Shown in pieces: positions 1-64,000 of a stretch of DNA of 64,000 nucleotides; within the stretch, counting starts at the first letter, position 1; each line of letters starts with the position of its first letter. Below the pieces are notes generated by a model. The model had not been told where the DNA came from and did no database searches. It worked only from the letters and a program-made list of their open reading frames with translations. The stretch comes from Jannaschia maritima. GTDB taxonomy: Bacteria; Pseudomonadota; Alphaproteobacteria; Rhodobacterales; Rhodobacteraceae. The DNA lies in assembly GCF_030973515.1 (NCBI RefSeq), contig NZ_JARGZA010000012.1, positions 41,494 to 105,493 of the forward strand. The letters are read 5' to 3'. The position numbers were made by a program, and so were the translations under genes.

Positions 1-1
1 G

Positions 2-568
2 GAGAAGCCCAAGGCCGGTCCCGCACCCGTGCCGGACGCGGCCGATCTGGCGGCGAAGGTTGCGGAACCGGAAGTCGAGCCGACACCGGAGGCGAAGACG
101 GAAGCGAAGCGACCTGCTGCGAAGCCCAGCAAGCGCGTAAAGGCGAAGCGACCGGCGGACGACGCAGCGCCCCCGAAGGAAAGCGTCACGGCGAACGCTT
201 CTTCGGGGGAGAAGCGAAAGGTCTCGCTCAAGGTCTCGATGACGACGGCGCATGTCGAAGCGATGAAGCCCCTCGTGGCGGCAGGGCTCGCGCAGCGCGA
301 CGTCCTCGCGCTGGCGGGCAGGCGGACGATGAAACGGTTCGAGCCGTCTCCCGACTTCGTGCCCGTGCCGGACGGGGACAGGGTGCCGATGACGGTGGCC
401 TACTCCACGACCAAATACGTCTCCGGCCGAATGCTCGATGACATGCGGGACGAACACGACCCGCTGCGCGTGAAGTCGGATGCCGCGATGATCAGGGGGC
501 AATTCGAGACCCTGTTCTGGTCCGTCCTCGATGACGTGATCGCAGAGCTGCGCCAGCAGCGGGGATAG
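2..568 (+). CDS. VirC2-like conjugation protein, 5' end outside window
   Basis: The reading frame is open to the first base, so the gene begins upstream; a GTG at 29 is only an internal candidate. The visible N-terminal part is low-complexity and rich in Ala, Lys, Pro and Glu. The last ~110 residues are compact (KVSLKVSMTTAHVEAMKPL onward) and resemble the ribbon-helix-helix half of VirC2-type proteins, which bind DNA next to the transfer origin or T-DNA border. That family call is from memory of the fold pattern and is tentative. It stops at TAG just before a heavily structured intergenic region, which fits a DNA-processing role at a nearby oriT. Confidence 0.5.
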   Translation, partial: EKPKAGPAPVPDAADLAAKVAEPEVEPTPEAKTEAKRPAAKPSKRVKAKRPADDAAPPKESVTANASSGEKRKVSLKVSMTTAHVEAMKPLVAAGLAQRDVLALAGRRTMKRFEPSPDFVPVPDGDRVPMTVAYSTTKYVSGRMLDDMRDEHDPLRVKSDAAMIRGQFETLFWSVLDDVIAELRQQRG

Positions 569-601
569 AGCGCACAGCGCGTCGTCCAGCCATACCACAG
601 A

Positions 602-760
602 GGGGGGAGGAGTTGCGACTTCCTCCCCCCCCGAAGCGAAATAGACAGGGCCGTGTCCTCGCGCGTCGCGCTGCGGGCCGCACCACCCCTGTCGATTTCG
701 CTCCACCCCCCACCTCTCGCGCTCGCCGCAAGGCAGGCGGTCAGGCGGGGCCTGACCGCC
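602..760. repeat. Three consecutive inverted repeats; candidate oriT-like region
   Basis: Three stem-loops lie within 160 bp of non-coding DNA. The first pairs 602-613 with 618-630 (one bulged base, TGCG loop). The second is a 16-bp inverted repeat at 635-650 and 687-702 with a single mismatch and a 36-nt centre. The third is a perfect 11-bp stem at 736-746 and 750-760 with a GGG loop. The first could end transcription of the VirC2-like gene. Together they look like the folded DNA of a transfer origin or another recombination site; no known nic consensus was found, so the function is inference. Confidence 0.4.
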
Positions 761-825
761 GCATCCATGATGACGTGGAGCGGTGTCCGGAGGCCCTGCC
801 GTGCATCGGAGGATGAGGGAAAGCC

Positions 826-978
826 ATGCCGCGCAAGGTGAGAACAGAAGCAAGGGCGATCAAGCGCATCCGGGACGCCCGGACCAGGGCCGTCGTCGGG
901 TGGCTCTACCGCTGGAAGGAAGGCGGGGAGTTTCCAATGTGGAAGGACGGCCCCAGGTCGGACGTGATCTATGAATGA
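826..978 (+). CDS. Small basic hypothetical protein (50 aa)
   Basis: ATG at 826 is preceded by a purine-rich stretch (gaggatgaggga). The product is short and basic (about a dozen Arg/Lys in the first 35 residues) and holds the stretch VVGWLYRWKEGGEFPMW. Its stop overlaps the start of the next gene by 8 bp, which suggests translational coupling. No family recognised. The overlap and coding-like composition are the main support. Confidence 0.5.
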   Translation: MPRKVRTEARAIKRIRDARTRAVVGWLYRWKEGGEFPMWKDGPRSDVIYE

Positions 979-1228
979 GGGCGGCCTGTTCTGCCTGCGC
1001 GCCGAGGATGCCGTCCGCGACCTCGGTGCGGTCTATTCGGCCTCCGAGGAAAGCCTGCGCGTCCTCGGCGCGGCTTATATGCGCGATTTGAAGACCATCG
1101 GCTCGCTCGTGCTGCACGGCCCGGACTACGCGGTGATCGCCATCTTCGATGTGTGGACGGACGATTGGCGGGAGGCCGGGTCGGACGGCGAGCCAGCTTC
1201 ACATGGGCCGCGTCGAATGGTAAGATGA
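971..1228 (+). CDS. Hypothetical protein (85 aa)
   Basis: Starts at ATG 971 inside the end of the preceding small gene and runs to 1228, close to the next gene, so the three small genes form a likely operon. The sequence is mixed hydrophobic and acidic (RAEDAVRDLGAVYSASEESL; IGSLVLHGPDYAVIAIFDVW) with no signal peptide. The C-terminal ~20 residues look like run-on sequence. Function unknown. Confidence 0.5.
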   Translation: MNEGGLFCLRAEDAVRDLGAVYSASEESLRVLGAAYMRDLKTIGSLVLHGPDYAVIAIFDVWTDDWREAGSDGEPASHGPRRMVR

Positions 1229-1248
1229 AGGAAGAGCGGAGGCCCGTG

Positions 1249-1671
1249 ATGCGTGCGCTCAACCCTTTGATTCTCGGCGCTTTCCTTGGCGCGTTCCCGA
1301 TGGCCGCCGCTGCCTGGGACCACAGCATCGAACGCGGGCTCGATCTCTATCAGGCCCGCGACGGCGGTGTTTCGGTCGCGCTCGTCTGCGATCCCAACAG
1401 CGTCTACGGCGGGACGTCCCAAAGCGGCGTCCTGCTGAACCTCGTGGGCAATGTCGATGCGTCGCTGCCCGTGACGTTCCGCTTCCCGGACGGCATGGCC
1501 GTGCAGGCGGAGCTGGTTCACGGCCGCGTGGGCAAGGCCGAGATGGACGCGGGCGCGTGGGCCTCGCTTCTCGACGGGTTCCGCAGGAACGCCGCCATGA
1601 CGCTCGAAGTCGGGGACGCGGCGTCCCGGCCGATCGAGCTGGGCGAGCCGGTGATGTTCACCTGTGTCTGA
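1249..1671 (+). CDS. Exported hypothetical protein (140 aa)
   Basis: The start at ATG 1249 is chosen because GGAGG at 1238-1242 sits six bases upstream and the protein then opens with a classical signal peptide (MRALNPLILGAFLGAFPMAAAA, cut near AAA-W). Earlier ATGs in frame (1153, 1225) would bury that signal. The mature part is about 115 residues with two Cys (VALVCDPN and the terminal FTCV), possibly a periplasmic disulfide. Likely a small periplasmic protein co-transcribed with the two genes upstream. Function not recognised. Confidence 0.65.
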   Translation: MRALNPLILGAFLGAFPMAAAAWDHSIERGLDLYQARDGGVSVALVCDPNSVYGGTSQSGVLLNLVGNVDASLPVTFRFPDGMAVQAELVHGRVGKAEMDAGAWASLLDGFRRNAAMTLEVGDAASRPIELGEPVMFTCV

Positions 1672-1879
1672 CGGGAAGTCGCGGCGGCCTGCGTAAGCCG
1701 CCGCCGCGATATGCGTGCCTGTATGCGCCGCCTCTCGGGGTGGTTGCTTCACCTCTCAAGTTCTTCTGACAGAACGCCGAATCGCGGACAACCTCGGGGT
1801 TGGCGCCATCCGGCGGGCCGGTCCGGCGCGCGCAGCGTGGCGGACCGGCCCGCCGCGATTCCGCACCTTCCGAAACGAA

Positions 1880-1909
1880 GGCCCCCGCCGGGGAGGATCG
1901 GCGGGGGCC
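1880..1909. terminator. Bidirectional hairpin between convergent genes
   Basis: A perfect 11-bp GC stem (1880-1890 with 1899-1909) and an 8-nt loop lies between the plus gene ending at 1671 and the minus gene ending at 1959. There is no T-run, so it may act as a weak or Rho-assisted terminator. Confidence 0.5.
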
Positions 1910-1958
1910 ATCGGAGGCGCTGGACGGGGGAGGTCCGGCCTCTGGGGCTATGATCTGG

Positions 1959-2180
1959 TTATAGGATTCCCAGACGCAACAACCATGACGGGTGCCCATG
2001 GCAGCATGTGCCGTCCGGGTCCACGCCCTCGCAACCGTCCGTCGCGATGCAGGCGCGATCGAATAGCATCGCCTCGATCTCGTCGGCCTCGGGCTGCGCC
2101 GTGGTCGGCTCGGGATAGGGTTTCCCGGTCAGCAGGTCGAACGGTGTGTCGTTTATAGCGCTGGACAGGTCCGAGGTCAT
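1959..2180 (-). CDS. Hypothetical protein (73 aa)
   Basis: Start at ATG 2180 overlaps the stop of the upstream gene (ATGA), so it is the last cistron of the ardC-proximal run. The product is acidic (LLTGKPYPEPTTAQPEADEIEAM) with a Cys-rich end (ATDGCEGVDPDGTCCHGHP), which might bind a metal. No family recognised. An ATG at 2216 would add 12 residues but lose the overlap-type start. Confidence 0.5.
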   Translation of the reverse strand: MTSDLSSAINDTPFDLLTGKPYPEPTTAQPEADEIEAMLFDRACIATDGCEGVDPDGTCCHGHPSWLLRLGIL

Positions 2181-2524
2181 GCCGCGCCCTCCGGCATCGT
2201 CAGCTCGGCCAGCCATGCGGGGCCGTGGGTGTTCCGCAGGCGGTGCAGGGCGGGTTCGGCCCGCGCCTCCGTCCAGTCGGCGCGCAGCGCGTCCTTCCAG
2301 CCGGGTCCGCGCAGGACCGCGAAGCGGGCGAGGGCGATCCGCTGCGAGGCGGTGAGCGTTCCCGCATGGGGAAGCTCGGCCAGGCGCGCGGCCTGCCGCA
2401 GGGCGGTCGTGCCCGCGTCGATCACTTCGGTTGCGGGCAGGTCGTGGAACGGACGCCAGAATGCGGCGCGGTCCTCGATGGTGGGGCCGACGCCCGCGCG
2501 CCGTTCCAGTTCGCCAAGGGTCAT
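2177..2524 (-). CDS. Hypothetical protein (115 aa) with HGPAWLAELT C-terminus
   Basis: Starts at ATG 2524, preceded by AGAGGT. An alpha-helical, Arg/Ala-rich small protein (MTLGELERRAGVG; ALRQAARLAELPHAG). Its end (THGPAWLAELTMPEG) resembles the C-terminus of the broken gene at 16548-17153 (SHGRHWLARVSLEDG), so the two may share a small domain found in this plasmid family. It lies 50 bp downstream of ardC on the same strand and is probably co-transcribed. Function unknown. Confidence 0.55.
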   Translation of the reverse strand: MTLGELERRAGVGPTIEDRAAFWRPFHDLPATEVIDAGTTALRQAARLAELPHAGTLTASQRIALARFAVLRGPGWKDALRADWTEARAEPALHRLRNTHGPAWLAELTMPEGAA

Positions 2525-2574
2525 GGGGGAACCTCTCAAGGTGGTGGGGGTGTCGGGGAAGGGCAGGGGGCCGC

Positions 2575-3477
2575 TCACGCGGCCGCCCTCCCGATGTCGG
2601 CGTCCGCCTCGGCCGAGGTCCGGGCGTTCAGGAAATCGACGGCCTTCTGGGCTTCGGCGGCGGCGCGGAAGATCACGTCGCGGTCCGCCTTCATCGCTTC
2701 GATCCAGCCTTCGACATAGGCGGCGGACTGGTCGAATTGCGGCTCGATCCCGAGTTGCATCCCGAGGAAACAGGCCCCGAGTTCGGCCACCAGTTCCTCG
2801 AAGGCGTAGGCTTTGCGGTCGGCGAACCGCTTGATCCGGTCCAGCCGCTTTTCCGCGCCGGTCCAGTGGCAAAGCTCGTGGGCGAGGGTGCCGTAATACC
2901 CGGCCGCGTCGTGGAAGGTCTCGACGGGCGGCATGTGGATATGATCCGACGACGGGCGGTAGTAGGCGCGCGGCTCGGCGCTGGTCTCGATCCGCGCGCC
3001 GGTGGCGGCGAACCATGCGTCCAGTTCCGGGTCGGCCTCCGTCCCGAGGTCGCGGGGCGGGTCCGGGCGGACGTAGTAGGCTTCGGGCAAACCCTCGATC
3101 TGGTCGGCGTTGAAGACGTTGTTGACCTTGGCGAAATGGACGCGGCGCTTGCCGTCCTCGGCGGCCTCGTCCTCCTTCTCGACCGACCCGTAATAGACCG
3201 ACTTCGCGGCCCGCTCGCCCTTGCGGACCATGCCGCCGAGTTCCTTAGCTTGGTTGAAGGTCATCCAGCGGTCGGAGGCGTAGCCTTTCACATGGGCCGC
3301 AGCCCATAGGATCAGGATGTTGACGCCCTTGTAGCCCTCGCCGGTATGACGCAACGGGAAGCCCGCGACGGTGCGCGCGCCGGTCCACGGCTGACGCCAC
3401 GGGGGCGTGCCCGCCTCGATCTGGGCGACGATCTGGTCGGTGACGTGCTGCCGGATGTCGAAACGCTCTTTTGCCAT
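2575..3477 (-). CDS. ardC: ArdC-family antirestriction protein with zincin metallopeptidase domain
   Basis: 300 aa, start ATG 3477. The N-terminal ~130 residues are the ssDNA-binding ArdC domain (RFDIRQHVTDQIVAQIEAGT, PWRQPW, NILILWAAAHVKGYASDRWM). The C-terminal half is a zincin-like peptidase with HELCHWTG (HExxH at 200-204) and a downstream ELVAELGACFLG helix giving the third metal ligand. ArdC proteins shield incoming plasmid DNA from type I restriction during conjugation. The gene sits 13 bp from copy 1 of the 505-bp repeat, which therefore forms its upstream leader. Family call is firm; target specificity is not known. Confidence 0.9.
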   Translation of the reverse strand: MAKERFDIRQHVTDQIVAQIEAGTPPWRQPWTGARTVAGFPLRHTGEGYKGVNILILWAAAHVKGYASDRWMTFNQAKELGGMVRKGERAAKSVYYGSVEKEDEAAEDGKRRVHFAKVNNVFNADQIEGLPEAYYVRPDPPRDLGTEADPELDAWFAATGARIETSAEPRAYYRPSSDHIHMPPVETFHDAAGYYGTLAHELCHWTGAEKRLDRIKRFADRKAYAFEELVAELGACFLGMQLGIEPQFDQSAAYVEGWIEAMKADRDVIFRAAAEAQKAVDFLNARTSAEADADIGRAAA

Positions 3478-3490
3478 GCTCTCGTTCCTT

Positions 3491-3995
3491 GTGGTGTTGG
3501 TGGGGTCTGTTGCCCCTGTGGGTCGGGTTTGGAGGCACGGCGCGTGGCGCCGCTGTCCTGCAAACCTGGCCTCGCCGAGAGCGGAGGGGGGCGAGACAAG
3601 GGGAGAGGGACGGGGGTGGTGCGGCCCGCAGGGCGTCAGCCCGAGGACACGGCCCCGGCCCGACCCCTTGTCCGAGGGGGGAGGCTGCGCCGCCCCCCTG
3701 ACCGGCGCAGCGGCGTTCGGCTTGCCCGAACCCCAAGCCCAAGAAGGATCCCGGTCGCGCGCGGCCACCGGCCGGGCCGATCCGGGCCGCCCCAGGGATC
3801 GTCACCCGCAAGGGCGGAGACGCGGCCCCGCGCCCGACCATGCCCCGCCCGCCAGGACGCGGCTCCGCAGGAGACGGGGCAGGGCGGAAGGGCCGGCGCG
3901 TCAGTGCAGGGCCGCCGGGGCAGGGAGGACGGGGGGACGCGGCTTCGGGAGGACCGAAGGGACGACTAGAGCCCGGTGCGCGTCAGCGCAGGGGC
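3491..3995. repeat. 505-bp perfect direct repeat, copy 1
   Basis: This segment appears identical to 12077-12581, by base-by-base comparison of both ends and by identical translations through the middle. The copies diverge abruptly at each edge (T versus C before the first base; A versus C after the last). It is non-coding, very GC-rich and contains stem-loops: 3538-3543 with 3547-3552, 3684-3692 with 3703-3711 (9 bp), and TTCGG 3716-3720 with CCGAA 3726-3730. It ends 13 bp before the ardC start on the minus strand. Probably a duplicated regulatory or leader element. Confidence 0.9.
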
Positions 3996-4005
3996 ACGGT
4001 CAGTT

Positions 4006-4311
4006 TTACTCGAGACGGTTCTCCGACTGGCGGCCTTCCTTCATCGGGACGGTCACGGGCTCGATTCCGAGGTCCGCGATGAAGGAGATGATCCCGTCGA
4101 TGGTCTTGATGGATCGCACCGTGTCCTGATCGCGGGTCGTGACGAGCTGGCGGGCGGTGCCGTCCGGCATCGCGATGGCGATGGTCCAGCTCCCGCGGAT
4201 GCCGCTTGTCCTTCGGTGCGGAGGGTCTTCGCAGGTGACGACGACGGTGCCGCCCTCGGCCAGCAAGCCGGGAATCTCTGCTTCGGTGAAGACGTTCTCG
4301 GGCATCGGCAC
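4006..4311 (-). CDS. Hypothetical protein (101 aa), paralog of 12893-13207
   Basis: A small mixed alpha/beta protein. The core (GGTVVVTCED, GSWTIAIAMPDGTARQLVTTRD, IKTIDGIISFIADLGI, VPMKEG) aligns along its length with the product of 12893-13207 (AIVVTCKE, GRWTVRLVFASGDTRQLVTQRD, FRTLNGIASLLAAAG, IPFAKG). The gene ends 10 bp from repeat copy 1, just as its paralog lies near copy 2, so gene and repeat may have been duplicated together and then the genes diverged. No function recognised; conserved single Cys in VTC. Confidence 0.65.
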   Translation of the reverse strand: MPMPENVFTEAEIPGLLAEGGTVVVTCEDPPHRRTSGIRGSWTIAIAMPDGTARQLVTTRDQDTVRSIKTIDGIISFIADLGIEPVTVPMKEGRQSENRLE

Positions 4312-4320
4312 GATGAGCGG

Positions 4321-5094
4321 CTACGGGCGCTGCGCCAGCAGTGCCGTCACCGTCTCCGTCGATCGCAGCCATGCGGCGATGTCCGGCCGTCGCCACTCGA
4401 CCAGCTTCAGCGCGGCGCGGAGGTCGGCGGCGAGGTCACGGGACAGCAGGGGTTCGTGATGGGCGATCCGGTTGCGGAAGTTGCGGATCGTCTGGATGCG
4501 GGCGCGGACCTGGCCGCGCCCGACCTGCACGGTCATCTGCGGGGGTAGTCCGGGGAACGCCTGTCGCAGGTGCGGATTCCACAGCACCGCGTCCTGCGCC
4601 GCGACGAAGAGGTGCTGCCAGAAGACGAACTTGATGTCGGCCACGACGCTCCCGGCATGTTGGTGCCGCCGCGCGAGCGACCGAAGGTCGTCTCGCATCC
4701 GGTAGTGCCCGACTATTGGGCGAAGGGATTGCTGGAAGGCGGGGCTGCGGTGCCAGTCCGCGCCATAGACGGCCGCGATCGCTTCGACCGCCCCGTTGCG
4801 GGCCGCCAGCTCGGCGAATTGGAGCGGGGTGTAGAAGGCCGCCGCGAGGTCGGTGTGCCAGCAGTAGAGGTCCATCGCCTTCACGCGGTCCCCGCCGGCC
4901 TGCCTGACATAGGTGGCGAAGCGCGGCGGCGAGAGGACGGCTTCGAGGTCTAGGAGGAGCTGGACGGGCGGGGTACGTGGCAAGGGCGGACGGGTCTCCG
5001 TGGACGGTGCGGGGCGGTCCCGAACCTTGACAGACGGGGCTCCGAAATGTAGGTAGGCCGGTGAATGACTGTTGGGGACCGGAGGTGGCGACAC
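4321..5094 (-). CDS. Abi-like (Abi_2/HEPN-type) protein
   Basis: Up to 257 aa. The body matches the Abi-like pattern I know: PPRFATYVRQAGGDRVKAM, LYCWHTDLAAAFYTPLQFAE, LAARNGAVEAI, and near the end IRNFRNRIAHHEPL, the R-x4-6-H motif expected of a HEPN ribonuclease. Such proteins mediate abortive infection by cleaving RNA. The first ~45 residues are low-complexity and Pro-rich, so the true start may be internal; no better ATG/GTG with a clear RBS was found. It ends 10 bp upstream of the small paralog gene on the same strand. Family call moderately firm. Confidence 0.65.
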   Translation of the reverse strand: MSPPPVPNSHSPAYLHFGAPSVKVRDRPAPSTETRPPLPRTPPVQLLLDLEAVLSPPRFATYVRQAGGDRVKAMDLYCWHTDLAAAFYTPLQFAELAARNGAVEAIAAVYGADWHRSPAFQQSLRPIVGHYRMRDDLRSLARRHQHAGSVVADIKFVFWQHLFVAAQDAVLWNPHLRQAFPGLPPQMTVQVGRGQVRARIQTIRNFRNRIAHHEPLLSRDLAADLRAALKLVEWRRPDIAAWLRSTETVTALLAQRP

Positions 5095-5117
5095 CTTCCC
5101 CCTTAGTCAACAGATCA

Positions 5118-5143
5118 AAGCCCGGTGCGAAAGCACCGGGCTT
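5118..5143. terminator. Strong bidirectional terminator
   Basis: Perfect 11-bp stem (5118-5128 with 5133-5143) closed by a GAAA tetraloop and followed by CTTCGTT. It sits after the small membrane protein gene (minus strand) and before the Abi-like gene. Confidence 0.8.
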
Positions 5144-5160
5144 CTTCGTTCGAGCTTTCG

Positions 5161-5475
5161 TCAGATGAAGAACGCGAGGATGGCGAAGACGAAGAGCGTC
5201 GCGCCGCCGGAAACGACGAGGAAGGTCGCAGCGCGCGAGGTCCGCGTCGTCAGGCCGTAATCCTCTATCGCGATCAGCAGGACGGCCAGCGCCGGCGCGA
5301 AGGCGGCGAGCGGACCGATGATGGCGGCGAAGATCGAGATGAGCGATCCGAGGGCGGCGGCCTGGCTGATGGCGACGCCGAAGCCGATGATCGCCGCGAT
5401 GGTCGAGATGGCGCCGGCCTGCCAGAGCAGGCGCGCGCGCGACGTCTCGTGAGCGGGCAGAAGATGGTCGAGCAT
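5161..5475 (-). CDS. Small integral membrane protein (104 aa)
   Basis: ATG 5475 follows AAAAGGACAC. After a short polar start (MLDHLLPAHETSRARL) come three hydrophobic segments, roughly residues 18-45, 46-75 and 83-104 (LVVSGGATLFVFAILAFF at the end). No family recognised. It is divergent from the SOS-controlled umuDC operon and ends at a strong terminator. Confidence 0.6.
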   Translation of the reverse strand: MLDHLLPAHETSRARLLWQAGAISTIAAIIGFGVAISQAAALGSLISIFAAIIGPLAAFAPALAVLLIAIEDYGLTTRTSRAATFLVVSGGATLFVFAILAFFI

Positions 5476-5568
5476 GGGTCGTGTCCTTTTATGGGGGTCT
5501 CCCGAGATGATACGACTGGCCCGTGAATGTCGGAAACGGTTCTCCACAGGGTTCGTGCGACGGATTTC

Positions 5569-5612
5569 TTGACAGAGAGGGCGGCGCTCGCAGATTAGAA
5601 CATAAACAGAAC
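5569..5612 (+). promoter_or_regulatory. umuDC promoter with alphaproteobacterial LexA (SOS) box
   Basis: A -35 TTGACA (5569-5574), 17-bp spacer and -10-like AGATTA (5592-5597) are followed at once by GAAC (5598-5601)-N7-GAAC (5609-5612), the direct-repeat SOS box known for alphaproteobacterial LexA. The box overlaps the transcription start region, so LexA would block initiation. It lies 15 bp before the umuD start. Confidence 0.8.
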
Positions 5613-5627
5613 ATCGGAAGGACTCGG

Positions 5628-6062
5628 ATGCCGCTCTATCGGATCGACACGCCCGTCATCGACCACGGCCAGCCGGTTCGCCTCGTGTCGCTGACCGTGA
5701 GTGCAGGGTTTCCGTCCCCGGCGGCCGACGATCTCGAAGACGAAATCGACCCGATCGCCTGGGTGGTGCGGCGGCCCAGCTCGACCTTCTGGTGGCGTGT
5801 CTCGGGCGACTGCCTCTGGGACGTGGGCATCCGCGACGGCGATCTGATCGCGGTGGACCGGGACGGCACTCGCCGCATCGGGCGCGCGGTCCTCGCCGTC
5901 GTGGACGGGCAGGTGACGGCGAAGATCCTTCGGCGTCGGAATGGGCGCTACTACCTCGCGCCTGCGAATGCGGGCGAGGACTTCCCCGACGTGGAACTGA
6001 CGCCGGACAGCGAGGTCTGGGGCGTGATCGCGGGCGTGGTCCGGCGCTACGAACTGGAATGA
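5628..6062 (+). CDS. umuD: UmuD-like S24 peptidase with Cys at the catalytic Ser position
   Basis: 144 aa; ATG 5628 with GGAAGGAC upstream. UmuD is the RecA-stimulated self-cleaving subunit of DNA polymerase V. The cleavage region [17 protein letters not shown] (Ala26-Gly27) matches the UmuD cleavage site well. The dyad is altered: the SGDS nucleophile motif reads SGDC with Cys62 (codon TGC), while the general base Lys99 is present (GQVTAKI) at exactly the 37-residue spacing of E. coli Ser60/Lys97. Self-cleavage could be slowed, lost or Cys-dependent. The gene overlaps umuC by 4 bp and is behind a LexA box. Confidence 0.9.
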
Positions 6063-7330
6063 GCCGCCAACCGATCGCGATCTCGGACAGCAAGAACTTC
6101 TACGTCAGCGCGGAACGGGTCTTCGATACGTCGCTGGCGAACGTGCCGGTGATCGTGCTGTCGAACAACGACGGCTGCGCCGTGGCGCGCAGCGACGAGG
6201 CAAAGGCGCTCGGGATCAAGATGGGCGACCCGCTCCATCTGATCCGCGACAAGGTGGAAGCGCATGGGGTCCGGGTCTTCAGCTCGAACTACACCCTCTA
6301 TGCGGACCTCTCCCGGCGGGTGGTGGACACCTATGCGGACTTCACGCCCCATGTCGAAATCTACTCGATAGATGAGTGCTTTCTGGACTTCATGGGGTTC
6401 AGGGACCGCGAGGCGCACGCGCGCGCCATGCGTGCGGCCGTGCGCCGCCGGGTCGGCATCCCAATCCGGGTCGGCATTGCCAGCTCGAAGACGCTGGCGA
6501 AGGCGGCGAACGAACTGGCGAAGAAGAACCCCGTCTTCGACGGCGTGCTGGACCTGATGGATGAGGACCTGGCCCGCTGGCTCCTGCCGCGCGTGCCGGT
6601 GGGCGACATTTGGGGGATCGGCCGACGCACGGAAGCGAAGCTGAAGGGCGTCGGCATCGCCACGGCGGCGGAGCTCCGCGACATGCCGTTGCGCCAGGCC
6701 CGCAAGCTCGGCACGGTCGTTCTCGAACGGACCGTTCTGGAATTGCAGGGCGAACCCTGCCTGTCGCTCGAAGAGGTGGAGCCGCAGCGCAAGGGCATGG
6801 CCGTGACACGCTCGGCGTCCGCGCCGATGACCGACTTCGACACGCTGTTCCAGGCGATCACGGCCCATGCGACCCGGGCGGCCGAGAAGCTGCGCCAGCA
6901 CGGGCTTGTGGCGGGGACGCTGACGGTGATCTTCCACACCAACAAGCACCGGCAGGACAGGCCGCAATGGTCGGCGGCGCGCTCCACGAAGCTGACGCCC
7001 ATGTCCTCGGACACGTTCGACCTCGTGGACGCCGCGCGCAGGTGCGCGCGGTCGGGCTGGCCGAAGGACGGGAAACCCTACGGCTTCACCAAGGCCGGCG
7101 TCATGCTCGATGATCTGCTGCCGAGCGAGGATCGGCCGAGGACGCTCTTCGACGTCATGCGGCCGAAGTCGGCGCAGCTCATGTCCGCGCTCGATCAGGT
7201 GAACGACCGTTTCGGGAAGAAGACGCTCGTGCTGGCGTCGGAAGGCATGAAGCGGCCCTGGGCGCTGCGCGCCGATCATCGGAGCCCGCGCTACACGACG
7301 CGCATCGAGGATCTTCCCGTGGTCCGCTGA
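6059..7330 (+). CDS. umuC: UmuC, Y-family translesion DNA polymerase V catalytic subunit
   Basis: 423 aa, the usual UmuC length. Palm acidic residues are present: Asp10 ([13 protein letters not shown]) and Asp105-Glu106 ([12 protein letters not shown]). Conserved [26 protein letters not shown] and [15 protein letters not shown] blocks follow. The helix-hairpin-helix region [19 protein letters not shown] is intact, and RPRTLFD near residue 360 may be the beta-clamp contact. Starts at ATG 6059 in a 4-bp overlap with umuD. With UmuD it performs SOS mutagenesis across lesions, a common plasmid cargo. Everything needed for catalysis appears intact. Confidence 0.95.
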
Positions 7331-7336
7331 CGCGGA

Positions 7337-7400
7337 CGGGGGACTGTCTGCCCCCCGGCGCTTGCGTGCCGTCCCCCGAGGATATTTCCGGGAAGATGAA
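7337..7400 (+). repeat. Dispersed GC-rich element, copy A
   Basis: This ~64-bp stretch after umuC matches 20069-20131 closely: a GGGG..CTGTCTGCCCCC hairpin half, then CCCCCGAGGATATTTC and GGGAAGATGAA. The pattern is one I remember at 3' ends of genes in Rhodobacteraceae genomes, though I cannot verify that here. It may work as a terminator or mRNA 3'-end element. Confidence 0.6.
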
Positions 7401-7575
7401 TGGGAGGGGCTAGCGTTTCTTCGCGGCCCCGATGAGTGCAGCGAAACCGAAAAGGGCGATGAAGAGGGTGGCGACGACCATCCCGCCTCGTCCCGCGCGG
7501 TCAAGGCGTGGGCGTGCGGCGATCTGGGCGCTTCGGTGGCATATCCCGAGGATACGCGACGAATGTGAGAGGAAG

Positions 7576-7600
7576 GCGAAAGCCCCCGAGGGGGCTTCGC
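7576..7600. terminator. Hairpin terminator
   Basis: AAGCCCCC (7580-7587) pairs with GGGGGCTT (7590-7597), and the flanks GCG and CGC partly extend the stem. It lies just past the stop of the small minus-strand gene at 7614-7775 and downstream of umuC. Confidence 0.5.
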
Positions 7601-7613
7601 CCTGCGGCCGGAC

Positions 7614-7775
7614 CTAGTCCGCCCGGCGCTTCATGGTGAAGGTCAGCTTCAAGAAGATGACGTTGATCTCGATAGCAAGGCTCAGGTCGATCTTGCGGAG
7701 CTGGCGGCGGATGGTGCGGAGCCTGCGCGCGGTGCGGCGGCGGAGGCGGATGGATTTCTTGCGAAGGTAGGTCAT
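7614..7775 (-). CDS. Very small basic protein (53 aa)
   Basis: ATG 7775 is preceded by CAGGAGACAGCC, a good RBS. The product is extremely Arg/Lys-rich at the N-terminus (MTYLRKKSIRLRRRTARRLR) and ends with a hydrophobic strand pair (LSLAIEINVIFLKLTFTMK). Possibly nucleic-acid-binding or membrane-associated. No family recognised; support is the RBS and the terminator after its stop. Confidence 0.45.
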   Translation of the reverse strand: MTYLRKKSIRLRRRTARRLRTIRRQLRKIDLSLAIEINVIFLKLTFTMKRRAD

Positions 7776-8062
7776 GGCTGTCTCCTGTTGGTGAATGAAC
7801 AGGGCTGGCCGACACGGCGATGAAGGGGGGCGGTCAACACGCGCGCAGCGCCCCGAAGGGCTTGATGTTGACGGCCTCCCGCGCCGTGTCAGCTTGCCCG
7901 ACTGTCGTTCACTGATGGGGACCGCTCTACCTTCGGAGGGGGTCCGTTCGCCGGTGGGGAAACCGTGATCTTCGGACCGTCCGCCCTGGCGGGGTGCGGG
8001 GCGTCAGAATGCCATGTTCGGCGTCTATCGATGCTTGACGTCAGACGGAAAAGGACACCGAC

Positions 8063-8233
8063 ATGAGCAATGAAGCGACCCGGGACTGGGCGGAGCACCG
8101 GCACGAGGCGGAGCGCGAGGTCAAGCTGCGCGAGACGGGTTCGTCCTGCCTTCACTGCGGATGCGCGGTCACGACCACGAACGGCGTAGTGACGCCCGAG
8201 GCCGCGATCTGCGACACCTGCAACGGGCGCTGA
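8063..8233 (+). CDS. Small zinc-ribbon protein (56 aa)
   Basis: ATG 8063 follows AAGGACACCGAC. The protein has an acidic helix (residues 5-25) and then two Cys pairs, C29-x2-C32 (CLHC, with a further Cys34) and C50-x2-C53 (CDTC), the layout of a zinc ribbon. Similar tiny zinc proteins recur in this plasmid region (11044-11241, 16280-16555). Function unknown. Confidence 0.6.
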   Translation: MSNEATRDWAEHRHEAEREVKLRETGSSCLHCGCAVTTTNGVVTPEAAICDTCNGR

Positions 8234-8248
8234 ACGCCCGGCGGATCG

Positions 8249-8467
8249 TCAGTCGAAGGTGCCGGGGTAGGGGTTGCCCAGCCCGTAGGTGATGCCGTCC
8301 TGCTCGAAGCATCCATGCCGGCCCGCGAACCAGGCCCGGTGAAGTACGCTGCGCGCCAGGATGCGGCACACCCCCTTCGGCAAGCTCTTGCCCTGATAGC
8401 CGTGCAGATAGAATCGGTGGGCGAGGCCGTCGATCAATGCGTCAATCCGTTCTCGGCGGCACATCAT
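8249..8467 (-). CDS. Hypothetical protein (72 aa)
   Basis: Compact sequence (RIDALIDGLAHRFYLHGYQG, GVCRILARSVLHRAWFAGRHG, GITYGLGNPYPGTFD) with coding-like codon use and no frame competitors on the other strand. Two adjacent start codons at 8467 and 8464. It follows the membrane protein gene at 8493-8783 by 25 bp and may be co-transcribed. No family recognised. Confidence 0.55.
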   Translation of the reverse strand: MMCRRERIDALIDGLAHRFYLHGYQGKSLPKGVCRILARSVLHRAWFAGRHGCFEQDGITYGLGNPYPGTFD

Positions 8468-8492
8468 CGTCGCGGAAGGTTCGTTCGCGGGC

Positions 8493-8783
8493 TCATTGCC
8501 GTTTCTTCTTTCGGACCTGCAACGTCTCCCAACCGCTCACGATCAGACATGCCGCACCGATGAAACCAAAGAAGAACGGAAGGAATAGACGGACGAACGA
8601 CCAATCTGCGACCTGCTCCTTGTTGATGAACAGGTGGTCGATACCGTACATCACCCACCACCACATACCGAAGAACACGCTGAAGCACACCCACATGACG
8701 AAGCTGTATATCAGCCATCCCACCATGGAACCGTCGAGAACTTTCCGTTCCGGTTCTGCTTCCGGCTTCATGTTGGAAATCAT
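8493..8783 (-). CDS. Small two-TM membrane protein (96 aa)
   Basis: ATG 8783 overlaps the stop of the upstream gene (ATGA). After a polar N-terminus come two hydrophobic segments, about residues 22-50 (VGWLIYSFVMWVCFSVFFGM) and 66-88 (FLPFFFGFIGAACLIVSG), and a basic tail RKKKRQ. Its translation is probably coupled to the gene upstream. Function not recognised. Confidence 0.6.
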   Translation of the reverse strand: MISNMKPEAEPERKVLDGSMVGWLIYSFVMWVCFSVFFGMWWWVMYGIDHLFINKEQVADWSFVRLFLPFFFGFIGAACLIVSGWETLQVRKKKRQ

Positions 8784-9331
8784 CGTCCAGCTCCTTCTAT
8801 CTGGCGTTGACGTGATACGACGCCATCTGGCGTCAGCCCCTCGATCCGATCGGCCGTCCGCCTGGTGATTTCCGCGCCATCGGCCGACACGCAGACCTCG
8901 GCACCCTCGGTCAACTGGATGATCGAGCCATCGAACTCCAGGAAGGTGGTGGACGCCCCGTCGTCCGCCTCCCGCTTCACGGTGCCCATCTGGTCGATCG
9001 TGATCCAGACATCGCCGACCAGCACGCGGACGCTTTGGTCGTTGATCTCCACGCCCGACCAGCCCCGGCCCGGATCGCGCCGCGCGATGATGGCGTTGGT
9101 GCGGAGCTTGAGCTGCACGTCGTCGGCGCGGTCGGTCCCCCGCATGTGGACGAAAGTTTCCTGATCGTCCGTCTCGGCGCGCAGCCCGGCGGCGGCGTCC
9201 TTGGGCGGCCACAGGTAGGGCTCGGCCCGCTTCTTCCGGGCCGGATCGCGGTGGAAGGCGATGAACATCTGGGCGCGGTCCCAGATGGAACGGACACGCG
9301 ATTTCGGGGTGGTGGCGGGGCTCTGGGACAT
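8780..9331 (-). CDS. Hypothetical protein (183 aa)
   Basis: The start ATG 9331 (MSQSPATTPKSRVRSIWD) is preferred to ATG 9346. The C-terminal ~110 residues alternate strands and turns (VRVLVGDVWITIDQMGTVKRE, TTFLEFDGSIIQLTEGAEV) in a beta-solenoid-like or T4SS-accessory style. It ends in a 4-bp overlap with the small membrane protein gene. Family not identified. Confidence 0.6.
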   Translation of the reverse strand: MSQSPATTPKSRVRSIWDRAQMFIAFHRDPARKKRAEPYLWPPKDAAAGLRAETDDQETFVHMRGTDRADDVQLKLRTNAIIARRDPGRGWSGVEINDQSVRVLVGDVWITIDQMGTVKREADDGASTTFLEFDGSIIQLTEGAEVCVSADGAEITRRTADRIEGLTPDGVVSRQRQIEGAGR

Positions 9332-9377
9332 GGTGCAGTCTAGCATTTCAGGTCTCGATTATCCAATGAAATAGGGG

Positions 9378-10718
9378 TTATCCGGGCTTTTGGATGACGC
9401 TGTATCCGGTCGGCACGTTCGTTCCCGAGGCGGCGAAGCTGCCCACGGGAAGGTCGCGCCATTCGCCCAGGTCGAAGCCGTGATCGTAATGGGCCGACGC
9501 CGGAAGGATACAGGCCAGCCGTCCGCCGGGGCGCAGGAAGCGCAGGGCGTGATCGACATGCAGCCGGTAGTGCCGACCGTAGAAGGGCGGGTTCATCACC
9601 ACGGCGTCGAACCACGGATCGGGGGCGACCTGAAGGAAGTTGGCGCGCATGACCGCGTGCCCCTTCGCGCGGGCCTGCTCGGCCCGTCCGCCGTCATACT
9701 CGATGCCGGTGAGGCGGAGCGGGTCGCGCGGCCCCTGATACTTGCGGGGTTCATGCCAGCGGGCCAGCACGTCGAGCATCCGACCGTCGCCGCAGGACGG
9801 CTCTAGGATCGTCTCGCCCCCGCGCAGCGGCAGGGCGGCGATGACGGTCTCGGCCACGCTGTCGGGCGTCCAGTAGAATTGCAGGTCGCGCGCGACGTCC
9901 GTGCTGGGCCGCTTGGCCTCGTCCTCGCTCGGCGCGTCTGGCAGGACCTCGCCGTAGAACTCGGCCAGGGCGCGGTTGATGTCGAGACGCCCTTGCGCGT
10001 CGAAGACGATATGCGCGTTCCCGTTCTTGAACCGCTTGATCCGTCCGCCGCAGAAATCGGCCTCGCCGTGCCGCTTGGCCTCGTCCATGACGGCGCGCAG
10101 CTCGGCCCACTCGTAGCGGGGTTCTCCCCGGTAGAGGCGGAGCGCATTAAGTGTATCGCGCACCCGTTCGTTGCCCCAGCCCTCGCCGTAATCCGAGACG
10201 TGCCCGACGATGATGCGCTTTGGCAGGCCCTCGACGCCGATCTTCACCTTGGAATGGCTACGATAGGCCGGGTCCAAGTCGCAGAAGCATTCCGCCAGCC
10301 CTTTGAGGACGTGGAAGCGCGGGGACAGGAGGAAGTCTCCGAAGAGGTCGCGGATCGCCTCGATGGTGAAGGACGGCGGGTTCTCAAGGCGAAGCTCGAT
10401 GGCCTTCCGGTCCTTCGCGCTGGCGACGTCCTCGATCCGCAAGCCCTCGCGGACGTGCCGCCATGCGGATTTGAGAAGGGCGGCGCGCACGTCGCGTTCG
10501 TAGAGGCTGGGCGAGCGCGAGAAGATCTGACCTCCGAACGTGCCGCCGATGCACCCGGCCATGCCGATTGCGGTCTCCGCCTCCTCGAAGGCGGCGATGG
10601 CGTCGGGGATCGCCTCCGCCTTGGCGTCGTATTCGGCGACGATCTCCGAGATGCTGCGGCGCAGGGCGGGGGCCGCGTGGACGGCCTCCCCCTCTCCGAT
10701 CTGGGCGTAGCTGGTCAT
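9378..10718 (-). CDS. DUF4942 protein with C-terminal DNA adenine-type methyltransferase domain
   Basis: 446 aa, start ATG 10718 overlapping the preceding gene. Residues ~90-260 fit the DUF4942 pattern (SAWRHVREGLRIEDVASAKD; IRDLFGDFLLSPRFHVLKGL). From ~residue 275 there is a class I SAM methyltransferase: ILEPSCGDGRMLDVLARW is motif I and VVMNPPFYGRHY is the NPPF catalytic motif of N6-adenine or related amino methylases. Such proteins are common on alphaproteobacterial plasmids and phages and could protect plasmid DNA from restriction. The specificity is unknown. Confidence 0.8.
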   Translation of the reverse strand: MTSYAQIGEGEAVHAAPALRRSISEIVAEYDAKAEAIPDAIAAFEEAETAIGMAGCIGGTFGGQIFSRSPSLYERDVRAALLKSAWRHVREGLRIEDVASAKDRKAIELRLENPPSFTIEAIRDLFGDFLLSPRFHVLKGLAECFCDLDPAYRSHSKVKIGVEGLPKRIIVGHVSDYGEGWGNERVRDTLNALRLYRGEPRYEWAELRAVMDEAKRHGEADFCGGRIKRFKNGNAHIVFDAQGRLDINRALAEFYGEVLPDAPSEDEAKRPSTDVARDLQFYWTPDSVAETVIAALPLRGGETILEPSCGDGRMLDVLARWHEPRKYQGPRDPLRLTGIEYDGGRAEQARAKGHAVMRANFLQVAPDPWFDAVVMNPPFYGRHYRLHVDHALRFLRPGGRLACILPASAHYDHGFDLGEWRDLPVGSFAASGTNVPTGYSVIQKPG

Positions 10719-11047
10719 GCGCCCGCCTCCGTGAAGAGGTCGCGTTGCCCGTCGGACCAATCGCCCGGCGGAAGCGGATCCACGCCGCGGACCTCGATGA
10801 GAAAGCGCGACTGACGAATGCGGCGCTGACCGGCATCGGTTCGATAGGTCTCGCCGATGATGACGCGATAGCGGGCGGGATCGCTGCCCATAGGTGCCAG
10901 GGCATATCTCTTGATCGAGCGGCGCCGTCCCATCCAGCCGCCGCGCTTCGCTGCGTAGCGCATGAACTCGATGCACCCGAGGATGTTGCTCTTGTCGGCC
11001 GCCGTCAGGTGCAGCCCCTCGATCATGGTCACGCTCGGGCGGGTCAT
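10715..11047 (-). CDS. Hypothetical protein (110 aa)
   Basis: ATG 11047 and the stop both overlap neighbours by 4 bp, so it is locked in an operon with the methyltransferase gene downstream and the zinc-ribbon gene upstream. Sequence: NILGCIEFMRYAAKRGGWMG, YRVIIGETYRTD, a basic, probably beta-rich protein ending LPPGDWSDGQRDLFTEAGA. No family recognised; it may assist the methyltransferase. Confidence 0.65.
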   Translation of the reverse strand: MTRPSVTMIEGLHLTAADKSNILGCIEFMRYAAKRGGWMGRRRSIKRYALAPMGSDPARYRVIIGETYRTDAGQRRIRQSRFLIEVRGVDPLPPGDWSDGQRDLFTEAGA

Positions 11048-11241
11048 GCTGCGACCTCCCGCGCCGTCTCGGGCTGCATCGGGCGTTCGGTCAGGGTGGT
11101 GTCGTTCTCGCACGCTTCGCAGGTCGCGGCGTCATAAACGGCGGCCAGCTCCCATTCCTGGGTTTTGGTATTCCACGACGCGAAGGCGTCCCGGTGGACG
11201 TTCTCGCTGCCGCAATGGGCGCAATGGATGGTGATGGACAT
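11044..11241 (-). CDS. Small zinc-ribbon protein (65 aa)
   Basis: ATG 11241 with GGGAGACCGTCCCC upstream. Cys pairs CAHC (residues 7-10) and CEAC flank a beta region (SWNTKTQEWELAAVYDAATC), a simple zinc ribbon. First gene of the three-gene overlap unit leading to the DUF4942 methyltransferase. Role unknown. Confidence 0.65.
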   Translation of the reverse strand: MSITIHCAHCGSENVHRDAFASWNTKTQEWELAAVYDAATCEACENDTTLTERPMQPETAREVAA

Positions 11242-11294
11242 GGGGACGGTCTCCCGTTCGGGGCCGGGGACGGCGCGCGCCGCCCCGGCGGGGA

Positions 11295-11612
11295 TTACTG
11301 GAAACTGGCGTTGAGGATGGGAAGCTCGGCGGCGGCGGCCTTCACCGCGTCGAACATCGCACGGTCGGCCATCTGCGCGGTCAGACCCTCGATGGCCTCG
11401 GTCAGGCGGACGGGCTGGCCCCACGGGGTCACTTGATCGAGCGCCTTCAGGCTGCGCCCGGACCGGGGGTGGTCGGCGAGATAGCCGCGCGGGCACCGCC
11501 GCAAGGCGATGTCGATGGATCGGTAGCCCGACATGGACAGGCGGACGATGTGGCCCATGCGCGGCTCGGGGTCCATCTGGTGACGGGCGATGAAATAGGT
11601 CTTCATGGGCAT
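11295..11612 (-). CDS. Hypothetical protein (105 aa)
   Basis: Start at ATG 11612 (MPMKTYFIARHQM) with GAGGAGCC upstream. The middle is Arg-rich (SIDIALRRCPRGYLADHPRSG) and the end helical (LTAQMADRAMFDAVKAAAAELPIL). Same strand as its neighbours with gaps of about 55 bp, so probably one operon with DUF3768. Not recognised. Confidence 0.55.
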   Translation of the reverse strand: MPMKTYFIARHQMDPEPRMGHIVRLSMSGYRSIDIALRRCPRGYLADHPRSGRSLKALDQVTPWGQPVRLTEAIEGLTAQMADRAMFDAVKAAAAELPILNASFQ

Positions 11613-11668
11613 GGGTTCGGCTCCTCTATTGGAAGGCCGGGCGACACGGGGCCGCCCTGGGCCGGGTG

Positions 11669-12061
11669 TCAGTAGTCGGACGGGAACATGATGGTCAGGA
11701 CGCGCCGCGTGACCCGCTTGTTGGCTGGGTCGGGGGAGGCCCATTCATAGCCTTCGTCGTAGAGGTCGATCTTCCAGAACAGCCGCTCGCCCTCGACGGT
11801 CACGGTTCCAAAGGTGCGATCCTTGTAGGGGTCGTTGTCCTCGGTGAACGTGGTGTCCTGGGCGACGGCGCGGGTCGCGGCCAACTGGAAGTCCGGCCCC
11901 CGCGCGGCCACGGCGGCGGTCATCACATGCTTGCCCTTGGGGGTGAGGGAGTCGGCCCCCGCGATCATGGCCTTGCGGAACTGGTCGTTCTGCTGCGCGA
12001 CGGCCATCGTCTCCATCGCGGCCGCGATTTCGCCCCCGGTCATCTCCATCATGTTCGGCAT
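11669..12061 (-). CDS. DUF3768-family protein
   Basis: 130 aa, ATG 12061, with GAAGGAGAGACC upstream. The second half carries the DUF3768 signature as I recall it: TFTEDNDPYKDRTFGTVTVEG, LFWKIDLYDEGYEWASPDPA, VTRRVLTIMFPSDY. The function of the family is unknown; it is typical of alphaproteobacterial plasmids. The gene begins 15 bp from copy 2 of the 505-bp repeat, exactly the arrangement of ardC with copy 1. Confidence 0.8.
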   Translation of the reverse strand: MPNMMEMTGGEIAAAMETMAVAQQNDQFRKAMIAGADSLTPKGKHVMTAAVAARGPDFQLAATRAVAQDTTFTEDNDPYKDRTFGTVTVEGERLFWKIDLYDEGYEWASPDPANKRVTRRVLTIMFPSDY

Positions 12062-12076
12062 CCCGGTCTCTCCTTC

Positions 12077-12581
12077 GTGGTGTTGGTGGGGTCTGTTGCC
12101 CCTGTGGGTCGGGTTTGGAGGCACGGCGCGTGGCGCCGCTGTCCTGCAAACCTGGCCTCGCCGAGAGCGGAGGGGGGCGAGACAAGGGGAGAGGGACGGG
12201 GGTGGTGCGGCCCGCAGGGCGTCAGCCCGAGGACACGGCCCCGGCCCGACCCCTTGTCCGAGGGGGGAGGCTGCGCCGCCCCCCTGACCGGCGCAGCGGC
12301 GTTCGGCTTGCCCGAACCCCAAGCCCAAGAAGGATCCCGGTCGCGCGCGGCCACCGGCCGGGCCGATCCGGGCCGCCCCAGGGATCGTCACCCGCAAGGG
12401 CGGAGACGCGGCCCCGCGCCCGACCATGCCCCGCCCGCCAGGACGCGGCTCCGCAGGAGACGGGGCAGGGCGGAAGGGCCGGCGCGTCAGTGCAGGGCCG
12501 CCGGGGCAGGGAGGACGGGGGGACGCGGCTTCGGGAGGACCGAAGGGACGACTAGAGCCCGGTGCGCGTCAGCGCAGGGGC
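12077..12581. repeat. 505-bp perfect direct repeat, copy 2
   Basis: Second copy of 3491-3995, same orientation, 8586 bp away. It abuts the 5' end of the DUF3768 gene (minus strand). Flanking sequence on both sides is unrelated to copy 1. The lack of substitutions suggests either recent duplication or ongoing gene conversion. The direct repeats could also recombine and delete the umuDC-methyltransferase segment between them. Confidence 0.9.
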
Positions 12582-12649
12582 CTTGATGTGGGATTCTTCG
12601 CGGCCGACTTTCATCCCGAGGCAGGGCCGAACGACGAAGGAACTACCGC

Positions 12650-12889
12650 ATGGACGAAGTGGACATCTATAGGAACGAGGCCGGTATCTACGGCTTCGTG
12701 AAAGCCGGGGAGGAACGATCCCTTCCGGCCGTGTCGGGGCCTTGGGCCTATTGGAAGCGCACCAGGTTCGACGGGGTGCGGCCGCTGATCGGAGCCTTGA
12801 TGTCGAGCCCAGAAATCGCCCGCATCATCGGGCGGAACGGCTACTACCTCGAAGGATCGACGGCGCATATCGTGAAGTCCTATCCCTGA
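12650..12889 (+). CDS. Hypothetical protein (79 aa)
   Basis: ATG 12650 with AAGGAACTACCGC upstream. Sequence begins MDEVDIYRNEAGIYGFVKAG and ends RNGYYLEGSTAHIVKSYP; soluble, mixed alpha/beta, no Cys. One of the few plus-strand genes here; it lies between repeat copy 2 and the small paralog gene. Not recognised. Confidence 0.5.
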   Translation: MDEVDIYRNEAGIYGFVKAGEERSLPAVSGPWAYWKRTRFDGVRPLIGALMSSPEIARIIGRNGYYLEGSTAHIVKSYP

Positions 12890-12892
12890 TCG

Positions 12893-13207
12893 TCAGCCGC
12901 CTCGCGTATTGGTCGCCTCGGCCCCTTTCGCGAAGGGGATGGCGAGCTGAGTGCAGCCTGCGGCGGCGAGGAGCGAGGCGATGCCGTTCAGCGTCCTGAA
13001 GACGCGCGGGTTGTTGAAATCGCGCTGCGTGACGAGCTGCCGCGTGTCGCCGGAGGCGAAGACCAAGCGCACGGTCCATCGCCCGTAATGGATGGATTCC
13101 TTCCGGGTCAGCGTTTCCTTGCAGGTTACGACGATCGCCGCGCCTGCGGCGAAGTGGTCGACCAGCTCGGGCTCGAAGACGACGTTCGGCTTGAAGCGGG
13201 TGGTCAT
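12893..13207 (-). CDS. Hypothetical protein (104 aa), paralog of 4006-4311
   Basis: Start ATG 13207 overlaps the stop of the gene upstream. It shares the VTCKE, GRWTVRL, TRQLVTQRD and LNGIASLL blocks with the protein of 4006-4311 at about one-third identity by eye, too divergent for a recent duplication. Each paralog is near a 505-bp repeat copy. Function unknown; a small alpha/beta fold with one conserved Cys. Confidence 0.65.
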   Translation of the reverse strand: MTTRFKPNVVFEPELVDHFAAGAAIVVTCKETLTRKESIHYGRWTVRLVFASGDTRQLVTQRDFNNPRVFRTLNGIASLLAAAGCTQLAIPFAKGAEATNTRGG

Positions 13208-13587
13208 GGCTGTTTCGCCAGCTCGGCCACGATCAGCCCGACATGGCTGGCATGGACGGTTTCGGGATTGGGTTCTTGGTCGCCCTCGGTCCACAGGCCC
13301 GGCTTCTCGGTTTGCGCAAGCGATTTGAGGATCGCGCCGGGGCGGAGCCCGTGCTGGAGGAGGAGGGAGATCAGGACGCAGGCGTCTTGGACCTGAAACT
13401 CCAACTGCGACCCGGTGCGGAAGCCGCCCGAGTAGAAGACCTCGCGGGGGCGGTCCGGCTCATCGGGGTCGAAGCCCACGGTCAGGTGGATGGTATGCCC
13501 CTCGGGCGTCTGGACGCGCCGCGTCTCGCAGAGACGGCGGGCGGGAAGGTCGTGCCGGGGATCGGGCGTCTTCTTGTAGGCGGTCAT
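13204..13587 (-). CDS. TSCPD-like protein (127 aa)
   Basis: ATG 13587 with AGGAGGCCGC upstream. The core (HTIHLTVGFDPDEPDRPREV, FYSGGFRTGSQLEFQVQDA, CVLISLLLQHGLRPGAILKSL) resembles the TSCPD domain found at the end of B12-dependent ribonucleotide reductases and as a stand-alone plasmid and phage protein. The call is tentative. It overlaps the small paralog gene and is 56 bp downstream of ssb, so the three are probably one transcript. Confidence 0.5.
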   Translation of the reverse strand: MTAYKKTPDPRHDLPARRLCETRRVQTPEGHTIHLTVGFDPDEPDRPREVFYSGGFRTGSQLEFQVQDACVLISLLLQHGLRPGAILKSLAQTEKPGLWTEGDQEPNPETVHASHVGLIVAELAKQP

Positions 13588-13643
13588 CGCGGCCTCCTGC
13601 GGCGGGTGATGGGAAGGGCGGGCCATGAGGCCCGCCCGTTCCG

Positions 13644-14000
13644 TCACTGGTCCTGCTGCGCCTTGCGGGCCTGCCGGCGGCGCTCGTCGTGGCTGAAGTT
13701 GTCGAAATCCTCGGCCGCCATCGTGATCCCGTATTCGGTCCCGCCTTCCTTGTTCTCCCAGCTCGTCTGGCGGACGGTGCCGAAGGCCCGGACGATGTCG
13801 CCCGGCTGGGTGTTTTCGCGCACCCACTTGGCGACGTTCTCGTTGAAGATCGTGACCTCGTTCCAGTAGGGCTTCGACTGGAATTCGCCCTTGTCGTCCT
13901 TGCGGCCGTATTCGGCGGCGACGCTGACCCGGAGGGTGTTGCCGACTTCCTTGTGCTTCCCGACCCGGCCGATGATCTCGAATTGTGCGAAGGTTCTCAT
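13644..14000 (-). CDS. ssb: Single-stranded DNA-binding protein
   Basis: 118 aa with an OB fold: MRTFAQFEIIGRVGKH, TLRVSVAAEYGRK, YWNEVTIFNENVAKWVRENT, GDIVRAFGTVRQ, GTEYGITMAAEDFDNF. It lacks the acidic DDIPF-type tail of housekeeping SSB, ending in a charged RRRQARKAQQDQ, so it may not recruit host SSB partners. Plasmid SSBs protect incoming single strands and are a hallmark of leading regions. It starts at ATG 14000 with GAGGAGACACACC upstream. Confidence 0.9.
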   Translation of the reverse strand: MRTFAQFEIIGRVGKHKEVGNTLRVSVAAEYGRKDDKGEFQSKPYWNEVTIFNENVAKWVRENTQPGDIVRAFGTVRQTSWENKEGGTEYGITMAAEDFDNFSHDERRRQARKAQQDQ

Positions 14001-14452
14001 GGTGTGTCTCCTCGGTGAGAGTGTTTCGATGAAGAACGGGCACGCCGGGGGGCGATGCGCTCAAGGGAAAAGTCGGAGGATCCGCGCGCTTTATAAAGAA
14101 GCGTAGAGATTATAATATTGTGTGGAAACCGTCTTTTTGCTTGGAGGCGGACGAAGGCCGCCGGGCGCAAAGAGCCCCCCGAGCGATGTTCCGTGATGAG
14201 AAACACGTCCGGGGAGACGAATGGGAACCGTGCCGCCCAGTATTCGGTGGGCGGGTCTGCACAAGGATGGCGGCGGCACCCGTCAGCGTTCCCGCAGGCC
14301 AAAGCGCGAGGACGACAAGGGTGATTGGCGAAGCTGGAACGATGGTCTCTTGATCGGAAACGATCGCCGAGGGGCGCGAGGACGAACGGACGGTCGTGGC
14401 TATGCGCTTGGTCGTCCGCAAAATGGGTGAACAAGGAAGGCTGGACCGGATA
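14001..14452. other. Non-coding gap upstream of ssb with AT-rich promoter-like core
   Basis: No convincing gene on either strand. 14090-14120 is unusually AT-rich for this window and includes the palindromic ATTATAAT, giving a TATAAT -10 candidate in both directions (ssb on the minus strand, the nuclease gene on the plus strand). No good -35 was found. Confidence 0.4.
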
Positions 14453-14905
14453 ATGGGATCGACGGCGACGATGATCGGCTTCTACCTCGTGGCCGCTTGC
14501 CTTCCGATCGGCGCGGCCGTGGTGGCGGCGGAGCGGGTCAGCGGCCCGGTCGATCATGTGCGCGATGCGGACACAATCATTGTGCAAGGCGTCCCGGTCC
14601 GCTTCAACGGCGTGGATGGCGCCGAACGGGGCACCCGTCGGGGCGAGGCCGCACGTGACTGGATGCTAGACGCGGTGCGCGGGCGCGAAGTGCGGTGCGA
14701 GCTGAACGGCGAGCGGACCCATGACCGCTGGGTCGGCGTCTGCTTCATCGAGGTCGATGGCGCGTGGACCGACCTCGGCGGACTGGTGATCGCCGCCGGT
14801 CTCGCGCTCGACTGCCCGCGCTACTCGGACGGGCGCTATGCCGCGCTGGAAACGGCCCGCGCCCGTCTCGTCCAGTCGCGGGCATCCTACTGTTACCCCC
14901 GATGA
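14453..14905 (+). CDS. Exported thermonuclease-like (SNase fold) protein
   Basis: 150 aa from ATG 14453 (AAGGAAGG 13 bp upstream; ATG 14471 is the alternative). A signal or anchor segment (MIGFYLVAACLPIGAAVVAAE) precedes an SNase domain: VRDADTIIVQGVPVRFNGVDG matches the DGDT calcium-site and substrate Arg region, the Glu of GAERG replaces APE's Glu, and HDRWVGVC carries the second Arg. C-terminal SDGRYAALETAR is typical. Likely a small secreted nuclease of the kind often found on conjugative elements. Activity is likely but unproven. Confidence 0.75.
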   Translation: MGSTATMIGFYLVAACLPIGAAVVAAERVSGPVDHVRDADTIIVQGVPVRFNGVDGAERGTRRGEAARDWMLDAVRGREVRCELNGERTHDRWVGVCFIEVDGAWTDLGGLVIAAGLALDCPRYSDGRYAALETARARLVQSRASYCYPR

Positions 14906-14945
14906 GCGGTCCGGGCGATGACGGTCGCCTGGCTGGGGTGCGCTG

Positions 14946-15266
14946 ATGCCTGGGCGGCCCGCCTCGGCGTCCATCGCGGCGTGGTCCGCGCGCCAGCCGG
15001 GAGGTCGCACGGTGACGATCGCGCACCGCCGCGTCGTCGCCGCGCTGGCGCTGTCCCGGTCCGATGAGCCACCTCTGCGTCATCCCCGCGAAAAGCTCCT
15101 GACACTACTCAAGGAAGCGGAGCCGGGGACGGTTTTCGAGCGCGCTTCCGGCCAACTCGAACTGTTCCCGGAGGTTGAGGCGGACGAGCTGTGCCAACTC
15201 GATAGGATGGCGTCGCGGGTCGGACTGGAAGACGACGCCCTGCGATCACCACCGTCGTCAGGGTGA
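14946..15266 (+). CDS. Possible hypothetical protein
   Basis: An open frame of up to 106 codons. The second half reads like protein (REKLLTLLKEAEPGTVFERA, GQLELFPEVEADELCQLDRM), the first half less so, so the true start may be internal. Its end overlaps the end of the minus-strand gene at 15258. No family, weak RBS. Confidence 0.35.
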   Translation: MPGRPASASIAAWSARQPGGRTVTIAHRRVVAALALSRSDEPPLRHPREKLLTLLKEAEPGTVFERASGQLELFPEVEADELCQLDRMASRVGLEDDALRSPPSSG

Positions 15267-15779
15267 CGCGATTTCGCGGCGCGCGATCCGAAGGATTTCT
15301 TCGTATCCGTCGGAGAAGCACTTCGATTCCATGGCAACAATGTTAGGGGGGAGGCCATGTTCATCCACCGCCTCCAAGGCCGTTCCGATTGACAGAAATG
15401 CGCGGTCAAACTCGGGCGACACGATTAGGCGGCTTGCATCGAACGTCTGTTTAGCCGTGCTCCACGCCGCCCATGCAGCGCGGGCGCGCTCGCGGCTCTC
15501 CTTCGACCCGTGATAACCCTCGGGTCCGTGTTCATGATTGTAGTATCCATCGGCATCTCGACCTGCCTCAGCGGCGGCCTTCTTCAAGTGCGCGACGATT
15601 TCGGAATACTGACTGCGCCGTAGATCCCAGATGCGATCTTCATGGTGGCGTTCCTTGGCAGTCTTCGCGCGGTTTCGCTCGATCACCCACGTTGTCGCCA
15701 AAGTCAGACCCGAACCGATGACCAGTGTGAGGATGGTTAGAAGGGGGCCGATCCACGGCGCGGTCGTCTGGTCTTCCAT
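15258..15779 (-). CDS. Membrane-anchored hypothetical protein (173 aa)
   Basis: ATG 15779 is chosen because TTGGAGGCC lies upstream and the protein then starts with a signal-anchor: MEDQTTAPWIGPLLTILTL followed by VIGSGLTLATTWVIERNRAK. The rest is charged and helical (RRSQYSEIVAHLKKAAAEAG; AFLSIGTALEAVDEHGLPPN), probably cytoplasmic. Organisation recalls small anchored coiled-coil proteins of unknown role found near defence genes. Not recognised. Confidence 0.65.
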   Translation of the reverse strand: MEDQTTAPWIGPLLTILTLVIGSGLTLATTWVIERNRAKTAKERHHEDRIWDLRRSQYSEIVAHLKKAAAEAGRDADGYYNHEHGPEGYHGSKESRERARAAWAAWSTAKQTFDASRLIVSPEFDRAFLSIGTALEAVDEHGLPPNIVAMESKCFSDGYEEILRIARREIASP

Positions 15780-15832
15780 GATGGCCTCCAATCGGATCGC
15801 CACGCATAGGTCCGAACATCGTCTCGCGGAAG

Positions 15833-15858
15833 AAAAAAGGCCCCGCCGGAGCAGGGCC
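15833..15858 (-). terminator. Rho-independent terminator
   Basis: On the minus strand GGCCC (15858-15854) pairs with GGGCC (15843-15839) around a GC loop and is followed by six T (15838-15833). It follows the minus operon whose last gene ends at 15921. Confidence 0.6.
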
Positions 15859-15920
15859 GAGGAATTCCTCACCACAAGGAATAGGGGAAGCGCGGCGGCC
15901 TGGCCGTCCGCGCGGTAAGT

Positions 15921-16283
15921 CTATGTGCCACCCGCGCCGTGGATCGCCAACCAGTTCGGTCCCGGCTCGATCGCGTCGGCTTCGCGTTCTAGGACGGCCA
16001 GCCGATTGTTGATCGCCACGATGAGGGTGGTCTGCGGCGCAGCCGCTCGGTGCCCCCGGAGGGGTTGGCACAGCCCGGACGGGCCGCGCAGGAAGAGGTC
16101 GCTGACCCTGCGTAGCAGGTCCGCGTCGGTCTCGCGCGCGATCATCGCGACCGGCAGGGCGGCAACGTGGCAGGTCCACGGCTCGACGCGCCGAGTGGCT
16201 CGTCTGCGCCCGATGATATGGGTCGCGACCATCCATTCGGTGAGGTCGTGCCAGTCGAGCCGGGTGCCGGGCGTGCGGGTCAT
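15921..16283 (-). CDS. Hypothetical protein (120 aa)
   Basis: Start ATG 16283 overlaps the previous stop by 4 bp. Sequence: RLDWHDLTEWMVATHIIGRR, VAMIARETDADLLRRVSDLF, TLIVAINNRLAVLEREADAI; a soluble helical protein. Last gene of the operon beginning near 17153, followed by a terminator. Not recognised. Confidence 0.6.
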   Translation of the reverse strand: MTRTPGTRLDWHDLTEWMVATHIIGRRRATRRVEPWTCHVAALPVAMIARETDADLLRRVSDLFLRGPSGLCQPLRGHRAAAPQTTLIVAINNRLAVLEREADAIEPGPNWLAIHGAGGT

Positions 16284-16555
16284 ATCAGGACTCCTTGGCG
16301 GGGATCGGCCTCGGGGCGCGGGCGGATGCCGACGCGGCCTCGCGGATCGATGGTCCAGCCGTCCGCCGTGCGCTCGACGCTCGCGTCCGGCCCATGACGC
16401 TTGATGAACACGCGGTCGGCTTCAGCCTTGCGCGCGAGATGCAGGTCCGATGCCCGGTGGCCCGAGGGTCGGGCGCACCACGATCCGGGCCGTGCGCTGC
16501 AAACGGGGCAGGCGACGGCGAGGACCGGGTGACGATGGGCGGTGAAATCAGACAT
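16280..16555 (-). CDS. Small zinc-binding protein of the phage/plasmid zinc-finger type
   Basis: 91 aa. Residues 14-44 hold ACPVCSARPGSWCARPSGHR and then ASDLHLARKAEAD, the C-x2-C-x(8)-C...H pattern of short DNA-binding zinc proteins seen in actinophages and alphaproteobacterial plasmids. The C-terminal part (DGWTIDPRGRVGIRPR) is basic. Overlaps both neighbours, so translation is coupled. Exact target unknown. Confidence 0.65.
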   Translation of the reverse strand: MSDFTAHRHPVLAVACPVCSARPGSWCARPSGHRASDLHLARKAEADRVFIKRHGPDASVERTADGWTIDPRGRVGIRPRPEADPRQGVLI

Positions 16556-17153
16556 GGCAGCGCCCGTCCTCCAGGGAGACGCGCGCCAGCCAGTGCCGCC
16601 CGTGCGACACGCGGAGGCTCGTCAGCCATCCGGGCTCGCGATCCGCGTCCCAGAGGGCCGCGACGGCGATCCGCCATGCCGGACCGTGCGCGGCGGCGAA
16701 GGCCCGCAAGCGGTCGAGCTGGTCGGTTCGCACCGTGAGCCGGTCGTAGCGCCGTCCCGAGGGGTCCGTCCGGCTCGCATAGAGCGGGTCGGCCAAGTCC
16801 ACGCGGCCCCGGTCGATCTGGGTCAGGAAGTCGAGAAGATAGCTCGGATCGGCGGGGAAGGGCGCGCGGTCCCACGCGCGGCGGATCAGGGTCCGCTCGC
16901 GGAGGGGCCGGGCCGCGATGGCGCGGCGGGCGCGGTGCCAGTTCGCCGCACGCCGGTCGCGATCCTCCTACTGGGTCCGGTCCCAGACGACGGCGCGGCG
17001 CCGCATCACCTCGTCCTCGCTCGGTTGCGCGGCTGCGATCTGGGCGCTGAACAGGGGCAGGGCCTCGCGTTCGGCGGCCTGCTTGCGGCGGAGATGCCCG
17101 CGCTTGCGGGCCGTGTCGGTGAAGGGGGTTCGGGGGTATCGCTTGCAGCGCAT
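16548..17153 (-). pseudogene. Gene split by an in-frame amber codon
   Basis: A coding frame starts at ATG 17153 (MRCKRYPRTPFTDTARKRGH) and hits TAG at 16968-16970 after 61 residues (..VVWDRTQ). The same frame stays open for another 140 codons (EDRDRRAANWHRARRAIAAR, PFPADPSYLLDFLTQIDRG, LRAFAAAHGPAWRIAVAALW, GWLTSLRVSHGRHWLARVSL), with codon use like its neighbours. The downstream part has no ATG/GTG/TTG until GTG 16802. The simplest reading is a recent nonsense mutation of a ~200-aa protein; amber readthrough is an alternative. C-terminus resembles the protein of 2177-2524. Confidence 0.55.
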
Positions 17154-17218
17154 GATCCGGCTCCTCGGGGTTGCTGGGGATCGGGGAGGGGGCGGGCTCA
17201 CGGCCTGCCCCGCCCTTG

Positions 17219-19069
17219 TCAGGCCATGCCCTCGGGGAGCCAGTTCGCGATGCGGTCCCGCTGCGCCTTGGTCAGGCCGTGCGCCTCGCGGGTCGCCTCG
17301 TCGTTGAACAGGTCGTGCAGCTTCCCGACCTTCTCGCCCTTCTTCAACTTCGCGAAGGTCGTGGCGGTCGGGTGATCCTCCGCGAGGTCGAGCAAGTCCT
17401 GCCACAGGGCATTGAGGTAGGGACCGCCCACCCGACCGAAGAAGTTCTCCCCGGTGGGGGCCCACACGTCGCGGGTGCGCCGCCCGGTGGCCTTGTCGAT
17501 CATCGCGCCCAACTCGGCGTCGGGGACCGTCAACAGGCTGGCGAGGTAGCCGTTCAGGGCCTCCATGACCTTCTTGTCGCCCCGCTTGCGGAAGGCGGCG
17601 AAGTCCTTCCCGACCTCCGACCCGAACCCCGCCTCGTAGCGCTCGGCGATGGACGACAGGCGCTTGTCGAGCGTGTAGCCCGTCTCGGTCTCGGGCGCGT
17701 TCGCAGGCGGGTTCACGGTCAGGCCGAAGGCATAGCCGTAGCCCATCTTGCCGGACAGGTGGAACGCCAGCAGGTGCAGGGCCAGCTTCGGGTCGGTCAG
17801 GAGCGCGGCCTGCCGCGCGCCCTTCTCGATCCGGTCCAAGTCGCCCCGCAGCTTGTCCGAGATAGGCGACTTCGGGGCGGTCTCGCCCGTGGTGCCGTGC
17901 TGGGACGCGGCGAGGATGCCCGCCGCCATCGCCTCCTTGCGGTCCTCGGGCTTCACCAGCCCCTCGGCCACCTTGATCGTCCCGCCGCGCGCGACGTAGA
18001 GGACGGCCCCCGCCACGGCCTTCTGCTCGTCGGTGAACGCGCCGTCCGCCTTGGCCTGCAACGCCTCCAACTCGGCTTCGCCGTCCTCGTCCAGCACGTC
18101 GCCGTTCGCCAGTTCGGCCAACTCGTCATACCGCTCGGACTCGGCCTCCGACAGGTCGCCCTCCACCGGATAGACCCGACCGAATTTGCGGTCCTCGGTG
18201 AAGCCGTAGGGCAGGTAATCCTCGGGATGGGTCTCGACCCATTTCCAGCCGTGGGCCTCCGCGAAGTCGTCTGCCGCCTTCGCCAGCTTCGCCGCGAACA
18301 ACTCGTCCAGAAGGGCGGTGTCATCGAACAGGGTCTCGTCCGCGAACAGGTCGCCCCCAATGCGCCCCCCGGCCTCCTTGTAGGCGTCCACGCCCACGAA
18401 GGCCGCGCGCCGGTCGCTCTCCTTGACCGCGCCGGGGCGCAGCATCGCCTTGATTTGGTGATCGGACAGCGCGTAGCGCCCGTTCGCCGCGTCCTCCACG
18501 ATCCGGGTCAGCACCTCGATCATCAGCTTCTCGTCCTGCCCCACGGTGAAGGCGGCGGCATGGGACAAGCTGATCTGACCGGCCTTCAAGGCGTCCAGCA
18601 CGGGATCGGGCAGGCCCGCCAGCGCCAGGCGGCGATAGACGTGCTTCTCGGTGACGCCGTAGGCCACGGAAATGTCGGCCACGCTCACGCCGCGCCGATC
18701 CATCGCGCCGTAGTCGCGGATTTCGTCGGCGGGGTGCAGAGCCTCGCGTTGGCCGTTCTCCGAGGTCGCCCACAGACGGGCCGTCTCGGCATCCGGCGCG
18801 ATCTGCACGGCGACGGTCTGGAACCGGGGGTCGTCCTGCAGGAGGGCCAGCGCGCGCAGCCGCCGCCCGCCCGCGACGACGCCCACGCGGGTGCCGTCCT
18901 CGTCGCGCAGGCCCCCGAGGTTCTGGATCAGGCCCACCTTGCGGATGTTCTCGGCCAGCACGGCGACGGCGCTTTCGCTGACGACGGTGCGGGGGTTGAG
19001 GTCGGACAGGTAGAGGTCCGCGAAGGGCACGGACTCGATGGTGGCGGCGATCTTGGTCTGGTCGGTCAT
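17219..19069 (-). CDS. Large ParB/KorB-like partition/nuclease family protein
   Basis: 616 aa, ATG 19069 with AAGGAACGTAAACCC upstream. The ParB N-terminal domain covers residues ~12-110: LYLSDLNPRTVVSESAVAVL, VGLIQNLGGLRDEDG, VVAGGRRLRALALLQ (the GxRRxxA box). A helix-turn-helix follows (VSVADISVAYGVTEKHVYRR, LALAGLPDPVLDALKAGQ). The ~400-residue C-terminal extension is acidic and ends in a helical DNA-binding-like tail. This long type, without parA, is the leading-region ParB-like protein of conjugative plasmids rather than a segregation ParB. No parA is nearby. Its leader (19690-20060) is hairpin-rich. Confidence 0.85.
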   Translation of the reverse strand: MTDQTKIAATIESVPFADLYLSDLNPRTVVSESAVAVLAENIRKVGLIQNLGGLRDEDGTRVGVVAGGRRLRALALLQDDPRFQTVAVQIAPDAETARLWATSENGQREALHPADEIRDYGAMDRRGVSVADISVAYGVTEKHVYRRLALAGLPDPVLDALKAGQISLSHAAAFTVGQDEKLMIEVLTRIVEDAANGRYALSDHQIKAMLRPGAVKESDRRAAFVGVDAYKEAGGRIGGDLFADETLFDDTALLDELFAAKLAKAADDFAEAHGWKWVETHPEDYLPYGFTEDRKFGRVYPVEGDLSEAESERYDELAELANGDVLDEDGEAELEALQAKADGAFTDEQKAVAGAVLYVARGGTIKVAEGLVKPEDRKEAMAAGILAASQHGTTGETAPKSPISDKLRGDLDRIEKGARQAALLTDPKLALHLLAFHLSGKMGYGYAFGLTVNPPANAPETETGYTLDKRLSSIAERYEAGFGSEVGKDFAAFRKRGDKKVMEALNGYLASLLTVPDAELGAMIDKATGRRTRDVWAPTGENFFGRVGGPYLNALWQDLLDLAEDHPTATTFAKLKKGEKVGKLHDLFNDEATREAHGLTKAQRDRIANWLPEGMA

Positions 19070-19135
19070 GGGTTTACGTTCCTTGTCGGTGGTGAGGTTG
19101 GGGAGTGCCCCGCCCGTGGGGGACGGGGCGCGGGG

Positions 19136-19354
19136 CTATGCGCCCTCTTGGTCGGTCCAGTCGCTCGCCCAATGGTCCAGCATGGCGACGACGCGCCCTT
19201 GCGGATCGGTCAGGGTGAGGTCCGGGACGATCTGCGCCTGCCGGTGGTGATCGCGGCCCAGCATTCGCAGGACGTCCTCGCTCTCGGCATGGACTTCCTC
19301 GTTCGTGGTCAGGTCCGGGTGGTCGATGGTGAGCGTCCAAGCGGCCCGCCTCAT
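19136..19354 (-). CDS. Hypothetical protein (72 aa)
   Basis: ATG 19354 overlaps the DUF1419 stop by 4 bp. Sequence TLTIDHPDLTTNEEVHAESE, VPDLTLTDPQGRVVAMLDHW is acidic and strand-rich. Lies between DUF1419 and the ParB-like gene on the same strand. Not recognised. Confidence 0.6.
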   Translation of the reverse strand: MRRAAWTLTIDHPDLTTNEEVHAESEDVLRMLGRDHHRQAQIVPDLTLTDPQGRVVAMLDHWASDWTDQEGA

Positions 19355-19689
19355 GCGACCGGCTCCAGCTTGCGGACATGAGCGTTGAACGCCGCCACGG
19401 TGGCGAGGAAGTCGGATTGCGACCCGTGGCGGACGGCGAGGCAGAAGGCCCGCTTGCCGACCATGATCCACGCATCCGACAGGTTCTCGGTCGCGGCCTC
19501 GGACATGACGAACGCGCTGCCGGTGAAGTTCACCGGGGGCAGGATCGACAGGAAGTAGTCCCACATCTCGGGGGTGGTCTCGAACCACTGGCCCGCGCTG
19601 CGCTGGTGCGCTTCGTAGCCACGGTTCAACAGGGCGAAGGTCGCGGTGCGGTCGGCCACGCCCTCCCCTATGTTCTGGAAATCATCCAT
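19351..19689 (-). CDS. DUF1419-family protein
   Basis: 112 aa, start ATG 19689 with AAAGGAAGAAAG upstream. Matches the family pattern I know from rhizobial plasmids: GVADRTATFALLNRGYEAHQ, GQWFETTPEMWDYFLSILPP, GSAFVMSEAATENLSDAWIM. Function of the family is unknown. First gene of the ParB-like operon. Confidence 0.75.
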   Translation of the reverse strand: MDDFQNIGEGVADRTATFALLNRGYEAHQRSAGQWFETTPEMWDYFLSILPPVNFTGSAFVMSEAATENLSDAWIMVGKRAFCLAVRHGSQSDFLATVAAFNAHVRKLEPVA

Positions 19690-20060
19690 CTTTCTTCCTT
19701 TATGGTGAGCCGCGTTCTCGATCTTGGTGCCGAAAATTGGGGCAGGTGGTCAGGCGAGGATCGCGAAGCGGCCCTCTCCTTACCGCTTGCCCGTCGGCGA
19801 GACCGGGAGGGGGGCCCGCGCCAGGTTCCCGACAAGGAAGGGGGGGAGGGGGATCACCCGGCGACGCAGCCCGACCGAAGGGAGGGACCGTCGTTGGGGA
19901 CACCCTCCCTGACGCCGATCGGGAGCCTTGCGTGGGGGAACCGGCGGTTCCCAGGCGGACGACCCGAAGGGGAGGACCATCAAGGGCAGGGGCGTTCGGC
20001 TTGTCCGAATCCCGCTGCCTGTCGCGGACCCCGTTCGCGGGGGCCTCCTAAGCCTCTCCC
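19690..20060. other. Hairpin-rich leader of the DUF1419-parB operon
   Basis: About 370 bp without a gene. Stem-loops: AGGGAGGG 19879-19886 with CCCTCCCT 19903-19910; GGGAACC 19936-19942 with GGTTCCC 19946-19952; TTCGG 19995-19999 with CCGAA 20005-20009. The last hairpin and its flanks (GCGTTCGGCTTGtCCGAA) match the 505-bp repeats at 3713-3730, so this leader appears related to them though mostly diverged. Confidence 0.5.
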
Positions 20061-20068
20061 GCCACGGC

Positions 20069-20131
20069 GAGGGGGCTGTCTGCCCCCGGGCGCTGATGCG
20101 CCTCCCCCGAGGATATTTCGGGGAAGATGAA
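20069..20131 (+). repeat. Dispersed GC-rich element, copy B
   Basis: Matches 7337-7400 with few differences (GGGGGCTGTCTGCCCCC, CTCCCCCGAGGATATTTC, GGGGAAGATGA). No gene ends just before it on the plus strand here, so it may have arrived by insertion or mark a lost gene. Confidence 0.55.
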
Positions 20132-20375
20132 GCCGCAGGGGATCCGCCCCGGTCATTGGACGTGCCACGTCGTTCTGATACTATGGGGATGCGGAACAGG
20201 CAGGGATGCCGATGGCCGTGGAAGGTGAAGGGGCGTGAGCCCGATCACGTGAGAGCCGGGGACGTCGTGCTCTGGTTCCCCTCACCCGAAGGGGAACGAC
20301 ATGGGACAGGATTTGAGCTGGTCGGTGCAGGCCGTTCTCTGACCGCCTGCGACGCGCGAGGCCCTTCGGTCCCGG

Positions 20376-20579
20376 GTGTCGTTCCGGCGTTGGATCATGC
20401 TGACGGTCATTTCCGTCTCGATGGTCGGGATGGTCCTGTTCGCCGGATCCTTCTGGATGTCGTTCTACGCGGCGTCCGGGGGCCAGGCCCTTCCGATCTT
20501 CGTCGGCATGGTCGTCGTCGCGATCTACTACGCGGCCGTCACAACGGTCCTCATGTTGGGCATTCGCCCGATCGAATGA
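20376..20579 (+). CDS. Small membrane protein (67 aa)
   Basis: GTG start at 20376, or ATG 20397 eight residues in. Two hydrophobic helices: IMLTVISVSMVGMVLFAGSF and LPIFVGMVVVAIYYAAVTTV. Ends at 20579, 36 bp before the diverged repeat copy. No clear RBS and no family, so the call rests on the membrane pattern. Confidence 0.45.
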   Translation: MSFRRWIMLTVISVSMVGMVLFAGSFWMSFYAASGGQALPIFVGMVVVAIYYAAVTTVLMLGIRPIE

Positions 20580-20614
20580 CTGGCGCAGCCGGACGGCCAG
20601 CGGCGGCTTGGGCG

Positions 20615-20790
20615 AGGATCGTCACCCGGAAGGCGGAGACACGCGCTCTTGGCCGACCATGACCCGCCCGCATCGAGATGGCTCCGCAGGAGACGGCGCG
20701 GGGCGGCAGGCCGGCGCCGCAGGCGGCGGACCGCCGGGTCAGGGAGGACGGGGGCGCGGGGCTCCGGGAGGCGGAGCCGACTAGAGCCGG
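20615..20790. repeat. Diverged partial copy of the 505-bp repeat
   Basis: Aligns with 3796-3970 of copy 1 with small gaps, roughly three-quarters identical by eye: GGATCGTCACCCG, GGCGGAGAC, CCGACCATG, GGCTCCGCAGGAGACGG, GTCAGGGAGGACGGGG and GACTAGAGCC are kept. Only the distal half of the repeat is present here; a trace of the proximal half is near 19993-20010, about 600 bp away, as if the element were split by inserted DNA. Confidence 0.65.
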
Positions 20791-20828
20791 TCCGGCATGG
20801 CCGGACGCCCCAACTTCCTCGCCATTAC

Positions 20829-21245
20829 TTACTTGTAGGCAGACCGGCGGTTACGAAAACTGCGGATCGCCATGTTCACAAGAACCACCATCGCGGCGCT
20901 GATGTAGAACACCGAGAAGGTCGCGAGGTAGTCGCTCAGCCTAGGAGGTGGATCGTTCGGCCCCCGTGGACTGAAATCGAGAACAGGACCCGATGTCTCC
21001 GTCCCTGGGGGAGCGAGGGCGATCCCGACCGAAAAATACACCACAGCCCATAAGAGTAAGATCAGGGATCCGAAGACCGCCAATTTTGGGCGGGACATGA
21101 GATATGGAACATAGAAAAACAGGGTGACGGGGGTCAGGCCCATTCCCAACGCCCATAACAACCTGCCTCGGGGGGGCTCGATGAGCCGATCAACCGACGC
21201 ATAGTGATCGTCATCGAAAGGTTCTTCGCGCCAGTTCACGGTCAT
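20829..21245 (-). CDS. Membrane protein (138 aa)
   Basis: ATG 21245. Three hydrophobic segments: about residues 29-48 (LLWALGMGLTPVTLFFYVPY), 54-76 (LAVFGSLILLLWAVVYFSVG) and 107-125 (ATFSVFYISAAMVVLVNM), with a basic tail. AT content is somewhat higher than neighbours. No family recognised. Confidence 0.6.
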   Translation of the reverse strand: MTVNWREEPFDDDHYASVDRLIEPPRGRLLWALGMGLTPVTLFFYVPYLMSRPKLAVFGSLILLLWAVVYFSVGIALAPPGTETSGPVLDFSPRGPNDPPPRLSDYLATFSVFYISAAMVVLVNMAIRSFRNRRSAYK

Positions 21246-21354
21246 TGGAATGGCCCCAATCCCTGATCGTAAGATCTGCGTCCTGAATTAATGTTACACC
21301 GATTGCCCGGCGATGTCTCTCGTCGGTTCGGGTCCGCCGGGGCTAATCGCCGGT

Positions 21355-22551
21355 TCAACAGTCTTTCCTCCGAGAGAGCCCGATCAGGCTGCCGACGAGG
21401 TTCAACCTCCCGTCGCGATGCCGCTTCGTCATCGCCCGCAGCGTCCCGCCCGGATTCCGCACGGGCTTCACGGGATGATCCCGGTTCGCGTCCACGATCA
21501 GCACGGCCAACGCGGCCCCGCTCTCCCCCATCGCCTCGATCGCCTTCTCCCAGGCGTCGTGGTTGATCCCGAGATAGGGAAGGATCCGAATGGCGGCGTC
21601 GATCACATGGACCTCGCGGAACGCGACGTCGGAGCCTCGGCTGTCGCGCATGATCGCTCGCATGTCTTCGCCGGCGATGTCGTAGAGCCGCTTCGCTGTC
21701 AGCCGGGAGACGAATTGGGCCTTGCGCACGACCTCTCCCTCGGCACCATTACATTCTTCGCCTTTGGGGCCGTTAGGCCCCGAACCAAAGGGATGATCGT
21801 GCGCGGGCTTGCCCGCGCTCCGCTGATCCATGCCGGCATTACATGATACAGGTCGAAGACTTTGGTTGTTCTCTTGTAAATGAGAGTCGCCGAAAACTTC
21901 CGACATGGCAGAAGAATCACGACGTCCATCATCGAAGGCGTCGAGTGCTTCGCATAGGCTCTTGGCGGCCTCGACATGGGTTGCGAGGGCGTTGATCTCC
22001 ATCGTGGCGAGGGACCGGGCGTCCGGCCAGGTATCGAGGGCTGCGGCGGCGGCCTCGATACGGGGATGGGGCGTCTCGCCCGCGTCCCGGATGTAGCGCA
22101 GGACGATCCGGCGGAAGGAGCTGCGCCGGTTGCGGAGCGTCCGGCGCTCGCTGCGTTCTTGGCGGAGCTGGTCGACCAGATTGAGAAGGTCGGGGACCAA
22201 AGCGATGAGGCGGCTGAAGACGATACCGCATCCGCCGTAGGGGGAGCGGTGGCCGTTGCCCTTCACGCGGCGCTCGATCAGCCCGAGGCGTTCGAGCTGG
22301 CGTTCGGTGTCGTAGAGGGCGCGGGGCGTCTTCCCGAGCGCTGCGGCGGTGACGTCCTGGGGGGCGAAGTAGATCGGCTCGCGATTGGGCGACGTCCAGT
22401 CGTCCGGCTTGGTGTGCCCGATCATGTGAAGCAGCGCCATCAGGCTCGATGCACGCAGGCCGATATGCACCCCGACCTCGCGGAGGAGCTGTTCGACGGT
22501 GAAGCGTTTGTGGCCCTGCGGGAGGGCCGGGAAGGTCTCTTGTGGTGTCAT
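21355..22551 (-). CDS. repC: RepC-like plasmid replication initiator (solitary)
   Basis: 398 aa from ATG 22551, chosen for AAGGA eight bases upstream; ATGs at 22596 and 22638 would extend it. The N-terminal half is a RepC-type winged-helix region (FTVEQLLREVGVHIGLRASS, DVTAAALGKTPRALYDTERQ, LERLGLIERRVKGNGHRSPY, CGIVFSRLIALVPDLLNLV). A variable linker follows, and the end (NPGGTLRAMTKRHRDGRLNL) matches the NPGGYLR C-terminal motif of RepC. No repA or repB is adjacent on either side, unlike classical repABC plasmids. In that family oriV lies inside repC, so this gene may also carry the origin. Confidence 0.75.
   Translation of the reverse strand: MTPQETFPALPQGHKRFTVEQLLREVGVHIGLRASSLMALLHMIGHTKPDDWTSPNREPIYFAPQDVTAAALGKTPRALYDTERQLERLGLIERRVKGNGHRSPYGGCGIVFSRLIALVPDLLNLVDQLRQERSERRTLRNRRSSFRRIVLRYIRDAGETPHPRIEAAAAALDTWPDARSLATMEINALATHVEAAKSLCEALDAFDDGRRDSSAMSEVFGDSHLQENNQSLRPVSCNAGMDQRSAGKPAHDHPFGSGPNGPKGEECNGAEGEVVRKAQFVSRLTAKRLYDIAGEDMRAIMRDSRGSDVAFREVHVIDAAIRILPYLGINHDAWEKAIEAMGESGAALAVLIVDANRDHPVKPVRNPGGTLRAMTKRHRDGRLNLVGSLIGLSRRKDC
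21830..21905. other. AT-richer patch inside repC, possible oriV
   Basis: The linker-coding part of repC is clearly less GC-rich than the rest (ATTACATGATACAG, CTTTGGTTGTTCTCTTGTAA). In repABC replicons the origin maps to an AT-rich stretch at a similar place in repC. Inference only. Confidence 0.3.
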
Positions 22552-22708
22552 CCGGTTCGTCCTTGCTCGTGTGAGCGAGGCGCGGTCGGCAGACATGACA
22601 CATCCAGTCGCACGGGTGCGTTTTCTCTTGAATGGCATGTCGGGAGGGCTTAGAACCGGGTCTGAACAGTTGGGACCTTGAGGAACGCCAATTCCTTGGT
22701 TCTTTTAG

Positions 22709-22739
22709 CCCCCCCTCGCGTGGTTCGCCTCGCGGGGGG
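22709..22739. terminator. Hairpin terminator
   Basis: CCCCCC..CGCG (22709-22720) pairs with CGCGGGGGG (22731-22739) with one bulge. It is followed on the plus strand by TTCTGCTTT. It lies between repC and the exported protein gene, upstream of repC on the minus strand. A DnaA-box-like TTATCCCCA is at 22833-22841. Confidence 0.5.
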
Positions 22740-22850
22740 TTCTGCTTTCTAGGGGTGCTGCTCTCCTTCGACTCTGCCGGTCGTTAACGGGTTTGTTACG
22801 CGGACGTGGGGGAGGGGGCAACGATTCACACGTTATCCCCAGGCCCGGCG

Positions 22851-23633
22851 TCAGTAATCGACCCGCTCCCATCCGTAGTTGCCCTCGTAGTCGCGCCAGT
22901 CCACGAAGACGGAGCGAAACCCGACTGACGGGCAGTTCCGCCCCCAGCCTCTCGGGAGGCCGTAGGCGGCAGGGACCGACCCGATGCTGCTGGTCCGCCA
23001 GCCGTAGTCACCCTGAACGCCGTAGCTGCCCAGGCGGACGCTGGAGCTGCGGCGGCATTCCTCTTCGCCATCGCGACCCCCTTCGCGTTGACGGCCACGG
23101 ATCATGTAGACACGGATTGAGCGGACGAAGTTGAACTCGGGCGCGCTGATGTCGATGTCGGCGCGGCCTTCCTCGTTGATGAAGTCCTGGGCCAGTTGCA
23201 GTCCGAACCCTTCGGGCAACGGCATCGCAGCGCCGCCGCCCTCGTAGCGGAAAACGGCGGGCTGCGGCGCGAGCGCGGGATCGTCGCTTGTGAGTGGTGC
23301 GCTCGGGTAGGATTGAAGCGGGATCTCCATGTCGTCCAGAAGGGCGTTCCAGATCCGCATGGCGGAGCCGTCATCGGGATCGGCCTCGAAGGACGCGCCC
23401 ATCGGGCAGCGCCAGATTTGCAGGGGCGGCTCGACAGGCCAGGGCGTGATCCTGCGGATGAACTCCGCGCGGGCGCGGGTGCAGGGCACCGAGGCGGGCC
23501 AGCCGCCGGACAGGCAAAGCAGGATCGCGCAGTCGATCTGGTAGCTTTGGGCCTGCGCCCGCTGTGGCGCGGCAGTGAGGGCCGCGACGGCGGCGAGGCC
23601 CGCGAGGGCCGTGGATCGTAGATATGCACGCAT
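22851..23633 (-). CDS. Exported Cys-containing protein, possibly TrbM-like
   Basis: 260 aa, ATG 23633. A signal peptide (YLRSTALAGLAAVAALTAAP, cut after AQAQ) is followed by YQIDCAILLCLSGGWPASVP, CTRARAEFIRRITPWPVEPP, IWRCPM: a four-Cys block resembling the CxxxLCL...C...F motif of TrbM-type conjugation proteins. The C-terminal ~120 residues form a beta-rich, Tyr/Trp-rich region. Likely periplasmic and disulfide-bonded, perhaps part of a conjugation apparatus. The assignment is tentative. Confidence 0.5.
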   Translation of the reverse strand: MRAYLRSTALAGLAAVAALTAAPQRAQAQSYQIDCAILLCLSGGWPASVPCTRARAEFIRRITPWPVEPPLQIWRCPMGASFEADPDDGSAMRIWNALLDDMEIPLQSYPSAPLTSDDPALAPQPAVFRYEGGGAAMPLPEGFGLQLAQDFINEEGRADIDISAPEFNFVRSIRVYMIRGRQREGGRDGEEECRRSSSVRLGSYGVQGDYGWRTSSIGSVPAAYGLPRGWGRNCPSVGFRSVFVDWRDYEGNYGWERVDY

Positions 23634-23660
23634 GATGGTCCCCCTTCTACGCACAATTTT

Positions 23661-23682
23661 ATATTTCGTGCTACGAAAATAT
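23661..23682. promoter_or_regulatory. Near-perfect palindrome upstream of exported protein gene
   Basis: ATATTTCGT (23661-23669), GCT, ACGAAAATAT (23673-23682): a 9-bp inverted repeat with one extra A, in an AT-rich stretch 28 bp before the start codon at 23633. Looks like an operator overlapping a promoter. Confidence 0.45.
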
Positions 23683-24059
23683 ATCTCGTGTACAGAGTGG
23701 TAGGATGGTTTTCGGCAACGTGCCATACAGTTTTGTTGGCAGGCGGCGTTACGAAGACGGTCTAGCTGGACTCGGTGTCAAACGGACAAAGTTCCACGCA
23801 TCAACATAGATGCCGCAAACCCCTGGTTCCGCTATCCTGGGAAGCTGAAATCCTATCTCGTTAAGGTGAACCGCCCTGTCAGGGTACCAGGAACGCGCCA
23901 CGCGTGGGACGCCGTGTTATGCCAGCATCCTGAGATGCGGCGTCCGAAAACACCGGTATTCGAAACATCTAATGTGCGCCGCTTTGTATCTCGGGAGCCG
24001 TAGTCGCGTGGTCCCACATAGGGCAGACTATTGATCGACGAACGATCATCGAGGCGAAA
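23683..24059. other. Non-coding gap between backbone and defence island
   Basis: About 375 bp with no supported gene on either strand. Composition is lower in GC than the flanks. It is the boundary between the plasmid backbone genes and the defence island. Confidence 0.4.
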
Positions 24060-26183
24060 ATGAAGGCGACCGAGGCCAAACTTCTGGAGGTCGTGCGCAA
24101 GGCACCGCAGTTCGTAATCCCGATCTACCAACGGACTTACTCCTGGACCGAAAAGGAATGCCGTCAGCTCTGGGACGACGTCATCCGGGCTGGGGGAGAC
24201 GAAGGCCGTCCTGTCCACTTCCTCGGCTCGGTCGTCTACGTCGAGGACGGGCTATCGAACCAAACCGATCGGCGTCCGCTGCTCGTGATCGACGGTCAGC
24301 AGCGCCTTACTACGGTGGCGATCCTGCTCGCCGCATTGCGCGACGCGCTCGGTGAAGGCGGGGAGCCGATCGACGGCTTCTCCGCGCGCAAGATCGAAAA
24401 TCGCTACCTTCGTGATCCCGACGAGGACGGGGAACGGTCATTCAAGCTCATCTTAACGCAGACGGACAAAGATGCGCTGATCGCCGTCGTGGACGGAAAG
24501 CCCGTTCCAGATGGCGGCTCGGCAGCCGTACGCCGCAACCACGAACTGTTCCGGGACTGGATCGTAGGACTCGACGACCTTGCGGGCCTCTGCCGAGGGC
24601 TGGCGAAACTAATCGTGGTCGATGTCGCGCTGAGCCGCGAGCACGACAACCCGCAGCTGATCTTCGAGTCGATGAACTCAACGGGGCGCCAGCTTAGCCA
24701 GGCCGACCTGATCCGTAACTACGTGCTGATGGGGCTGGAGCCCAAGATCCAGACACGGCTCTACACCGAGTGCTGGCGTCCGATGGAGCAGGCCTTCGGC
24801 CAAGAGGCCTACTCGGCGCAGTTCGACGGCTTCGTCCGCCATTTCCTTACCTTCCGGACGGGCGACATCCCGCGGATCGGCGACGTCTACGAGGCGTTCA
24901 AGGATTACGCTCGGCACAGCGAGGTCGCCGAGGACGGCATCGAGGCGCTGCTGCAGGACCTGCGCGACCACGCGCGCTTCTTCTGTCGCATGTCCGGCCA
25001 TGCCGGGGCCGAGCGCGAACCGGACGGTGCCCTGCGCGAGGCCTTCGCCGACTTACACGAGCTGCGGGTAGACACGGCCTTCCCATTGCTGCTGGAGCTC
25101 TACGGCGATTACCAGCGCGACCTACTGAGCCGCGAAGATTTTCTCGCCGCCGTGCGCCTGATCGAGACCTACGTTTTCCGTCGCGTGACCTGCGCCATCC
25201 CGACGAACACGCTCAACCGGACCTTCGCCGGCTTCGGGCGGCACCTGCGCAAGGACCACTACCTCGAGAGCATCCAGGCGCACCTTCTGTCGCTGAAGAC
25301 CTATCGACGCTTTCCGCGCGACGACGAGTTCCGCCGCGAACTGAAGACGCGCGACCTCTACAACATGCGCCAGCGCTCGTTCTGGCTACGCCGCTTCGAA
25401 AACCACGCCCGCAAGGAGCGGGTGACCGTCGAGGACTATACGATCGAGCACATCATGCCCCAAGCCCCCAACGGGCTACCCGACGCCTGGAAGGAGGAAC
25501 TGGGCGAGGACTGGGCGCGCGTGCACGAGACCTGGTTGCATACGCTCGGCAATCTCACCCTGACCGGATACAACTCCGAGTATGGGAGCCGCCCTTTCGC
25601 GGAGAAGCGCGACAGAGAGGGCGGCTTCCGCGAGAGCCCCCTGCGCGTCAACAGAGGACTGGGCCACGTCGACCGCTGGGACGAGGCAGCGATCAAGGCG
25701 CGCGCCGAGCGGCTGGCTGAGGAGGCCACGTCCGTGTGGGCCGCACCACAGCTTAGCGAGGCAACGCTGGCGACCTACCAAGCCAAGGTGGAGGCCGGTG
25801 CGGGCTACACGATCGAGGACCACCCGAACCTCACCGGCGGCACGGTACGCAGGGTGTTCGACGCGCTGCGACGCGAGCTTCTCGCGCTCGACGAGGACGT
25901 CACCGAGCAGTTCCTCAAGCTCTACGTCGCCTATAAGGCGGAAACGAACTTCGTCGACGTGGAACCCAAGTCGAGCGAACTGCGACTGACCGTCAACCTC
26001 CCCTTCGCCGACCTCGTCGATCCGCGTAGCCTGTGCCGGGACGTCTCGAACGTCGGCACGTGGGGCAACGGGGACGTGGAGATCCGGATTTCGCGGCCGG
26101 AGGAGGTCGCCTACGCCGTCGGCATCGCGCGGCAGGCGCTGGAACGGCAGATCGGGGGGCAGGAGGAGACGGTAGCAGCCTGA
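24060..26183 (+). CDS. GmrSD-like DUF262/DUF1524 nuclease (type IV restriction/defence)
   Basis: 707 aa, ATG 24060. The N-terminal DUF262 (GmrS-like) domain has IYQRTYSW (22-29) and IDGQQRLTTV (77-86), the nucleotide-hydrolysis DGQQR motif. The DUF1524 (GmrD-like) His-Asn-His nuclease follows with DYTIEHIMPQ (~460-468) and LGNLTLTGYNSEYGSRPFAE, then a C-terminal ~130-residue DUF5655-like domain (FLKLYVAYKAETNFVDVEPK, RLTVNLPFADLVDPR). Such fused proteins cut modified phage DNA. Neighbour of a type I RM operon, so part of a defence island. Substrate is not predictable. Confidence 0.85.
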   Translation: MKATEAKLLEVVRKAPQFVIPIYQRTYSWTEKECRQLWDDVIRAGGDEGRPVHFLGSVVYVEDGLSNQTDRRPLLVIDGQQRLTTVAILLAALRDALGEGGEPIDGFSARKIENRYLRDPDEDGERSFKLILTQTDKDALIAVVDGKPVPDGGSAAVRRNHELFRDWIVGLDDLAGLCRGLAKLIVVDVALSREHDNPQLIFESMNSTGRQLSQADLIRNYVLMGLEPKIQTRLYTECWRPMEQAFGQEAYSAQFDGFVRHFLTFRTGDIPRIGDVYEAFKDYARHSEVAEDGIEALLQDLRDHARFFCRMSGHAGAEREPDGALREAFADLHELRVDTAFPLLLELYGDYQRDLLSREDFLAAVRLIETYVFRRVTCAIPTNTLNRTFAGFGRHLRKDHYLESIQAHLLSLKTYRRFPRDDEFRRELKTRDLYNMRQRSFWLRRFENHARKERVTVEDYTIEHIMPQAPNGLPDAWKEELGEDWARVHETWLHTLGNLTLTGYNSEYGSRPFAEKRDREGGFRESPLRVNRGLGHVDRWDEAAIKARAERLAEEATSVWAAPQLSEATLATYQAKVEAGAGYTIEDHPNLTGGTVRRVFDALRRELLALDEDVTEQFLKLYVAYKAETNFVDVEPKSSELRLTVNLPFADLVDPRSLCRDVSNVGTWGNGDVEIRISRPEEVAYAVGIARQALERQIGGQEETVAA

Positions 26184-26258
26184 GCAAGTAAGTTGTTTTT
26201 CACCTTCGAGGTGATATCTATCTCTCATCGGACTGGGGGTTGTTCCCGGTCGGCGGCT

Positions 26259-26290
26259 GGCCTCGGGGTTCCTCGGGGCCTTTCGCTTTT
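26259..26290 (+). terminator. Rho-independent terminator after the GmrSD-like gene
   Basis: GGCCTCGGGG (26259-26268) pairs fully with CCTCGGGGCC (26271-26280) including two G-U pairs, followed by TTTCGCTTTT. Confidence 0.75.
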
Positions 26291-27033
26291 CAGGGGAAAA
26301 TCTTTAGTCCCCAACCTCTTACTCTACCCGCTGGACTGCGACGGAGCTTCGGCTCAATGATGTCCCATGCGCGGTTCGGCTGCGCCGGATCGAGGACATG
26401 CCGCCCGATTGGCCGAGCCGTCAGGTCCGCGAGCTGCAAGCCGGCGGAGTTGGTCTTCTTGTCGGCGAACACGATCTCGAAGCCTGGCATCGGCCCCTCG
26501 TAGTTCGCCCCGTCGCGAATGCGCCGGAAGGCGAGCTCCAGCTCGTCATCTTCCCGCTTGCCGCGCCGCTCGACCACGATGTGGGTCGTGTGCCTCTCCT
26601 GGCCGCGCTCGCGTAAGAACTTGAACGCCCGTTCCATGCAGAAGGTCAGAGCGATCTCGTAGGGGTTGTCCGGCTCGGCGTAGCGCTTGGCCAGTCGCTC
26701 TTTGAGGATGGCCGCAGCGACGATGATGACGTCGGCCTCCTCGATCAAACGGTTCAGCCCGTTCATAAAGGCGTTGCGCTTGGTCTGGCTCTTCAGGAAG
26801 GCGAAGGGTGGCTTCTGCTTGCGGATCTCATGCTCGTGCAGGACGACGATGTCATGGCCGAAATGCTCGAACTTGAAGGCCTGCACTCGGGGCGCGACGA
26901 CCTGCGCGTAGTGATCTTTGCGGAAGATGCAGAAATCGAGCACGAACATGGGGTAGTCTGGGTCGATTGAGGTCAGCGAATGGTCACCGCTTTCATCGAC
27001 GTAAATGACGTAGTCGCTCCAGTTGCGCTTCAT
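26290..27033 (-). CDS. DUF3800 (RNase H-like fold) protein
   Basis: 247 aa from ATG 27033 (MKRNWSDYVIYVDESGDHSL), overlapping the upstream stop. YVDESGD is the DUF3800 signature; conserved acidic residues recur at HEHEIRKQK and in the late ADKKTNSAGLQLADLTARPI block. DUF3800 proteins have an RNase H-like fold and are frequent in defence islands, sometimes as predicted nucleases. Last cistron of the type I RM operon. Function in the system unknown. Confidence 0.8.
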   Translation of the reverse strand: MKRNWSDYVIYVDESGDHSLTSIDPDYPMFVLDFCIFRKDHYAQVVAPRVQAFKFEHFGHDIVVLHEHEIRKQKPPFAFLKSQTKRNAFMNGLNRLIEEADVIIVAAAILKERLAKRYAEPDNPYEIALTFCMERAFKFLRERGQERHTTHIVVERRGKREDDELELAFRRIRDGANYEGPMPGFEIVFADKKTNSAGLQLADLTARPIGRHVLDPAQPNRAWDIIEPKLRRSPAGRVRGWGLKIFP

Positions 27034-27752
27034 TATGCGAACCGCCGCTCCAGCCGATCCTTCCGCGCCCGCCAATCCGGCATCTTCCTTTCAAGCAGCG
27101 CGTGGAAGGCAGGCCCGTGATGCGGTTCCAGGATGTGGGCGAGCTCATGGGCGACCACGTAGTCGATCTCGTCGGTCCCGGCCTCCACGAGGCGGGTGTT
27201 GAGCAGCATGCGCCGCCCGTCGTTCGACATGCTGCCCCACCGCTTCTCCATCCGACGGACGGTGAGGGCGGGGCGCATGACCCCCTGGGCTGCGAAGAGC
27301 GCGAGCCCCGCATCGAGCCGGTCGCTGAGGACGCGCCGCGCCTCCACGCCGTACCAGCGGTTCAGCGCCCGCCGGACGCCGTCGGTATCGTCCCGCCTCC
27401 CGCCTACCACGAGGCGGTTGCCATCCCGGCGCACACCGAGGCCGTCGGGGTCAACGACGAGGCGGTGCTCGCGGCCGAGGTAGAGGTGGGTCTCGCCGGA
27501 GACGTAGCGGCGGGGCGGGGTGCGTGGCAGGAACCGCTCGAACTCGCGGATGGCGTCCAGCACCCAGCCGCCGCGCCCGGCAATGGCTCGCTCGATGGCG
27601 TCGTGCTCGGCACCATGCGGCGCTGTCGCGACCACGCGCGTGTCGGGATGGACGGCGATGCCAAGGGTCTTGCGGTTCGAGCGGACCAGCCGCACCGGCA
27701 GCCGCCGCGCTCCCAAAGTCACGACGAGGTCCTCGCCTTCGGGGTCGGTCAT
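27033..27752 (-). CDS. YgjP-like zinc metalloprotease (M48/DUF45)
   Basis: 239 aa, ATG 27752 overlapping the hsdR stop by 4 bp. The C-terminal half has the YgjP signature: RRMEKRWGSMSNDGRRMLLN, DEIDYVVAHELAHILEPHHG (HExxH) and FHALLERKMPDWRARKD. Genes of this family are repeatedly found at the end of type I restriction operons, where they may act as quality-control or regulatory proteases; the substrate is unknown. Confidence 0.85.
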   Translation of the reverse strand: MTDPEGEDLVVTLGARRLPVRLVRSNRKTLGIAVHPDTRVVATAPHGAEHDAIERAIAGRGGWVLDAIREFERFLPRTPPRRYVSGETHLYLGREHRLVVDPDGLGVRRDGNRLVVGGRRDDTDGVRRALNRWYGVEARRVLSDRLDAGLALFAAQGVMRPALTVRRMEKRWGSMSNDGRRMLLNTRLVEAGTDEIDYVVAHELAHILEPHHGPAFHALLERKMPDWRARKDRLERRFA

Positions 27753-30700
27753 GCGGGGACGTGCCGCCGGGCGAGGTCGAGGGCATGACGGGCGATCTCG
27801 TCCATGGTCGCCGGGTCGAGGGCGGTCACGCCCATGCGGCCGCGGACCTCGTCGTAGAGGAAGTCGTCGATGTCGTTGCGGATGGCCTTCTCGACGTCGG
27901 GGTCGTCCTGCCAGCCGATGCGCCGATGACCGGCGACGATCCGCTGCACGGCCTGTGCGCTCTCGGCCGCGACGTCCGCGGCGGCGCCGTTCGCCACGGG
28001 CTCGACGAGGGGGCGGATGCCGCGCCAGAGCGCACTGCCGAAATGGTCGCCGCGTAGGGCCGGCGGCACGTCGTCCTCTGCCCTGCGGTGGACGACCTTC
28101 TCGCGCACCTCGGCAACGCGGCGGAGATACTCACTCGCCTCGATCCTCCCCCTGCGGAAGTCCTCGATGGCCTGGCGAACGAGGGCCGAGAAGCTCTCGT
28201 AAAGCGCCCGGTCGTCTTCCAGGCGCACGTCGATCTCCTTCGCGGTCGCATGCGCAATGGCGTCGGCCTTCGCGGCGATGGAGCCGCCCCCGTCCTCCTC
28301 GACGGCGCGCTGGAACGCGGCCTCGTCGAAGATGTCGACCGGGGCCACGATCTGCGCCACGCCGTCGGTCGAGACGTGCTGGTCCAGGAGCTTGCGGATG
28401 CGCGCCTCGTATTCCCGGCGCTCGCGGTCGGAGAAGGCGTCGGCGTAGCGGTGCATCACCGACCGCCGGAGGCTCTCGAACCGTTTTAGGTCATCCTTGT
28501 AGCGAGCGACTAGCTCAGGCGGCGTCGTCTCGAAGAAGATCTCCGAGGCGAAGGCGAGAGCCAGTGCCCGGGCGAAGGTGCGCAGTCGGGCGTAAAAGTC
28601 CCGGCGGACGAGGTCGTCTGCGAGATGCCGTTCGTAGGCCTCACGGTCGTGAACATTGGCGACGCCGAGGAAGAGCTCCAGGAGGGCCGCATGCGCCTGG
28701 GGCAGCGCGTCGATGGCCTCGCGCATGCCCACGAGGGCCTGCGCGACGTCCGCCTCCTCGTAGTCCTCGAACGCGCCGTAGGTCGTCAGCGCGTCGTCGA
28801 GGTCGCCCAGAAGACCCACGTAGTCGATGACGCGCCCGTCCTCCTTGCGCCAGGCCTCGCCCGTCTCCCTGTCGTCCGCGTCGAAGAGGCGGTTCACGCG
28901 CGCGATGGCCTGCAGGAGGTTGTGCTCCTTGAGCGAGCGGGCGAGGTAGAGCACCCGGTTGCGCGGCGCGTCGAAGCCGGTGAGCAGCTTGTTGACCACC
29001 ACCAGGATCTCGGGGCCGCCTGCGCCCTTGAACGCAGCCGTGACGCGCTCCTCATAGGTCGCCACGCTGCCCCAGGTGTCGCGCACCTCCTTCCAGAACG
29101 CGTCCACCAGGCCCTCGGGGTCGCGGTTCACCGCCTCGTGCCCCTCGCGGTCGTCGTCCTGCGAGATCACGACCACGCTCTCGATCCCTTCGGCGGTGAG
29201 GAAGCGGTGGAGCTGCACCGCGGCGGCCTTCGACTCCGCCACGAGCTGCGCCTTGAAGGGCGTGCCGCGCCAGTTCTTGCGGAAGTCGTCGGCCACGTCG
29301 GCTGCCACCTCGCGCAGCCAGGGCTTCGAGACCCGCACCTCGCGCATCCGCGCCATCTTCTGCTTGAGGAGCTCCGCCCGCTGCTCGGGGAGCTTCGCGA
29401 CCTCGCGCTCGAACCAGCGGTCGACCTGCGCGGCCACGTCCGCCTCGACGTGGCGCCCCTCGTAGAGCAGCGGCACCACCGCGCCGTCGGCGACCGCGTC
29501 CTCGATGCGGTAGGCGTCGATCAGCCCGCCAAAATCAGTCAATGTGTTGCGCTCGCGCTTGAGGAGCGGCGTGCCGGTGAAGCCGATGTAGCAACCATGC
29601 GGGAAGACGCGGCGCATCTGCGCGCGCAGGGACTCGTCATCAGTGATCGTCTGCGAGCGGTGGCTCTCGTCGATCAGCAGGAACACGTCGCGGCTCTCGT
29701 CCACGACGCGGCGAGCCTTGAGCCCCGCGCGGAACTTGTCGATCACGGTGGTGATGATGCCCGCCCGCTCCTCGACCAGATCGAGGAGCTGGCGGCCCGT
29801 GGTCGCCTGGCGCACCGCGTCGGCCCCAAGCGTGGCCTTGAACGTGTCGCGGATCTGGCGGTCGAGGTCGCTGCGATCCGTCACCAGCACAATGCGCGGA
29901 TCGGGCACGATCCGCGCCAGCTCGCGCGCCAGCATCACCATGGTCAAGCTCTTACCCGACCCTTGGGTGTGCCAGATCACGCCCCCCCTGCGGCGCCCGT
30001 CCTCGCCCACCTCGCGTACTCGTTCCAGCGCGCGGCGGATGCCGAAGAACTGCTGGTGGCGGGCGATCTTCTTCACCCCGTCGTCGAACAGCACGTAGCC
30101 GCGTGCGATCTCTAGGAGCCGCTCGGGCGACAGGAGCGAGACGAGCAGGCGGTCGAGCGCCGTGGGCTCCCGGCCCGGGGCCTCGTAGCCCGCCTGCGGC
30201 CCTTCCATCATGCCCTCGTAGCGCCGCCAGTGGGGCGCGAAGTCCGCGCGCATCGCGGTCTCGATGGCGCGGGGCAGGGGGGCGTTGACTAAGTGGCGCA
30301 CCTCGGTCTCGGGAATCTCGCGCTCGCGCCAAGCGGCCCAGAACTCGCGCGGGGTGCCAGCGGTAGCGTAGCGCGGCTCGGACGGGTTCGCGGCCACCAG
30401 CACCTGCGCCGTCGAGAACAGGTGCGGGACCTCGTCGCGGCTTTGATTGCGGATCTGCTGGCTGATGCCCTGATCGGTGGAGGTAGCCGACTCCTTCACC
30501 TCGATCACCGCGAGCGGCACGCCGTTGACGAAGAGCACGATGTCGGGCCGGCGCGTGCCGTGGGCGCCCGCCCGCTCGACGGCGAACTCGGCCACAGCGT
30601 GGAAGCGATTGTTCGCGGGCGCGTCCCAATCGACGAAGCGCAGCGTCCGCTCGCGCGTCTCGCCCTCCACGGTCATGGGTACGGCCAAGCCGAGGAGGAG

Positions 30701-31015
30701 GGCGTCGGTCGCCCGCTCGGCCGCCGTCATCGTGCCTGAGGTCATGTCAGCGGAGAGCGCCTTGAGGCGGCCTACCGCCTCGGCCACGGCGGCGTCGGTG
30801 ACGGGGTGGTCGCGCCCCCGCTGCCGCACGGTGTTGAGGGCGTGGAGGCGCTCGTGCAGCACCTCCTCCAGCAGGGTGCCCCCCAGGCGGCCGTGGCGCT
30901 GCGCCTCGGCCTCCTGGGTGGTCATCACCTCCCAGCCGAGGCGGGCGAGGGTGGCCAGCGCAGGGAGCTGCGCGCCGCCGGCCTCGGAAAGGTCGAACTC
31001 GGGCGAGGTTGTCAC
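27749..31015 (-). CDS. hsdR: Type I restriction endonuclease subunit R
   Basis: 1088 aa from GTG 31015 in a 4-bp overlap (GTGA) with the zinc protein gene. Domains in order: N-terminal nuclease with RRPDIVLFVNGVPLAVIEVK (PD-ExK), SF2 helicase with Walker A HTQGSGKSLTMVM, DEAD-like LLIDESHRSQ, motif III IGFTGTPLLKRE, motif VI region ALTTY/LLQAIARVNRLF, and a C-terminal helical coupling domain. It translocates DNA and cuts at a distance when bound to HsdM-HsdS. Intact by all motifs seen. Confidence 0.95.
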   Translation of the reverse strand: MTTSPEFDLSEAGGAQLPALATLARLGWEVMTTQEAEAQRHGRLGGTLLEEVLHERLHALNTVRQRGRDHPVTDAAVAEAVGRLKALSADMTSGTMTAAERATDALLLGLAVPMTVEGETRERTLRFVDWDAPANNRFHAVAEFAVERAGAHGTRRPDIVLFVNGVPLAVIEVKESATSTDQGISQQIRNQSRDEVPHLFSTAQVLVAANPSEPRYATAGTPREFWAAWREREIPETEVRHLVNAPLPRAIETAMRADFAPHWRRYEGMMEGPQAGYEAPGREPTALDRLLVSLLSPERLLEIARGYVLFDDGVKKIARHQQFFGIRRALERVREVGEDGRRRGGVIWHTQGSGKSLTMVMLARELARIVPDPRIVLVTDRSDLDRQIRDTFKATLGADAVRQATTGRQLLDLVEERAGIITTVIDKFRAGLKARRVVDESRDVFLLIDESHRSQTITDDESLRAQMRRVFPHGCYIGFTGTPLLKRERNTLTDFGGLIDAYRIEDAVADGAVVPLLYEGRHVEADVAAQVDRWFEREVAKLPEQRAELLKQKMARMREVRVSKPWLREVAADVADDFRKNWRGTPFKAQLVAESKAAAVQLHRFLTAEGIESVVVISQDDDREGHEAVNRDPEGLVDAFWKEVRDTWGSVATYEERVTAAFKGAGGPEILVVVNKLLTGFDAPRNRVLYLARSLKEHNLLQAIARVNRLFDADDRETGEAWRKEDGRVIDYVGLLGDLDDALTTYGAFEDYEEADVAQALVGMREAIDALPQAHAALLELFLGVANVHDREAYERHLADDLVRRDFYARLRTFARALALAFASEIFFETTPPELVARYKDDLKRFESLRRSVMHRYADAFSDRERREYEARIRKLLDQHVSTDGVAQIVAPVDIFDEAAFQRAVEEDGGGSIAAKADAIAHATAKEIDVRLEDDRALYESFSALVRQAIEDFRRGRIEASEYLRRVAEVREKVVHRRAEDDVPPALRGDHFGSALWRGIRPLVEPVANGAAADVAAESAQAVQRIVAGHRRIGWQDDPDVEKAIRNDIDDFLYDEVRGRMGVTALDPATMDEIARHALDLARRHVPA

Positions 31016-31485
31016 GGTCGGGGCTCCGTCGGGCTCGAGTGGCCGAATGGGTCGCCGCCAGCAATGAGATGCCAAGCCGCTTCATCTTCGGATCGAAGGA
31101 CGCGACGGTAGAGTTGTCCGATACCCCAGCCCAGCCCTCGGCCCTCGCGTAGATAGCAGTCGACGCACATGTCCGCCCAGGTGTTCGCTTCCTCGTACGT
31201 CTCGGTACCGGAGACTGGATTGATCCGCTTGATCGTCGATATTCGCGACGTCTGACCGTCGATGAAGAAGGCGTCGTCATTCCAGAAGCTCCCGCAGAGG
31301 TCACATCGTTCGGGTGGGTTGGAATGGGCATCGCCAAGCGCGATGACGCCGACGTTGTGCAGTGTCATCGCGGTGGCGAATAACTCTTGACGATACGCTT
31401 CGGCGAAGATGGCGCGTTCCGATGTTCCCGGATCGGGGCGACCGAACAGCAGGAGCGTATCGATGAACTCGTGAACCCGGGTCAT
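31012..31485 (-). CDS. Hypothetical zinc-binding protein inside the type I RM operon
   Basis: 157 aa, ATG 31485, overlapping hsdS upstream and hsdR downstream by 4 bp each. Two Cys pairs, CDLC and CVDC, ~45 residues apart, with RFSIKRIN-like strands between suggest a treble-clef or zinc ribbon. N-terminal helices FIDTLLLFGRPDPGTSERAI. I do not know a standard type I subunit of this kind; its position implies a role in regulating or assisting the complex. Confidence 0.65.
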   Translation of the reverse strand: MTRVHEFIDTLLLFGRPDPGTSERAIFAEAYRQELFATAMTLHNVGVIALGDAHSNPPERCDLCGSFWNDDAFFIDGQTSRISTIKRINPVSGTETYEEANTWADMCVDCYLREGRGLGWGIGQLYRRVLRSEDEAAWHLIAGGDPFGHSSPTEPRP

Positions 31486-32744
31486 TCGGCAGCTTCCCGT
31501 GGCGGGGCGGGCATCAGCGCGTCGAGGCTCTCGGGCACGCGGACGGCGCCGGTGAGCAGCCGCTGCATCAGCCCACGCTTCTGAGCGCGCAGGAGGTCGG
31601 TGCGGGCGGCGATGAGGTCGATCTCGGAGGTGAGGGCGTCGAGGGTGGCGGCGATTTTCTGCTGTTCGTCGAGCGATGGCAGATAAAGGGGTGCCTCGCT
31701 CACGCATTCCCAATCGGCACGAGGCATTCGGGAGCCGGTCGGCCGGCTCGCCTCGGCGGAGAACGGGCGGGATTGGACCAGATAGAACAGGTAGCGGGAC
31801 GCGCAGAGCTTGGGGGTCGCCGTCAGCACCCACATCTCGGTCGAGGCCGCGCCATCATGGTCCGCATGGACGAACTTGCGGAGGTAGGGGCGGAGCTTGG
31901 CGAACAGAACGTCGCCCTCTTGGTAGACGGCGCGCATGCCGGACAGCCCATCCGGGGCGCGGGTTCGGAGCAGGCGGCCGGATGCGCTCTCGACGTCCTC
32001 TAGTTCGATGACTCGGGCGTCCGACGGCAGGTCGGCGACCTCCGCCTTGGTCTTGCGGAGGGCCACGAAGTCCCCAAGCTCGCGTCGACGGTCCGTCTTG
32101 TGGTTGATAAGGCGATCAAGCGCCCCGTCCCGCCGCCGCCGCTTGGCGGCGACGAGGCGCTCGCTCAGGGCGATGGCTGCGTCCCACGCATCCAGCACCG
32201 CCGCGATCCGCCGCTGCTCGGAGAGGGGGGGCGTGTTGATGGGCCAGGACAGCCAATCCTCTAGATCGAAGACTAGCTTCTCGACGTGGACGCCGATACT
32301 CGAATGAAAGCACGTCTGCTGGAAGTAGATCGAATGCGGCAGATGGCGGAGGTAGTCCGCATTCATCTGCGCCGTCGGACGGAGGGTGGAATACTCGTTC
32401 GACACCAACGCACCGTCCAACTCCGGCGGTAGGATCCCACATGCCCCATGTGCGATCTGCCGACGGGATATGACGAAATCGTCGGCCGCGGCACGAAACT
32501 GCGTCGGGGTCAGGATGTCCCGGCCGAACTTCCGCTCCCGCTCGACCAGCCCACCCCGGTTCCGCTTGGCTGTGACAAGGAGATACTCCTCGTCGCCGCT
32601 TACGTTGACACGCCGGTGAACCGGCTCGAGCAGGTCGCCGATGCGCTGGACATGCCACCCGTTGGGCGTTTCCGCCAGTCGTGGAATGCCGGCCTGCACG
32701 CTTGGGGGATAACTGCGATGTTCAAGCGGCGCCTCACCCCCCAT
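31482..32744 (-). CDS. hsdS: Type I restriction specificity subunit S
   Basis: 420 aa, start at 32744 overlapping hsdM by 11 bp. Two target-recognition domains separated by conserved helices: first TRD residues ~20-180, central repeat PPLSEQRRIAAVLDAWDAAI, second TRD ~215-360, distal repeat LPSLDEQQKIAATLDALTSE. Full length, so it should recognise a bipartite site. The sequence recognised cannot be predicted. Confidence 0.95.
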   Translation of the reverse strand: MGGEAPLEHRSYPPSVQAGIPRLAETPNGWHVQRIGDLLEPVHRRVNVSGDEEYLLVTAKRNRGGLVERERKFGRDILTPTQFRAAADDFVISRRQIAHGACGILPPELDGALVSNEYSTLRPTAQMNADYLRHLPHSIYFQQTCFHSSIGVHVEKLVFDLEDWLSWPINTPPLSEQRRIAAVLDAWDAAIALSERLVAAKRRRRDGALDRLINHKTDRRRELGDFVALRKTKAEVADLPSDARVIELEDVESASGRLLRTRAPDGLSGMRAVYQEGDVLFAKLRPYLRKFVHADHDGAASTEMWVLTATPKLCASRYLFYLVQSRPFSAEASRPTGSRMPRADWECVSEAPLYLPSLDEQQKIAATLDALTSEIDLIAARTDLLRAQKRGLMQRLLTGAVRVPESLDALMPAPPREAAE

Positions 32745-34299
32745 AGCCCAGCTCCCGCATGTAGCCCGCCATGCGCCCGCGCACCTCGGCCAGTTGCCGC
32801 TCCAGCCCGTCGATTTCCGCCTGCACCGCGTCGAGGTCCACCTCCGGTTCGGGCTCGAACGTGTCCACGTAGCGGGGGGTGTTAAGGTTGTAGCCGTTGG
32901 CCGCGATCTCCTCGCGCGTCACCACGGCGGAATAGCGCTCCTGCGCCTCGCCGCTGGCGACGGCCGCCAGCACCCGCTCGATCTGCTCGGCCCCGATCTG
33001 GTTCATCCGCCGCCCCGGTGCGAAGTCGCGGCTGGCGTCCACGAAGGTCACGGTGTCCGCATCCGCCCGCGCGCCGCCCTTCTCTCGCGCGCGGTCCAGC
33101 ACCATGATGCAGACGGGGATGCCCGTGGTGGGGAAAAGCTGCGCAGGCAGGCCGACCACGGCGTCGAGCAGGTTCTCCTCGACGAGCTTGCGCCGGATCA
33201 CCCCCTCGCGCGCGCCGCGGAACAGCACCCCGTGGGGCGCGATCAGCCCGATGCGCCCCGTGAGCGGCTTGGCCGTCTCGATCATGTGCGAGACGAAGGC
33301 GTAGTCGCCCTTGGACGCGGGTGGCAAGCCCCGGTGGAAGCGGTTGTGCCGATCCTTCTCGGCCTCCTCCAGTCCCCACTTCTTGAGGCTGAAGGGCGGG
33401 TTGGCGACCACGATGTCAAACCGCGTCAGGCTGTCGTCAGTCAGGAGCGCAGGCGCGGTGATGGTGTTGCCCACCTCGATGCGCGCCGAGTCCTGCCCGT
33501 GCAGAAACATGTTCATCTTAGCTAGACCGGCGGTGGAGCGGTTCACCTCCTGGCCCGCCAGAAGCACGTTGCGCCCCTCGTTCTCGGGCAGTCCCTCGCG
33601 GCGGGCATACGCGGATACTTCGTCGGCGGCGCGCAGGAGCAGCGTGCCCGACCCGCAGGCCGGATCGCAGACCGTCATGCCGGGGCGGGGCCGGACCAGC
33701 CGGACCAGCAGCTCCGACACCGCGCGGGGGGTGTAGAACTCGCCCGCCTTCTTGCCCGCGTCGGCCGCGAAATGCGCGATGGTGGCAATGTAGGCCTCGC
33801 CCACGACGTCGCGCACCACCTCGTCGCCGCCGAAGCGGGATGGGCGGAGGTCGAGCGCGGGCTTGGCGAAGTCCTCCAGGAGCTGCTTGAGGCGGCGGTT
33901 CTTCTCGCGCGTCTCGCCCAGGTTGGACGAGGCGTTGAAGTCCACCTGCGTGAGGATGCCCCGGAGCTTGAGCTTATTGGCCTCCTCGATCGCCTCCAGC
34001 GCGATATTGATCCGCTCGCCGATGTTGTCGGCGTTCCGTTGGGCGTGGATGTCGTGGAAGCTCGTGCCTTCGGGCAGTACGAAGCGTTCGTTCGCCATCC
34101 TGCGGGCGACCCGCTCCTCGTCGTCGCCGTAGCGGGCCTTGTGGGCGTCGTAGTGGTCGGCCCAGACGTCCGACATGTAGCGCCAGAACAGCGGGACGAG
34201 GATGTAATCCTTGTACTGCGCGGGGTCGATCACGTTGCGAAACGTGTTCGCCGTGTCCCAGACCGCCTGGTTGATGCTGTCTTGGTTGATGCTTGCCAT
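32734..34299 (-). CDS. hsdM: Type I restriction modification subunit M
   Basis: 521 aa, ATG 34299 with AGGAAAGACG upstream. N-terminal helical domain (SINQAVWDTANTFRNVIDPA), then SAM-binding motif I CDPACGSGTLL (211-221) and catalytic NPPF (300-303) of N6-adenine methylases, and a C-terminal helical tail. First gene of the operon hsdM-hsdS-zinc protein-hsdR-YgjP-DUF3800. Confidence 0.95.
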   Translation of the reverse strand: MASINQDSINQAVWDTANTFRNVIDPAQYKDYILVPLFWRYMSDVWADHYDAHKARYGDDEERVARRMANERFVLPEGTSFHDIHAQRNADNIGERINIALEAIEEANKLKLRGILTQVDFNASSNLGETREKNRRLKQLLEDFAKPALDLRPSRFGGDEVVRDVVGEAYIATIAHFAADAGKKAGEFYTPRAVSELLVRLVRPRPGMTVCDPACGSGTLLLRAADEVSAYARREGLPENEGRNVLLAGQEVNRSTAGLAKMNMFLHGQDSARIEVGNTITAPALLTDDSLTRFDIVVANPPFSLKKWGLEEAEKDRHNRFHRGLPPASKGDYAFVSHMIETAKPLTGRIGLIAPHGVLFRGAREGVIRRKLVEENLLDAVVGLPAQLFPTTGIPVCIMVLDRAREKGGARADADTVTFVDASRDFAPGRRMNQIGAEQIERVLAAVASGEAQERYSAVVTREEIAANGYNLNTPRYVDTFEPEPEVDLDAVQAEIDGLERQLAEVRGRMAGYMRELGYGG

Positions 34300-34354
34300 C
34301 GTCTTTCCTCCCTGGGGCAGGGGCGGGCGCTTGTCGCGCCCGCCCCGGTCGCCT

Positions 34355-34609
34355 TCAGCCCTTGGTTCGCCGTGGGTCGTTGCCATGCGAGTCCTTGCGC
34401 TGAATGCGGCCATCGCGGCCATGCTCGTAGAACTCGGTCCCCGCCGCGCGGCTCGTCCGGCGCCCGGCGTCGACGGCCGGCTTCTTGGTCTCGTGATGGC
34501 TGATCGGCTTCGGTTGCCCGCCACGCTTCACGTCCCAACCCCCGTTCGGGTTCGGGACCACATGCGTGGTGCCGCCGCTGCCCTTGCCAGGGCCCTTCTT
34601 GATCGTCAT
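34355..34609 (-). CDS. DUF2188-family protein
   Basis: 84 aa. THVVPNPNGGWDVKRGGQPK, PISHHETKKPAVDAGRRTSR and YEHGRDGRIQRKDSHGNDPR are the DUF2188 repeat features. Function unknown; often near mobile or defence genes. 55 bp upstream of hsdM on the same strand and may share its promoter. Confidence 0.8.
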   Translation of the reverse strand: MTIKKGPGKGSGGTTHVVPNPNGGWDVKRGGQPKPISHHETKKPAVDAGRRTSRAAGTEFYEHGRDGRIQRKDSHGNDPRRTKG

Positions 34610-34643
34610 CTTTCAGTCTCCAGTCTTGTCGATTGGTATATGC

Positions 34644-35279
34644 TCACGGGACCATCGCACGGTCGTCGGGAGTGCTCTTGACCCGTGCCGGGTGGCCACC
34701 CGGCACGGGTTCTTCCGCCGGACCCGAAAGGGCATCGGCGAGAAGCGCGTTGATCTGGGTTTCGCGAAGCGCCGCGAGGCGGGATAGCAGCAGCCGTTCG
34801 TGAAGCGCCACGTCGAGCAGCTCCGCGACCGCCCTTTGATGGTCGAGGGGCGCGATCGGGATGTCGGCGGCCGCGAGGGCCTGCAGGGGCAAACGGGGCG
34901 TGACGTCGCCCGCGCGCGCCCGGGCGAACTCGGCTTGGGTCTTCCGCAGGTTCAGCACCGCAGCGATGTAGTTCGGCAGGAGGTCGGACCGTTCGATGCG
35001 GACGATGCCGACATCGAGCGTCGCGAAGCAGGGCCGAGCCGCGATGACGTCGTCGTCGATCACGGCGGCGGGGTTCGTCGCGCCGCGCAGAGCGACGACG
35101 ACGTCGCCGGTAACGAGGCGGCCGCCCGACGCTGCATCTGAAGGTAGGGCACCGAGCGACAGAGCATCCCCATTTACAGCGTTCGCGGAGATCCCTCGCC
35201 CTTGGAGGAACGCAGCTTCGACACCGCCCCCGATAGGCGAGATACCGATGCGAACCGAGGCGACATCTTCCAAGACCAA
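34644..35279 (-). CDS. Orphan half HsdS-like specificity domain
   Basis: 211 aa from a TTG at 35279 (GGAGAAAG upstream). One TRD-like unit with a repeat helix: VASVRIGISPIGGGVEAAFL, GDVVVALRGATNPAAVIDDD, LLPNYIAAVLNLRKTQAEFA, GDVTPRLPLQALAAADIPIA, PLDHQRAVAELLDVALHERL. About half the size of a complete HsdS. Could be a decaying relic, a dimerising half-subunit, or a spare specificity domain for the RM system downstream. Confidence 0.65.
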   Translation of the reverse strand: MVLEDVASVRIGISPIGGGVEAAFLQGRGISANAVNGDALSLGALPSDAASGGRLVTGDVVVALRGATNPAAVIDDDVIAARPCFATLDVGIVRIERSDLLPNYIAAVLNLRKTQAEFARARAGDVTPRLPLQALAAADIPIAPLDHQRAVAELLDVALHERLLLSRLAALRETQINALLADALSGPAEEPVPGGHPARVKSTPDDRAMVP

Positions 35280-35329
35280 GTTACTTTCTCCGCTGGATGC
35301 GTTGAAAGTGGTATGAAATCACGGGAGAG

Positions 35330-35890
35330 TCAAGTTTCGGATATCTTGGACTGCGAGATCACCCGCCAGACTGTGCTGCGGCTCACCCCCACCTCCCGCG
35401 CGATCGCCACTGCCCCCAGTCCCTGGCGGTGCAGCGCGCGTACCCGGTCCGTGTCCACTACTGGCTTCCTTCCCTTGTATACTCCCCGGGCCTTGGCCTT
35501 CGCGATACCCTCCATTTGTCGTTCCCGCCGAAGGTTGGTCTCGAATTCTGCGAAGACGCCCAGCATGTCGAGGAAGGCCTTGCCGGCGGCGGTGGAGGTA
35601 TCGATCGGCTGCTCGGTCGCGACGAGAGCCACCTCCTTCGCGCGCAGCTCCCGCACGATGTCCTGCAGGTCCCCGATGGACCGGGCGAGCCGGTCCACCC
35701 GCGTGACGACCAGCTCGTCACCGGGGCGGAGGAACTCCAGCAGCGTGCGCAGTTCTTCCCGGCCCTGGCGCGACGTGCCCGAGACCTTCTCCTCCCGGAT
35801 GACAGTGCAACCCGCACGCATCAGCGCCTCGCGCTGAACGGTGAGGTCCTGGTCGGTTGTCGAGACGCGGGCGTAGCCGTAGCGGGGCAT
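35330..35890 (-). CDS. Serine recombinase, resolvase/invertase family
   Basis: 186 aa, ATG 35890. Catalytic Ser in YGYARVSTTDQDL (Ser10), conserved GDELVVTRVDRLARSIGDLQ, EFETNLRRERQMEGIAKAKA and a C-terminal helix-turn-helix (GAVAIAREVGVSRSTVWRVI). Resembles Tn3 TnpR and Hin/Gin enzymes. No Tn3 transposase seen; it might resolve the plasmid or act on nearby DNA. Confidence 0.9.
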   Translation of the reverse strand: MPRYGYARVSTTDQDLTVQREALMRAGCTVIREEKVSGTSRQGREELRTLLEFLRPGDELVVTRVDRLARSIGDLQDIVRELRAKEVALVATEQPIDTSTAAGKAFLDMLGVFAEFETNLRRERQMEGIAKAKARGVYKGRKPVVDTDRVRALHRQGLGAVAIAREVGVSRSTVWRVISQSKISET

Positions 35891-36103
35891 GGGAGAGGTT
35901 TGGGCCTTCGGTGTTGCGGTAGGTTCTAGACCTGGAACTGTAGACGTCTCACATAGGCAATAACAACCCTACTGCGACGTTGATCCGCTAGGGTGGGACG
36001 TTTCACGAAGGCGTCGCAGTAGCCTGCACATGAAGTAAACGCGGCCGGTGCTCTTCCGCCGCCCGCTCCGTAGCTTCGGGGCGGTGATCGAGAGGAGCGA
36101 GCG

Positions 36104-37201
36104 ATGGCGAAGTCGAGGAAGGATGACGAGCGGCGTCCGGTCTATGTCGGGCTGGACGTGTCGAAGAACGAGACGCAGCTCTGCGTCGTGGGCGCGGACG
36201 GCGCCAAGCTGTTCGAGGCGAAGGTGGCGACCGAGCCCGATGCCATCGTGAGGGCGATCGCGAAGACGGCCGAGAAGCACGAGGCGCGCGTCGAGCTGAT
36301 CGGTCTGGAGATGGGCGGCATGGCCGGCTGGCTGTGTCGGGAGCTGAGGGCCTGGCGCCTTCCCGTCGTCTGCATCGATGCTCGGCACGCACACGCGGCG
36401 CTATCGACGCGGATGAACAAGACCGACCGGGGCGACGCGCGGGGCATAGCCGAGTTGATGCGCACGGGCTGGTTCCGCGAGGTTGCGCTGCGGTCCGAGG
36501 AAAGTCAGGCGCTGCGCGCCCTGATGGTCGCCCGGTCCCGACTGGTTCGCATGCGCGCCGATGCTCAGAACCAGGTCCGTGGGCTGCTCAAGAAGCGCGG
36601 CATTCGCATGCCCTGCGCCGTGGGGGCGATGTTCCGGCGCCGCGTGCGCGAGGCGATGGAGGGGCGGCTGGCGGAAGGCGATCACCTCAACGTGCTGATC
36701 GACACGTTCCTGCGACTGCACGAGCGGCTGTGCGTCGAGCAGGATGGGATCGAGCGGCGCATCCGTCACGAGGCGGCGGCCGACGAGACCACCCGGCGAC
36801 TGATGACGATCCCCGGCGTCGGCGTGATGACGGCGACGTGCTTCCGCCAGACCATCGACGATCCGCACCGCTTCACCTCCTCCGCGACGGTGGGGGCCTA
36901 TCTGGGACTGACGCCCCGGCGCCACCAATCGGGCGAGGTGGACTGGACAGGCCGCATCTCGAAGCGCGGTAGCGTGACGATGCGGGCGCTGCTCTACGAA
37001 GCCGCGACCGTGATCATGCACCGCGTCCGGCGGAGCTGCGCGATGAAAAGATGGGCCGAAGGGCTTGCCGGGCGCATCGGCCAGAAGCGCGCCAAGGTCG
37101 CGCTCGCGCGCAAGCTGGCCGTCATGATGCATGCGATCTGGGTCGATGGGACAGAGTTCGACTGGGGCCAGGACGCCGGCCCGGCGACCGGGTCGACGTG
37201 A
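36104..37201 (+). CDS. IS110-family transposase
   Basis: 365 aa. DEDD catalytic domain: VYVGLDVSKNETQLCVVG (Asp18), LIGLEMGGMAGWLC (Glu), VVCIDARHAHAALSTRMNKT and DRGDARGIAELMRTGWF (two Asp). C-terminal Transposase_20 domain: RRLMTIPGVGVMTATCFRQT, VGAYLGLTPRRHQSGEVDWT, GRISKRGSVTMRALLYEAAT with the conserved Ser. Full length and apparently active. Confidence 0.95.
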   Translation: MAKSRKDDERRPVYVGLDVSKNETQLCVVGADGAKLFEAKVATEPDAIVRAIAKTAEKHEARVELIGLEMGGMAGWLCRELRAWRLPVVCIDARHAHAALSTRMNKTDRGDARGIAELMRTGWFREVALRSEESQALRALMVARSRLVRMRADAQNQVRGLLKKRGIRMPCAVGAMFRRRVREAMEGRLAEGDHLNVLIDTFLRLHERLCVEQDGIERRIRHEAAADETTRRLMTIPGVGVMTATCFRQTIDDPHRFTSSATVGAYLGLTPRRHQSGEVDWTGRISKRGSVTMRALLYEAATVIMHRVRRSCAMKRWAEGLAGRIGQKRAKVALARKLAVMMHAIWVDGTEFDWGQDAGPATGST

Positions 37202-37521
37202 TGCGACCTGCCACGACGCCGAGCGAGGAGGACCGCCAGCGATAGAGACAACCGGTTCCGGTCGGCTCGCCGGCCGGTGCGTCCCTGCCGGGGACGCCGA
37301 TGGGACGACTTCGCCATTTAGGGTTGGCGCGATGGCCTCCGGGCCGCCGACGCCGCGGTCCACATGGAAGCGTCCGTCGCGAACATCATGATGAGGCCCC
37401 GACCTCGGACAGAACCCTGAACCCGGCATACGGCGCGACAGCAGCAACCAAAGCGGTTGACGCACCAGCGTTTACAGAACCCATGGGAACATTTAGACGA
37501 CTGGGCCCTGATGGGCGGTAG

Positions 37522-37539
37522 TTGTTACATGCCTGTCAC
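37522..37539 (+). promoter_or_regulatory. Pho box upstream of alkaline phosphatase
   Basis: TTGTTAC-ATGC-CTGTCAC, 12 of 14 positions matching the CTGTCA(T/C)-N4-CTGTCA(T/C) PhoB site, ending 44 bp before the ATG at 37584, the same spacing as three other boxes in the window. Confidence 0.65.
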
Positions 37540-37583
37540 TATTGAACCCTAGAGGCTGCAGCCGAAGAACAGGGGGTTCCACC

Positions 37584-39098
37584 ATGAAGTTCAGACTCGT
37601 GTCCACGCTCGCACTGACGGTAGCGCTGCCGGGCCTCGCCTTGGCCGATGCCCATACGGGCGACCTGCCGCAGGCCGGCAACGACTGGTTCACTGCCGCG
37701 CAGGAGCGGCTGGAAACCGAGCTTGGCCGCGAGGACAACACCGACCGCGCGCTCAACGTCATCCTGATGATCTCGGACGGCAACGGCGTGGGCACCAACT
37801 ACGCCTCGCGCCTCTTCGCGGGCCAGGAAGCGGGCGGCTTCGGCGACGAGTTCGTCCAGCACCATGAGGGCTTCCCGAACCTCGCGCTGGTCAAGACGTA
37901 CAACGTCAACGCCCAGACGCCCGACTCGGCGGGCACGGGCACCGCGATGATGTCGGGCATCAAGACCAAGGCCGGGATCATCGGCGTGACCGAGGCCGTC
38001 AACCGCGGCGATTGCGGCACGATCGAGGGCAACACCGTCGCCTCGATGAACGAGATCATGGCCGAGATGGGCAAGGCCACCGGCATCGTCTCGACCGCGC
38101 GGATCACGCACGCGACCCCGGCCTCGGCCTACTCGAAGTCCGTGGACCGCAACTTCGAGGCCTCCGTCCCCGAGGGCTGCACCCAGCAGACCGACATCGC
38201 CACGCAGCTGATCGACGCGATGGAGGCGGGCACGATCCTCGTCGCCATGGGCGGCGGGCGCCGCAACTTCATCGGCGAGGATATCGAGGTCGAGGAGGGT
38301 ACGACGGGCCGCCGCGCCGCGGGCGAGAACCTGATCGAGCGCGCCACCGGCCTGGGCGCCCACTACGCCTGGAACTCCGAGACGTTCGGCGCCGCGCCGC
38401 TCGACGGCTCGACCCCGATCCTGGGCCTCTTCGAGAGCTCGCACATGCAGTACGAGGCCGACCGCGCCGACGAGCCAAGCCTCGCCGAGATGACCGGCGC
38501 GGCCATCGAGGCGCTGCAGGCCGCGGGCGGCGAGAACGGCTTCTTCCTGCAGGTCGAGGCGGGCCGCGTGGACCACGCCAACCACGGCGGCAACCTCGCC
38601 CGCGTGGTGCGCGACCAGCAGGCCTTCGCCGAGGCCGTCGCCATGGCCGACGAGATGACCGACGACGCCGACACGCTGATCGTCGTCACCGCCGACCATG
38701 AGCACGCCATCGCCTTCCACGGCTATTGCGGGCGGGGGTCGAACATCCTCGGGCTTTGCATGGGCATCAACGGCGAGGGGGTGGAGCATACCGGCGAGCC
38801 GGAGCTCGCCGACGACGGCAAGCCCTACACGGTCGCCGGCTACCTGAACGGCCCCGGCTCTGTGCTCACGCCAATCGAGGAGGGGGGGTCCTACGTGGGC
38901 GTCCGGTCCATGGTCACTGAGGAGGGCGCGACCGACATCGACTACCTCCAGCAGGCGCTGGTGCCCAAGTCGTCCGAGACCCATGCGGGCGAGGACGTGG
39001 CCGTCTACGCCAAGGGTCCGTTCGCGCATCTGTTCGACGGCACGATCGAGCAGAACGTGATCTTCCACGTGATGCACCACGCCGCCACGGCCGAGTGA
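37584..39098 (+). CDS. Periplasmic alkaline phosphatase (PhoA superfamily)
   Basis: 504 aa, start ATG 37584 after AGGGGGTTCCACC. Signal peptide MKFRLVSTLALTVALPGLAL (cut near ALA-DA). Metal and active-site motifs: VILMISDGNGVG (Asp65), TPDSAGTGTAMMSG (Asp114-Ser115 nucleophile), GIVSTARITHATPASAYS, VEAGRVDHANHGGN, TLIVVTADHEHA. Hydrolyses phosphomonoesters in the periplasm to release phosphate. A Pho box 45 bp upstream predicts induction by phosphate starvation through PhoB. Larger than E. coli PhoA (471 aa) by C-terminal insertions. Named by family only. Confidence 0.9.
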   Translation: MKFRLVSTLALTVALPGLALADAHTGDLPQAGNDWFTAAQERLETELGREDNTDRALNVILMISDGNGVGTNYASRLFAGQEAGGFGDEFVQHHEGFPNLALVKTYNVNAQTPDSAGTGTAMMSGIKTKAGIIGVTEAVNRGDCGTIEGNTVASMNEIMAEMGKATGIVSTARITHATPASAYSKSVDRNFEASVPEGCTQQTDIATQLIDAMEAGTILVAMGGGRRNFIGEDIEVEEGTTGRRAAGENLIERATGLGAHYAWNSETFGAAPLDGSTPILGLFESSHMQYEADRADEPSLAEMTGAAIEALQAAGGENGFFLQVEAGRVDHANHGGNLARVVRDQQAFAEAVAMADEMTDDADTLIVVTADHEHAIAFHGYCGRGSNILGLCMGINGEGVEHTGEPELADDGKPYTVAGYLNGPGSVLTPIEEGGSYVGVRSMVTEEGATDIDYLQQALVPKSSETHAGEDVAVYAKGPFAHLFDGTIEQNVIFHVMHHAATAE

Positions 39099-39124
39099 GC
39101 GCGACGCTTCCGTGACACGCCATC

Positions 39125-39152
39125 GCGGGGCTCTGGGAAACCGGGGCCCCGC
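39125..39152 (+). terminator. Hairpin after alkaline phosphatase gene
   Basis: GCGGGGC (39125-39131) pairs with GCCCCGC (39146-39152); no clear T-run. Separates the phosphatase gene from the next operon. Confidence 0.45.
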
Positions 39153-39189
39153 ATGCCATTTTGAGGACGCCTTGCAGGAGGACACGGAC

Positions 39190-39624
39190 ATGCCGACCCG
39201 CCGAACGGTCCTGACCGCCGCCGCCGCCCTTCCTTTCGCGACCCCGCTGCGCGCCGCGCAGAGTGATCTCGACCGCGTCCTGAAGGTGCGGGAGTTCTAC
39301 AACCGGATGCGCGGCTTCTCGGACACCGCGACCGCGCTCGAGGGCGAGCGCATCACGGTCGAGGGCTTCATGGCCCCGCCGCTCAAGGCCGATTCCCGCT
39401 TCTTCGTGCTGACCAAGATGCCGATGTCGGTCTGCCCGTTCTGCGAGACGGCGGCCGAATGGCCCGACGACATCATGGCCGTCTATACCAAGCGGACGGT
39501 CGACGTGATCCCGTTCAACGTGAAGATCGAGACGCGCGGCGTGCTGGAGCTAGGCGAGTTCCGCGATCCCGACACAGGCTTCGTTAGCCTCGTCCGTCTG
39601 GCCGACTCCGTCTACGAGCGATGA
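39190..39624 (+). CDS. Tat-exported small protein, first gene of a putative metal ABC operon
   Basis: 144 aa, ATG 39190 (GCAGGAGGACACGGAC upstream). A twin-arginine signal MPTRRTVLTAAAALPFA, then FYNRMRGFSDTATALEGERI, TVEGFMAPPLKADSRFFVLT, MSVCPFCETAAEWPDDIMAV. The CPFC pair in the mature protein could bind a metal or be redox active. It resembles DUF3299-type proteins of zinc/copper handling systems (tentative). Overlaps the ABC ATPase gene by 4 bp. Confidence 0.6.
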   Translation: MPTRRTVLTAAAALPFATPLRAAQSDLDRVLKVREFYNRMRGFSDTATALEGERITVEGFMAPPLKADSRFFVLTKMPMSVCPFCETAAEWPDDIMAVYTKRTVDVIPFNVKIETRGVLELGEFRDPDTGFVSLVRLADSVYER

Positions 39625-40310
39625 CCCTCCCGCTGGCCGTGCGGGACCTGCGCGTGGCCTCGGCGGGGGGGCGCGCGCTGCTGGACGTGCCGGCGCTCGA
39701 CCTGCCGGCCGGCGCGCTGGTCGGGGTGCGCGGGCCGTCCGGGGCGGGCAAGACCACGCTGCTTCACGCGCTGGCCGGTCTGCTGGAGGCGGACGGTACC
39801 GTGAGGTGGGGTGAGACGGAGCTGCTGGCCCTCGGAGCCGAGGGCCGCGCCGCCTTCCGCGCCCGAAGCCTCGGCCTCGTCTTCCAGGACTTCCTGCTCT
39901 TCGAGGAGCTCGGTGCGCTGGAGAACGCATCCGTCGCGGCCATGTTCGCCGCCCCCGTCGCACGCCAAGCCATCCGAGACCGCGCGGCCGATGGTCTTCG
40001 TGGTCTGGGCATCGATCCCGACGATGCGCGCCCCGTCTCCAGCCATTCCGGCGGCGAGCGTCAGCGCATCGCCGTCGCGCGGGCCCTTGCGGGAGGCGCG
40101 GGGCTGCTTCTGGCCGACGAGCCCACGGCGAGCCTGCACCGCGATGCGGCCGACCGGCTGGTCGACGATCTGATCCGCCTCGTGCGCGAGACTGGCGCGA
40201 CGCTGATCGCGGTCAGCCATGACGAGACGCTGATCGCCCGGATGGACCGCGTGCTGACCATCGCGGATGGGCGGATCGAAGGCGGCGCGACGCACGAGGC
40301 GGCGGCGTGA
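39621..40310 (+). CDS. ABC transporter ATPase, LolD/MacB type
   Basis: 229 aa. Walker A GPSGAGKTTLLHALAG, signature SHSGGERQRIAVARALAG, Walker B GLLLADEPTASLH, H-loop IAVSHDETLIARM. Works with the FtsX-type permease that overlaps it downstream. Such pairs (MacB superfamily) drive export or lipoprotein movement rather than classical import. Confidence 0.9.
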   Translation: MTLPLAVRDLRVASAGGRALLDVPALDLPAGALVGVRGPSGAGKTTLLHALAGLLEADGTVRWGETELLALGAEGRAAFRARSLGLVFQDFLLFEELGALENASVAAMFAAPVARQAIRDRAADGLRGLGIDPDDARPVSSHSGGERQRIAVARALAGGAGLLLADEPTASLHRDAADRLVDDLIRLVRETGATLIAVSHDETLIARMDRVLTIADGRIEGGATHEAAA

Positions 40311-41614
40311 TCGATCTCTGGCTCGCCCTCCCGGCCTGGGCGCAGGACCTCGCGATCCTCCTGGCCCTAACGATCGTTCCGGCGATCATGGCCCTCCTGG
40401 TCCTGCGCGGCTACGCCCCCGGCGCCCTGATCCGCGCGGTCCTCCGCCGCTTCGGCTGGACCAACGCAGCCTTCGTCGCGCTGATCGCGGTCTCCGTCGG
40501 CCTCGGCGTCGGCCTCATCGCGCAGGAGCGGGGGCTCAGGCAGGGCACGGCGCAGGCGGCGGACAAGTTCGACCTCATCGTTGCGGCGCCCGGCTCGGAG
40601 ATGACGATGATGCTCGCCTCCGTCTTCCTTCAGCCGTCGAACGTGGCGCTGATCGACGGCCCTACCTATGCCGAGATCGCGACCCATCCCCAGGTCCGCA
40701 TCGCCGCGCCGCTCGCCTTCGGCGACAGCTGGGAGGATGCGCCGGTCGTCGGCACGACGGGCGAGTTCGCGAGGCATCTCTCGGACGACCGCATCGAGGG
40801 CCGGACATGGCAGGCCTGGGACGAGGCCGTCGCGGGCGCATTCGTGCCGCTCGCCGTCGGCGACCGCTTCCTGCCTGCGCACGGGCTGGGCGACGCCGCC
40901 GAGGAGGGCGTCCATGCCGACGAGGCCACGATCGTCGGTCGGATGGCCCCGACCGGGACGCCCTGGGACCGTGCCATCCTGGTGCCCGTCGAGTTCGTCT
41001 GGGTCACGCACGGCCTCTATGGCGGCATGCCGCCGGAGCCGTCCGAGATCGGCCCGCCCTTCGATCCCGAACGCTTCCCCGGCACGCCCGCCGTGATCGT
41101 CCGCGCCGACGAGCTCTGGGCCAACTACGCCCTGCGCTCCGAGTTCACGCGCGAGGCCGAGACGATGGCGTTCTTCCCGGGCGCGGTGCTGGCTGGGCTC
41201 TACCGCGTCATGGGCGACGTGCGGCAGGCGATGTCGATCATGGCGCTCGTCACGCAGGGGCTCGTGGCCGCCTCCGTGCTGCTTGGCCTCGTGATCCTGA
41301 TGCGCCTGTTCCGCCGCCAGGTCGCGCTGCTGCGCGCGCTCGGCGCGCCCGGGCGCTTCGTGCTCGCGGTGATCTGGTCCTATGGCGCCGCCCTGATCGC
41401 CGCCGGCGCGGTTATGGGCCTCGGCGTCGGCTGGGTCGCTGCCGAACTGCTCTCGCGCATCGTGACCGCGCGCACCGACATCCTGGTCGTGGCCCGGCTC
41501 GGCTGGCCGGAGCTTCACCTCGTGGCGGGCTTCCTCTGCGCCGCGACGGTCCTGCTGATCGTGCCCGCATTCACCGTCCTGAGACAACCCGTCGTCAAAG
41601 GTTTGAGAGCCTGA
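40307..41614 (+). CDS. FtsX/MacB-type ABC permease
   Basis: 435 aa, ATG 40307 overlapping the ATPase. TM1 near the start and a further helix near residues 45-65 (FVALIAVSVGLGVGLIAQER); a ~230-residue periplasmic domain follows; three helices cluster at the end (LVAASVLLGLVILMRLFRRQ, VLAVIWSYGAALIAAGAVMG, LVAGFLCAATVLLIVPAFTV) as in FtsX-domain permeases. Partner of the ATPase upstream. Confidence 0.85.
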   Translation: MIDLWLALPAWAQDLAILLALTIVPAIMALLVLRGYAPGALIRAVLRRFGWTNAAFVALIAVSVGLGVGLIAQERGLRQGTAQAADKFDLIVAAPGSEMTMMLASVFLQPSNVALIDGPTYAEIATHPQVRIAAPLAFGDSWEDAPVVGTTGEFARHLSDDRIEGRTWQAWDEAVAGAFVPLAVGDRFLPAHGLGDAAEEGVHADEATIVGRMAPTGTPWDRAILVPVEFVWVTHGLYGGMPPEPSEIGPPFDPERFPGTPAVIVRADELWANYALRSEFTREAETMAFFPGAVLAGLYRVMGDVRQAMSIMALVTQGLVAASVLLGLVILMRLFRRQVALLRALGAPGRFVLAVIWSYGAALIAAGAVMGLGVGWVAAELLSRIVTARTDILVVARLGWPELHLVAGFLCAATVLLIVPAFTVLRQPVVKGLRA

Positions 41615-41629
41615 AGGGAGATCCTGCCC

Positions 41630-42106
41630 ATGCGCCTTGCTACCATCGTCCTCGCCGCCGCCTTGGCACCCCTGGCCGCAACCGCCGAGGACGGCCACGA
41701 CGACCATCTGGCTGAGCTTGACGGCCTGCGCGCCGTCCATGCCTGGACCCGCGCGACCGACGCCACGGAGACGCTCATCTTCGTGGAGATCCAGAACGAG
41801 GGCGAAGTGGCTGTGACGCTCGAGGGGGCGCATGCCGACGGATTGGACGCGACGCTGGTCGGCTTTCGCCTGCAGGATGGATCGCCCGTCTACGAGCCCG
41901 TCGACGCCGTCCCCGTCGCCCCCGGCCGCGAGCTGCACCTGGAGCCCGACGGCCTTGCCATCCGCCTGACCGGGCTGTCGACGCCCCTGGCCGAGGGCGA
42001 AGAGATGGAGATGGAGCTGGTCACCAGCCTCGGCGAGATCGAGATCCATGTCGAGGTGGAGGCCGCCGACGCGATCGCGCATTCCCACGCAGGACACAAT
42101 CACTAG
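41630..42106 (+). CDS. PCuAC-like copper chaperone with His-rich ends
   Basis: 158 aa. Signal peptide MRLATIVLAAALAPLAATA, His-rich mature start EDGHDDH, PCuAC-like core (LRAVHAWTRATDATETLIFV, EIQNEGEVAVTLEGAHADGL) and a His-rich tail HSHAGHNH. Likely a periplasmic copper or zinc chaperone delivering metal to or from the ABC system. The key Met/His ligands of canonical PCuAC are not all evident, so metal identity is uncertain. Convergent 4-bp overlap with the next gene. Confidence 0.65.
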   Translation: MRLATIVLAAALAPLAATAEDGHDDHLAELDGLRAVHAWTRATDATETLIFVEIQNEGEVAVTLEGAHADGLDATLVGFRLQDGSPVYEPVDAVPVAPGRELHLEPDGLAIRLTGLSTPLAEGEEMEMELVTSLGEIEIHVEVEAADAIAHSHAGHNH

Positions 42107-42861
42107 GGCCGGGGCCCAAGGCTGGTGCGTGCCCGGATCCTAAGGATCGCCAGAACGAAGACGAGCGCCAGGACCACCACCAATGCGAGCCAGGACCAGG
42201 AGATCGTCTGGCGCTCCGTGAGCGGCGGGAACGCGGCACGCTCGGAGAGTTGGCCTTCTACGGCGACCGTCGATAGGGACGAGCCCGGCGCATCGACCAC
42301 GAGCCAATTGACCACATCGACGCCATCCGGAAGCGCGAGCCCGGACCCCGAGCGGCGCAGGCCCAGCGAACCGGTCCCCGCGGACAGATCGAACCGAATC
42401 TCGACGACGGAGTCCGAAAACACGACGTCGAGCGGTGTCGATTCCGTAGCCACCGAAGCTTGGGCGGACGACACGCTCCCGAAGGCCGTGCGGGGCGCGC
42501 GAGGATGGAGCCGGAAGGCGGACGCCGCCGCCTCCACGGGCGTGCCACCGCGATCGAAGGCGAAGAGCGCGGAGAGACGGCTGCGGAATGCAGCCTCGTC
42601 CGCGTCGATCGCCTCGGCCAGGACGCGATAGCGAGCGGCCGTCCCGGACAACTCGCGGCGGAGATAGGGCGAGGCAAGCGGTCGGCGCGTCTCCCGGGCC
42701 GCGGCGATCTCGTCGGCGAAGGCGAAGGGCAGCGGCATGCGCAGGAAAACGGTGCGTCCGTCGGAGGTGGCGACGAAGACGCGCTCCTGGTCGTGGGTCA
42801 GGTGCGCCTTCGCACCGGACGCGGCCAGCACCAGGATCACGAGAAGCCGGAGGACGGGCAT
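42103..42861 (-). CDS. Exported protein with C-terminal membrane anchor (252 aa)
   Basis: ATG 42861 (GTG 42867 possible). Signal peptide MPVLRLLVILVLAASGAKA and a C-terminal helix SWLALVVVLALVFVLAILRI with a basic cytoplasmic tail, so most of the protein faces the periplasm. Opening HLTHDQERVFVATSDGRTVF. No family recognised. It lies 55 bp downstream of the phosphoesterase gene and may be co-expressed with it under PhoB. Confidence 0.55.
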   Translation of the reverse strand: MPVLRLLVILVLAASGAKAHLTHDQERVFVATSDGRTVFLRMPLPFAFADEIAAARETRRPLASPYLRRELSGTAARYRVLAEAIDADEAAFRSRLSALFAFDRGGTPVEAAASAFRLHPRAPRTAFGSVSSAQASVATESTPLDVVFSDSVVEIRFDLSAGTGSLGLRRSGSGLALPDGVDVVNWLVVDAPGSSLSTVAVEGQLSERAAFPPLTERQTISWSWLALVVVLALVFVLAILRIRARTSLGPRP

Positions 42862-42916
42862 CCGCACGCGAGGATCGTGGACGGGACGGCGCCGGGGGAC
42901 GCCGTCCCGAATCGTC

Positions 42917-44854
42917 TCACTCGTCCTCGAACAGGGCGGCCTGCCAGTTCGGGTCCGGCAGGTCCTCGACGATCTCGAAGGGGTAGTCGCGCGCATAGCT
43001 GCGGCCGTGACGGTCGGTCGTCTCGACCGTCAGGACATGCATCCCGATGGGCAGGTCCGCCGGCAGGTCCACGCGCCAGAGATGCGCCGAGTTGTCGGTC
43101 AGCATCCAGCTCTGGAACGGCCCGGCGACGCCGACCCATTCGGTGCCCTGCCAGGTCCGGTAGCCGGCAGTGTCGTCGCCGCCTTGCGCCGAGCGCACCG
43201 TCATGTCGGACTGCGTCGATTGCTGCGCCAGAGCCAGAGGGTCGGCGAATTCCGGCCCGCGGTTCTTGGCCTCGCCCTCACCCGGTTGCGTCAGCGCGCC
43301 CGACATCGCCTCTCCGCCGTTGATCCGGACGGAGACCGTCGAGTCGCGGCTGCCGTTCCAGACGTTGACGGCGACCCAAGTGCCGTCCGCCAAGTCGTCC
43401 GACGTCAGCATGTACATGTCGCCTAGGTCGTTGCGCGTCACCGGCGGCAGAACGTCCGACACCCCGTAGAGATCGGCGTAGGCGATGATCTTCTCGGCCC
43501 AGTCGCGGAAGCGCGGGGTATTGAAGCTGGCATGCAGCTGCGCGTCCCCGTCGCGCCCGAAGGCGTGGAAGCTGTCGACATAGTCCGAGCCATCGAACTC
43601 GATCTGATAATAGCCGCGCGGCGCGCCGAGGCGCTGCGTGGCATGTGGGACGCCCTGGTCGTTGAGGTCGCCCGCCCACCAGGAGCCGGAGACCGCGCCC
43701 GTGACGATCTGATGGAACGGTGCCTCCGCGAGGCCGGTATTCTCCTCCCAGCCCTCGTAGCTCACGCCGGGCAGCAGGCTCTCGGTCGTGTGCGTATGTC
43801 CCGCCATGGCCAGCGCCGGGCGGTCGCCGACGATCTCGGCGAGGGCCGCGAAGTTGTCGGTCTGGTGCTTGGCGGCGGTGTTGTCGGTGAAGGTCTGCAG
43901 TGGAATGTGCTGATTAAGGACGATCAGCTTGTCCTCGGGCACGTTGGCCAGCGCGGCCTCCAGCCAGACGAGCTGCCGCTCCGAGATGACGCCGTTATAG
44001 GTCGTGGACGCGTCGGGGGCGCAGAACGGGTGGTCGTCGACGCCGTTGCAGGGATAGCGGACGTTGTCGAGGACGACGAAATGGACGTTCCCGACCTCAA
44101 ATGCATAGTACTCCGGTCCCCATTCGCGGCGGAACGTGTCGAAGCTGTGCTGGTCGGTCTCGGCATCGAAGTCGAGGTCGTGATTTCCGGCCACGAAGTA
44201 GACGGGCGTGTCGCCCACCGCGACGATCCGCTTGAAGCGCGGGAAGAGCGACAGGTCGTCCCCCATCACGTCGCCTTGGAAGATCAGGCATTCGGCGTCC
44301 GACATGTCGCGGTTGGCGAGCATGTCGCCCGCGGTGGCGCGGACATAGCCGATCTCCTTGTTGGAGTAGGGCTGGGTGTCACCGAAGGCGAGGCATTCGA
44401 AGCCCGCCCGGGCGCTGTCGTCCTCCACGAGCGGGAAGTTGACCTGACCGGGCAAAGGGCCTGTCGCCTCGATCCCACCGAAACGCAGGTCGGGCGAGCC
44501 GTCGATCTTGTGGACATAGGCGAATTGCGGGATCAGGTCCTCGTTCACCGGGGTCGCGTAGCCGGCGGGCTTGGTGACGAAGAGGTTCATGTCGTCATAG
44601 GCGGGCAGCTCATAGGTGCCGTCCGCGCCGGTGACGACGACTTCGCGCCCGTTGGAGACCATGACGTCAGCAAGGCCTTCTTCGCCCACGTCGAGGCGGC
44701 TGTTGCGGTTGGCGTCGACGAAGACCGTGCCGCGCGCGATGCCGTCCTCTGCGGGCGCGCCGGTCGCCTCGACCGAACCGACATAGCTCGTGTCCTTGGC
44801 GATGGCCGGGGCGGCCAGGATGGTGGAAAGGATGAGAAATAGTCTCGTGGACAT
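42917..44854 (-). CDS. Secreted calcineurin-like phosphoesterase with SdrD-B/C-terminal domains
   Basis: 645 aa, ATG 44854. Signal peptide MSTRLFLILSTILAAPAIA. N-terminal beta domain GTVFVDANRNSRLDVGEEGL is an SdrD-B-like repeat. The metallophosphatase core follows: FECLAFGDTQPYSNKEIGYV, IFQGDVMGDDLSLF, YFVAGNHDLDFD, LNQHIP and MAGHTHTTESL provide the dimetal ligands. A C-terminal calcineurin-associated domain completes it. Likely a periplasmic or cell-surface phosphodiesterase or phosphatase. A Pho box lies 46 bp upstream. Confidence 0.9.
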   Translation of the reverse strand: MSTRLFLILSTILAAPAIAKDTSYVGSVEATGAPAEDGIARGTVFVDANRNSRLDVGEEGLADVMVSNGREVVVTGADGTYELPAYDDMNLFVTKPAGYATPVNEDLIPQFAYVHKIDGSPDLRFGGIEATGPLPGQVNFPLVEDDSARAGFECLAFGDTQPYSNKEIGYVRATAGDMLANRDMSDAECLIFQGDVMGDDLSLFPRFKRIVAVGDTPVYFVAGNHDLDFDAETDQHSFDTFRREWGPEYYAFEVGNVHFVVLDNVRYPCNGVDDHPFCAPDASTTYNGVISERQLVWLEAALANVPEDKLIVLNQHIPLQTFTDNTAAKHQTDNFAALAEIVGDRPALAMAGHTHTTESLLPGVSYEGWEENTGLAEAPFHQIVTGAVSGSWWAGDLNDQGVPHATQRLGAPRGYYQIEFDGSDYVDSFHAFGRDGDAQLHASFNTPRFRDWAEKIIAYADLYGVSDVLPPVTRNDLGDMYMLTSDDLADGTWVAVNVWNGSRDSTVSVRINGGEAMSGALTQPGEGEAKNRGPEFADPLALAQQSTQSDMTVRSAQGGDDTAGYRTWQGTEWVGVAGPFQSWMLTDNSAHLWRVDLPADLPIGMHVLTVETTDRHGRSYARDYPFEIVEDLPDPNWQAALFEDE

Positions 44855-44900
44855 GCCGACCTCCGAGGTTTGGACCCGGGAGCTAGCCTCGACCGGCCGG

Positions 44901-44918
44901 GTGACAGGCAGGTTTCAG
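44901..44918 (-). promoter_or_regulatory. Pho box upstream of the phosphoesterase gene
   Basis: On the minus strand CTGAAAC-CTGC-CTGTCAC; 12 of 14 consensus positions. 46 bp before the start at 44854. Confidence 0.7.
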
Positions 44919-45081
44919 TCCTGTGGCAATCCCATTCCGGCGCGTCGGCCGCGACCAGGCCCGGCGGCGTCGAAGACCGCTCGCGTGATGGTTGATCACG
45001 GCAGGCATGCACGACCGTGTCACAGTCACGCGTCATTCGTGCGCGTTTACGTGGATCACGCCCCGTGCTTTTGAGGGCGTC

Positions 45082-45312
45082 ATGAAACCGTTGCAATCGT
45101 CGAAGGTCGGAATGCCGGAGAGTCCAATAGTCTATGTCGCCGAGATCGGCGAGTCGGGTGCCATCCAATGGGTATGGGTCCACCGTCCCGGGTCGAAGGG
45201 CAGCCGCCCCTTCGATCCGGTGAGGGACCGCGTCGACGCCGTCGGTCCTGTCAAGTTCTCTGGCGCGTCGCCGGACGCCATCAAGGTGTGGCTTTCGACG
45301 CACGTCTCGTGA
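45082..45312 (+). CDS. Possible small hypothetical protein (76 aa)
   Basis: ATG 45082 (TTTGAGGGCGTC upstream). Sequence SSKVGMPESPIVYVAEIGES, GAIQWVWVHRPGSKGSRPFD has a coding-like look but no known family. Stands alone between the phosphoesterase and phytase-like genes. Confidence 0.4.
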   Translation: MKPLQSSKVGMPESPIVYVAEIGESGAIQWVWVHRPGSKGSRPFDPVRDRVDAVGPVKFSGASPDAIKVWLSTHVS

Positions 45313-45392
45313 CGCGAGGAGCGGCCCGTCGCCTTCGTTGAAACAGGCCGCGCGTGGATGGCGGCGCGAGGGCCGCCATCCTCCTGCCGGGC

Positions 45393-47561
45393 TTACGGTG
45401 CGCCGAGGTTCAGCAGCAGCGTCTCGCCGGAGGAGTCGTCTACGCCGTCATTGTCGGTCACGAGCCACATCTCGCCCTCCAGGAAGGTCAGGCCCTCCGG
45501 CTTGTCGACGACGTAGCCCCCGGTCGACGCGAGGTCGGGGATCAGGTCGCGAACCTCTTCGACCTCCAGAAGCGGAGCGGAGCCGCCGAGCGGCGCCGTC
45601 CTCAGCCCTTCGAGCGCCACGCGCGTGATCACCTTGCGCCGCGCGGCCTGCCCGATCTGGTTGTCGCGCTCGATGAAGTAGAGGTGCCCGCCATGGGCCA
45701 CGACCTCGCTGAGCCCGATCCATCCCGGCCCCTCCGGCGCGGCCTTCGGATAAGCCGCGGCCGACCATTCCTCGGTCTCCAGGTCGTAGGCGAGCAGTTT
45801 GACGGTGTTCTCAGCGTCGTCCTGCCATTCGCGCTGGAGGATGGCGTAGAGCGTGCCGTCCACCAGCGTGACGCCTTCCATGCCGAAGCGGATCTCGACG
45901 TCGAGTAAGTCCTCCGGCAAGGGCACGTAGTCTTGGATCTCGCCCTCGCCGTCGACGTGGTAGAGCGCATGCGGGATCAGCCGGTCGCTCCGCCCCTCGG
46001 AGGCCAGCCAGAAGCCGCCCTCGCCATCGGCCGCGATGCCCTCGATGTCGAGAAGCTGCGCGGGCGCGCCGTTCCGGGTGATCCGGGTCACAGCGGTAAT
46101 GCGGGCCGGGGTCTCAGAGACGTCGATCTCGAAGATCGAGGGCTGCATGCCGTAAAAGCTGTCATTGGCGGCGTAGAGCAGGCCGTTCGCGGTCGTCAGC
46201 GCGCCGAGCGCGCCCCAGCCAACAGGGCGCCCGTCCTCGGTGAGTCCGGCGGAGGTCAGATGCGGATAGGACGGCGCGCCGTCCTGCATCTCGAAGACCA
46301 TCAGATGCGCGCGCGCCCCGCCATCCTCGATCAGGTCCGCCTCGTTGGCCGAGACCAGCAGCCCGCGCTCGGGAAGCGTGGCATAGCCTTCGGGGCCCAC
46401 GCCCGAGGGCAGCAGTTGCGTGAGCACCGGCGCCGCCGGGTCGGTCACGTCGTAGACGCCCACGACGGAGCCCCGCTCCGAGCCCACGAACAGCATCGGC
46501 ACGCCGCCGTACTCCGCGAAGGTCACGCTCTCGGGCTCGACGCCCTTGTTGCCCGAGCGCGCCTCCGGGTAGTGGCCGATCTCGGCCACGGCGTATTCGA
46601 AGCTCAGTCCGCTTTCGTAGACGACCTCGCCGTCCTGGCTGAAGATCGTCCACCCGCGGGAGCCGCCATCCATGTCGCCCTCGTTGGCGGTGGCGAAATG
46701 GGTGTCGTCGATCCAGGTCACGGCGTCGGGCTCGCGCACCACGTCTTCGAGCGTGTCGTCGAAGGTGAGCGCGCCCTCCTCGGCGGTGTCCACGCCCTCC
46801 AGCGTGACGCTGCCTGCGGAGAAGTGCGACAGAACCTCGCCCGCGGAGGACAGGACCACGATGTGGTTGTTCTCCTGCAGGGTGACGACGACCTCGCCTT
46901 CGGCATTGATGTCGACATATTCAGGCTCGGGGTCTTCCGGGGCGACCTCGGCCAGGCCGGTGATGTCGGCCGTGCGCGCGGTGCCGCAATCGGGGAGACC
47001 GTCTGGCGTCAGGTCCACCATCCAGACCGAGCCGCCCGGCATCTGGCCCACGCGGCCGTTGCCCAGATCCTCGTCGCGCTCGTTCTCGATCGCAACCGCG
47101 AGGAAGCTCAGGTCCGGGGCCACGGCCACGCTGTCGGGCTGGCCGGGCAGGGGGCAGCGCGCGGCCTCGGACATGCCGTCGATGGTGACGGCGATCAGGT
47201 GCCCCGAGGGCTGGGTGAAGCTCTCGGAGGTATTCACTCCGACGAGCGCAAAGCCACCCGCGATGGCGACCGAGGTCGGCTCACCGCCGACCAGCATCAT
47301 GGCGCCCAGGCCCGCGGGCGCGGCCGGGTCCGCAATGTCGACGAACCCCACGGCACCCAGCGGGCTGTCGGTGTAGACGAGCGTCATGCCGTCGGCCGTG
47401 GCCGCGACGATCTCGGGCGAGGTCTCGGTCGCGGAGTCCGTGCCTTCGGGCAGGTTCTCGGTCACCGGAAAGCTCGCGATCCTGTCGAACGCCATGTCCT
47501 GCGCCAGCGCGGTCCCGGCGGTCAGCGCGAGGGCGCTCGCGCCCAGAAGAAGCTTGTTCAT
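45393..47561 (-). CDS. Exported esterase-like phytase family protein
   Basis: 722 aa, ATG 47561 (GGGGGCCACGAC upstream). Signal peptide MNKLLLGASALALTAGTALA. A beta-propeller-like N-terminal half with repeated VAIAGGFALVGV/ TVNA-type blades; the C-terminal ~300 residues match the phytase-like esterase domain (DIEGIAADGEGGFWLASEGR, FGMEGVTLVDGTLYAILQRE, YVVDKPEGLTFLEGEMWLVT, DNDGVDDSSGETLLLNLG). Likely an extracytoplasmic hydrolase of phosphate esters; a Pho box 45 bp upstream agrees. Confidence 0.85.
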   Translation of the reverse strand: MNKLLLGASALALTAGTALAQDMAFDRIASFPVTENLPEGTDSATETSPEIVAATADGMTLVYTDSPLGAVGFVDIADPAAPAGLGAMMLVGGEPTSVAIAGGFALVGVNTSESFTQPSGHLIAVTIDGMSEAARCPLPGQPDSVAVAPDLSFLAVAIENERDEDLGNGRVGQMPGGSVWMVDLTPDGLPDCGTARTADITGLAEVAPEDPEPEYVDINAEGEVVVTLQENNHIVVLSSAGEVLSHFSAGSVTLEGVDTAEEGALTFDDTLEDVVREPDAVTWIDDTHFATANEGDMDGGSRGWTIFSQDGEVVYESGLSFEYAVAEIGHYPEARSGNKGVEPESVTFAEYGGVPMLFVGSERGSVVGVYDVTDPAAPVLTQLLPSGVGPEGYATLPERGLLVSANEADLIEDGGARAHLMVFEMQDGAPSYPHLTSAGLTEDGRPVGWGALGALTTANGLLYAANDSFYGMQPSIFEIDVSETPARITAVTRITRNGAPAQLLDIEGIAADGEGGFWLASEGRSDRLIPHALYHVDGEGEIQDYVPLPEDLLDVEIRFGMEGVTLVDGTLYAILQREWQDDAENTVKLLAYDLETEEWSAAAYPKAAPEGPGWIGLSEVVAHGGHLYFIERDNQIGQAARRKVITRVALEGLRTAPLGGSAPLLEVEEVRDLIPDLASTGGYVVDKPEGLTFLEGEMWLVTDNDGVDDSSGETLLLNLGAP

Positions 47562-47605
47562 GTCGTGGCCCCCCTTGTTCACGGCGCGGTCCATGACGCG
47601 AGGGC

Positions 47606-47623
47606 GTGACGTTCCGATGACAG
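47606..47623 (-). promoter_or_regulatory. Pho box upstream of phytase-like gene
   Basis: Minus strand CTGTCAT-CGGA-ACGTCAC; 12 of 14 positions. 44 bp before the start at 47561. Confidence 0.75.
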
Positions 47624-47657
47624 AGGCTGCCTTTGCCCGAAACGAACGGTCGAGGCA

Positions 47658-47675
47658 CAGTCATCCTGCCTTCAT
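47658..47675 (+). promoter_or_regulatory. Pho box upstream of ABC substrate-binding gene
   Basis: CAGTCAT-CCTG-CCTTCAT; 11 of 14 positions. 44 bp before the start at 47720 and 34 bp from the divergent box, so one PhoB-bound region may fire both ways. Confidence 0.65.
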
Positions 47676-47719
47676 CCAAGCGTGGCAGCCAGACGTCGAT
47701 GCAACCTTCGGAGACGGAC

Positions 47720-48694
47720 ATGAAGTCCCCCATCACCCTCGCAATGCCCGCCCTCTTCCTCGCCCTTCCCGCAACGGCGCAGGACGTCACGCTGACGCTC
47801 TACACGAGCCAGCCGAATGCCGACGCACAGCAGACCGTCGACGCCTTTTTGGCGGGCAATCCCGACATCGCCGTCGAGTTTGTGCGCGACGGCACGACGC
47901 AGATCATGGCGCGCCTGCTGACGGAGATCGAGGCGGGGCAGGCCCAGCCCGACGTCCTGCTCATCGCCGACAACGTCACGATGGAGTCGATGGAGGCCGA
48001 GGGGCACCTGCTGGCCTACCCGGAGGCCGACGTGAGCGCCTATCCCGAGGGGCTGCACGACGACGAACGGCACTACTTCTCGACCAAGCTCATCACCACC
48101 GGCCTGATCCGCAATACGTCCGCGCCGATGGAGCTCACCTCGTGGATGGACCTGACGAGCGAGATGGCGCGCGGGCAGGTGGCTATGCCGTCGCCCCTGA
48201 CCTCGGGCGCCGCGCTCATCAACTACGCGACGCTGCGCGGCGTCGACGGACTGGGCCGGGATTACTTCGAGGCGCTGGCCGCGAACGACGCACTGGCGCA
48301 GGGCGGCAACGGGGGCGTCTTCCGCGCCGTCGCGGGCGGCGAGAAGATGTACGGCATCGTGGTCGACTTCCTGCCCATCCGCGAGGCCGCCGCCGGCAGC
48401 CCGGTCGAGTTCGTCTTCCCCGAGGAGGGCGTGAGCGCGGTCACCGAGCCGGTGGCGATTATGGCTTCGACCGACGCGCCGGACGCGGCCAAGCGCTTCG
48501 TCGACTTCCTCCTCTCGATGGAGGGCCAGGAGCTCGCCGCCTCGCAAGGCTACCTTCCCGCGCATCCGGACGTGACGCCGCCGCCGGGCTTCCCGCCGCA
48601 GTCCGAGATCACCGTGCTCGGCTACGACGCGGCCGAGGTGCTGCGCATGCAGGAGGACCTCAAGGTCGAGTTCGCCGACACGTTCGGCCAGTAG
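47720..48694 (+). CDS. ABC transporter substrate-binding protein (Fbp/PhnS type)
   Basis: 324 aa. Signal peptide MKSPITLAMPALFLALPATA. Fold pattern of iron/2-aminoethylphosphonate/polyamine binders: VTLTLYTSQPNADAQQTVDA, LLTEIEAGQAQPDVLLIADN, FSTKLITTGLIRN, MYGIVVDFLPIREAAAGSPV, SVAVTEPVAIM-like loop, AAKRFVDFLLSMEGQELAAS. The ferric-binding Tyr pair is not obvious. A Pho box upstream and the phosphatase neighbours favour an organophosphate or phosphonate ligand over iron. Confidence 0.8.
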   Translation: MKSPITLAMPALFLALPATAQDVTLTLYTSQPNADAQQTVDAFLAGNPDIAVEFVRDGTTQIMARLLTEIEAGQAQPDVLLIADNVTMESMEAEGHLLAYPEADVSAYPEGLHDDERHYFSTKLITTGLIRNTSAPMELTSWMDLTSEMARGQVAMPSPLTSGAALINYATLRGVDGLGRDYFEALAANDALAQGGNGGVFRAVAGGEKMYGIVVDFLPIREAAAGSPVEFVFPEEGVSAVTEPVAIMASTDAPDAAKRFVDFLLSMEGQELAASQGYLPAHPDVTPPPGFPPQSEITVLGYDAAEVLRMQEDLKVEFADTFGQ

Positions 48695-48701
48695 CGCGCG
48701 C

Positions 48702-50495
48702 GTGCGGCCTAGGCCCCGCGACGGCCGCGGCGCGGGCTTCGCCGCGTCCGTGGGGGCCGGGCGTCTCGCCGGCCTGCTCCGCCACCCGGGTCGAGCGCGA
48801 GGCGGGGCAGGAGGGGCGGGCGAGGCCGTCCTCCTCGCGGCGCTCGCGGCCTTCGTCGCCCTAGTCGCCCTTTGGCCTCTGGGGCGATTGTTGTCCCAAG
48901 CGCTTCTGCCTGACGGCGTGCCTTCGGCGAATCTCGTCATCGACGCGCTCTCCTCAGGCGCCGCGCGTCGAGCGGCGTGGCATAGTTTCGAATCCTCGGC
49001 CGTGGCCGCGGTCGGCGCCGCCCTCCTGGGCGGCGCCTTCGCCGTGCTGGTCGCGCTGACGGACCTGCGCGGCAAGGCCGTCCTCGTCTTCCTCTTCATG
49101 CTGCCGACGATGATCCCGCCGCAGGTGACGGCGCTGGCTTGGATCCAACTGACCGGCCCAGCCTCGCCGCTCCTGGCCGCGATGGGCCTCGCGCCGCCGG
49201 TGGGCACGACGAACCCGATCTACTCCCGCGAGGGCATCATGGCGCTGCTCGCCATCCAGCACGCCCCACTCGCCTTCCTGGTGCTGCGCGCCGGGCTGCG
49301 CGGCGTGCCGCGCGAGGCGGTGGAGGCGGCACGGATCGCGGGTGCGGGCGGGGGCCGCATCGCCCGCCAGATCGTGCTGCCGCTGGTGGCGCCCGCGCTG
49401 GTTGCGGCCCTGGGCCTCGCCTTCGTGTCCGCCCTCGGCAATTTCGGCATCCCCGCGATGCTGGGCATCCCGGCGCGCTACCAGACGCTGCCGACGCTGA
49501 TCTGGCAGCGCCTCGCCTCCTTCGGGCCGGGGATGCTGCCGACGGTGGCGGCGCTGTCGCTCGCGGTGCTGGGCATCGCGGCAGCGGCGCTGATCGCGCA
49601 GGGCCTGGCGGCGCGCAGGCTCGCGGTGCGGCAGGTCGCCAAGCCCGGCGCGGCGCTGGCCGTACCGCTCGGGCGCTGGCGGCCGGTGGTCGAGCTCGCG
49701 GCCTGGGCCGTGATCGTGCTGATCCTGGTGCTGCCGTTGACCGCGCTCATTGCCGCGTCGCTCGTGCCCGCCTACGGCGTCCGCTTGTTCCTCGGGACGC
49801 TGACCTTCGCCGCCTACGAGGAGGTGCTGCTGCGCCAGGAGGCGACGGTGCGCGCCTTCCGCAACTCGGGCCTCCTCGCCGGGTCGGCCGCCGCGCTCCT
49901 GGCGATCCTCGCCATCCCGCTCGCCTGGTTGGCGGTCTGGCGGGGGCGGCGGGCGGCGCGGCTCCTCGCCTGGACGGCGGAGATGCCCTACGCGCTGCCC
50001 GGTATCGTCCTGTCGATCGCGGTGATCCTGACCTTTCTGCGGCCGCTCCCGCTGCTGGGCGTGTCGATCTATGCGACGCTCTGGATCATCCTTGTGGCCT
50101 ATCTCGCGCGCTTCTTCGCGCTCGCCCTCGGCCCTGTCACCGCGGGCTTCCGCCAGGCGGACCCGTCGATGGAGGAGGCCGCGCGCGTCGCGGGCGCGGG
50201 GCTGGGTATGCGCCTCGCCACCGTCGTCGGGCCGCTGATGGCGCCGGTCGCCGCGGCCGGCGCGATCCTCGTCTTCCTGAGCGCGTTCAACGAGCTGACC
50301 GTCAGCGCCCTCCTCTACGCGGCGGGGACGGAGACGGTGGGCGTACAGGTCTTCAACCTGCAGGACGGGGGCTATACGACGCTCGCCTCGGCCATGGCGG
50401 TGGCGACGGTGGGGGTGATCCTTGCTCTGATGGGCGCACTGCACGCGCTGGCCCCGCGCCTGCCGCCCGGCACCGTGCCCTGGATCAGCCGGTGA
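48702..50495 (+). CDS. Fused two-domain ABC permease (FbpB/PhnU-V type)
   Basis: 597 aa from GTG 48702. About twelve TM segments in two homologous halves, each with an EAA loop: EAARIAGAGGGRIARQIVLP (first) and EAARVAGAGLGMRLATVVGP (second). It forms the whole channel for the transporter with the substrate-binding protein 7 bp upstream and the ATPase on the opposite strand. The two genes overlap at their 3' ends by 11 bp. Confidence 0.9.
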   Translation: MRPRPRDGRGAGFAASVGAGRLAGLLRHPGRARGGAGGAGEAVLLAALAAFVALVALWPLGRLLSQALLPDGVPSANLVIDALSSGAARRAAWHSFESSAVAAVGAALLGGAFAVLVALTDLRGKAVLVFLFMLPTMIPPQVTALAWIQLTGPASPLLAAMGLAPPVGTTNPIYSREGIMALLAIQHAPLAFLVLRAGLRGVPREAVEAARIAGAGGGRIARQIVLPLVAPALVAALGLAFVSALGNFGIPAMLGIPARYQTLPTLIWQRLASFGPGMLPTVAALSLAVLGIAAAALIAQGLAARRLAVRQVAKPGAALAVPLGRWRPVVELAAWAVIVLILVLPLTALIAASLVPAYGVRLFLGTLTFAAYEEVLLRQEATVRAFRNSGLLAGSAAALLAILAIPLAWLAVWRGRRAARLLAWTAEMPYALPGIVLSIAVILTFLRPLPLLGVSIYATLWIILVAYLARFFALALGPVTAGFRQADPSMEEAARVAGAGLGMRLATVVGPLMAPVAAAGAILVFLSAFNELTVSALLYAAGTETVGVQVFNLQDGGYTTLASAMAVATVGVILALMGALHALAPRLPPGTVPWISR

Positions 50496-51477
50496 GCGGA
50501 TGCGCGGCGGCGATGCGGATGCCGCCGGGGTCCGGCGCGCCGCGCGGCAGGTAGCATTCGAGCCTGCCGTCGATGGCGTCGCTGCCCGGGATGTCGAGCG
50601 TAGCCAACCAGCGGTCGCCCAGATATGTCCTGCCCGCGACCTGCGCGGGCGCCTCTCCTGGTTGGACATCCTCGGGCCGGATCGCGACGGGGCCGTCGTG
50701 GTCTTCCGCCCCCGGTAGCCTGAGGCCCCGCCAGCGCCCCCCTGACGCCTCGACCACGGCGCTCCGCCCGATCAGCCGAGCGACCGCCCGCGTCGCGGGC
50801 CGGGCGTAGAGCGTCTCGGGGTCCGCGACCTGAAGGACGGCGCCCGCCTCCATCACCACGACCAGATCGGCGAGCGACAGCGCGTCGGCCTGGTCATGCG
50901 TCACTGTCACCATCGTGGCGCCGGTCACGTCATGCAGGCGACGGAACTCGGCCCGCATCCCCTCGCGCAGATGCATGTCGAGGTTGGCCAGCGGCTCGTC
51001 CATCAGGATCAGCCCGGGCTCCGCCACCAAGGCACGGGCGAGCGCCGTGCGCTGCTGCTGCCCGCCCGACAACTCGGCCGGTCTGCGCGCGGCATGCGGC
51101 GTCAGGCGCACGGAGTCCAGCGCCGCATGCGTGCGCACCGCGTGGTCCGCGGTCCCCGCGACGCGCAACGGGTAGCCCACGTTCTCCGCCACGGTCATGT
51201 GCGGCCAGAGCGCGTAGGACTGGAACACCATCGCTAGCGCACGCCCCTCTGGCGGGACGTGCAGGCCCGGCCCCGCGACCGACCGCCCGTCGAGCGCGAT
51301 GGTCCCCGCGTCGGCCTCCTCCAGCCCCGCGATCAGCCGCAGGAGCGTGGTCTTGCCGCAACCCGACGGACCCAGGATCGCGACGGATGCGCTGGACGGC
51401 ACGTCGAGGTCGACGCCATGCAGGACGGGGACGCCGCCGAAGGACTTTCGCAGCCCACGGATCGCGATCTCCGTCAT
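50485..51477 (-). CDS. ABC transporter ATPase with regulatory TOBE domain
   Basis: 330 aa, ATG 51477. Walker A GPSGCGKTTLLRLIAG, Q-loop MVFQSYALWPHMTV, signature [15 protein letters not shown], Walker B LILMDEPLANLD, H-loop VTHDQADALSL; C-terminal TOBE-like region (VAIRPEDVQPGEAPAQVAGR, TYLGDRWLATLDIPG). Presumed motor of the convergent permease, although transcribed separately from its own Pho box. Confidence 0.9.
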   Translation of the reverse strand: MTEIAIRGLRKSFGGVPVLHGVDLDVPSSASVAILGPSGCGKTTLLRLIAGLEEADAGTIALDGRSVAGPGLHVPPEGRALAMVFQSYALWPHMTVAENVGYPLRVAGTADHAVRTHAALDSVRLTPHAARRPAELSGGQQQRTALARALVAEPGLILMDEPLANLDMHLREGMRAEFRRLHDVTGATMVTVTHDQADALSLADLVVVMEAGAVLQVADPETLYARPATRAVARLIGRSAVVEASGGRWRGLRLPGAEDHDGPVAIRPEDVQPGEAPAQVAGRTYLGDRWLATLDIPGSDAIDGRLECYLPRGAPDPGGIRIAAAHPLTG

Positions 51478-51546
51478 GAACGGCCTCCCGAGTCTGGCCG
51501 TCGCGTACGCGCCGCCCCCGGCCGGGCAGGCAGCTAACCTGCGGCG

Positions 51547-51564
51547 ATGACTGTTCCGTGACAC
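51547..51564 (-). promoter_or_regulatory. Pho box upstream of ABC ATPase gene
   Basis: Minus strand GTGTCAC-GGAA-CAGTCAT; 12 of 14 positions. 69 bp before the start at 51477, a longer distance than the other boxes. Confidence 0.65.
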
Positions 51565-51612
51565 CATCGGCGCGCCCGGCCGTCAGCCGTCGGGGCAGAT
51601 CGAACGTCTCGC

Positions 51613-51948
51613 TCATCGCGGCTGGCAGACCAGAGCGTCGAGCACCGGCTGGCACAGCTCGGGGCGCCCCCCGCAGCAATCCTGCATCAGGAAGGCGATC
51701 AGCCCGCGCACACCAAGCCAATCCACGGCATAGCGCACGCTGCGCCCGTCGCGAGCGCTGTGAAGAAGGCCCGCATCGCGCAGGATCGCCAGGTTCGTCG
51801 ACAGCGTGTTCTGTCGCTGGTCGAGCGCGCGCGCGATCTCGCCTGCGGCTATCCCCTCCGGGCCTGCGCGCACCAGCAGGCGCAAAGCGTCCAGGCGGCT
51901 GCGCTGGCCGAGGGCTGCGAACGCGCGAAGGGCGTCGTTCGTATCCAT
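51613..51948 (-). CDS. ArsR-family transcriptional regulator
   Basis: 111 aa. Winged helix: ALGQRSRLDALRLLVRAGPE, GIAAGEIARALDQRQNTLST, NLAILRDAGLLHSARDGRSV, RYAVDWLGVRGLIAFLMQD. C-terminal DCCGGRPELC supplies three Cys, as in ArsR-like sensors of trivalent arsenic or related metalloids, while the classical helix-3 ELCVCDL site is absent. It sits between the Pho-controlled transporter genes and phnC, so it may link arsenate/phosphate responses. No ars genes visible. Confidence 0.8.
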   Translation of the reverse strand: MDTNDALRAFAALGQRSRLDALRLLVRAGPEGIAAGEIARALDQRQNTLSTNLAILRDAGLLHSARDGRSVRYAVDWLGVRGLIAFLMQDCCGGRPELCQPVLDALVCQPR

Positions 51949-52008
51949 GAATCTTGAAGTATCGAAGTGACGATGTCGGAGTAAGCGCTGGTGACGCCGT
52001 TCGTCCCA

Positions 52009-52026
52009 CCGTCACGCAATCGTCGC
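52009..52026 (+). promoter_or_regulatory. Weak Pho-box-like site upstream of phnC
   Basis: CCGTCAC-GCAA-TCGTCGC; 10 of 14 positions, 54 bp before the phnC start. Weaker than the other sites. Confidence 0.4.
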
Positions 52027-52080
52027 CATCCCTTTACGAACCGCCTTCATCCCGCGGCCTGTCCGGACCGAGGGGGTGGG

Positions 52081-52905
52081 ATGCTAGAGATCGACGGCGT
52101 GACCAAGCGCTTCGGCCAAGCGACGGCCGTGGATGCCGTGTCGCTTCAGGTCCATCGCCCGATGATGATCGGCGTGATCGGCCGCTCCGGCGCTGGCAAG
52201 TCGACGCTACTGCGCATGCTCAACCTGCTGGAGCGGCCGACCGAGGGCGCCGTGCGCTTCGAGGGGCACGACGTAACCGCCTTGAAGGGCGCGCAGGCCC
52301 GCGCCTGGCAGGCCGATTGCGCGATGATCTTCCAGCAGTTCAACCTCGTGCCGCGCATGGACGTGGTGTCGAACGTGCTGCACGGCATCCTCAACCGCCG
52401 CTCCGTCTGGCGCGCCGCGCTCACCCTCTGGGCGCGCGAGGACGTGGACCGCGCCATCGACATCCTGGAGCGGCTCGGCATCGCGGAGCACGCGCCCAAG
52501 CGGGCGGAGGCGCTGTCGGGCGGCCAGCAGCAGCGCGTCGCCATCGCCCGCGCGCTGATGCAGGACCCGAAGGTCATCCTGGCCGACGAGCCCATCGCCT
52601 CGCTCGACCCGATGAACGCGCAGGTCGTGATGGAGGCGCTGCGCCGCATTCATGAGGAGGACGGCCGCACGGTCGTCTGTAACCTGCACACGCTCGACAC
52701 TGCGCGGCGCTACTGCGACCGCGTGATCGGGATGCGGGCGGGCCGCGTCGTCTTCGACGGGACGCCCGCGCAGCTGACGACTGGCGTGGCGCGCGACATC
52801 TACGGGGCGGGGGCCGATTTCGACGAGGCCGCCACGTCCACCGAGATCAGGAACGTCGAGACGGTGCCACGGCGCCTCGCCCGCGAGGCCGAGGCCACCG
52901 TCTGA
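52081..52905 (+). CDS. phnC: Phosphonate ABC transporter ATPase PhnC
   Basis: 274 aa, ATG 52081. Walker [18 protein letters not shown]-loop [20 protein letters not shown] (typical PhnC), signature [16 protein letters not shown], Walker [13 protein letters not shown]. Powers uptake of phosphonates or phosphite with PhnD and PhnE. Heads phnC-phnD-phnE-phnE2-acetyltransferase. Confidence 0.95.
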
Positions 52906-52958
52906 CCCCAGGTCCCCCGGACGGGGGCGCATCATCATCCGTGCTTTTGGAGAGAACG

Positions 52959-53873
52959 ATGACCAAGCTCACCCTCGGCCTGATGGCCACCACCCTCCTG
53001 GCCGCGCCCGCCGCCGCGCAGTCGGTCACCGAGTTCCGCATCGGCGTCCTCGGAGGCGAGAACGCGCAGGACCGTCTGACGGCCAATCAGTGCCTCGCGG
53101 GCTACATCGCCGAGGCCGTGGGCATCGACGAGAGCGCCGTGTCCATCTTCACCCCCGCCGACTACAACGGCGTAATCCAGGGCCTCCTGGGCGGCACGCT
53201 GGACCTGGCCTGGCTGGGCGCGTCGTCCTACGCGGCGATCCACCTCCAGGACGAGGGCGCGGTCGAGCCGGTCCTGGTCAAGACGAACCTCGACGGCTCG
53301 TATTCGTACCATTCCATCGGCTTCGCGCGCGCCGACAGCGGCATCACGTCGCTTCAGGACATGCAGGGCAAAGTCTTCGGCTTCGGCGACCCGAACTCCA
53401 CCTCGGGCTTCCTGATCCCGTCGGTCGAGATCCCGGCCGCCACCGGCGCCACGATGGAGTCGGGCGACTTCTTCGAAGAGGTCAAGTTCACCGGTGGCCA
53501 CGAGCAGACCATCGTCGCGGTCTCCAACGGCGACGTCGACGGCGGCGTGACCTGGGCCGACGGCCAGGGCGATTGGGAGGACGGGTACAATTCGGGTGCC
53601 CTGCGCCGCGCCTCGGACGCTGGCATCGTCGACATGAACGACCTGGTCGAGATCTGGCGCTCCAATCCGATCCCCGAAGGCCCCGTCGTCCTGCGCGAGG
53701 CTTTGCCCGACGACGTGAAGGCCGCCGTCACCGAAGTCGTCGAGACCCTGATCGACGTCGATCCCGACTGCGCCTACGGCGTGGCGGCGGGCGACACGGC
53801 CGGCTTCCAGCCGATCGCCCACGAGGCCTACGAGACGATCATTGAGGTCCGCCGCCGCGAGATCGGCGGCTGA
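52959..53873 (+). CDS. phnD: Phosphonate-binding periplasmic protein PhnD
   Basis: 304 aa, ATG 52959 (GGAGAGAACG upstream). Signal peptide MTKLTLGLMATTLLAAPAAA. PhnD-type features: FRIGVLGGENAQDRLTANQC, DLAWLGASSYAAIHL, VFGFGDPNSTSGFLIPSVEI, KFTGGHEQTIVAVSNGDVDG, VVLREALPDDVKAAVTEVVE. Binds phosphonate in the periplasm and delivers it to PhnE1/E2. Confidence 0.95.
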   Translation: MTKLTLGLMATTLLAAPAAAQSVTEFRIGVLGGENAQDRLTANQCLAGYIAEAVGIDESAVSIFTPADYNGVIQGLLGGTLDLAWLGASSYAAIHLQDEGAVEPVLVKTNLDGSYSYHSIGFARADSGITSLQDMQGKVFGFGDPNSTSGFLIPSVEIPAATGATMESGDFFEEVKFTGGHEQTIVAVSNGDVDGGVTWADGQGDWEDGYNSGALRRASDAGIVDMNDLVEIWRSNPIPEGPVVLREALPDDVKAAVTEVVETLIDVDPDCAYGVAAGDTAGFQPIAHEAYETIIEVRRREIGG

Positions 53874-53883
53874 GGCCCCCGGC

Positions 53884-53908
53884 GGGAGGGGCGCGCGCCG
53901 CCCCTCCC
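53884..53908 (+). other. Intercistronic hairpin between phnD and phnE
   Basis: Perfect 10-bp stem (53884-53893 with 53899-53908), 5-nt loop, 10 bp after the phnD stop. Such hairpins stabilise the upstream message or lower transcription downstream, so that the binding protein exceeds the permease. Confidence 0.6.
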
Positions 53909-53920
53909 GACCCGTTCGTC

Positions 53921-54784
53921 ATGACCGACGCCTCCCTCCCCTCCACGCCGGCGATCCGCGCCGCCTACCAGGCCGAACTGCGCGCCAAGCGCGTCTGGAC
54001 GGGCGTCGGCGTCGCGGTCTTCGTCCTGCTGCTGGTCGCCGGCTTCCTGACGGCGAACGACCGCAACGCGGGCGGGTTCTGGAACGGCCTGCCCAACGTG
54101 CTCGACTTCCCCGCCGACGTCGTGTCGGAGGCGTGGGAGAACGCGGCCGACATGCCGGGCCTGCTGCTGCGATACCTTCCCTCGCTGCTGGAGACGGTGA
54201 ACATCGCGGCCGCGGCCACGTTGATCGGCACGCTGTCGGGCGCGATCCTGGCGCTGCTGGCCACGCGGGGCCTCGCGCCGGTCGAATGGCTGGAGATCCC
54301 GGTCCGCCGCTTCCTCGACACGCTGCGCGCCGTGCCCGATGTGGTGATCGCGCTCGTGCTGATCTTCGTCCTCGGCGGCGGGCCGGTGCCTGCCATGATC
54401 GCCATCGCGCTGCACACGATGGGGGCCATGGGCAAGCTCTTCGGCGAGGTGGCCGAGAACGCCGCGCTGGGTCCGGTCGAGGGCCTGCGCTCGGTCGGCG
54501 CATCCTGGCCGCAGCGCATGGTCTTCGGCGTCGTCCCGCAGGTCGCGCCCAACTGGCTGAGCTATGCGCTGCTCCGCTTCGAGATCAACATCCGCGCCTC
54601 GGCCATCCTGGGCTTCGTCGGGGCGGGGGGGCTGGGCTACGACCTGCGCAACGCGATGTCCTGGGGGCCCGGCCGCTTCGACGAGGCGGCCGCGATCTTC
54701 ATCCTGCTCTTCCTGACGATCGTGCTAGTGGACCAGACCGGCGGCACGGTCCGCGAACGCCTGACGAAGGGGGCCGCGCTGTGA
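53921..54784 (+). CDS. phnE: Phosphonate ABC permease PhnE (first copy)
   Basis: 287 aa. Six TM segments with VGVAVFVLLLVAGFLT near the start and the EAA-like loop ENAALGPVEGLRSVGASWPQ followed by RMVFGVVPQVAPNWLSYALL. Forms the membrane channel with PhnE2. Its stop overlaps the GTG of phnE2. Confidence 0.95.
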   Translation: MTDASLPSTPAIRAAYQAELRAKRVWTGVGVAVFVLLLVAGFLTANDRNAGGFWNGLPNVLDFPADVVSEAWENAADMPGLLLRYLPSLLETVNIAAAATLIGTLSGAILALLATRGLAPVEWLEIPVRRFLDTLRAVPDVVIALVLIFVLGGGPVPAMIAIALHTMGAMGKLFGEVAENAALGPVEGLRSVGASWPQRMVFGVVPQVAPNWLSYALLRFEINIRASAILGFVGAGGLGYDLRNAMSWGPGRFDEAAAIFILLFLTIVLVDQTGGTVRERLTKGAAL

Positions 54785-56076
54785 CGGTCGCCACCGCCGA
54801 TATCCGCGAGGGCGCGCATCGGCACATGGCCCGTGCCCGGGCCTGGGCCTTGGCCATCCCCGCCGTGATCGCCGCCTACCTAGTCTACGTCTTCTTCGCG
54901 TTCGACGGCCCGGCCCTGATCCGCAGCGCCGACGGAGAGAATGCCCGCATCCTCCTGGCAGACATGGTCAGCCACAAGGTCCACGTCACCCGCGACAACC
55001 GCGACGGCAGCGTCGAGGTCGCGGTCGAGGGCGAGCGCAAGGGCCGCTACCCGGACGGCGAGGCGCCCGGATGGGTCACGCCTGGCGAGGAGACGGTGGT
55101 CGATCTGGGCGGCGGTCACCTCGTGACCTTCGGGGCCGAGAACGCCGTCACCTACGACGTGCCGGGCTACGGGATCATCATCGCGCAGCCCTCCCGGTCG
55201 CGGGGCGTGGACGCGACCTTGCCGGACGGCCCCGTGCCCGACTGGATCAGCGCCTCGCGCAACCGCCTGGTGGCCGATACCGAAGCGGGCCGCTTCATCG
55301 TCACGCGCAACCGGACCGAGGTGTTCCGGTACTTCGCGGGGTGGGAGCTGTTCTTCTTCACCCTCGACAGCCCCTATAGCGGGCTGGGCCCGGGCGCGCT
55401 GATGTCGCTTGCGATCTCGGGCGAGGCGGGCGCGATCCTGTCCGACATCTGGACGAACGACATGTGGCGCCACCGCGAGACGGCCTGGGCGTTGTTCGAG
55501 ACGATCCTGATGGCGTTCCTGGGGACCGCGGGCGCCGCGCTGGTCGCGCTGCCCGTCAGCTTCGCGGCCGCGCGGGGCTTCGGCCCGCAGCCGTTCCGTT
55601 TCCTCGTCCGGCGCGTCTTCGACTTCCTGCGCGGCGTCGACGGGCTGATCTGGACCGTCGTCCTCAGCCGCGCCTACGGTCCCGGACCGTTGACCGGCAC
55701 GCTCGCGATCCTGCTGACCGACACCGGCACCTTCGGCAAGATGTTCTCGGAGGCGCTGGAGAACCTCGACCGCCGCCAGATCGAGGGCGTGCGCTCCACC
55801 GGCGCGGGCGCAGTGCTGCGCGCGCGCTTCGGCGTGATCCCGCAGCTGGTGCCGGTCCTGCTGAGCCAAGTGCTCTACACGCTGGAATCGAATACCCGCT
55901 CGGCCACCGTGATCGGTGCGATCACGGGCGGCGGCATCGGCCTCCTTCTGACCCAGGCGATCATCACGCAGAAGGACTGGGAGGAGGTGACGTGGTACAT
56001 CGTGTTGGTCGTCCTGATGGTCTTCGCGATGGACGCGCTGTCCGGCTGGCTGCGGCGCCGACTGATCAAGGGCTGA
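54781..56076 (+). CDS. phnE: Phosphonate ABC permease PhnE (second copy, with periplasmic insertion)
   Basis: 431 aa from GTG 54781. TM1 (LAIPAVIAAYLVYVFFAFDG) is followed by a ~150-residue strand-rich periplasmic insertion before the permease core, whose EAA-like loop is ENLDRRQIEGVRSTGAGAVL. This long form is usual in alphaproteobacterial phn loci. Pairs with the first PhnE. Confidence 0.9.
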   Translation: MTVATADIREGAHRHMARARAWALAIPAVIAAYLVYVFFAFDGPALIRSADGENARILLADMVSHKVHVTRDNRDGSVEVAVEGERKGRYPDGEAPGWVTPGEETVVDLGGGHLVTFGAENAVTYDVPGYGIIIAQPSRSRGVDATLPDGPVPDWISASRNRLVADTEAGRFIVTRNRTEVFRYFAGWELFFFTLDSPYSGLGPGALMSLAISGEAGAILSDIWTNDMWRHRETAWALFETILMAFLGTAGAALVALPVSFAAARGFGPQPFRFLVRRVFDFLRGVDGLIWTVVLSRAYGPGPLTGTLAILLTDTGTFGKMFSEALENLDRRQIEGVRSTGAGAVLRARFGVIPQLVPVLLSQVLYTLESNTRSATVIGAITGGGIGLLLTQAIITQKDWEEVTWYIVLVVLMVFAMDALSGWLRRRLIKG

Positions 56077-56077
56077 C

Positions 56078-56695
56078 ATGCCGCGCCTCACCGCCGACGC
56101 CCCGTTCCTCCACCCCGAGGTGGACATAACCGAGGACTGCACCTTCGGCCGCTTCGTGGAGATCGGCCGCGGCAGCCGCATCGCGCATTCCCGCCTGGAC
56201 GACTACAGCTATTGCGACCGCTACGCCGACATCGCCAACGCCGAGATCGGCAAGATGTCGAACATCGCCGCCTTCAGCCGCATCGGCGCGACCGACCATC
56301 CGCTGGAGAAGGCATCGCTGCACCACTTCCACTACCGCTCCGCCGACTACTGGGACGACGCGGAGCACGACCACGCCTGGTTCGGCCACCGCCGCACGCG
56401 GCGCGCGATGATCGGGCACGAGACGTGGATCGGGGCGCATGCGCAGGTCAGGCCCGAGGTGACCATGGGCGTGGGCTCGGTCGCGGCCTCGGGCGCCGTC
56501 GTGACGAAGGACGTGGCCCCGTTCTGGATCGTTGCCGGGGTCCCGGCCGTGCCGCTCCGCCGCCGCTTCCCGGATGCGATCTGCGACGGGTTGCTGGCGC
56601 TCGCCTGGTGGGACTGGAGCCACGAAACGCTCCGCGACCGGCTGGAGGACTTCCGAAGGCTCGACGCCGAGGCGTTCCTTACGCGCTACGGGTGA
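56078..56695 (+). CDS. Phosphonate-associated DapH/CAT-like acetyltransferase (left-handed beta helix)
   Basis: 205 aa. Hexapeptide repeats (VDITEDCTFGRFVEIGRGSR, IGHETWIGAHAQVRPEVTMG, VGSVAASGAVVTKDV, IVAGVPAVPLRRRF) mark a left-handed beta-helix acyltransferase. Equivalent genes are standard in alphaproteobacterial phosphonate clusters, possibly acetylating aminoalkylphosphonates or detoxifying intermediates. 1 bp after phnE2; converges with phnF with a 10-bp overlap. Confidence 0.85.
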   Translation: MPRLTADAPFLHPEVDITEDCTFGRFVEIGRGSRIAHSRLDDYSYCDRYADIANAEIGKMSNIAAFSRIGATDHPLEKASLHHFHYRSADYWDDAEHDHAWFGHRRTRRAMIGHETWIGAHAQVRPEVTMGVGSVAASGAVVTKDVAPFWIVAGVPAVPLRRRFPDAICDGLLALAWWDWSHETLRDRLEDFRRLDAEAFLTRYG

Positions 56696-57378
56696 TCCAA
56701 GACCAGCGTGACGCGCTCGCCTGCAAACCAAGTGCGTCCGCGCTCGACGGGCCGTCCGCTCGGCTCGGCATTGAGCGACGTGACCCGCGCCAGGGGAGCA
56801 CCTTCGCGAAGTTGGAGATGGCCAGCCTGAACCGCATCGGCGGCGCGCGCGTCGATCCGGCTCTCGACGCGCGCGTAATCCGGCACGCCGCAGGATGCGA
56901 GCGCTGCCGTGACCGAGCCGCCGCCCGGCAGCGCCTCGGACAAGCCGCTGATCCAGCCCGGGAAGACCGACGAGAAGAGCGCGATCGGCATGCCGTCCGA
57001 CAGGCTGAGGCCGTCGTAAGCATGGACCGTCGCGCCTTCGCCGATCTGGAGCGCGATGGCCTCCGCTACCGTGGCCGCGCGCGTCACGAGCGACAGGACC
57101 CGTCGTTCCGGCATCCGGCCCGCCAGGTTCTGGGAATATGACGTCCGCCGTCCGAGCGCGTAGTCGACGGGGCGCGCTGCGACGAACGTCCCTGCGCCGC
57201 GGCGGGCGCGCAGCAGGCCTTCCTCGGCCAGCGATGCCACGGCGGCGCGCAACGTATGGCGGTGCACCCCGAAGCGCGCCGCGAGCCGGGCCTCGGACGG
57301 CAGCTTGTCGCCCGGCGACCAGGCGCCGGACGCGATCTCGTCGCGCAGCTCGGCTGCGATGCGGTCACGAAGCGTCAT
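56686..57378 (-). CDS. phnF: GntR/HutC-family repressor PhnF
   Basis: 230 aa, ATG 57378. N-terminal GntR winged helix: AELRDEIASGAWSPGDKLPS, EARLAARFGVHRHTLRAAVA, SLAEEGLLRARRGAGTFVAA; C-terminal UTRA effector domain (RVLSLVTRAATVAEAIALQI, GMPIALFSSVFPGWISGLSE). Divergent from phnG with a palindrome between them, so it should repress the C-P lyase operon and itself. Confidence 0.9.
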   Translation of the reverse strand: MTLRDRIAAELRDEIASGAWSPGDKLPSEARLAARFGVHRHTLRAAVASLAEEGLLRARRGAGTFVAARPVDYALGRRTSYSQNLAGRMPERRVLSLVTRAATVAEAIALQIGEGATVHAYDGLSLSDGMPIALFSSVFPGWISGLSEALPGGGSVTAALASCGVPDYARVESRIDARAADAVQAGHLQLREGAPLARVTSLNAEPSGRPVERGRTWFAGERVTLVLDHP

Positions 57379-57432
57379 GGAAGGTTCACGGTCCCGGGAT
57401 GGACGGGCTCAAGGACGGACGGTATGATTTGT

Positions 57433-57447
57433 CTAGTTGTATACTAG
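57433..57447. promoter_or_regulatory. Probable PhnF operator
   Basis: Perfect palindrome CTAGT-TGTAT-ACTAG between divergent phnF and phnG, 18 bp before the phnG start; GntR/HutC operators have this size and symmetry. Confidence 0.65.
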
Positions 57448-57465
57448 CTTCCGGAGTTGTCCATC

Positions 57466-57888
57466 ATGGACCGCCGCGACTGGCTCTCGATCCTGGCTCG
57501 CGCCCCGCATGACGACCTGATCGCGCGCGCCGCGCCCTTCGCCGCCCCGCACGAAACATTGCGCGCGCCGGAGATCGGGTCGGTCATGGTGCGGGGCAGG
57601 GCCTCGGGCACGGGGGCACCGTTCAACCTCGGCGAGATGACGGTGACGCGTTGCTCGGTCGATGTGGGCGGCACGGTGGGTCATGGTTACGTGCAGGGCC
57701 GCTCGGTCGAGGCGGCGCGGGCGGCGGCGCTGATCGATGCGGCAATGCAAGGGGGGCGTGCAGCGGAGGCAGAGGCGGCCGTGCTGCGCCCGATCCTCGC
57801 CGCGCGTGAGGCGCTGTCCGCGAAGCGTGCTGCCAAGGCCGAGGCGACCTCGGTCGACTTCTTCACCCTCGTCCGGGGCGAGGATTGA
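57466..57888 (+). CDS. phnG: C-P lyase subunit PhnG
   Basis: 140 aa, ATG 57466 after CCGGAG. PhnG pattern: MDRRDWLSILARAPHDDLIA, RGRASGTGAPFNLGEMTVTR, CSVDVGGTVGHGYVQGRSVE, AARAAALIDAAMQ. Part of the PhnGHIJ core that forms ribose-1-phosphonate 5-triphosphate and cleaves the C-P bond. Overlaps phnH by 1 bp. Confidence 0.95.
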   Translation: MDRRDWLSILARAPHDDLIARAAPFAAPHETLRAPEIGSVMVRGRASGTGAPFNLGEMTVTRCSVDVGGTVGHGYVQGRSVEAARAAALIDAAMQGGRAAEAEAAVLRPILAAREALSAKRAAKAEATSVDFFTLVRGED

Positions 57889-58442
57889 TGCAGGCGGCCC
57901 AGCTTTCCGGCGGCTTCGCCGACCCGGCCCGGGACGGCGCGCGCGCCTTCCGCGCGATCCTGGACGCGATGGCGCGTCCGGGTCGGATCGTATCGGTCGC
58001 GGGCGCGTCGGCGCCGGGCCTGTCGGATGCGGCGGCGGCGGTTCTGCTGACGCTCTGCGATGCTGACACGCCGGTGCATCTGGCGGTGCCCGAGGCCGCA
58101 GCTTGGCTGGCCTTCCATTGCGGGGCGCCGCATGCGGACAAGGCGGGATGCGCCTTCGCGGTCGGGCAATGGGACGCGCTCGCGCCGCTCGACCCTTATC
58201 CGGTCGGCACGCCCGACTACCCCGACCGCTCGGCTACGCTGGTCGTCGAGATGGCGTCGCTGACCGCCGAGGGGTCGGCGTTGACGGGCCCGGGCATCGA
58301 CGGCACGGCCAATCTCTCGCTGCCCGACCCCGATGCCCTGCGCGCCAATGCCGTACGGTTCCCGCTGGGCCTCGACCTCATCCTCTGCGCGGGCGACCGT
58401 CTGGCCTGCCTGCCGCGCTCGACCCGGATCGGAGGCGCCTGA
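57888..58442 (+). CDS. phnH: C-P lyase subunit PhnH
   Basis: 184 aa, ATG 57888. PhnH signatures: GGFADPARDGARAFRAILDA, MARPGRIVSVAG, AAVLLTLCDADTPVHLA, GTPDYPDRSATLVVEMASL, LTGPGIDGTANLSLP. Structural subunit of the C-P lyase core complex. Confidence 0.95.
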   Translation: MQAAQLSGGFADPARDGARAFRAILDAMARPGRIVSVAGASAPGLSDAAAAVLLTLCDADTPVHLAVPEAAAWLAFHCGAPHADKAGCAFAVGQWDALAPLDPYPVGTPDYPDRSATLVVEMASLTAEGSALTGPGIDGTANLSLPDPDALRANAVRFPLGLDLILCAGDRLACLPRSTRIGGA

Positions 58443-59515
58443 TGTACGTCGCGACCAAGGGCGGCGAGGTCGCCATCGACGCGGCCCATGCCTGGCTGGC
58501 CGAAGAGCGGCGGGGCGATGCGGCGACCCCCGCGCTGACCGATGCTCAAGTCACCGGGCAGCTGACGCTCTCCGTCGCCCGCGTCATGGTGGAGGGCGCG
58601 CTCTACGACCCTGACCTTGCCGCATTGGCGATCCGGCAGGCGCGGGGCGACCTGATCGAGGCGGTGTTCCTGATCCGCGCCTATCGCACGACGCTCCCAC
58701 GGCTGGGCTACACCGACCCAATCGACACAGGCGCGATGCAATGCGAGCGGCGCATTAGCGCGACCTTCAAGGACCTGCCCGGCGGGCAGGTGCTCGGGCC
58801 CACCTTCGACTACACGCACCGCCTGCTGGACTTCGCGCTGGCCGCGGAGGGGTTGGAGCCCACCACGACCCGCGAGGGTCCGGTTCCGCCCAAGCCGCGC
58901 GTCTCGGGCCTCTTGGACCGCGAGGGGCTGATGGAGCCGGCCGAGGAAGGGGGCGTCCCCGGCGACGTCACCCGCACGCCGCTCAGCCTGCCCGCCGACC
59001 GGGCGACGCGGCTGCAGGTGCTGGCGCGCGCCGACGAAGGGTTCCTTCTGTCGATGGCCTACTCGACGCAGCGCGGCTTCGGGCGCACCCACGCCTTCGT
59101 GGGCGAGCTGCGCATCGGCGCCGTGGTGGTCGAGATGGAGATCCCCGAGTTGGGGTTCGGCATCGAGATCGGCGAGATGGTCGTGACGGAATGCGAGACG
59201 GTGAACCAGTTCACCGGCTCGGGCGTCGCGCCGCCCCAATTCACGCGCGGCTACGGCCTGACGCTCGGCCGGTGCGAGCGCAAGGCGATTTCGATGTCCC
59301 TAGTGGACCGCGCGCTGCGCGCCGAAGAACTGGGCGAGGAGACGGGCGCGCCTGCGCAGGACCAGGAGTTCGTGCTGATGCATTCCGACAACGTGCAGGC
59401 CACGGGGTTCCTGGAGCACATAAAACTGCCTCATTACGTGGACTTCCAGGCCGAACTTGAACTGATCCGTCGCCTGCGCCGCGAGGCGGGCGAGCGTCGG
59501 GAAGCTGCGGAATGA
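58442..59515 (+). CDS. phnI: C-P lyase subunit PhnI
   Basis: 357 aa (354 in E. coli). MYVATKGGEVAIDAAHAWLA start, FLIRAYRTTLPRLGYTDPID, QCERRISATFKDLPGGQVLG, TRGYGLTLGRCERKAISMSL, DQEFVLMHSDNVQATGFLEH, LPHYVDFQAELELI. The nucleosidase subunit that swaps adenine for phosphonate on ATP with PhnGHL. Overlaps the HAD gene by 4 bp. Confidence 0.95.
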   Translation: MYVATKGGEVAIDAAHAWLAEERRGDAATPALTDAQVTGQLTLSVARVMVEGALYDPDLAALAIRQARGDLIEAVFLIRAYRTTLPRLGYTDPIDTGAMQCERRISATFKDLPGGQVLGPTFDYTHRLLDFALAAEGLEPTTTREGPVPPKPRVSGLLDREGLMEPAEEGGVPGDVTRTPLSLPADRATRLQVLARADEGFLLSMAYSTQRGFGRTHAFVGELRIGAVVVEMEIPELGFGIEIGEMVVTECETVNQFTGSGVAPPQFTRGYGLTLGRCERKAISMSLVDRALRAEELGEETGAPAQDQEFVLMHSDNVQATGFLEHIKLPHYVDFQAELELIRRLRREAGERREAAE

Positions 59516-60108
59516 CCCGCGCCGTCGTCTGGGACATCGGCGGCGTGCTGGTCGACTGGCAGCCGCACTTGGCTTGGTCGCCGGAGATGGGCGAGGCCGA
59601 GGCGCGCGCCTTCCTGTCCCGCATCGACTTTCCCGCGCGCAACCTGCGTGCCGATGGCGGGACGACCTTCGCCGACCTTGCCACCGAGTTGGACGATCCG
59701 GAGGACGCGGCGCGTCTCGCTGCCTACCCGTCGCTCTACGCCCGCACCATCCAGAACCGCGTGACGGGCAGCTGGGAGATCCTGGATGACCTGATCGCCG
59801 CCGGGACTCCCGTCCACGCGATCACCAACTGGTCGGCGGAGACCTGGCCGGAAGGCGTCAAGGTCCATCCCCGGCTGGACGAGGTCTTCGGGACCTTGGT
59901 GGTTTCGGGGCGCGAAGGTGTTGTGAAGCCCGATCCAGCGATCTTCCGGCTGCTCTGCGACCGCGCCGGGCTCGCGCCGGATGAGTGCATCTTCATCGAC
60001 GACGGCCTGCACAACGTCGAGGGCGCGAGGGCCGTGGGCATGGCGGGCCATCACTTCCGGGGCGCGGACGACCTGCGCGCCGATCTGACGGAACGGGGCC
60101 TGCTATGA
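59512..60108 (+). CDS. HAD-family hydrolase inserted in the phn operon
   Basis: 198 aa, 4-bp overlaps on both sides. HAD motif I DIGGVLVDW (the DxGGV variant of HAD subfamily IA), motif II HAITNWSAETWP, motif III VVSGREGVVKPDPAIF (Lys), motif IV CIFIDDGLHNVEGA. Phosphatase or dehalogenase fold. Lies between phnI and phnJ, where E. coli has nothing; could dephosphorylate a C-P lyase intermediate or side product. Substrate not known. Confidence 0.85.
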   Translation: MTRAVVWDIGGVLVDWQPHLAWSPEMGEAEARAFLSRIDFPARNLRADGGTTFADLATELDDPEDAARLAAYPSLYARTIQNRVTGSWEILDDLIAAGTPVHAITNWSAETWPEGVKVHPRLDEVFGTLVVSGREGVVKPDPAIFRLLCDRAGLAPDECIFIDDGLHNVEGARAVGMAGHHFRGADDLRADLTERGLL

Positions 60109-60974
60109 CCGAATACGGCTTCGCATATCTCGACGAGCCCACAAAGCGCATGATCCGCCGCGCGCTGCTGAAGGCGCTCGCCGTGCCGGGCTACCAAGTC
60201 CCCTTCGCGAGCCGCGAGATGCCGATGCCCTATGGCTGGGGAACGGGCGGGGTGCAGGTGACGGCGGCGATCCTGATGCCCGAGGATCGCTTGAAGGTCA
60301 TCGACCAAGGTGCTGACGATACGACGAATGCCGTCTCGATCCGCCGCTTCTTCGCGCGTGTGGCAGGGGTCGAGACGACGACGGCGACGGAGGACGCGAC
60401 CGTCATCCAGACCCGCCACCGCATCCCCGAGACGCCGCTGTCGGAGGGCCAGATCCTCGTCTACCAGGTCCCCATCCCCGAGCCGCTGCGCTTCCTGGAG
60501 CCGCGCGAGCCCGAGACGCGGCGCATGCACGCGCTGGAGGAATACGGCCTGATGCACGTCAAGCTCTACGAGGACATCGCGCGCCACGGGCGGGTCACGA
60601 CCTCCTACGCCTATCCGGTGCGGGTCGAAGGGCACTACGTCATGGACCCGTCGCCAATCCCTGCCTTCGACAATCCCAAGATGGAGATGGACGCGATCCA
60701 GCTGTTCGGGGCCGGGCGGGAGCAGCGCATCTACGCGATCCCGCCGCATACTAAGGTCGTCAGCCTCGACTTCGACGACCACCCGTTCGAGCCGGGCCGG
60801 GCGCCGCAGACCTGCGCGCTCTGCGGCGCCGCCGACAGCTATCTGGACGAGGTCGTCACCGACGACGCGGGGGGGCGGATGTTCGTCTGCTCGGACACGG
60901 ATTTCTGCGGGGGGCGGCGGGCGCGGGGGCTGCGCGGCCCGGGCCTTTCGGTAGCGGCGGGGGACGTGGCGTGA
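60105..60974 (+). CDS. phnJ: C-P lyase radical SAM subunit PhnJ
   Basis: 289 aa, ATG 60105. Catalyses C-P bond cleavage by radical SAM chemistry. The four Cys are at 237, 240, 262 and 268 (QTCALCGAADS ... FVCSDTDFCGGRR), the exact C-x2-C-x21-C-x5-C spacing of E. coli PhnJ; Cys268 corresponds to the thiyl radical Cys272. Conserved YGWGTGGVQVTAAIL and DDTTNAVSIRRFFARVAGV. Complete. Confidence 0.97.
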   Translation: MTEYGFAYLDEPTKRMIRRALLKALAVPGYQVPFASREMPMPYGWGTGGVQVTAAILMPEDRLKVIDQGADDTTNAVSIRRFFARVAGVETTTATEDATVIQTRHRIPETPLSEGQILVYQVPIPEPLRFLEPREPETRRMHALEEYGLMHVKLYEDIARHGRVTTSYAYPVRVEGHYVMDPSPIPAFDNPKMEMDAIQLFGAGREQRIYAIPPHTKVVSLDFDDHPFEPGRAPQTCALCGAADSYLDEVVTDDAGGRMFVCSDTDFCGGRRARGLRGPGLSVAAGDVA

Positions 60975-61537
60975 CGCGGGTCGTCTTCCTCACCCATGCC
61001 GAGGTCGAGATCGACCCGGGCGTGGCCGTCCCCGATTGGGGCTTGAGCGAAGTCGGCCGCGCGCGGCATTCGGCCTTCGCGGTCGGAGCGCCCGCCTTCG
61101 GCGCCGTCTTCTCGAGCACCGAACGCAAGGCCAAAGAGGGCGCGGCCCCGGTCGCTGAGCGCCTCGGGCTCGAAGTCCGGACCGGCGCGGCACTGGGCGA
61201 GAACGACCGCTCCGCCACCGGCTACCTACCGAAGCCCGAGTTCGAGGCCACGGCCGACCGCTTCTTCGCGCAGCCCGACGCCTCCGTCCGCGGGTGGGAG
61301 CGGGCGCACGATGCCCAGGCGCGGATCGTCTCCGCGGTCCGCGACGCGGTCGCGGAGACCAGACCCGAAGGAGACGTCCTGATCGTCGCCCATGGCGGGG
61401 TCGGCGCGCTGCTGCGCTGCCATCTGCTCGACCGCGACATCACTCGCGCCGAGGATCAGCCGCATCCCGGTGGCGGCTGTTGGTACGCCTTCCCCGCGTC
61501 GATGGATGTGGGCCCCACACCCTGGAGGGCCATATGA
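60971..61537 (+). CDS. Histidine-phosphatase-superfamily protein in the phn operon, altered RHG motif
   Basis: 188 aa, overlaps at both ends. Phosphoglycerate-mutase-like fold: LTHAEVEIDP stands where LxRHGE is expected, so the catalytic His is kept but the preceding Arg is Thr. SSTERKAKEGAAPVAERLGL and LGENDRSATGYLPKPEFEAT follow; the second His is in VLIVAHGGVGALL. Between phnJ and phnK, matching genes exist in other alphaproteobacterial phn operons to my memory. May be a phosphatase of C-P lyase intermediates or non-catalytic. Confidence 0.8.
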   Translation: MTRVVFLTHAEVEIDPGVAVPDWGLSEVGRARHSAFAVGAPAFGAVFSSTERKAKEGAAPVAERLGLEVRTGAALGENDRSATGYLPKPEFEATADRFFAQPDASVRGWERAHDAQARIVSAVRDAVAETRPEGDVLIVAHGGVGALLRCHLLDRDITRAEDQPHPGGGCWYAFPASMDVGPTPWRAI

Positions 61538-62313
61538 CCGCCTTGGCAGATATCGCGGCCGCGCCGCTCCTCGCGGTCGAAGGCCTGACCGTCCGCTACG
61601 GCGACCGGATCGGCTGCGCCGACGTCTCACTCGACCTGGCGCCAGGCGAGGTGCTGGGCGTCGTGGGCGAGAGCGGGTCGGGCAAGACGACGATGCTGAA
61701 CGCCGTCGCGGGGCGGCTGCCGGTCGCCGAGGGGCGGCTGAGCTACGAGGGCCGCGACCTGCGCGCCATGGCCGAGCCGGAGCGGCGGCGCCTGATGCGG
61801 ACGGACTGGGCCTTCGTCCATCAGCATGCGCGCGACGGGCTGCGCATGGGCGTCAGCGCCGGCGGCAACGTGGGCGAGCGGCTGATGGAGGGTGGCGCCC
61901 GGCATTACGGGAACATCCGCCGGGCGGCGCTCGACTGGCTGGCCCGCGTCGAGATCGACCCCGCGCGCATCGACGACCGGCCGACCCAGTTCTCCGGCGG
62001 GATGCAGCAGCGGCTGCAGATCGCGCGGGCGCTGGTGACGGAGCCTCGGATCGTCTTGATGGACGAGCCGACCGGCGGGCTGGACGTCAGCGTCCAGGCG
62101 CGCCTCCTGGATTTGATGCGCGGTCTCGTGCGCGAGATGGGGCTGGCGGCGATCGTGGTGACGCACGACATCGGCGTCGTGCGCCTGCTGGCCGACCGGC
62201 TCATGGTGATGAAGGACGGGCGCGTGGTCGAGACGGGGCTGACCGACCAAGTGCTCGACGATCCCCAGCACGGCTATACGCAGCTGCTGACCTCCTCGGT
62301 GCTGAGCGCATGA
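61534..62313 (+). CDS. phnK: C-P lyase ABC-type subunit PhnK
   Basis: 259 aa. Walker A GESGSGKTTMLNAVAG, HQHARDGLRMGVSAGGNVGE (PhnK-type), signature QFSGGMQQRLQIARALV, Walker B IVLMDEPTGGLDVSVQARLL. Binds PhnJ in the core complex rather than driving transport. Confidence 0.95.
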   Translation: MTALADIAAAPLLAVEGLTVRYGDRIGCADVSLDLAPGEVLGVVGESGSGKTTMLNAVAGRLPVAEGRLSYEGRDLRAMAEPERRRLMRTDWAFVHQHARDGLRMGVSAGGNVGERLMEGGARHYGNIRRAALDWLARVEIDPARIDDRPTQFSGGMQQRLQIARALVTEPRIVLMDEPTGGLDVSVQARLLDLMRGLVREMGLAAIVVTHDIGVVRLLADRLMVMKDGRVVETGLTDQVLDDPQHGYTQLLTSSVLSA

Positions 62314-62990
62314 GCGCCGCCATCGAGGTCCGCGGCCTGTCGAAGGCCTTCGTGCTGCACAACCAGGGCGCGGCGCGCATCAACGTGCTGGAGCGGGCGG
62401 ACCTGACGGTCGCGCCGGGCGAATGCATCGCGCTGACGGGGTCGTCGGGCTCCGGCAAGTCGACGCTGCTTCGGATGCTCGCGGGCAACTATCTTGGGCT
62501 CGACGGCTCCATCCGCATCGCCGGCACCGAGATCGTCGGCGCGCCGCCGCGGACCGTCTCGGGACTACGCCGATCCACGCTGGGACATGTCTCGCAATTC
62601 CTGCGCGTCGTTCCCCGCGTGCCCGCCCGTGACGTCGTCGCCGAACCGCTTCGCATGCAGGGCGCCGACCCCGCCGAGGCTCGTGCTACAGCCGAGGCGA
62701 TGCTCGCGCGGCTCAACCTGCCCGAGCGCCTCTGGGGCCTGTCGCCCACCACCTTCTCGGGCGGAGAGCAGCAGCGCGTGAACGTCGCACGCGGCTTCGT
62801 GCATCGCTATCGGGTGCTCCTGCTCGACGAGCCGACGGCCTCGCTCGACCCCGTCAACCGCGACGTGGTCCTGTCCCTGATCGAGGAGGCGAAGGCGAGG
62901 GGCGCCGCCGTGGTCGGCATCTTCCACGACGCCGAGGCGCGGGCCCGGGTCTGCGACCGCGAGGTCGACGTCTCGGCCATGACGCCGTGA
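62310..62990 (+). CDS. phnL: C-P lyase ABC-type subunit PhnL
   Basis: 226 aa, ATG 62310. FVLHNQGAARINVLERADLT, Walker [37 protein letters not shown], signature FSGGEQQRVNVARGFV, Walker B VLLLDEPTASLD. Needed with PhnGHI for the first step; overlaps PhnK by 4 bp. Confidence 0.95.
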   Translation: MSAAIEVRGLSKAFVLHNQGAARINVLERADLTVAPGECIALTGSSGSGKSTLLRMLAGNYLGLDGSIRIAGTEIVGAPPRTVSGLRRSTLGHVSQFLRVVPRVPARDVVAEPLRMQGADPAEARATAEAMLARLNLPERLWGLSPTTFSGGEQQRVNVARGFVHRYRVLLLDEPTASLDPVNRDVVLSLIEEAKARGAAVVGIFHDAEARARVCDREVDVSAMTP

Positions 62991-63523
62991 GCGGCCTTTT
63001 GATCGCGGTCGTCGGTCCCTCGGGCGTCGGCAAGGACAGCGTGATCCGGGGCCTGGTCGACGCCCGCCCCGAGATCGGTTGGGTCCGGCGGGCGATCACG
63101 CGGCCGCCCTCCGACACGGAGCCGTTCGAGAGCGTGTCGGAGGCCGAGTTCGACCGTCGCGCCGCCAGTGGCGCCTTCGGCCTCCATTGGAAGGCGCACG
63201 GCCTGCGCTACGGCGTCCCCACCGCCGAGATCGAAGCGGCGCGCGCGGGCGCGTGGCGCGTCGTCAACCTGTCGCGCGGGGTCCTCGCCGAGGCGGACGC
63301 GCTCGCACCGCTCAAGGTCCTGTCGGTGACGGCCCGCCCCGAGACCATCGCGGCGCGGCTGTCGGATCGCGGGCGGGAAGGTGCGCAGGAAATCGCCCGC
63401 CGCCTCGCCCGCCGTCGTCCGCTGCCTGCGGGCCTGGACGTGACCCTTCTGCCCAATGACGGTCCGCTCGACGAGACCGTCGCCGCGGTACTCGCGGCAC
63501 TGCCTCAGCCGGTCAGGGGGTAG
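62987..63523 (+). CDS. phnN: Ribose 1,5-bisphosphokinase PhnN
   Basis: 178 aa from GTG 62987. P-loop VVGPSGVGKDSVIRGL, WVRRAITRPPSDTEPFESVS, FGLHWKAHGLRYGVP, VVNLSRGVLAEADALAPLKV. Guanylate-kinase-like enzyme making PRPP from ribose 1,5-bisphosphate, the last step of the pathway. Convergent 19-bp overlap with the DUF1045 gene. Confidence 0.9.
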   Translation: MSGLLIAVVGPSGVGKDSVIRGLVDARPEIGWVRRAITRPPSDTEPFESVSEAEFDRRAASGAFGLHWKAHGLRYGVPTAEIEAARAGAWRVVNLSRGVLAEADALAPLKVLSVTARPETIAARLSDRGREGAQEIARRLARRRPLPAGLDVTLLPNDGPLDETVAAVLAALPQPVRG

Positions 63524-64000
63524 CGGTGGATCTGGCGGAACCCTTCGGGCGTCTCCTCGCAGAGCGCCAGCGCATCGAGCGCGAAAGGCGCGGGCAGGGC
63601 GCCGAAATACGCGCGCGCGGCACGGGCCACGGGCGCGGGCTCGTCTTTCCGGCCCGACAGCGTGACGTGGAAGCGGAATTCGTCGAGCACATAGGGATAG
63701 CCCCAGCGGGTCAGCAGCGCCTCCTGCGCGTCCGTCAGCTCGGGGGCCCGGCGGCGCGCGACCTCCTCCGGCGGGGCGGGCGCGCGGAAGCCGTCCAGCC
63801 CCTCGACGCAGGCCGCAGCCACCCGGCCGAGATCGTGCTCCCCTACCGGGCGGAGCGCGACGAACCCGCCGAGCGCGGCCACCTCCAGCCCGTCCGCCCG
63901 CGCGGGCGCGGTGCGCGCGGCAAGTGCGGCAACGGCGTCAGTCAGATCGATGGCCGTCGCCCCCTCGGCCAGTCGCATCGGCGGCTTCAGCGTGGCATGA
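63505..64000 (-). CDS. DUF1045 phosphonate-associated 2H-like protein, 5' end outside window
   Basis: The frame is open to the window edge (HATLKPP before the ATG at 63978), so the true start is beyond 64000. FHATLKPP-type first HxT motif and FRFHVTLSGRKDEP second motif fit a 2H phosphoesterase. DUF1045 proteins accompany C-P lyase genes and probably cleave a cyclic phosphate intermediate. phnM may follow outside the window. Confidence 0.85.
   Translation of the reverse strand, partial: HATLKPPMRLAEGATAIDLTDAVAALAARTAPARADGLEVAALGGFVALRPVGEHDLGRVAAACVEGLDGFRAPAPPEEVARRRAPELTDAQEALLTRWGYPYVLDEFRFHVTLSGRKDEPAPVARAARAYFGALPAPFALDALALCEETPEGFRQIHRYPLTG

Follow-up and report, generated by a model that had tools for sequence, protein, structure and literature searches.

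To our knowledge, early gene expression from single-stranded DNA (ssDNA) has been documented mainly for F-like enterobacterial plasmids. In their Frpo elements, the folded strand offers double-stranded −35/−10 hexamers, ssDNA transcription or priming is stimulated by SSB, and the transcript can also prime the second strand. The CUP elements of IncN plasmids (R46/pKM101) combine a promoter with an operator for a regulator of the ArdK/ArdR type, one repressor serving the leading-region genes, while the sso (ssoA) elements of rolling-circle plasmids are multi-hairpin ssDNA elements with conserved loops and variable stems. Regarding their arrangement, the Frpo/ssi elements of F-type plasmids are repeated in the leading region, 5′ of SSB, anti-restriction and ParB-like genes facing oriT, according to the available part of PMC11541004, in which Alphaproteobacteria are not mentioned. 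Our literature searches retrieved no description of ssDNA promoters in Alphaproteobacteria or of the element presented here.

A predicted leading region in Jannaschia maritima

The window analysed is a stretch of 64,000 nt from Jannaschia maritima (GCF_030973515.1, NZ_JARGZA010000012.1, positions 41,494–105,493 of the forward strand), the right-hand part of a 105-kb contig. This contig, which encodes conjugation functions of its own, probably represents a circular conjugative plasmid. The genes for the relaxase (MobA/VirD2-type, just outside the window), an accessory protein and the coupling protein are found to the left of a block spanning 2–20 kb. Just left of the window, the nic-like motif TATTTCCTGCCA, which reads rightwards and is conserved in 6 of the 7 plasmids aligned, resembles the RK2 nic site. 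From this motif and the position of the relaxase gene, we infer that the plus strand is the one predicted to be transferred (T-strand), so that the block would form the leading region. Both landmarks sit left of the block rather than right of it, in keeping with the leading-region reading of an earlier note.

Between 2.1 and 20.8 kb, the codon-model gene calls give 24 leftward genes (11.2 kb coding) and seven rightward ones (3.0 kb). The leftward majority is therefore real, although the description of nearly all genes as pointing left was somewhat too strong, because a umuD-like and umuC-like pair (5628–7330, plus strand; gene models with Pfam Peptidase_S24 and IMS) and five further genes run rightwards within the block. 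The expected cargo is recovered by Pfam on the minus strand: ArdC (gene model at 2575–3477; ArdcN 3.9e-37 and MPTase-PolyVal 1.7e-47, a zincin-like metallopeptidase), a DUF4942 or methyltransferase-like protein (9378–10718; DUF4942 1e-25), SSB (13644–14000; 1e-8) and a long ParB-like protein of 616 aa (17219–19069; HTH_ParB 2.4e-6, ParB_N 6.4e-5), together with DUF3768 (11669–12061; 2.4e-27) and DUF1419 (19351–19689; 1e-10) proteins.

Repeated leaders and their family

Three of these genes are directly preceded by a noncoding leader element, listed here on the strand whose fold the family conserves (the template of the gene and predicted T-strand), which is the plus strand for all three. Element 1 (3478–4000) lies 5′ of ardC and element 2 (12062–12585) 5′ of the DUF3768 gene; the two are near-identical, positions 3481–4000 being repeated at 12071–12581 over 511 bp with 99.8% identity (100% across the ungapped parts). 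In element 1, the arms at 3595–3603 (GACAAGGGG) and 3664–3672 (CCCCTTGTC) pair around a loop of the beta type (3616–3652), followed by an invariant distal hairpin, M4 (3712–3734, GGCGTTCGGCTTGNCCGAAYCCC), found in element 2 at 12298–12320. The diverged leader previously proposed for DUF1419-parB proved to be two separate things: element 3 (19690–20060), a member of the same family with a loop of the alpha type (19848–19902; M4 at 19991–20013) directly 5′ of DUF1419, and, 600 bp further out, a diverged copy on the plus strand (20616–20788, 79%) that covers no more of elements 1 and 2 than their distal tail. In addition, a lone beta hairpin is found inverted on the minus strand (633–703), adjoining the predicted oriT and 5′ of rightward genes.

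A 531-bp leader query against the 45 contigs of the same genome (E ≤ 0.001) retrieved four places, all on NZ_JARGZA010000012.1. The repetition goes beyond chance: among plasmid records, the first leader had matches in 45; the third matched 51 records, and 13 of the 50 matches listed were merely to a common repeat at the query edge. Taken together, the three leaders belong to a noncoding family of ~300 nt present in at least 113 genome stretches, 108 of these 113 being titled Rhodobacterales, and characterized by conserved loops, compensating stems and the invariant distal hairpin. No match to Rfam (4227 families) was found in the window at the gathering thresholds, nor at E ≤ 1 for two leaders.

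The family is intergenic and tied to gene starts. Of 157 sites located by their distal hairpin, only four fall inside a called gene, and a called gene is found on the left at 124, pointing away from the element in 115 of them, with a median of 308 nt separating the invariant hairpin from the start codon. The ribosome-binding-site end varies more than the distal hairpin does, since a strict pattern for it is recovered at 69 of 130 sites. The 102 distinct proteins encoded behind the elements include 32 ArdC, 19 DUF3768, 4 DUF3560 and 4 DUF1419 proteins.

The orientation relative to the relaxase gene is also constrained. On 27 contigs, 58 of 61 sites are on the strand opposite to the relaxase gene, and 58 of 61 lie on the predicted leading side within 30 kb of it (distances were wrapped on contigs taken as circular; 15 of the 73 sites of one survey, on contigs with no relaxase match, were left uncounted). 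The three inverted M4 sites are each 3.0–3.5 kb from the relaxase gene. Together with the inverted beta hairpin of the window, which does not fit simply with a model restricted to the T-strand, they indicate that the motif tracks the direction of the gene and not strictly the T-strand.

Strand of the conserved fold

The loop arms pair far better with each other than with swapped arms (66 motifs), both for alpha (33.0 versus 19.4, sd 8.9) and for beta (28.9 versus 13.5, sd 7.4), and one alpha pair displays all four Watson-Crick types among 27 sequences. In stems scoring at least 20, isolated non-Watson-Crick pairs read on the template strand are G.T in 32 contexts and A.C in 4, part of this ratio being compositional, as the swapped-arm control is itself skewed to G.T (826:304). 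The lone beta hairpins taken alone give 3 G.T and no A.C, a small count that settles on neither strand. A first count of free helices in the elements was noisy but leaned to the template like the stems above (232 versus 131; shuffles 120 versus 100). When 77 non-redundant elements were folded with wobble pairs disallowed, the template strand presented G.T in 69 contexts and A.C in 22, compared with 26:24 in shuffles (raw counts) and 23:21 in upstream controls. As a separate matter, a G.T excess might also reflect C-to-T damage on a strand that is often single-stranded, rather than selection.

Energy differences between the strands were not trusted alone because the template is richer in G and T and the upstream control leaned the same way when uncorrected (47/77, p 0.03, RNA parameters); the wobble-free folding and a shuffle-corrected test were used for this reason. 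Beyond dinucleotide shuffles, the template folds better than the transcript strand by 4.2 kcal/mol (−4.2 kcal/mol; 57/77, p 3e-6), whereas the upstream control shows no such preference (38/77, p 0.27). Within the window, element 3 has a strand-fold z of −3.09, while elements 1 and 2 alone present a weak preference (−1.4 and −1.0). The fold is thus conserved on the gene's template strand, the predicted T-strand of the relatives, rather than on the mRNA leader, and the proposal that the leaders occupy the strand for which plus-strand ssDNA would be the template is borne out by the wobble and the shuffle-corrected energy tests.

These results bear on the possibility that the elements give the leftward messages a structured 5′ untranslated RNA, similar to a riboswitch, an attenuator or an antiterminator. 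Their place 5′ of the start codon would suit this role, and both strands are strongly structured (DNA z −3.9 for the template and −3.6 for the transcript, upstream −1.8, in a sample of 30 of the 77 elements). In one alignment, RNAalifold does not favour the template, with pairs changed on both sides in 4 of 22 cases in the template sense and 6 of 20 in the message sense. Nevertheless, the consensus energy of the alpha module is weaker in the message sense (−21.4 versus −33.6 in the template sense; one truncated copy, L103, was left out of the alignment), the wobbles become A.C instead of G.U when read as message, and no Rfam family matches. The beta modules, aligned without 17 lone motifs, gave poor RNAalifold structures because MAFFT misaligns their variable stems, so that the arm-pairing test was used instead. 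We consider such an RNA very improbable, and rejected it as the main reading because the wobble pairs sit on the template strand.

The same strand test separates the Frpo of F from the leaders of IncN. The two Frpo copies of F reached z of −2.5 and −4.1, against values between +0.8 and −1.5 for five further stretches of F, and in R46 the leaders of five leftward genes ranged from +0.9 to −0.6, with +0.8 for that of stbA. This comparison matters for the reading of the elements as CUP-like double-stranded regulatory repeats, in which operators in the leaders would place all leading-region genes under one repressor. The resemblance is one of layout, as R46 also presents a leftward relaxase gene, rightward stability genes and, beyond these, ard/ccg genes that run leftwards and carry direct repeats. 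In both cases, long direct repeats precede several of the leftward genes of the leading region, the window having three such leaders; moreover, the elements follow their gene even where they face the wrong way for the T-strand. However, the R46 leaders lack the template-strand fold bias of the Rhodobacterales elements, blastn between four of them and 25 elements gave no match at E ≤ 0.01, and the conserved parts here are hairpin loops on freely varying stems, unlike linear operators. A CUP-like function therefore seems unlikely.

Promoter searches and candidate functions

No conserved sigma70-like −35/−10 pair, double-stranded in the fold, was detected on either strand or at any fixed position in the 77 elements. 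The promoter score of the F Frpo was reached by 7 of 77 on the T-strand and 5 of 77 on the transcript strand (33 of 231 shuffles), in a scan that is weak given that F's own Frpo scores merely 8.7 on the T-strand. The folded plus-strand repeat was expected to carry a double-stranded −35/−10; no conserved hexamers were seen, and the specific Frpo mechanism is left without support. Separately, the elements and the sequence immediately 5′ of them were examined for a canonical sigma70 promoter, and this reading was rejected, none being found.

A divergent or antisense RNA, starting rightwards from each leader, folding in the plus sense and regulating the gene, would explain the plus-sense G.T pairs too. 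Against it, no conserved promoter was found on that strand, no intrinsic terminator in the two window stretches scanned, and TTTT follows within 40 nt of the distal hairpin at only 7 of 154 sites, making this RNA a very improbable function.

The elements could also be single-strand initiation sites (sso/ssi-like): the folded plus strand would start complementary-strand synthesis, through primase or an RNA-polymerase primer, and the genes would benefit only indirectly. From their description, sso/ssoA elements resemble the present family in being multi-hairpin with conserved loops, here on variable stems constrained on the predicted T-strand, and several copies per plasmid would suit this role (two to six on five of six plasmid records, six of them on Thioclava p4, and one on the sixth). 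Yet the present family differs in being multi-copy with each copy at a gene start, and the steady distance 5′ of that start (115/124) would be needless for priming alone. We regard an initiation site as rather unlikely.

The elements resemble Frpo in their location in the leading region, their repeated copies, the use of the predicted T-strand as template by the genes and a fold favoured on that strand. In contrast, they lack conserved −35/−10 hexamers and form a GC-rich hairpin chain of ~300 nt with conserved loops; blastn of three F leaders against 25 elements gave no match at E ≤ 0.01; and Frpo hosts are Enterobacterales with a MOBF relaxase, whereas this family occurs in Rhodobacterales with a MobA/VirD2-type one. 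Therefore, of the idea of an alphaproteobacterial counterpart of Frpo, the leading-region geometry and the plus-strand fold stand, and the conserved hexamers and the similarity to Frpo do not. What is observed is an intergenic family with compensating stems around conserved loops, 5′ of gene starts and in fixed orientation to the relaxase gene; its best reading is an undescribed Frpo-like family, probably with a role as ssDNA promoters. We give an even chance to the full statement that the leaders are a ~300-nt hairpin family which keeps its fold on the template, predicted T-strand, and that they likely serve as ssDNA promoters for ardC, DUF3768 and DUF1419-parB. Under such a promoter role, the fold would form on the entering T-strand and may recruit the host RNA polymerase, either by way of the conserved loops or aided by a plasmid-encoded protein; ardC, DUF3768 and DUF1419-parB would then be transcribed from the incoming strand before the double-stranded stage, yielding a message that might also be a second-strand primer. 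More tentatively, the elements could be an independent Rhodobacterales class of ssDNA promoters, in which interchangeable alpha and beta loops on varying stems, with no −35/−10 duplex, mark the T-strand for RNA polymerase, ArdC and its neighbours being made before the duplex forms, and the inverted hairpin beside oriT would do likewise for the strand retained by the donor.

Since wobble pairs reveal the folding strand, they offer a computational test by which, on other plasmids, repeated leaders that act as single-strand promoters could be told apart from ordinary ones. A sequence-unrelated family in Rhodobacterales with the same geometry and strand constraint would suggest that the trick of expressing genes from ssDNA evolved more than once, and its sequence would be a starting point for studying how marine bacteria of the Roseobacter group control their leading regions.

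Plasmid organisation and predicted origin of transfer

The window corresponds to bases 41494-105493 of contig C3 (105,493 bp; genome 3.67 Mb). The terminal 3-kb stretches of the contig have 25 31-mers in common, which would amount to an overlap of 55 bp if contiguous and makes it probable that C3 is a circular 105-kb plasmid. Left of the window lie a leftward MobA/VirD2-type relaxase gene (C3:36922-39267), genes for VirB4-, VirB10- (TrbI) and VirB11-like proteins and a coupling protein, an accessory helix-turn-helix protein whose match to NikA-like proteins is weak, and a rightward VirC1-like ATPase. The gene order is broadly alike in six relatives fetched with the C3 relaxase (mirrored in L009): T4SS, coupling protein, relaxase, accessory protein, a gap, ParA-like and small rightward genes, and then leftward ardC and the rest. 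Six of the seven aligned plasmids, L010 being the exception, share TATTTCCTGCCA in this gap ahead of the ParA/VirC1-like gene. An inverted repeat comes after the motif, and in five of the six CCC stands in front of it. This motif resembles the RK2 nic site (CCTATCCTG then C). If TATTTCCTGCCA is the nic site, the plus strand would be the T-strand and the left part of the window would be early in transfer, and the location of the relaxase gene on the other side of the predicted oriT agrees with this polarity. The predicted oriT is thus not to the right of the block that the earlier note had proposed as a leading region.

According to that note, nearly all genes between 2 and 20 kb point left; a majority does so (24 of 31 called genes, 2.1-20.8 kb), but seven do not. 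The cargo it had named (ArdC, SSB, ParB-like protein and methyltransferase) is supported throughout by Pfam, which identifies ArdC, DUF3768, SSB, DUF1419, a ParB-like protein of 616 aa and a DUF4942 protein with a methyltransferase-like end. The block closely parallels the orders SSB, DUF905, ParB-like, PsiB in the F plasmid and relaxase / stb / ccg-ard / muc in the IncN plasmid R46. It also contains a umuDC pair; umu-like genes are reported at the flanks of many anti-defence islands (PMC11541004). A GmrSD-type restriction gene and a type I hsdR-hsdS-hsdM set are located to its right (window 24060-34524).

Build and distribution of the element

The leaders of ardC (3478..4000) and DUF3768 (12062..12585) are 99.8% identical over 511 bp. 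The DUF1419-parB leader (19690..20060) follows the same general plan and has their invariant distal hairpin, with a different central loop. A CCCCGAGGATATTTC..GGGAAGATGAA sequence, present at 7341-7402 and 20070-20132, accounts for some of the apparent similarity in the region upstream of DUF1419; its second copy also matches plasmids not otherwise related.

As aligned with 22 copies drawn from six plasmids, the element is built as a chain: a complement of the ribosome-binding site, then small hairpins, a long central stem bearing one of two conserved loops (alpha or beta), a further hairpin with covarying arms (GGGAACC/GGTTCCC, GGGGACC/GGTCCCC, GGGGGGaGGC/GCCgCCCCCC), and GGCGTTCGGCTTGNCCGAAYCCC. 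The GGCGTTCGGCTTGNCCGAAYCCC hairpin pattern occurs in at least 113 stretches of the genome collection and in 9 of viral contigs; among the matches listed, 108 of 113 are from Rhodobacterales, judged by genus names in record titles (exceptions: L026, L048, L063, L079 and L107). The full ardC/DUF3768-type leader matches 45 plasmid records and the third leader 51, 13 of the 50 listed for the latter matching only the common edge repeat. Allowing at most one mismatch, single plasmid records carry six (Thioclava p4), five (P. inhibens pP92_f and P. piscinae pP36_d), three (Roseovarius pTHAF9_d), two (Leisingera M658) or one copy (Salipiger pTPRO6).

Among the copies in L012, L013, L014 and L015, alpha and beta loops interchange at the same place of the central stem and cargo is found between direct element copies; the elements may therefore also be recombination points. 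In Luteovulum azotoformans chromosome 1 (L103:5294-5347), the left stem arm of an alpha-loop copy has given way to unrelated sequence, as though the loop marked a recombination or integration end.

Orientation and folding strand

We surveyed 157 sites in 129 loci. A gene was called left of the element at 124 sites, facing away in 115 (median 308 nt) and facing the element in 9, and four of the 157 sites fell inside a called gene. The 102 distinct proteins behind the element within 660 nt include ArdC-N (32), DUF3768 (19), DUF3560 (4), DUF1419 (4) and DUF2958 (2); the remainder are single families each, including transposases or transporters in some cases, or have no family match. A joint search for the hairpin and the relaxase family covered the 26 genomes/records behind 28 of the loci; of 73 hairpin sites, 15 on contigs without a relaxase match were left out of the strand count. 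On the 27 contigs with both (the window's included), 58 of 61 sites are opposite in strand to the relaxase gene, without exception on 24 contigs; the distance to the relaxase is 3.0-3.5 kb at the three deviating sites.

One feature is at odds with an element confined to the T-strand: beside the predicted oriT, 5' of rightward genes, a lone beta hairpin occupies the minus strand (window 633-703), the strand predicted to remain in the donor. Its long stem about the conserved loop has one mismatch (C.T in motif sense), common to most of the relatives compared, and it recurs beside the predicted oriT in L009, L012, L013 and L015, among others. As 16 of 17 lone motifs fit "template strand, 5' of a gene", the motif goes with its gene; either inverted hairpins act for the strand that the donor keeps, or the function is in part independent of the T-strand.

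The folding strand of a helix tolerates G.T (G.U) pairs, where the complementary strand reads A.C. Isolated non-Watson-Crick pairs in the alpha and beta stems, read on the template strand of the gene behind the element (the predicted T-strand), fall into 32 G.T and 4 A.C contexts, an excess that is partly compositional, since arms exchanged between copies give 826:304. With wobbles forbidden in folding, 77 non-redundant elements gave 69 G.T and 22 A.C contexts, against 26:24 in shuffles and 23:21 in the 190 nt upstream. With wobbles allowed, the template strand exceeded the transcript strand in stability by 4.2 kcal/mol beyond dinucleotide shuffles (57/77, p 3e-6; upstream control 38/77, p 0.27). 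In the alpha module, G.T predominates at two adjacent pairs (24 and 23 of 27 sequences, the others being Watson-Crick), all four Watson-Crick forms occur at one pair, and the consensus energy is -33.6 in template sense and -21.4 in message sense. RNAalifold counts against the template, with changes on both sides in 4 of 22 pairs versus 6 of 20 in message sense, in which the outer stem is by chance better aligned. On balance, the constraint lies on the template strand rather than on an mRNA leader, in line with the proposed fold of the plus-strand ssDNA. The three window leaders gave strand-fold z values of -1.4, -1.0 and -3.1, the first two not significant alone.

Relation to Frpo

The F ssb leader, taken as holding the known single-strand promoter Frpo, and a second copy (89%, upstream of position 64032) gave z of -2.5 and -4.1. 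Other F stretches gave +0.8 (upstream of 53784), -1.2 (klcA leader), -0.8 (hok leader), and -0.9 and -1.5 (genic pieces). In R46, the four leaders with repeats gave +0.9, -0.1, -0.2 and -0.6, the ardK leader +0.2 and the stbA leader +0.8.

The folded -35/-10 expected in the repeat was not recovered: sigma70-like sites showed no enrichment in or beside the element on either strand, in a scan that is weak because the best T-strand site of Frpo itself scores just 8.7, a value that 33 of 231 shuffled elements attain. The conserved loops are the obvious candidates for what polymerase would recognise in the fold.

The element family and Frpo are alike in geometry and strand constraint, and in these respects the suggested counterpart stands, but they are set apart by sequence and by promoter hexamers. 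The result lists of a literature search contained no description of such a family in Rhodobacterales. These comparisons point to a Rhodobacterales family of leading-region elements, structured on the predicted T-strand, that resembles Frpo without being a member of it.
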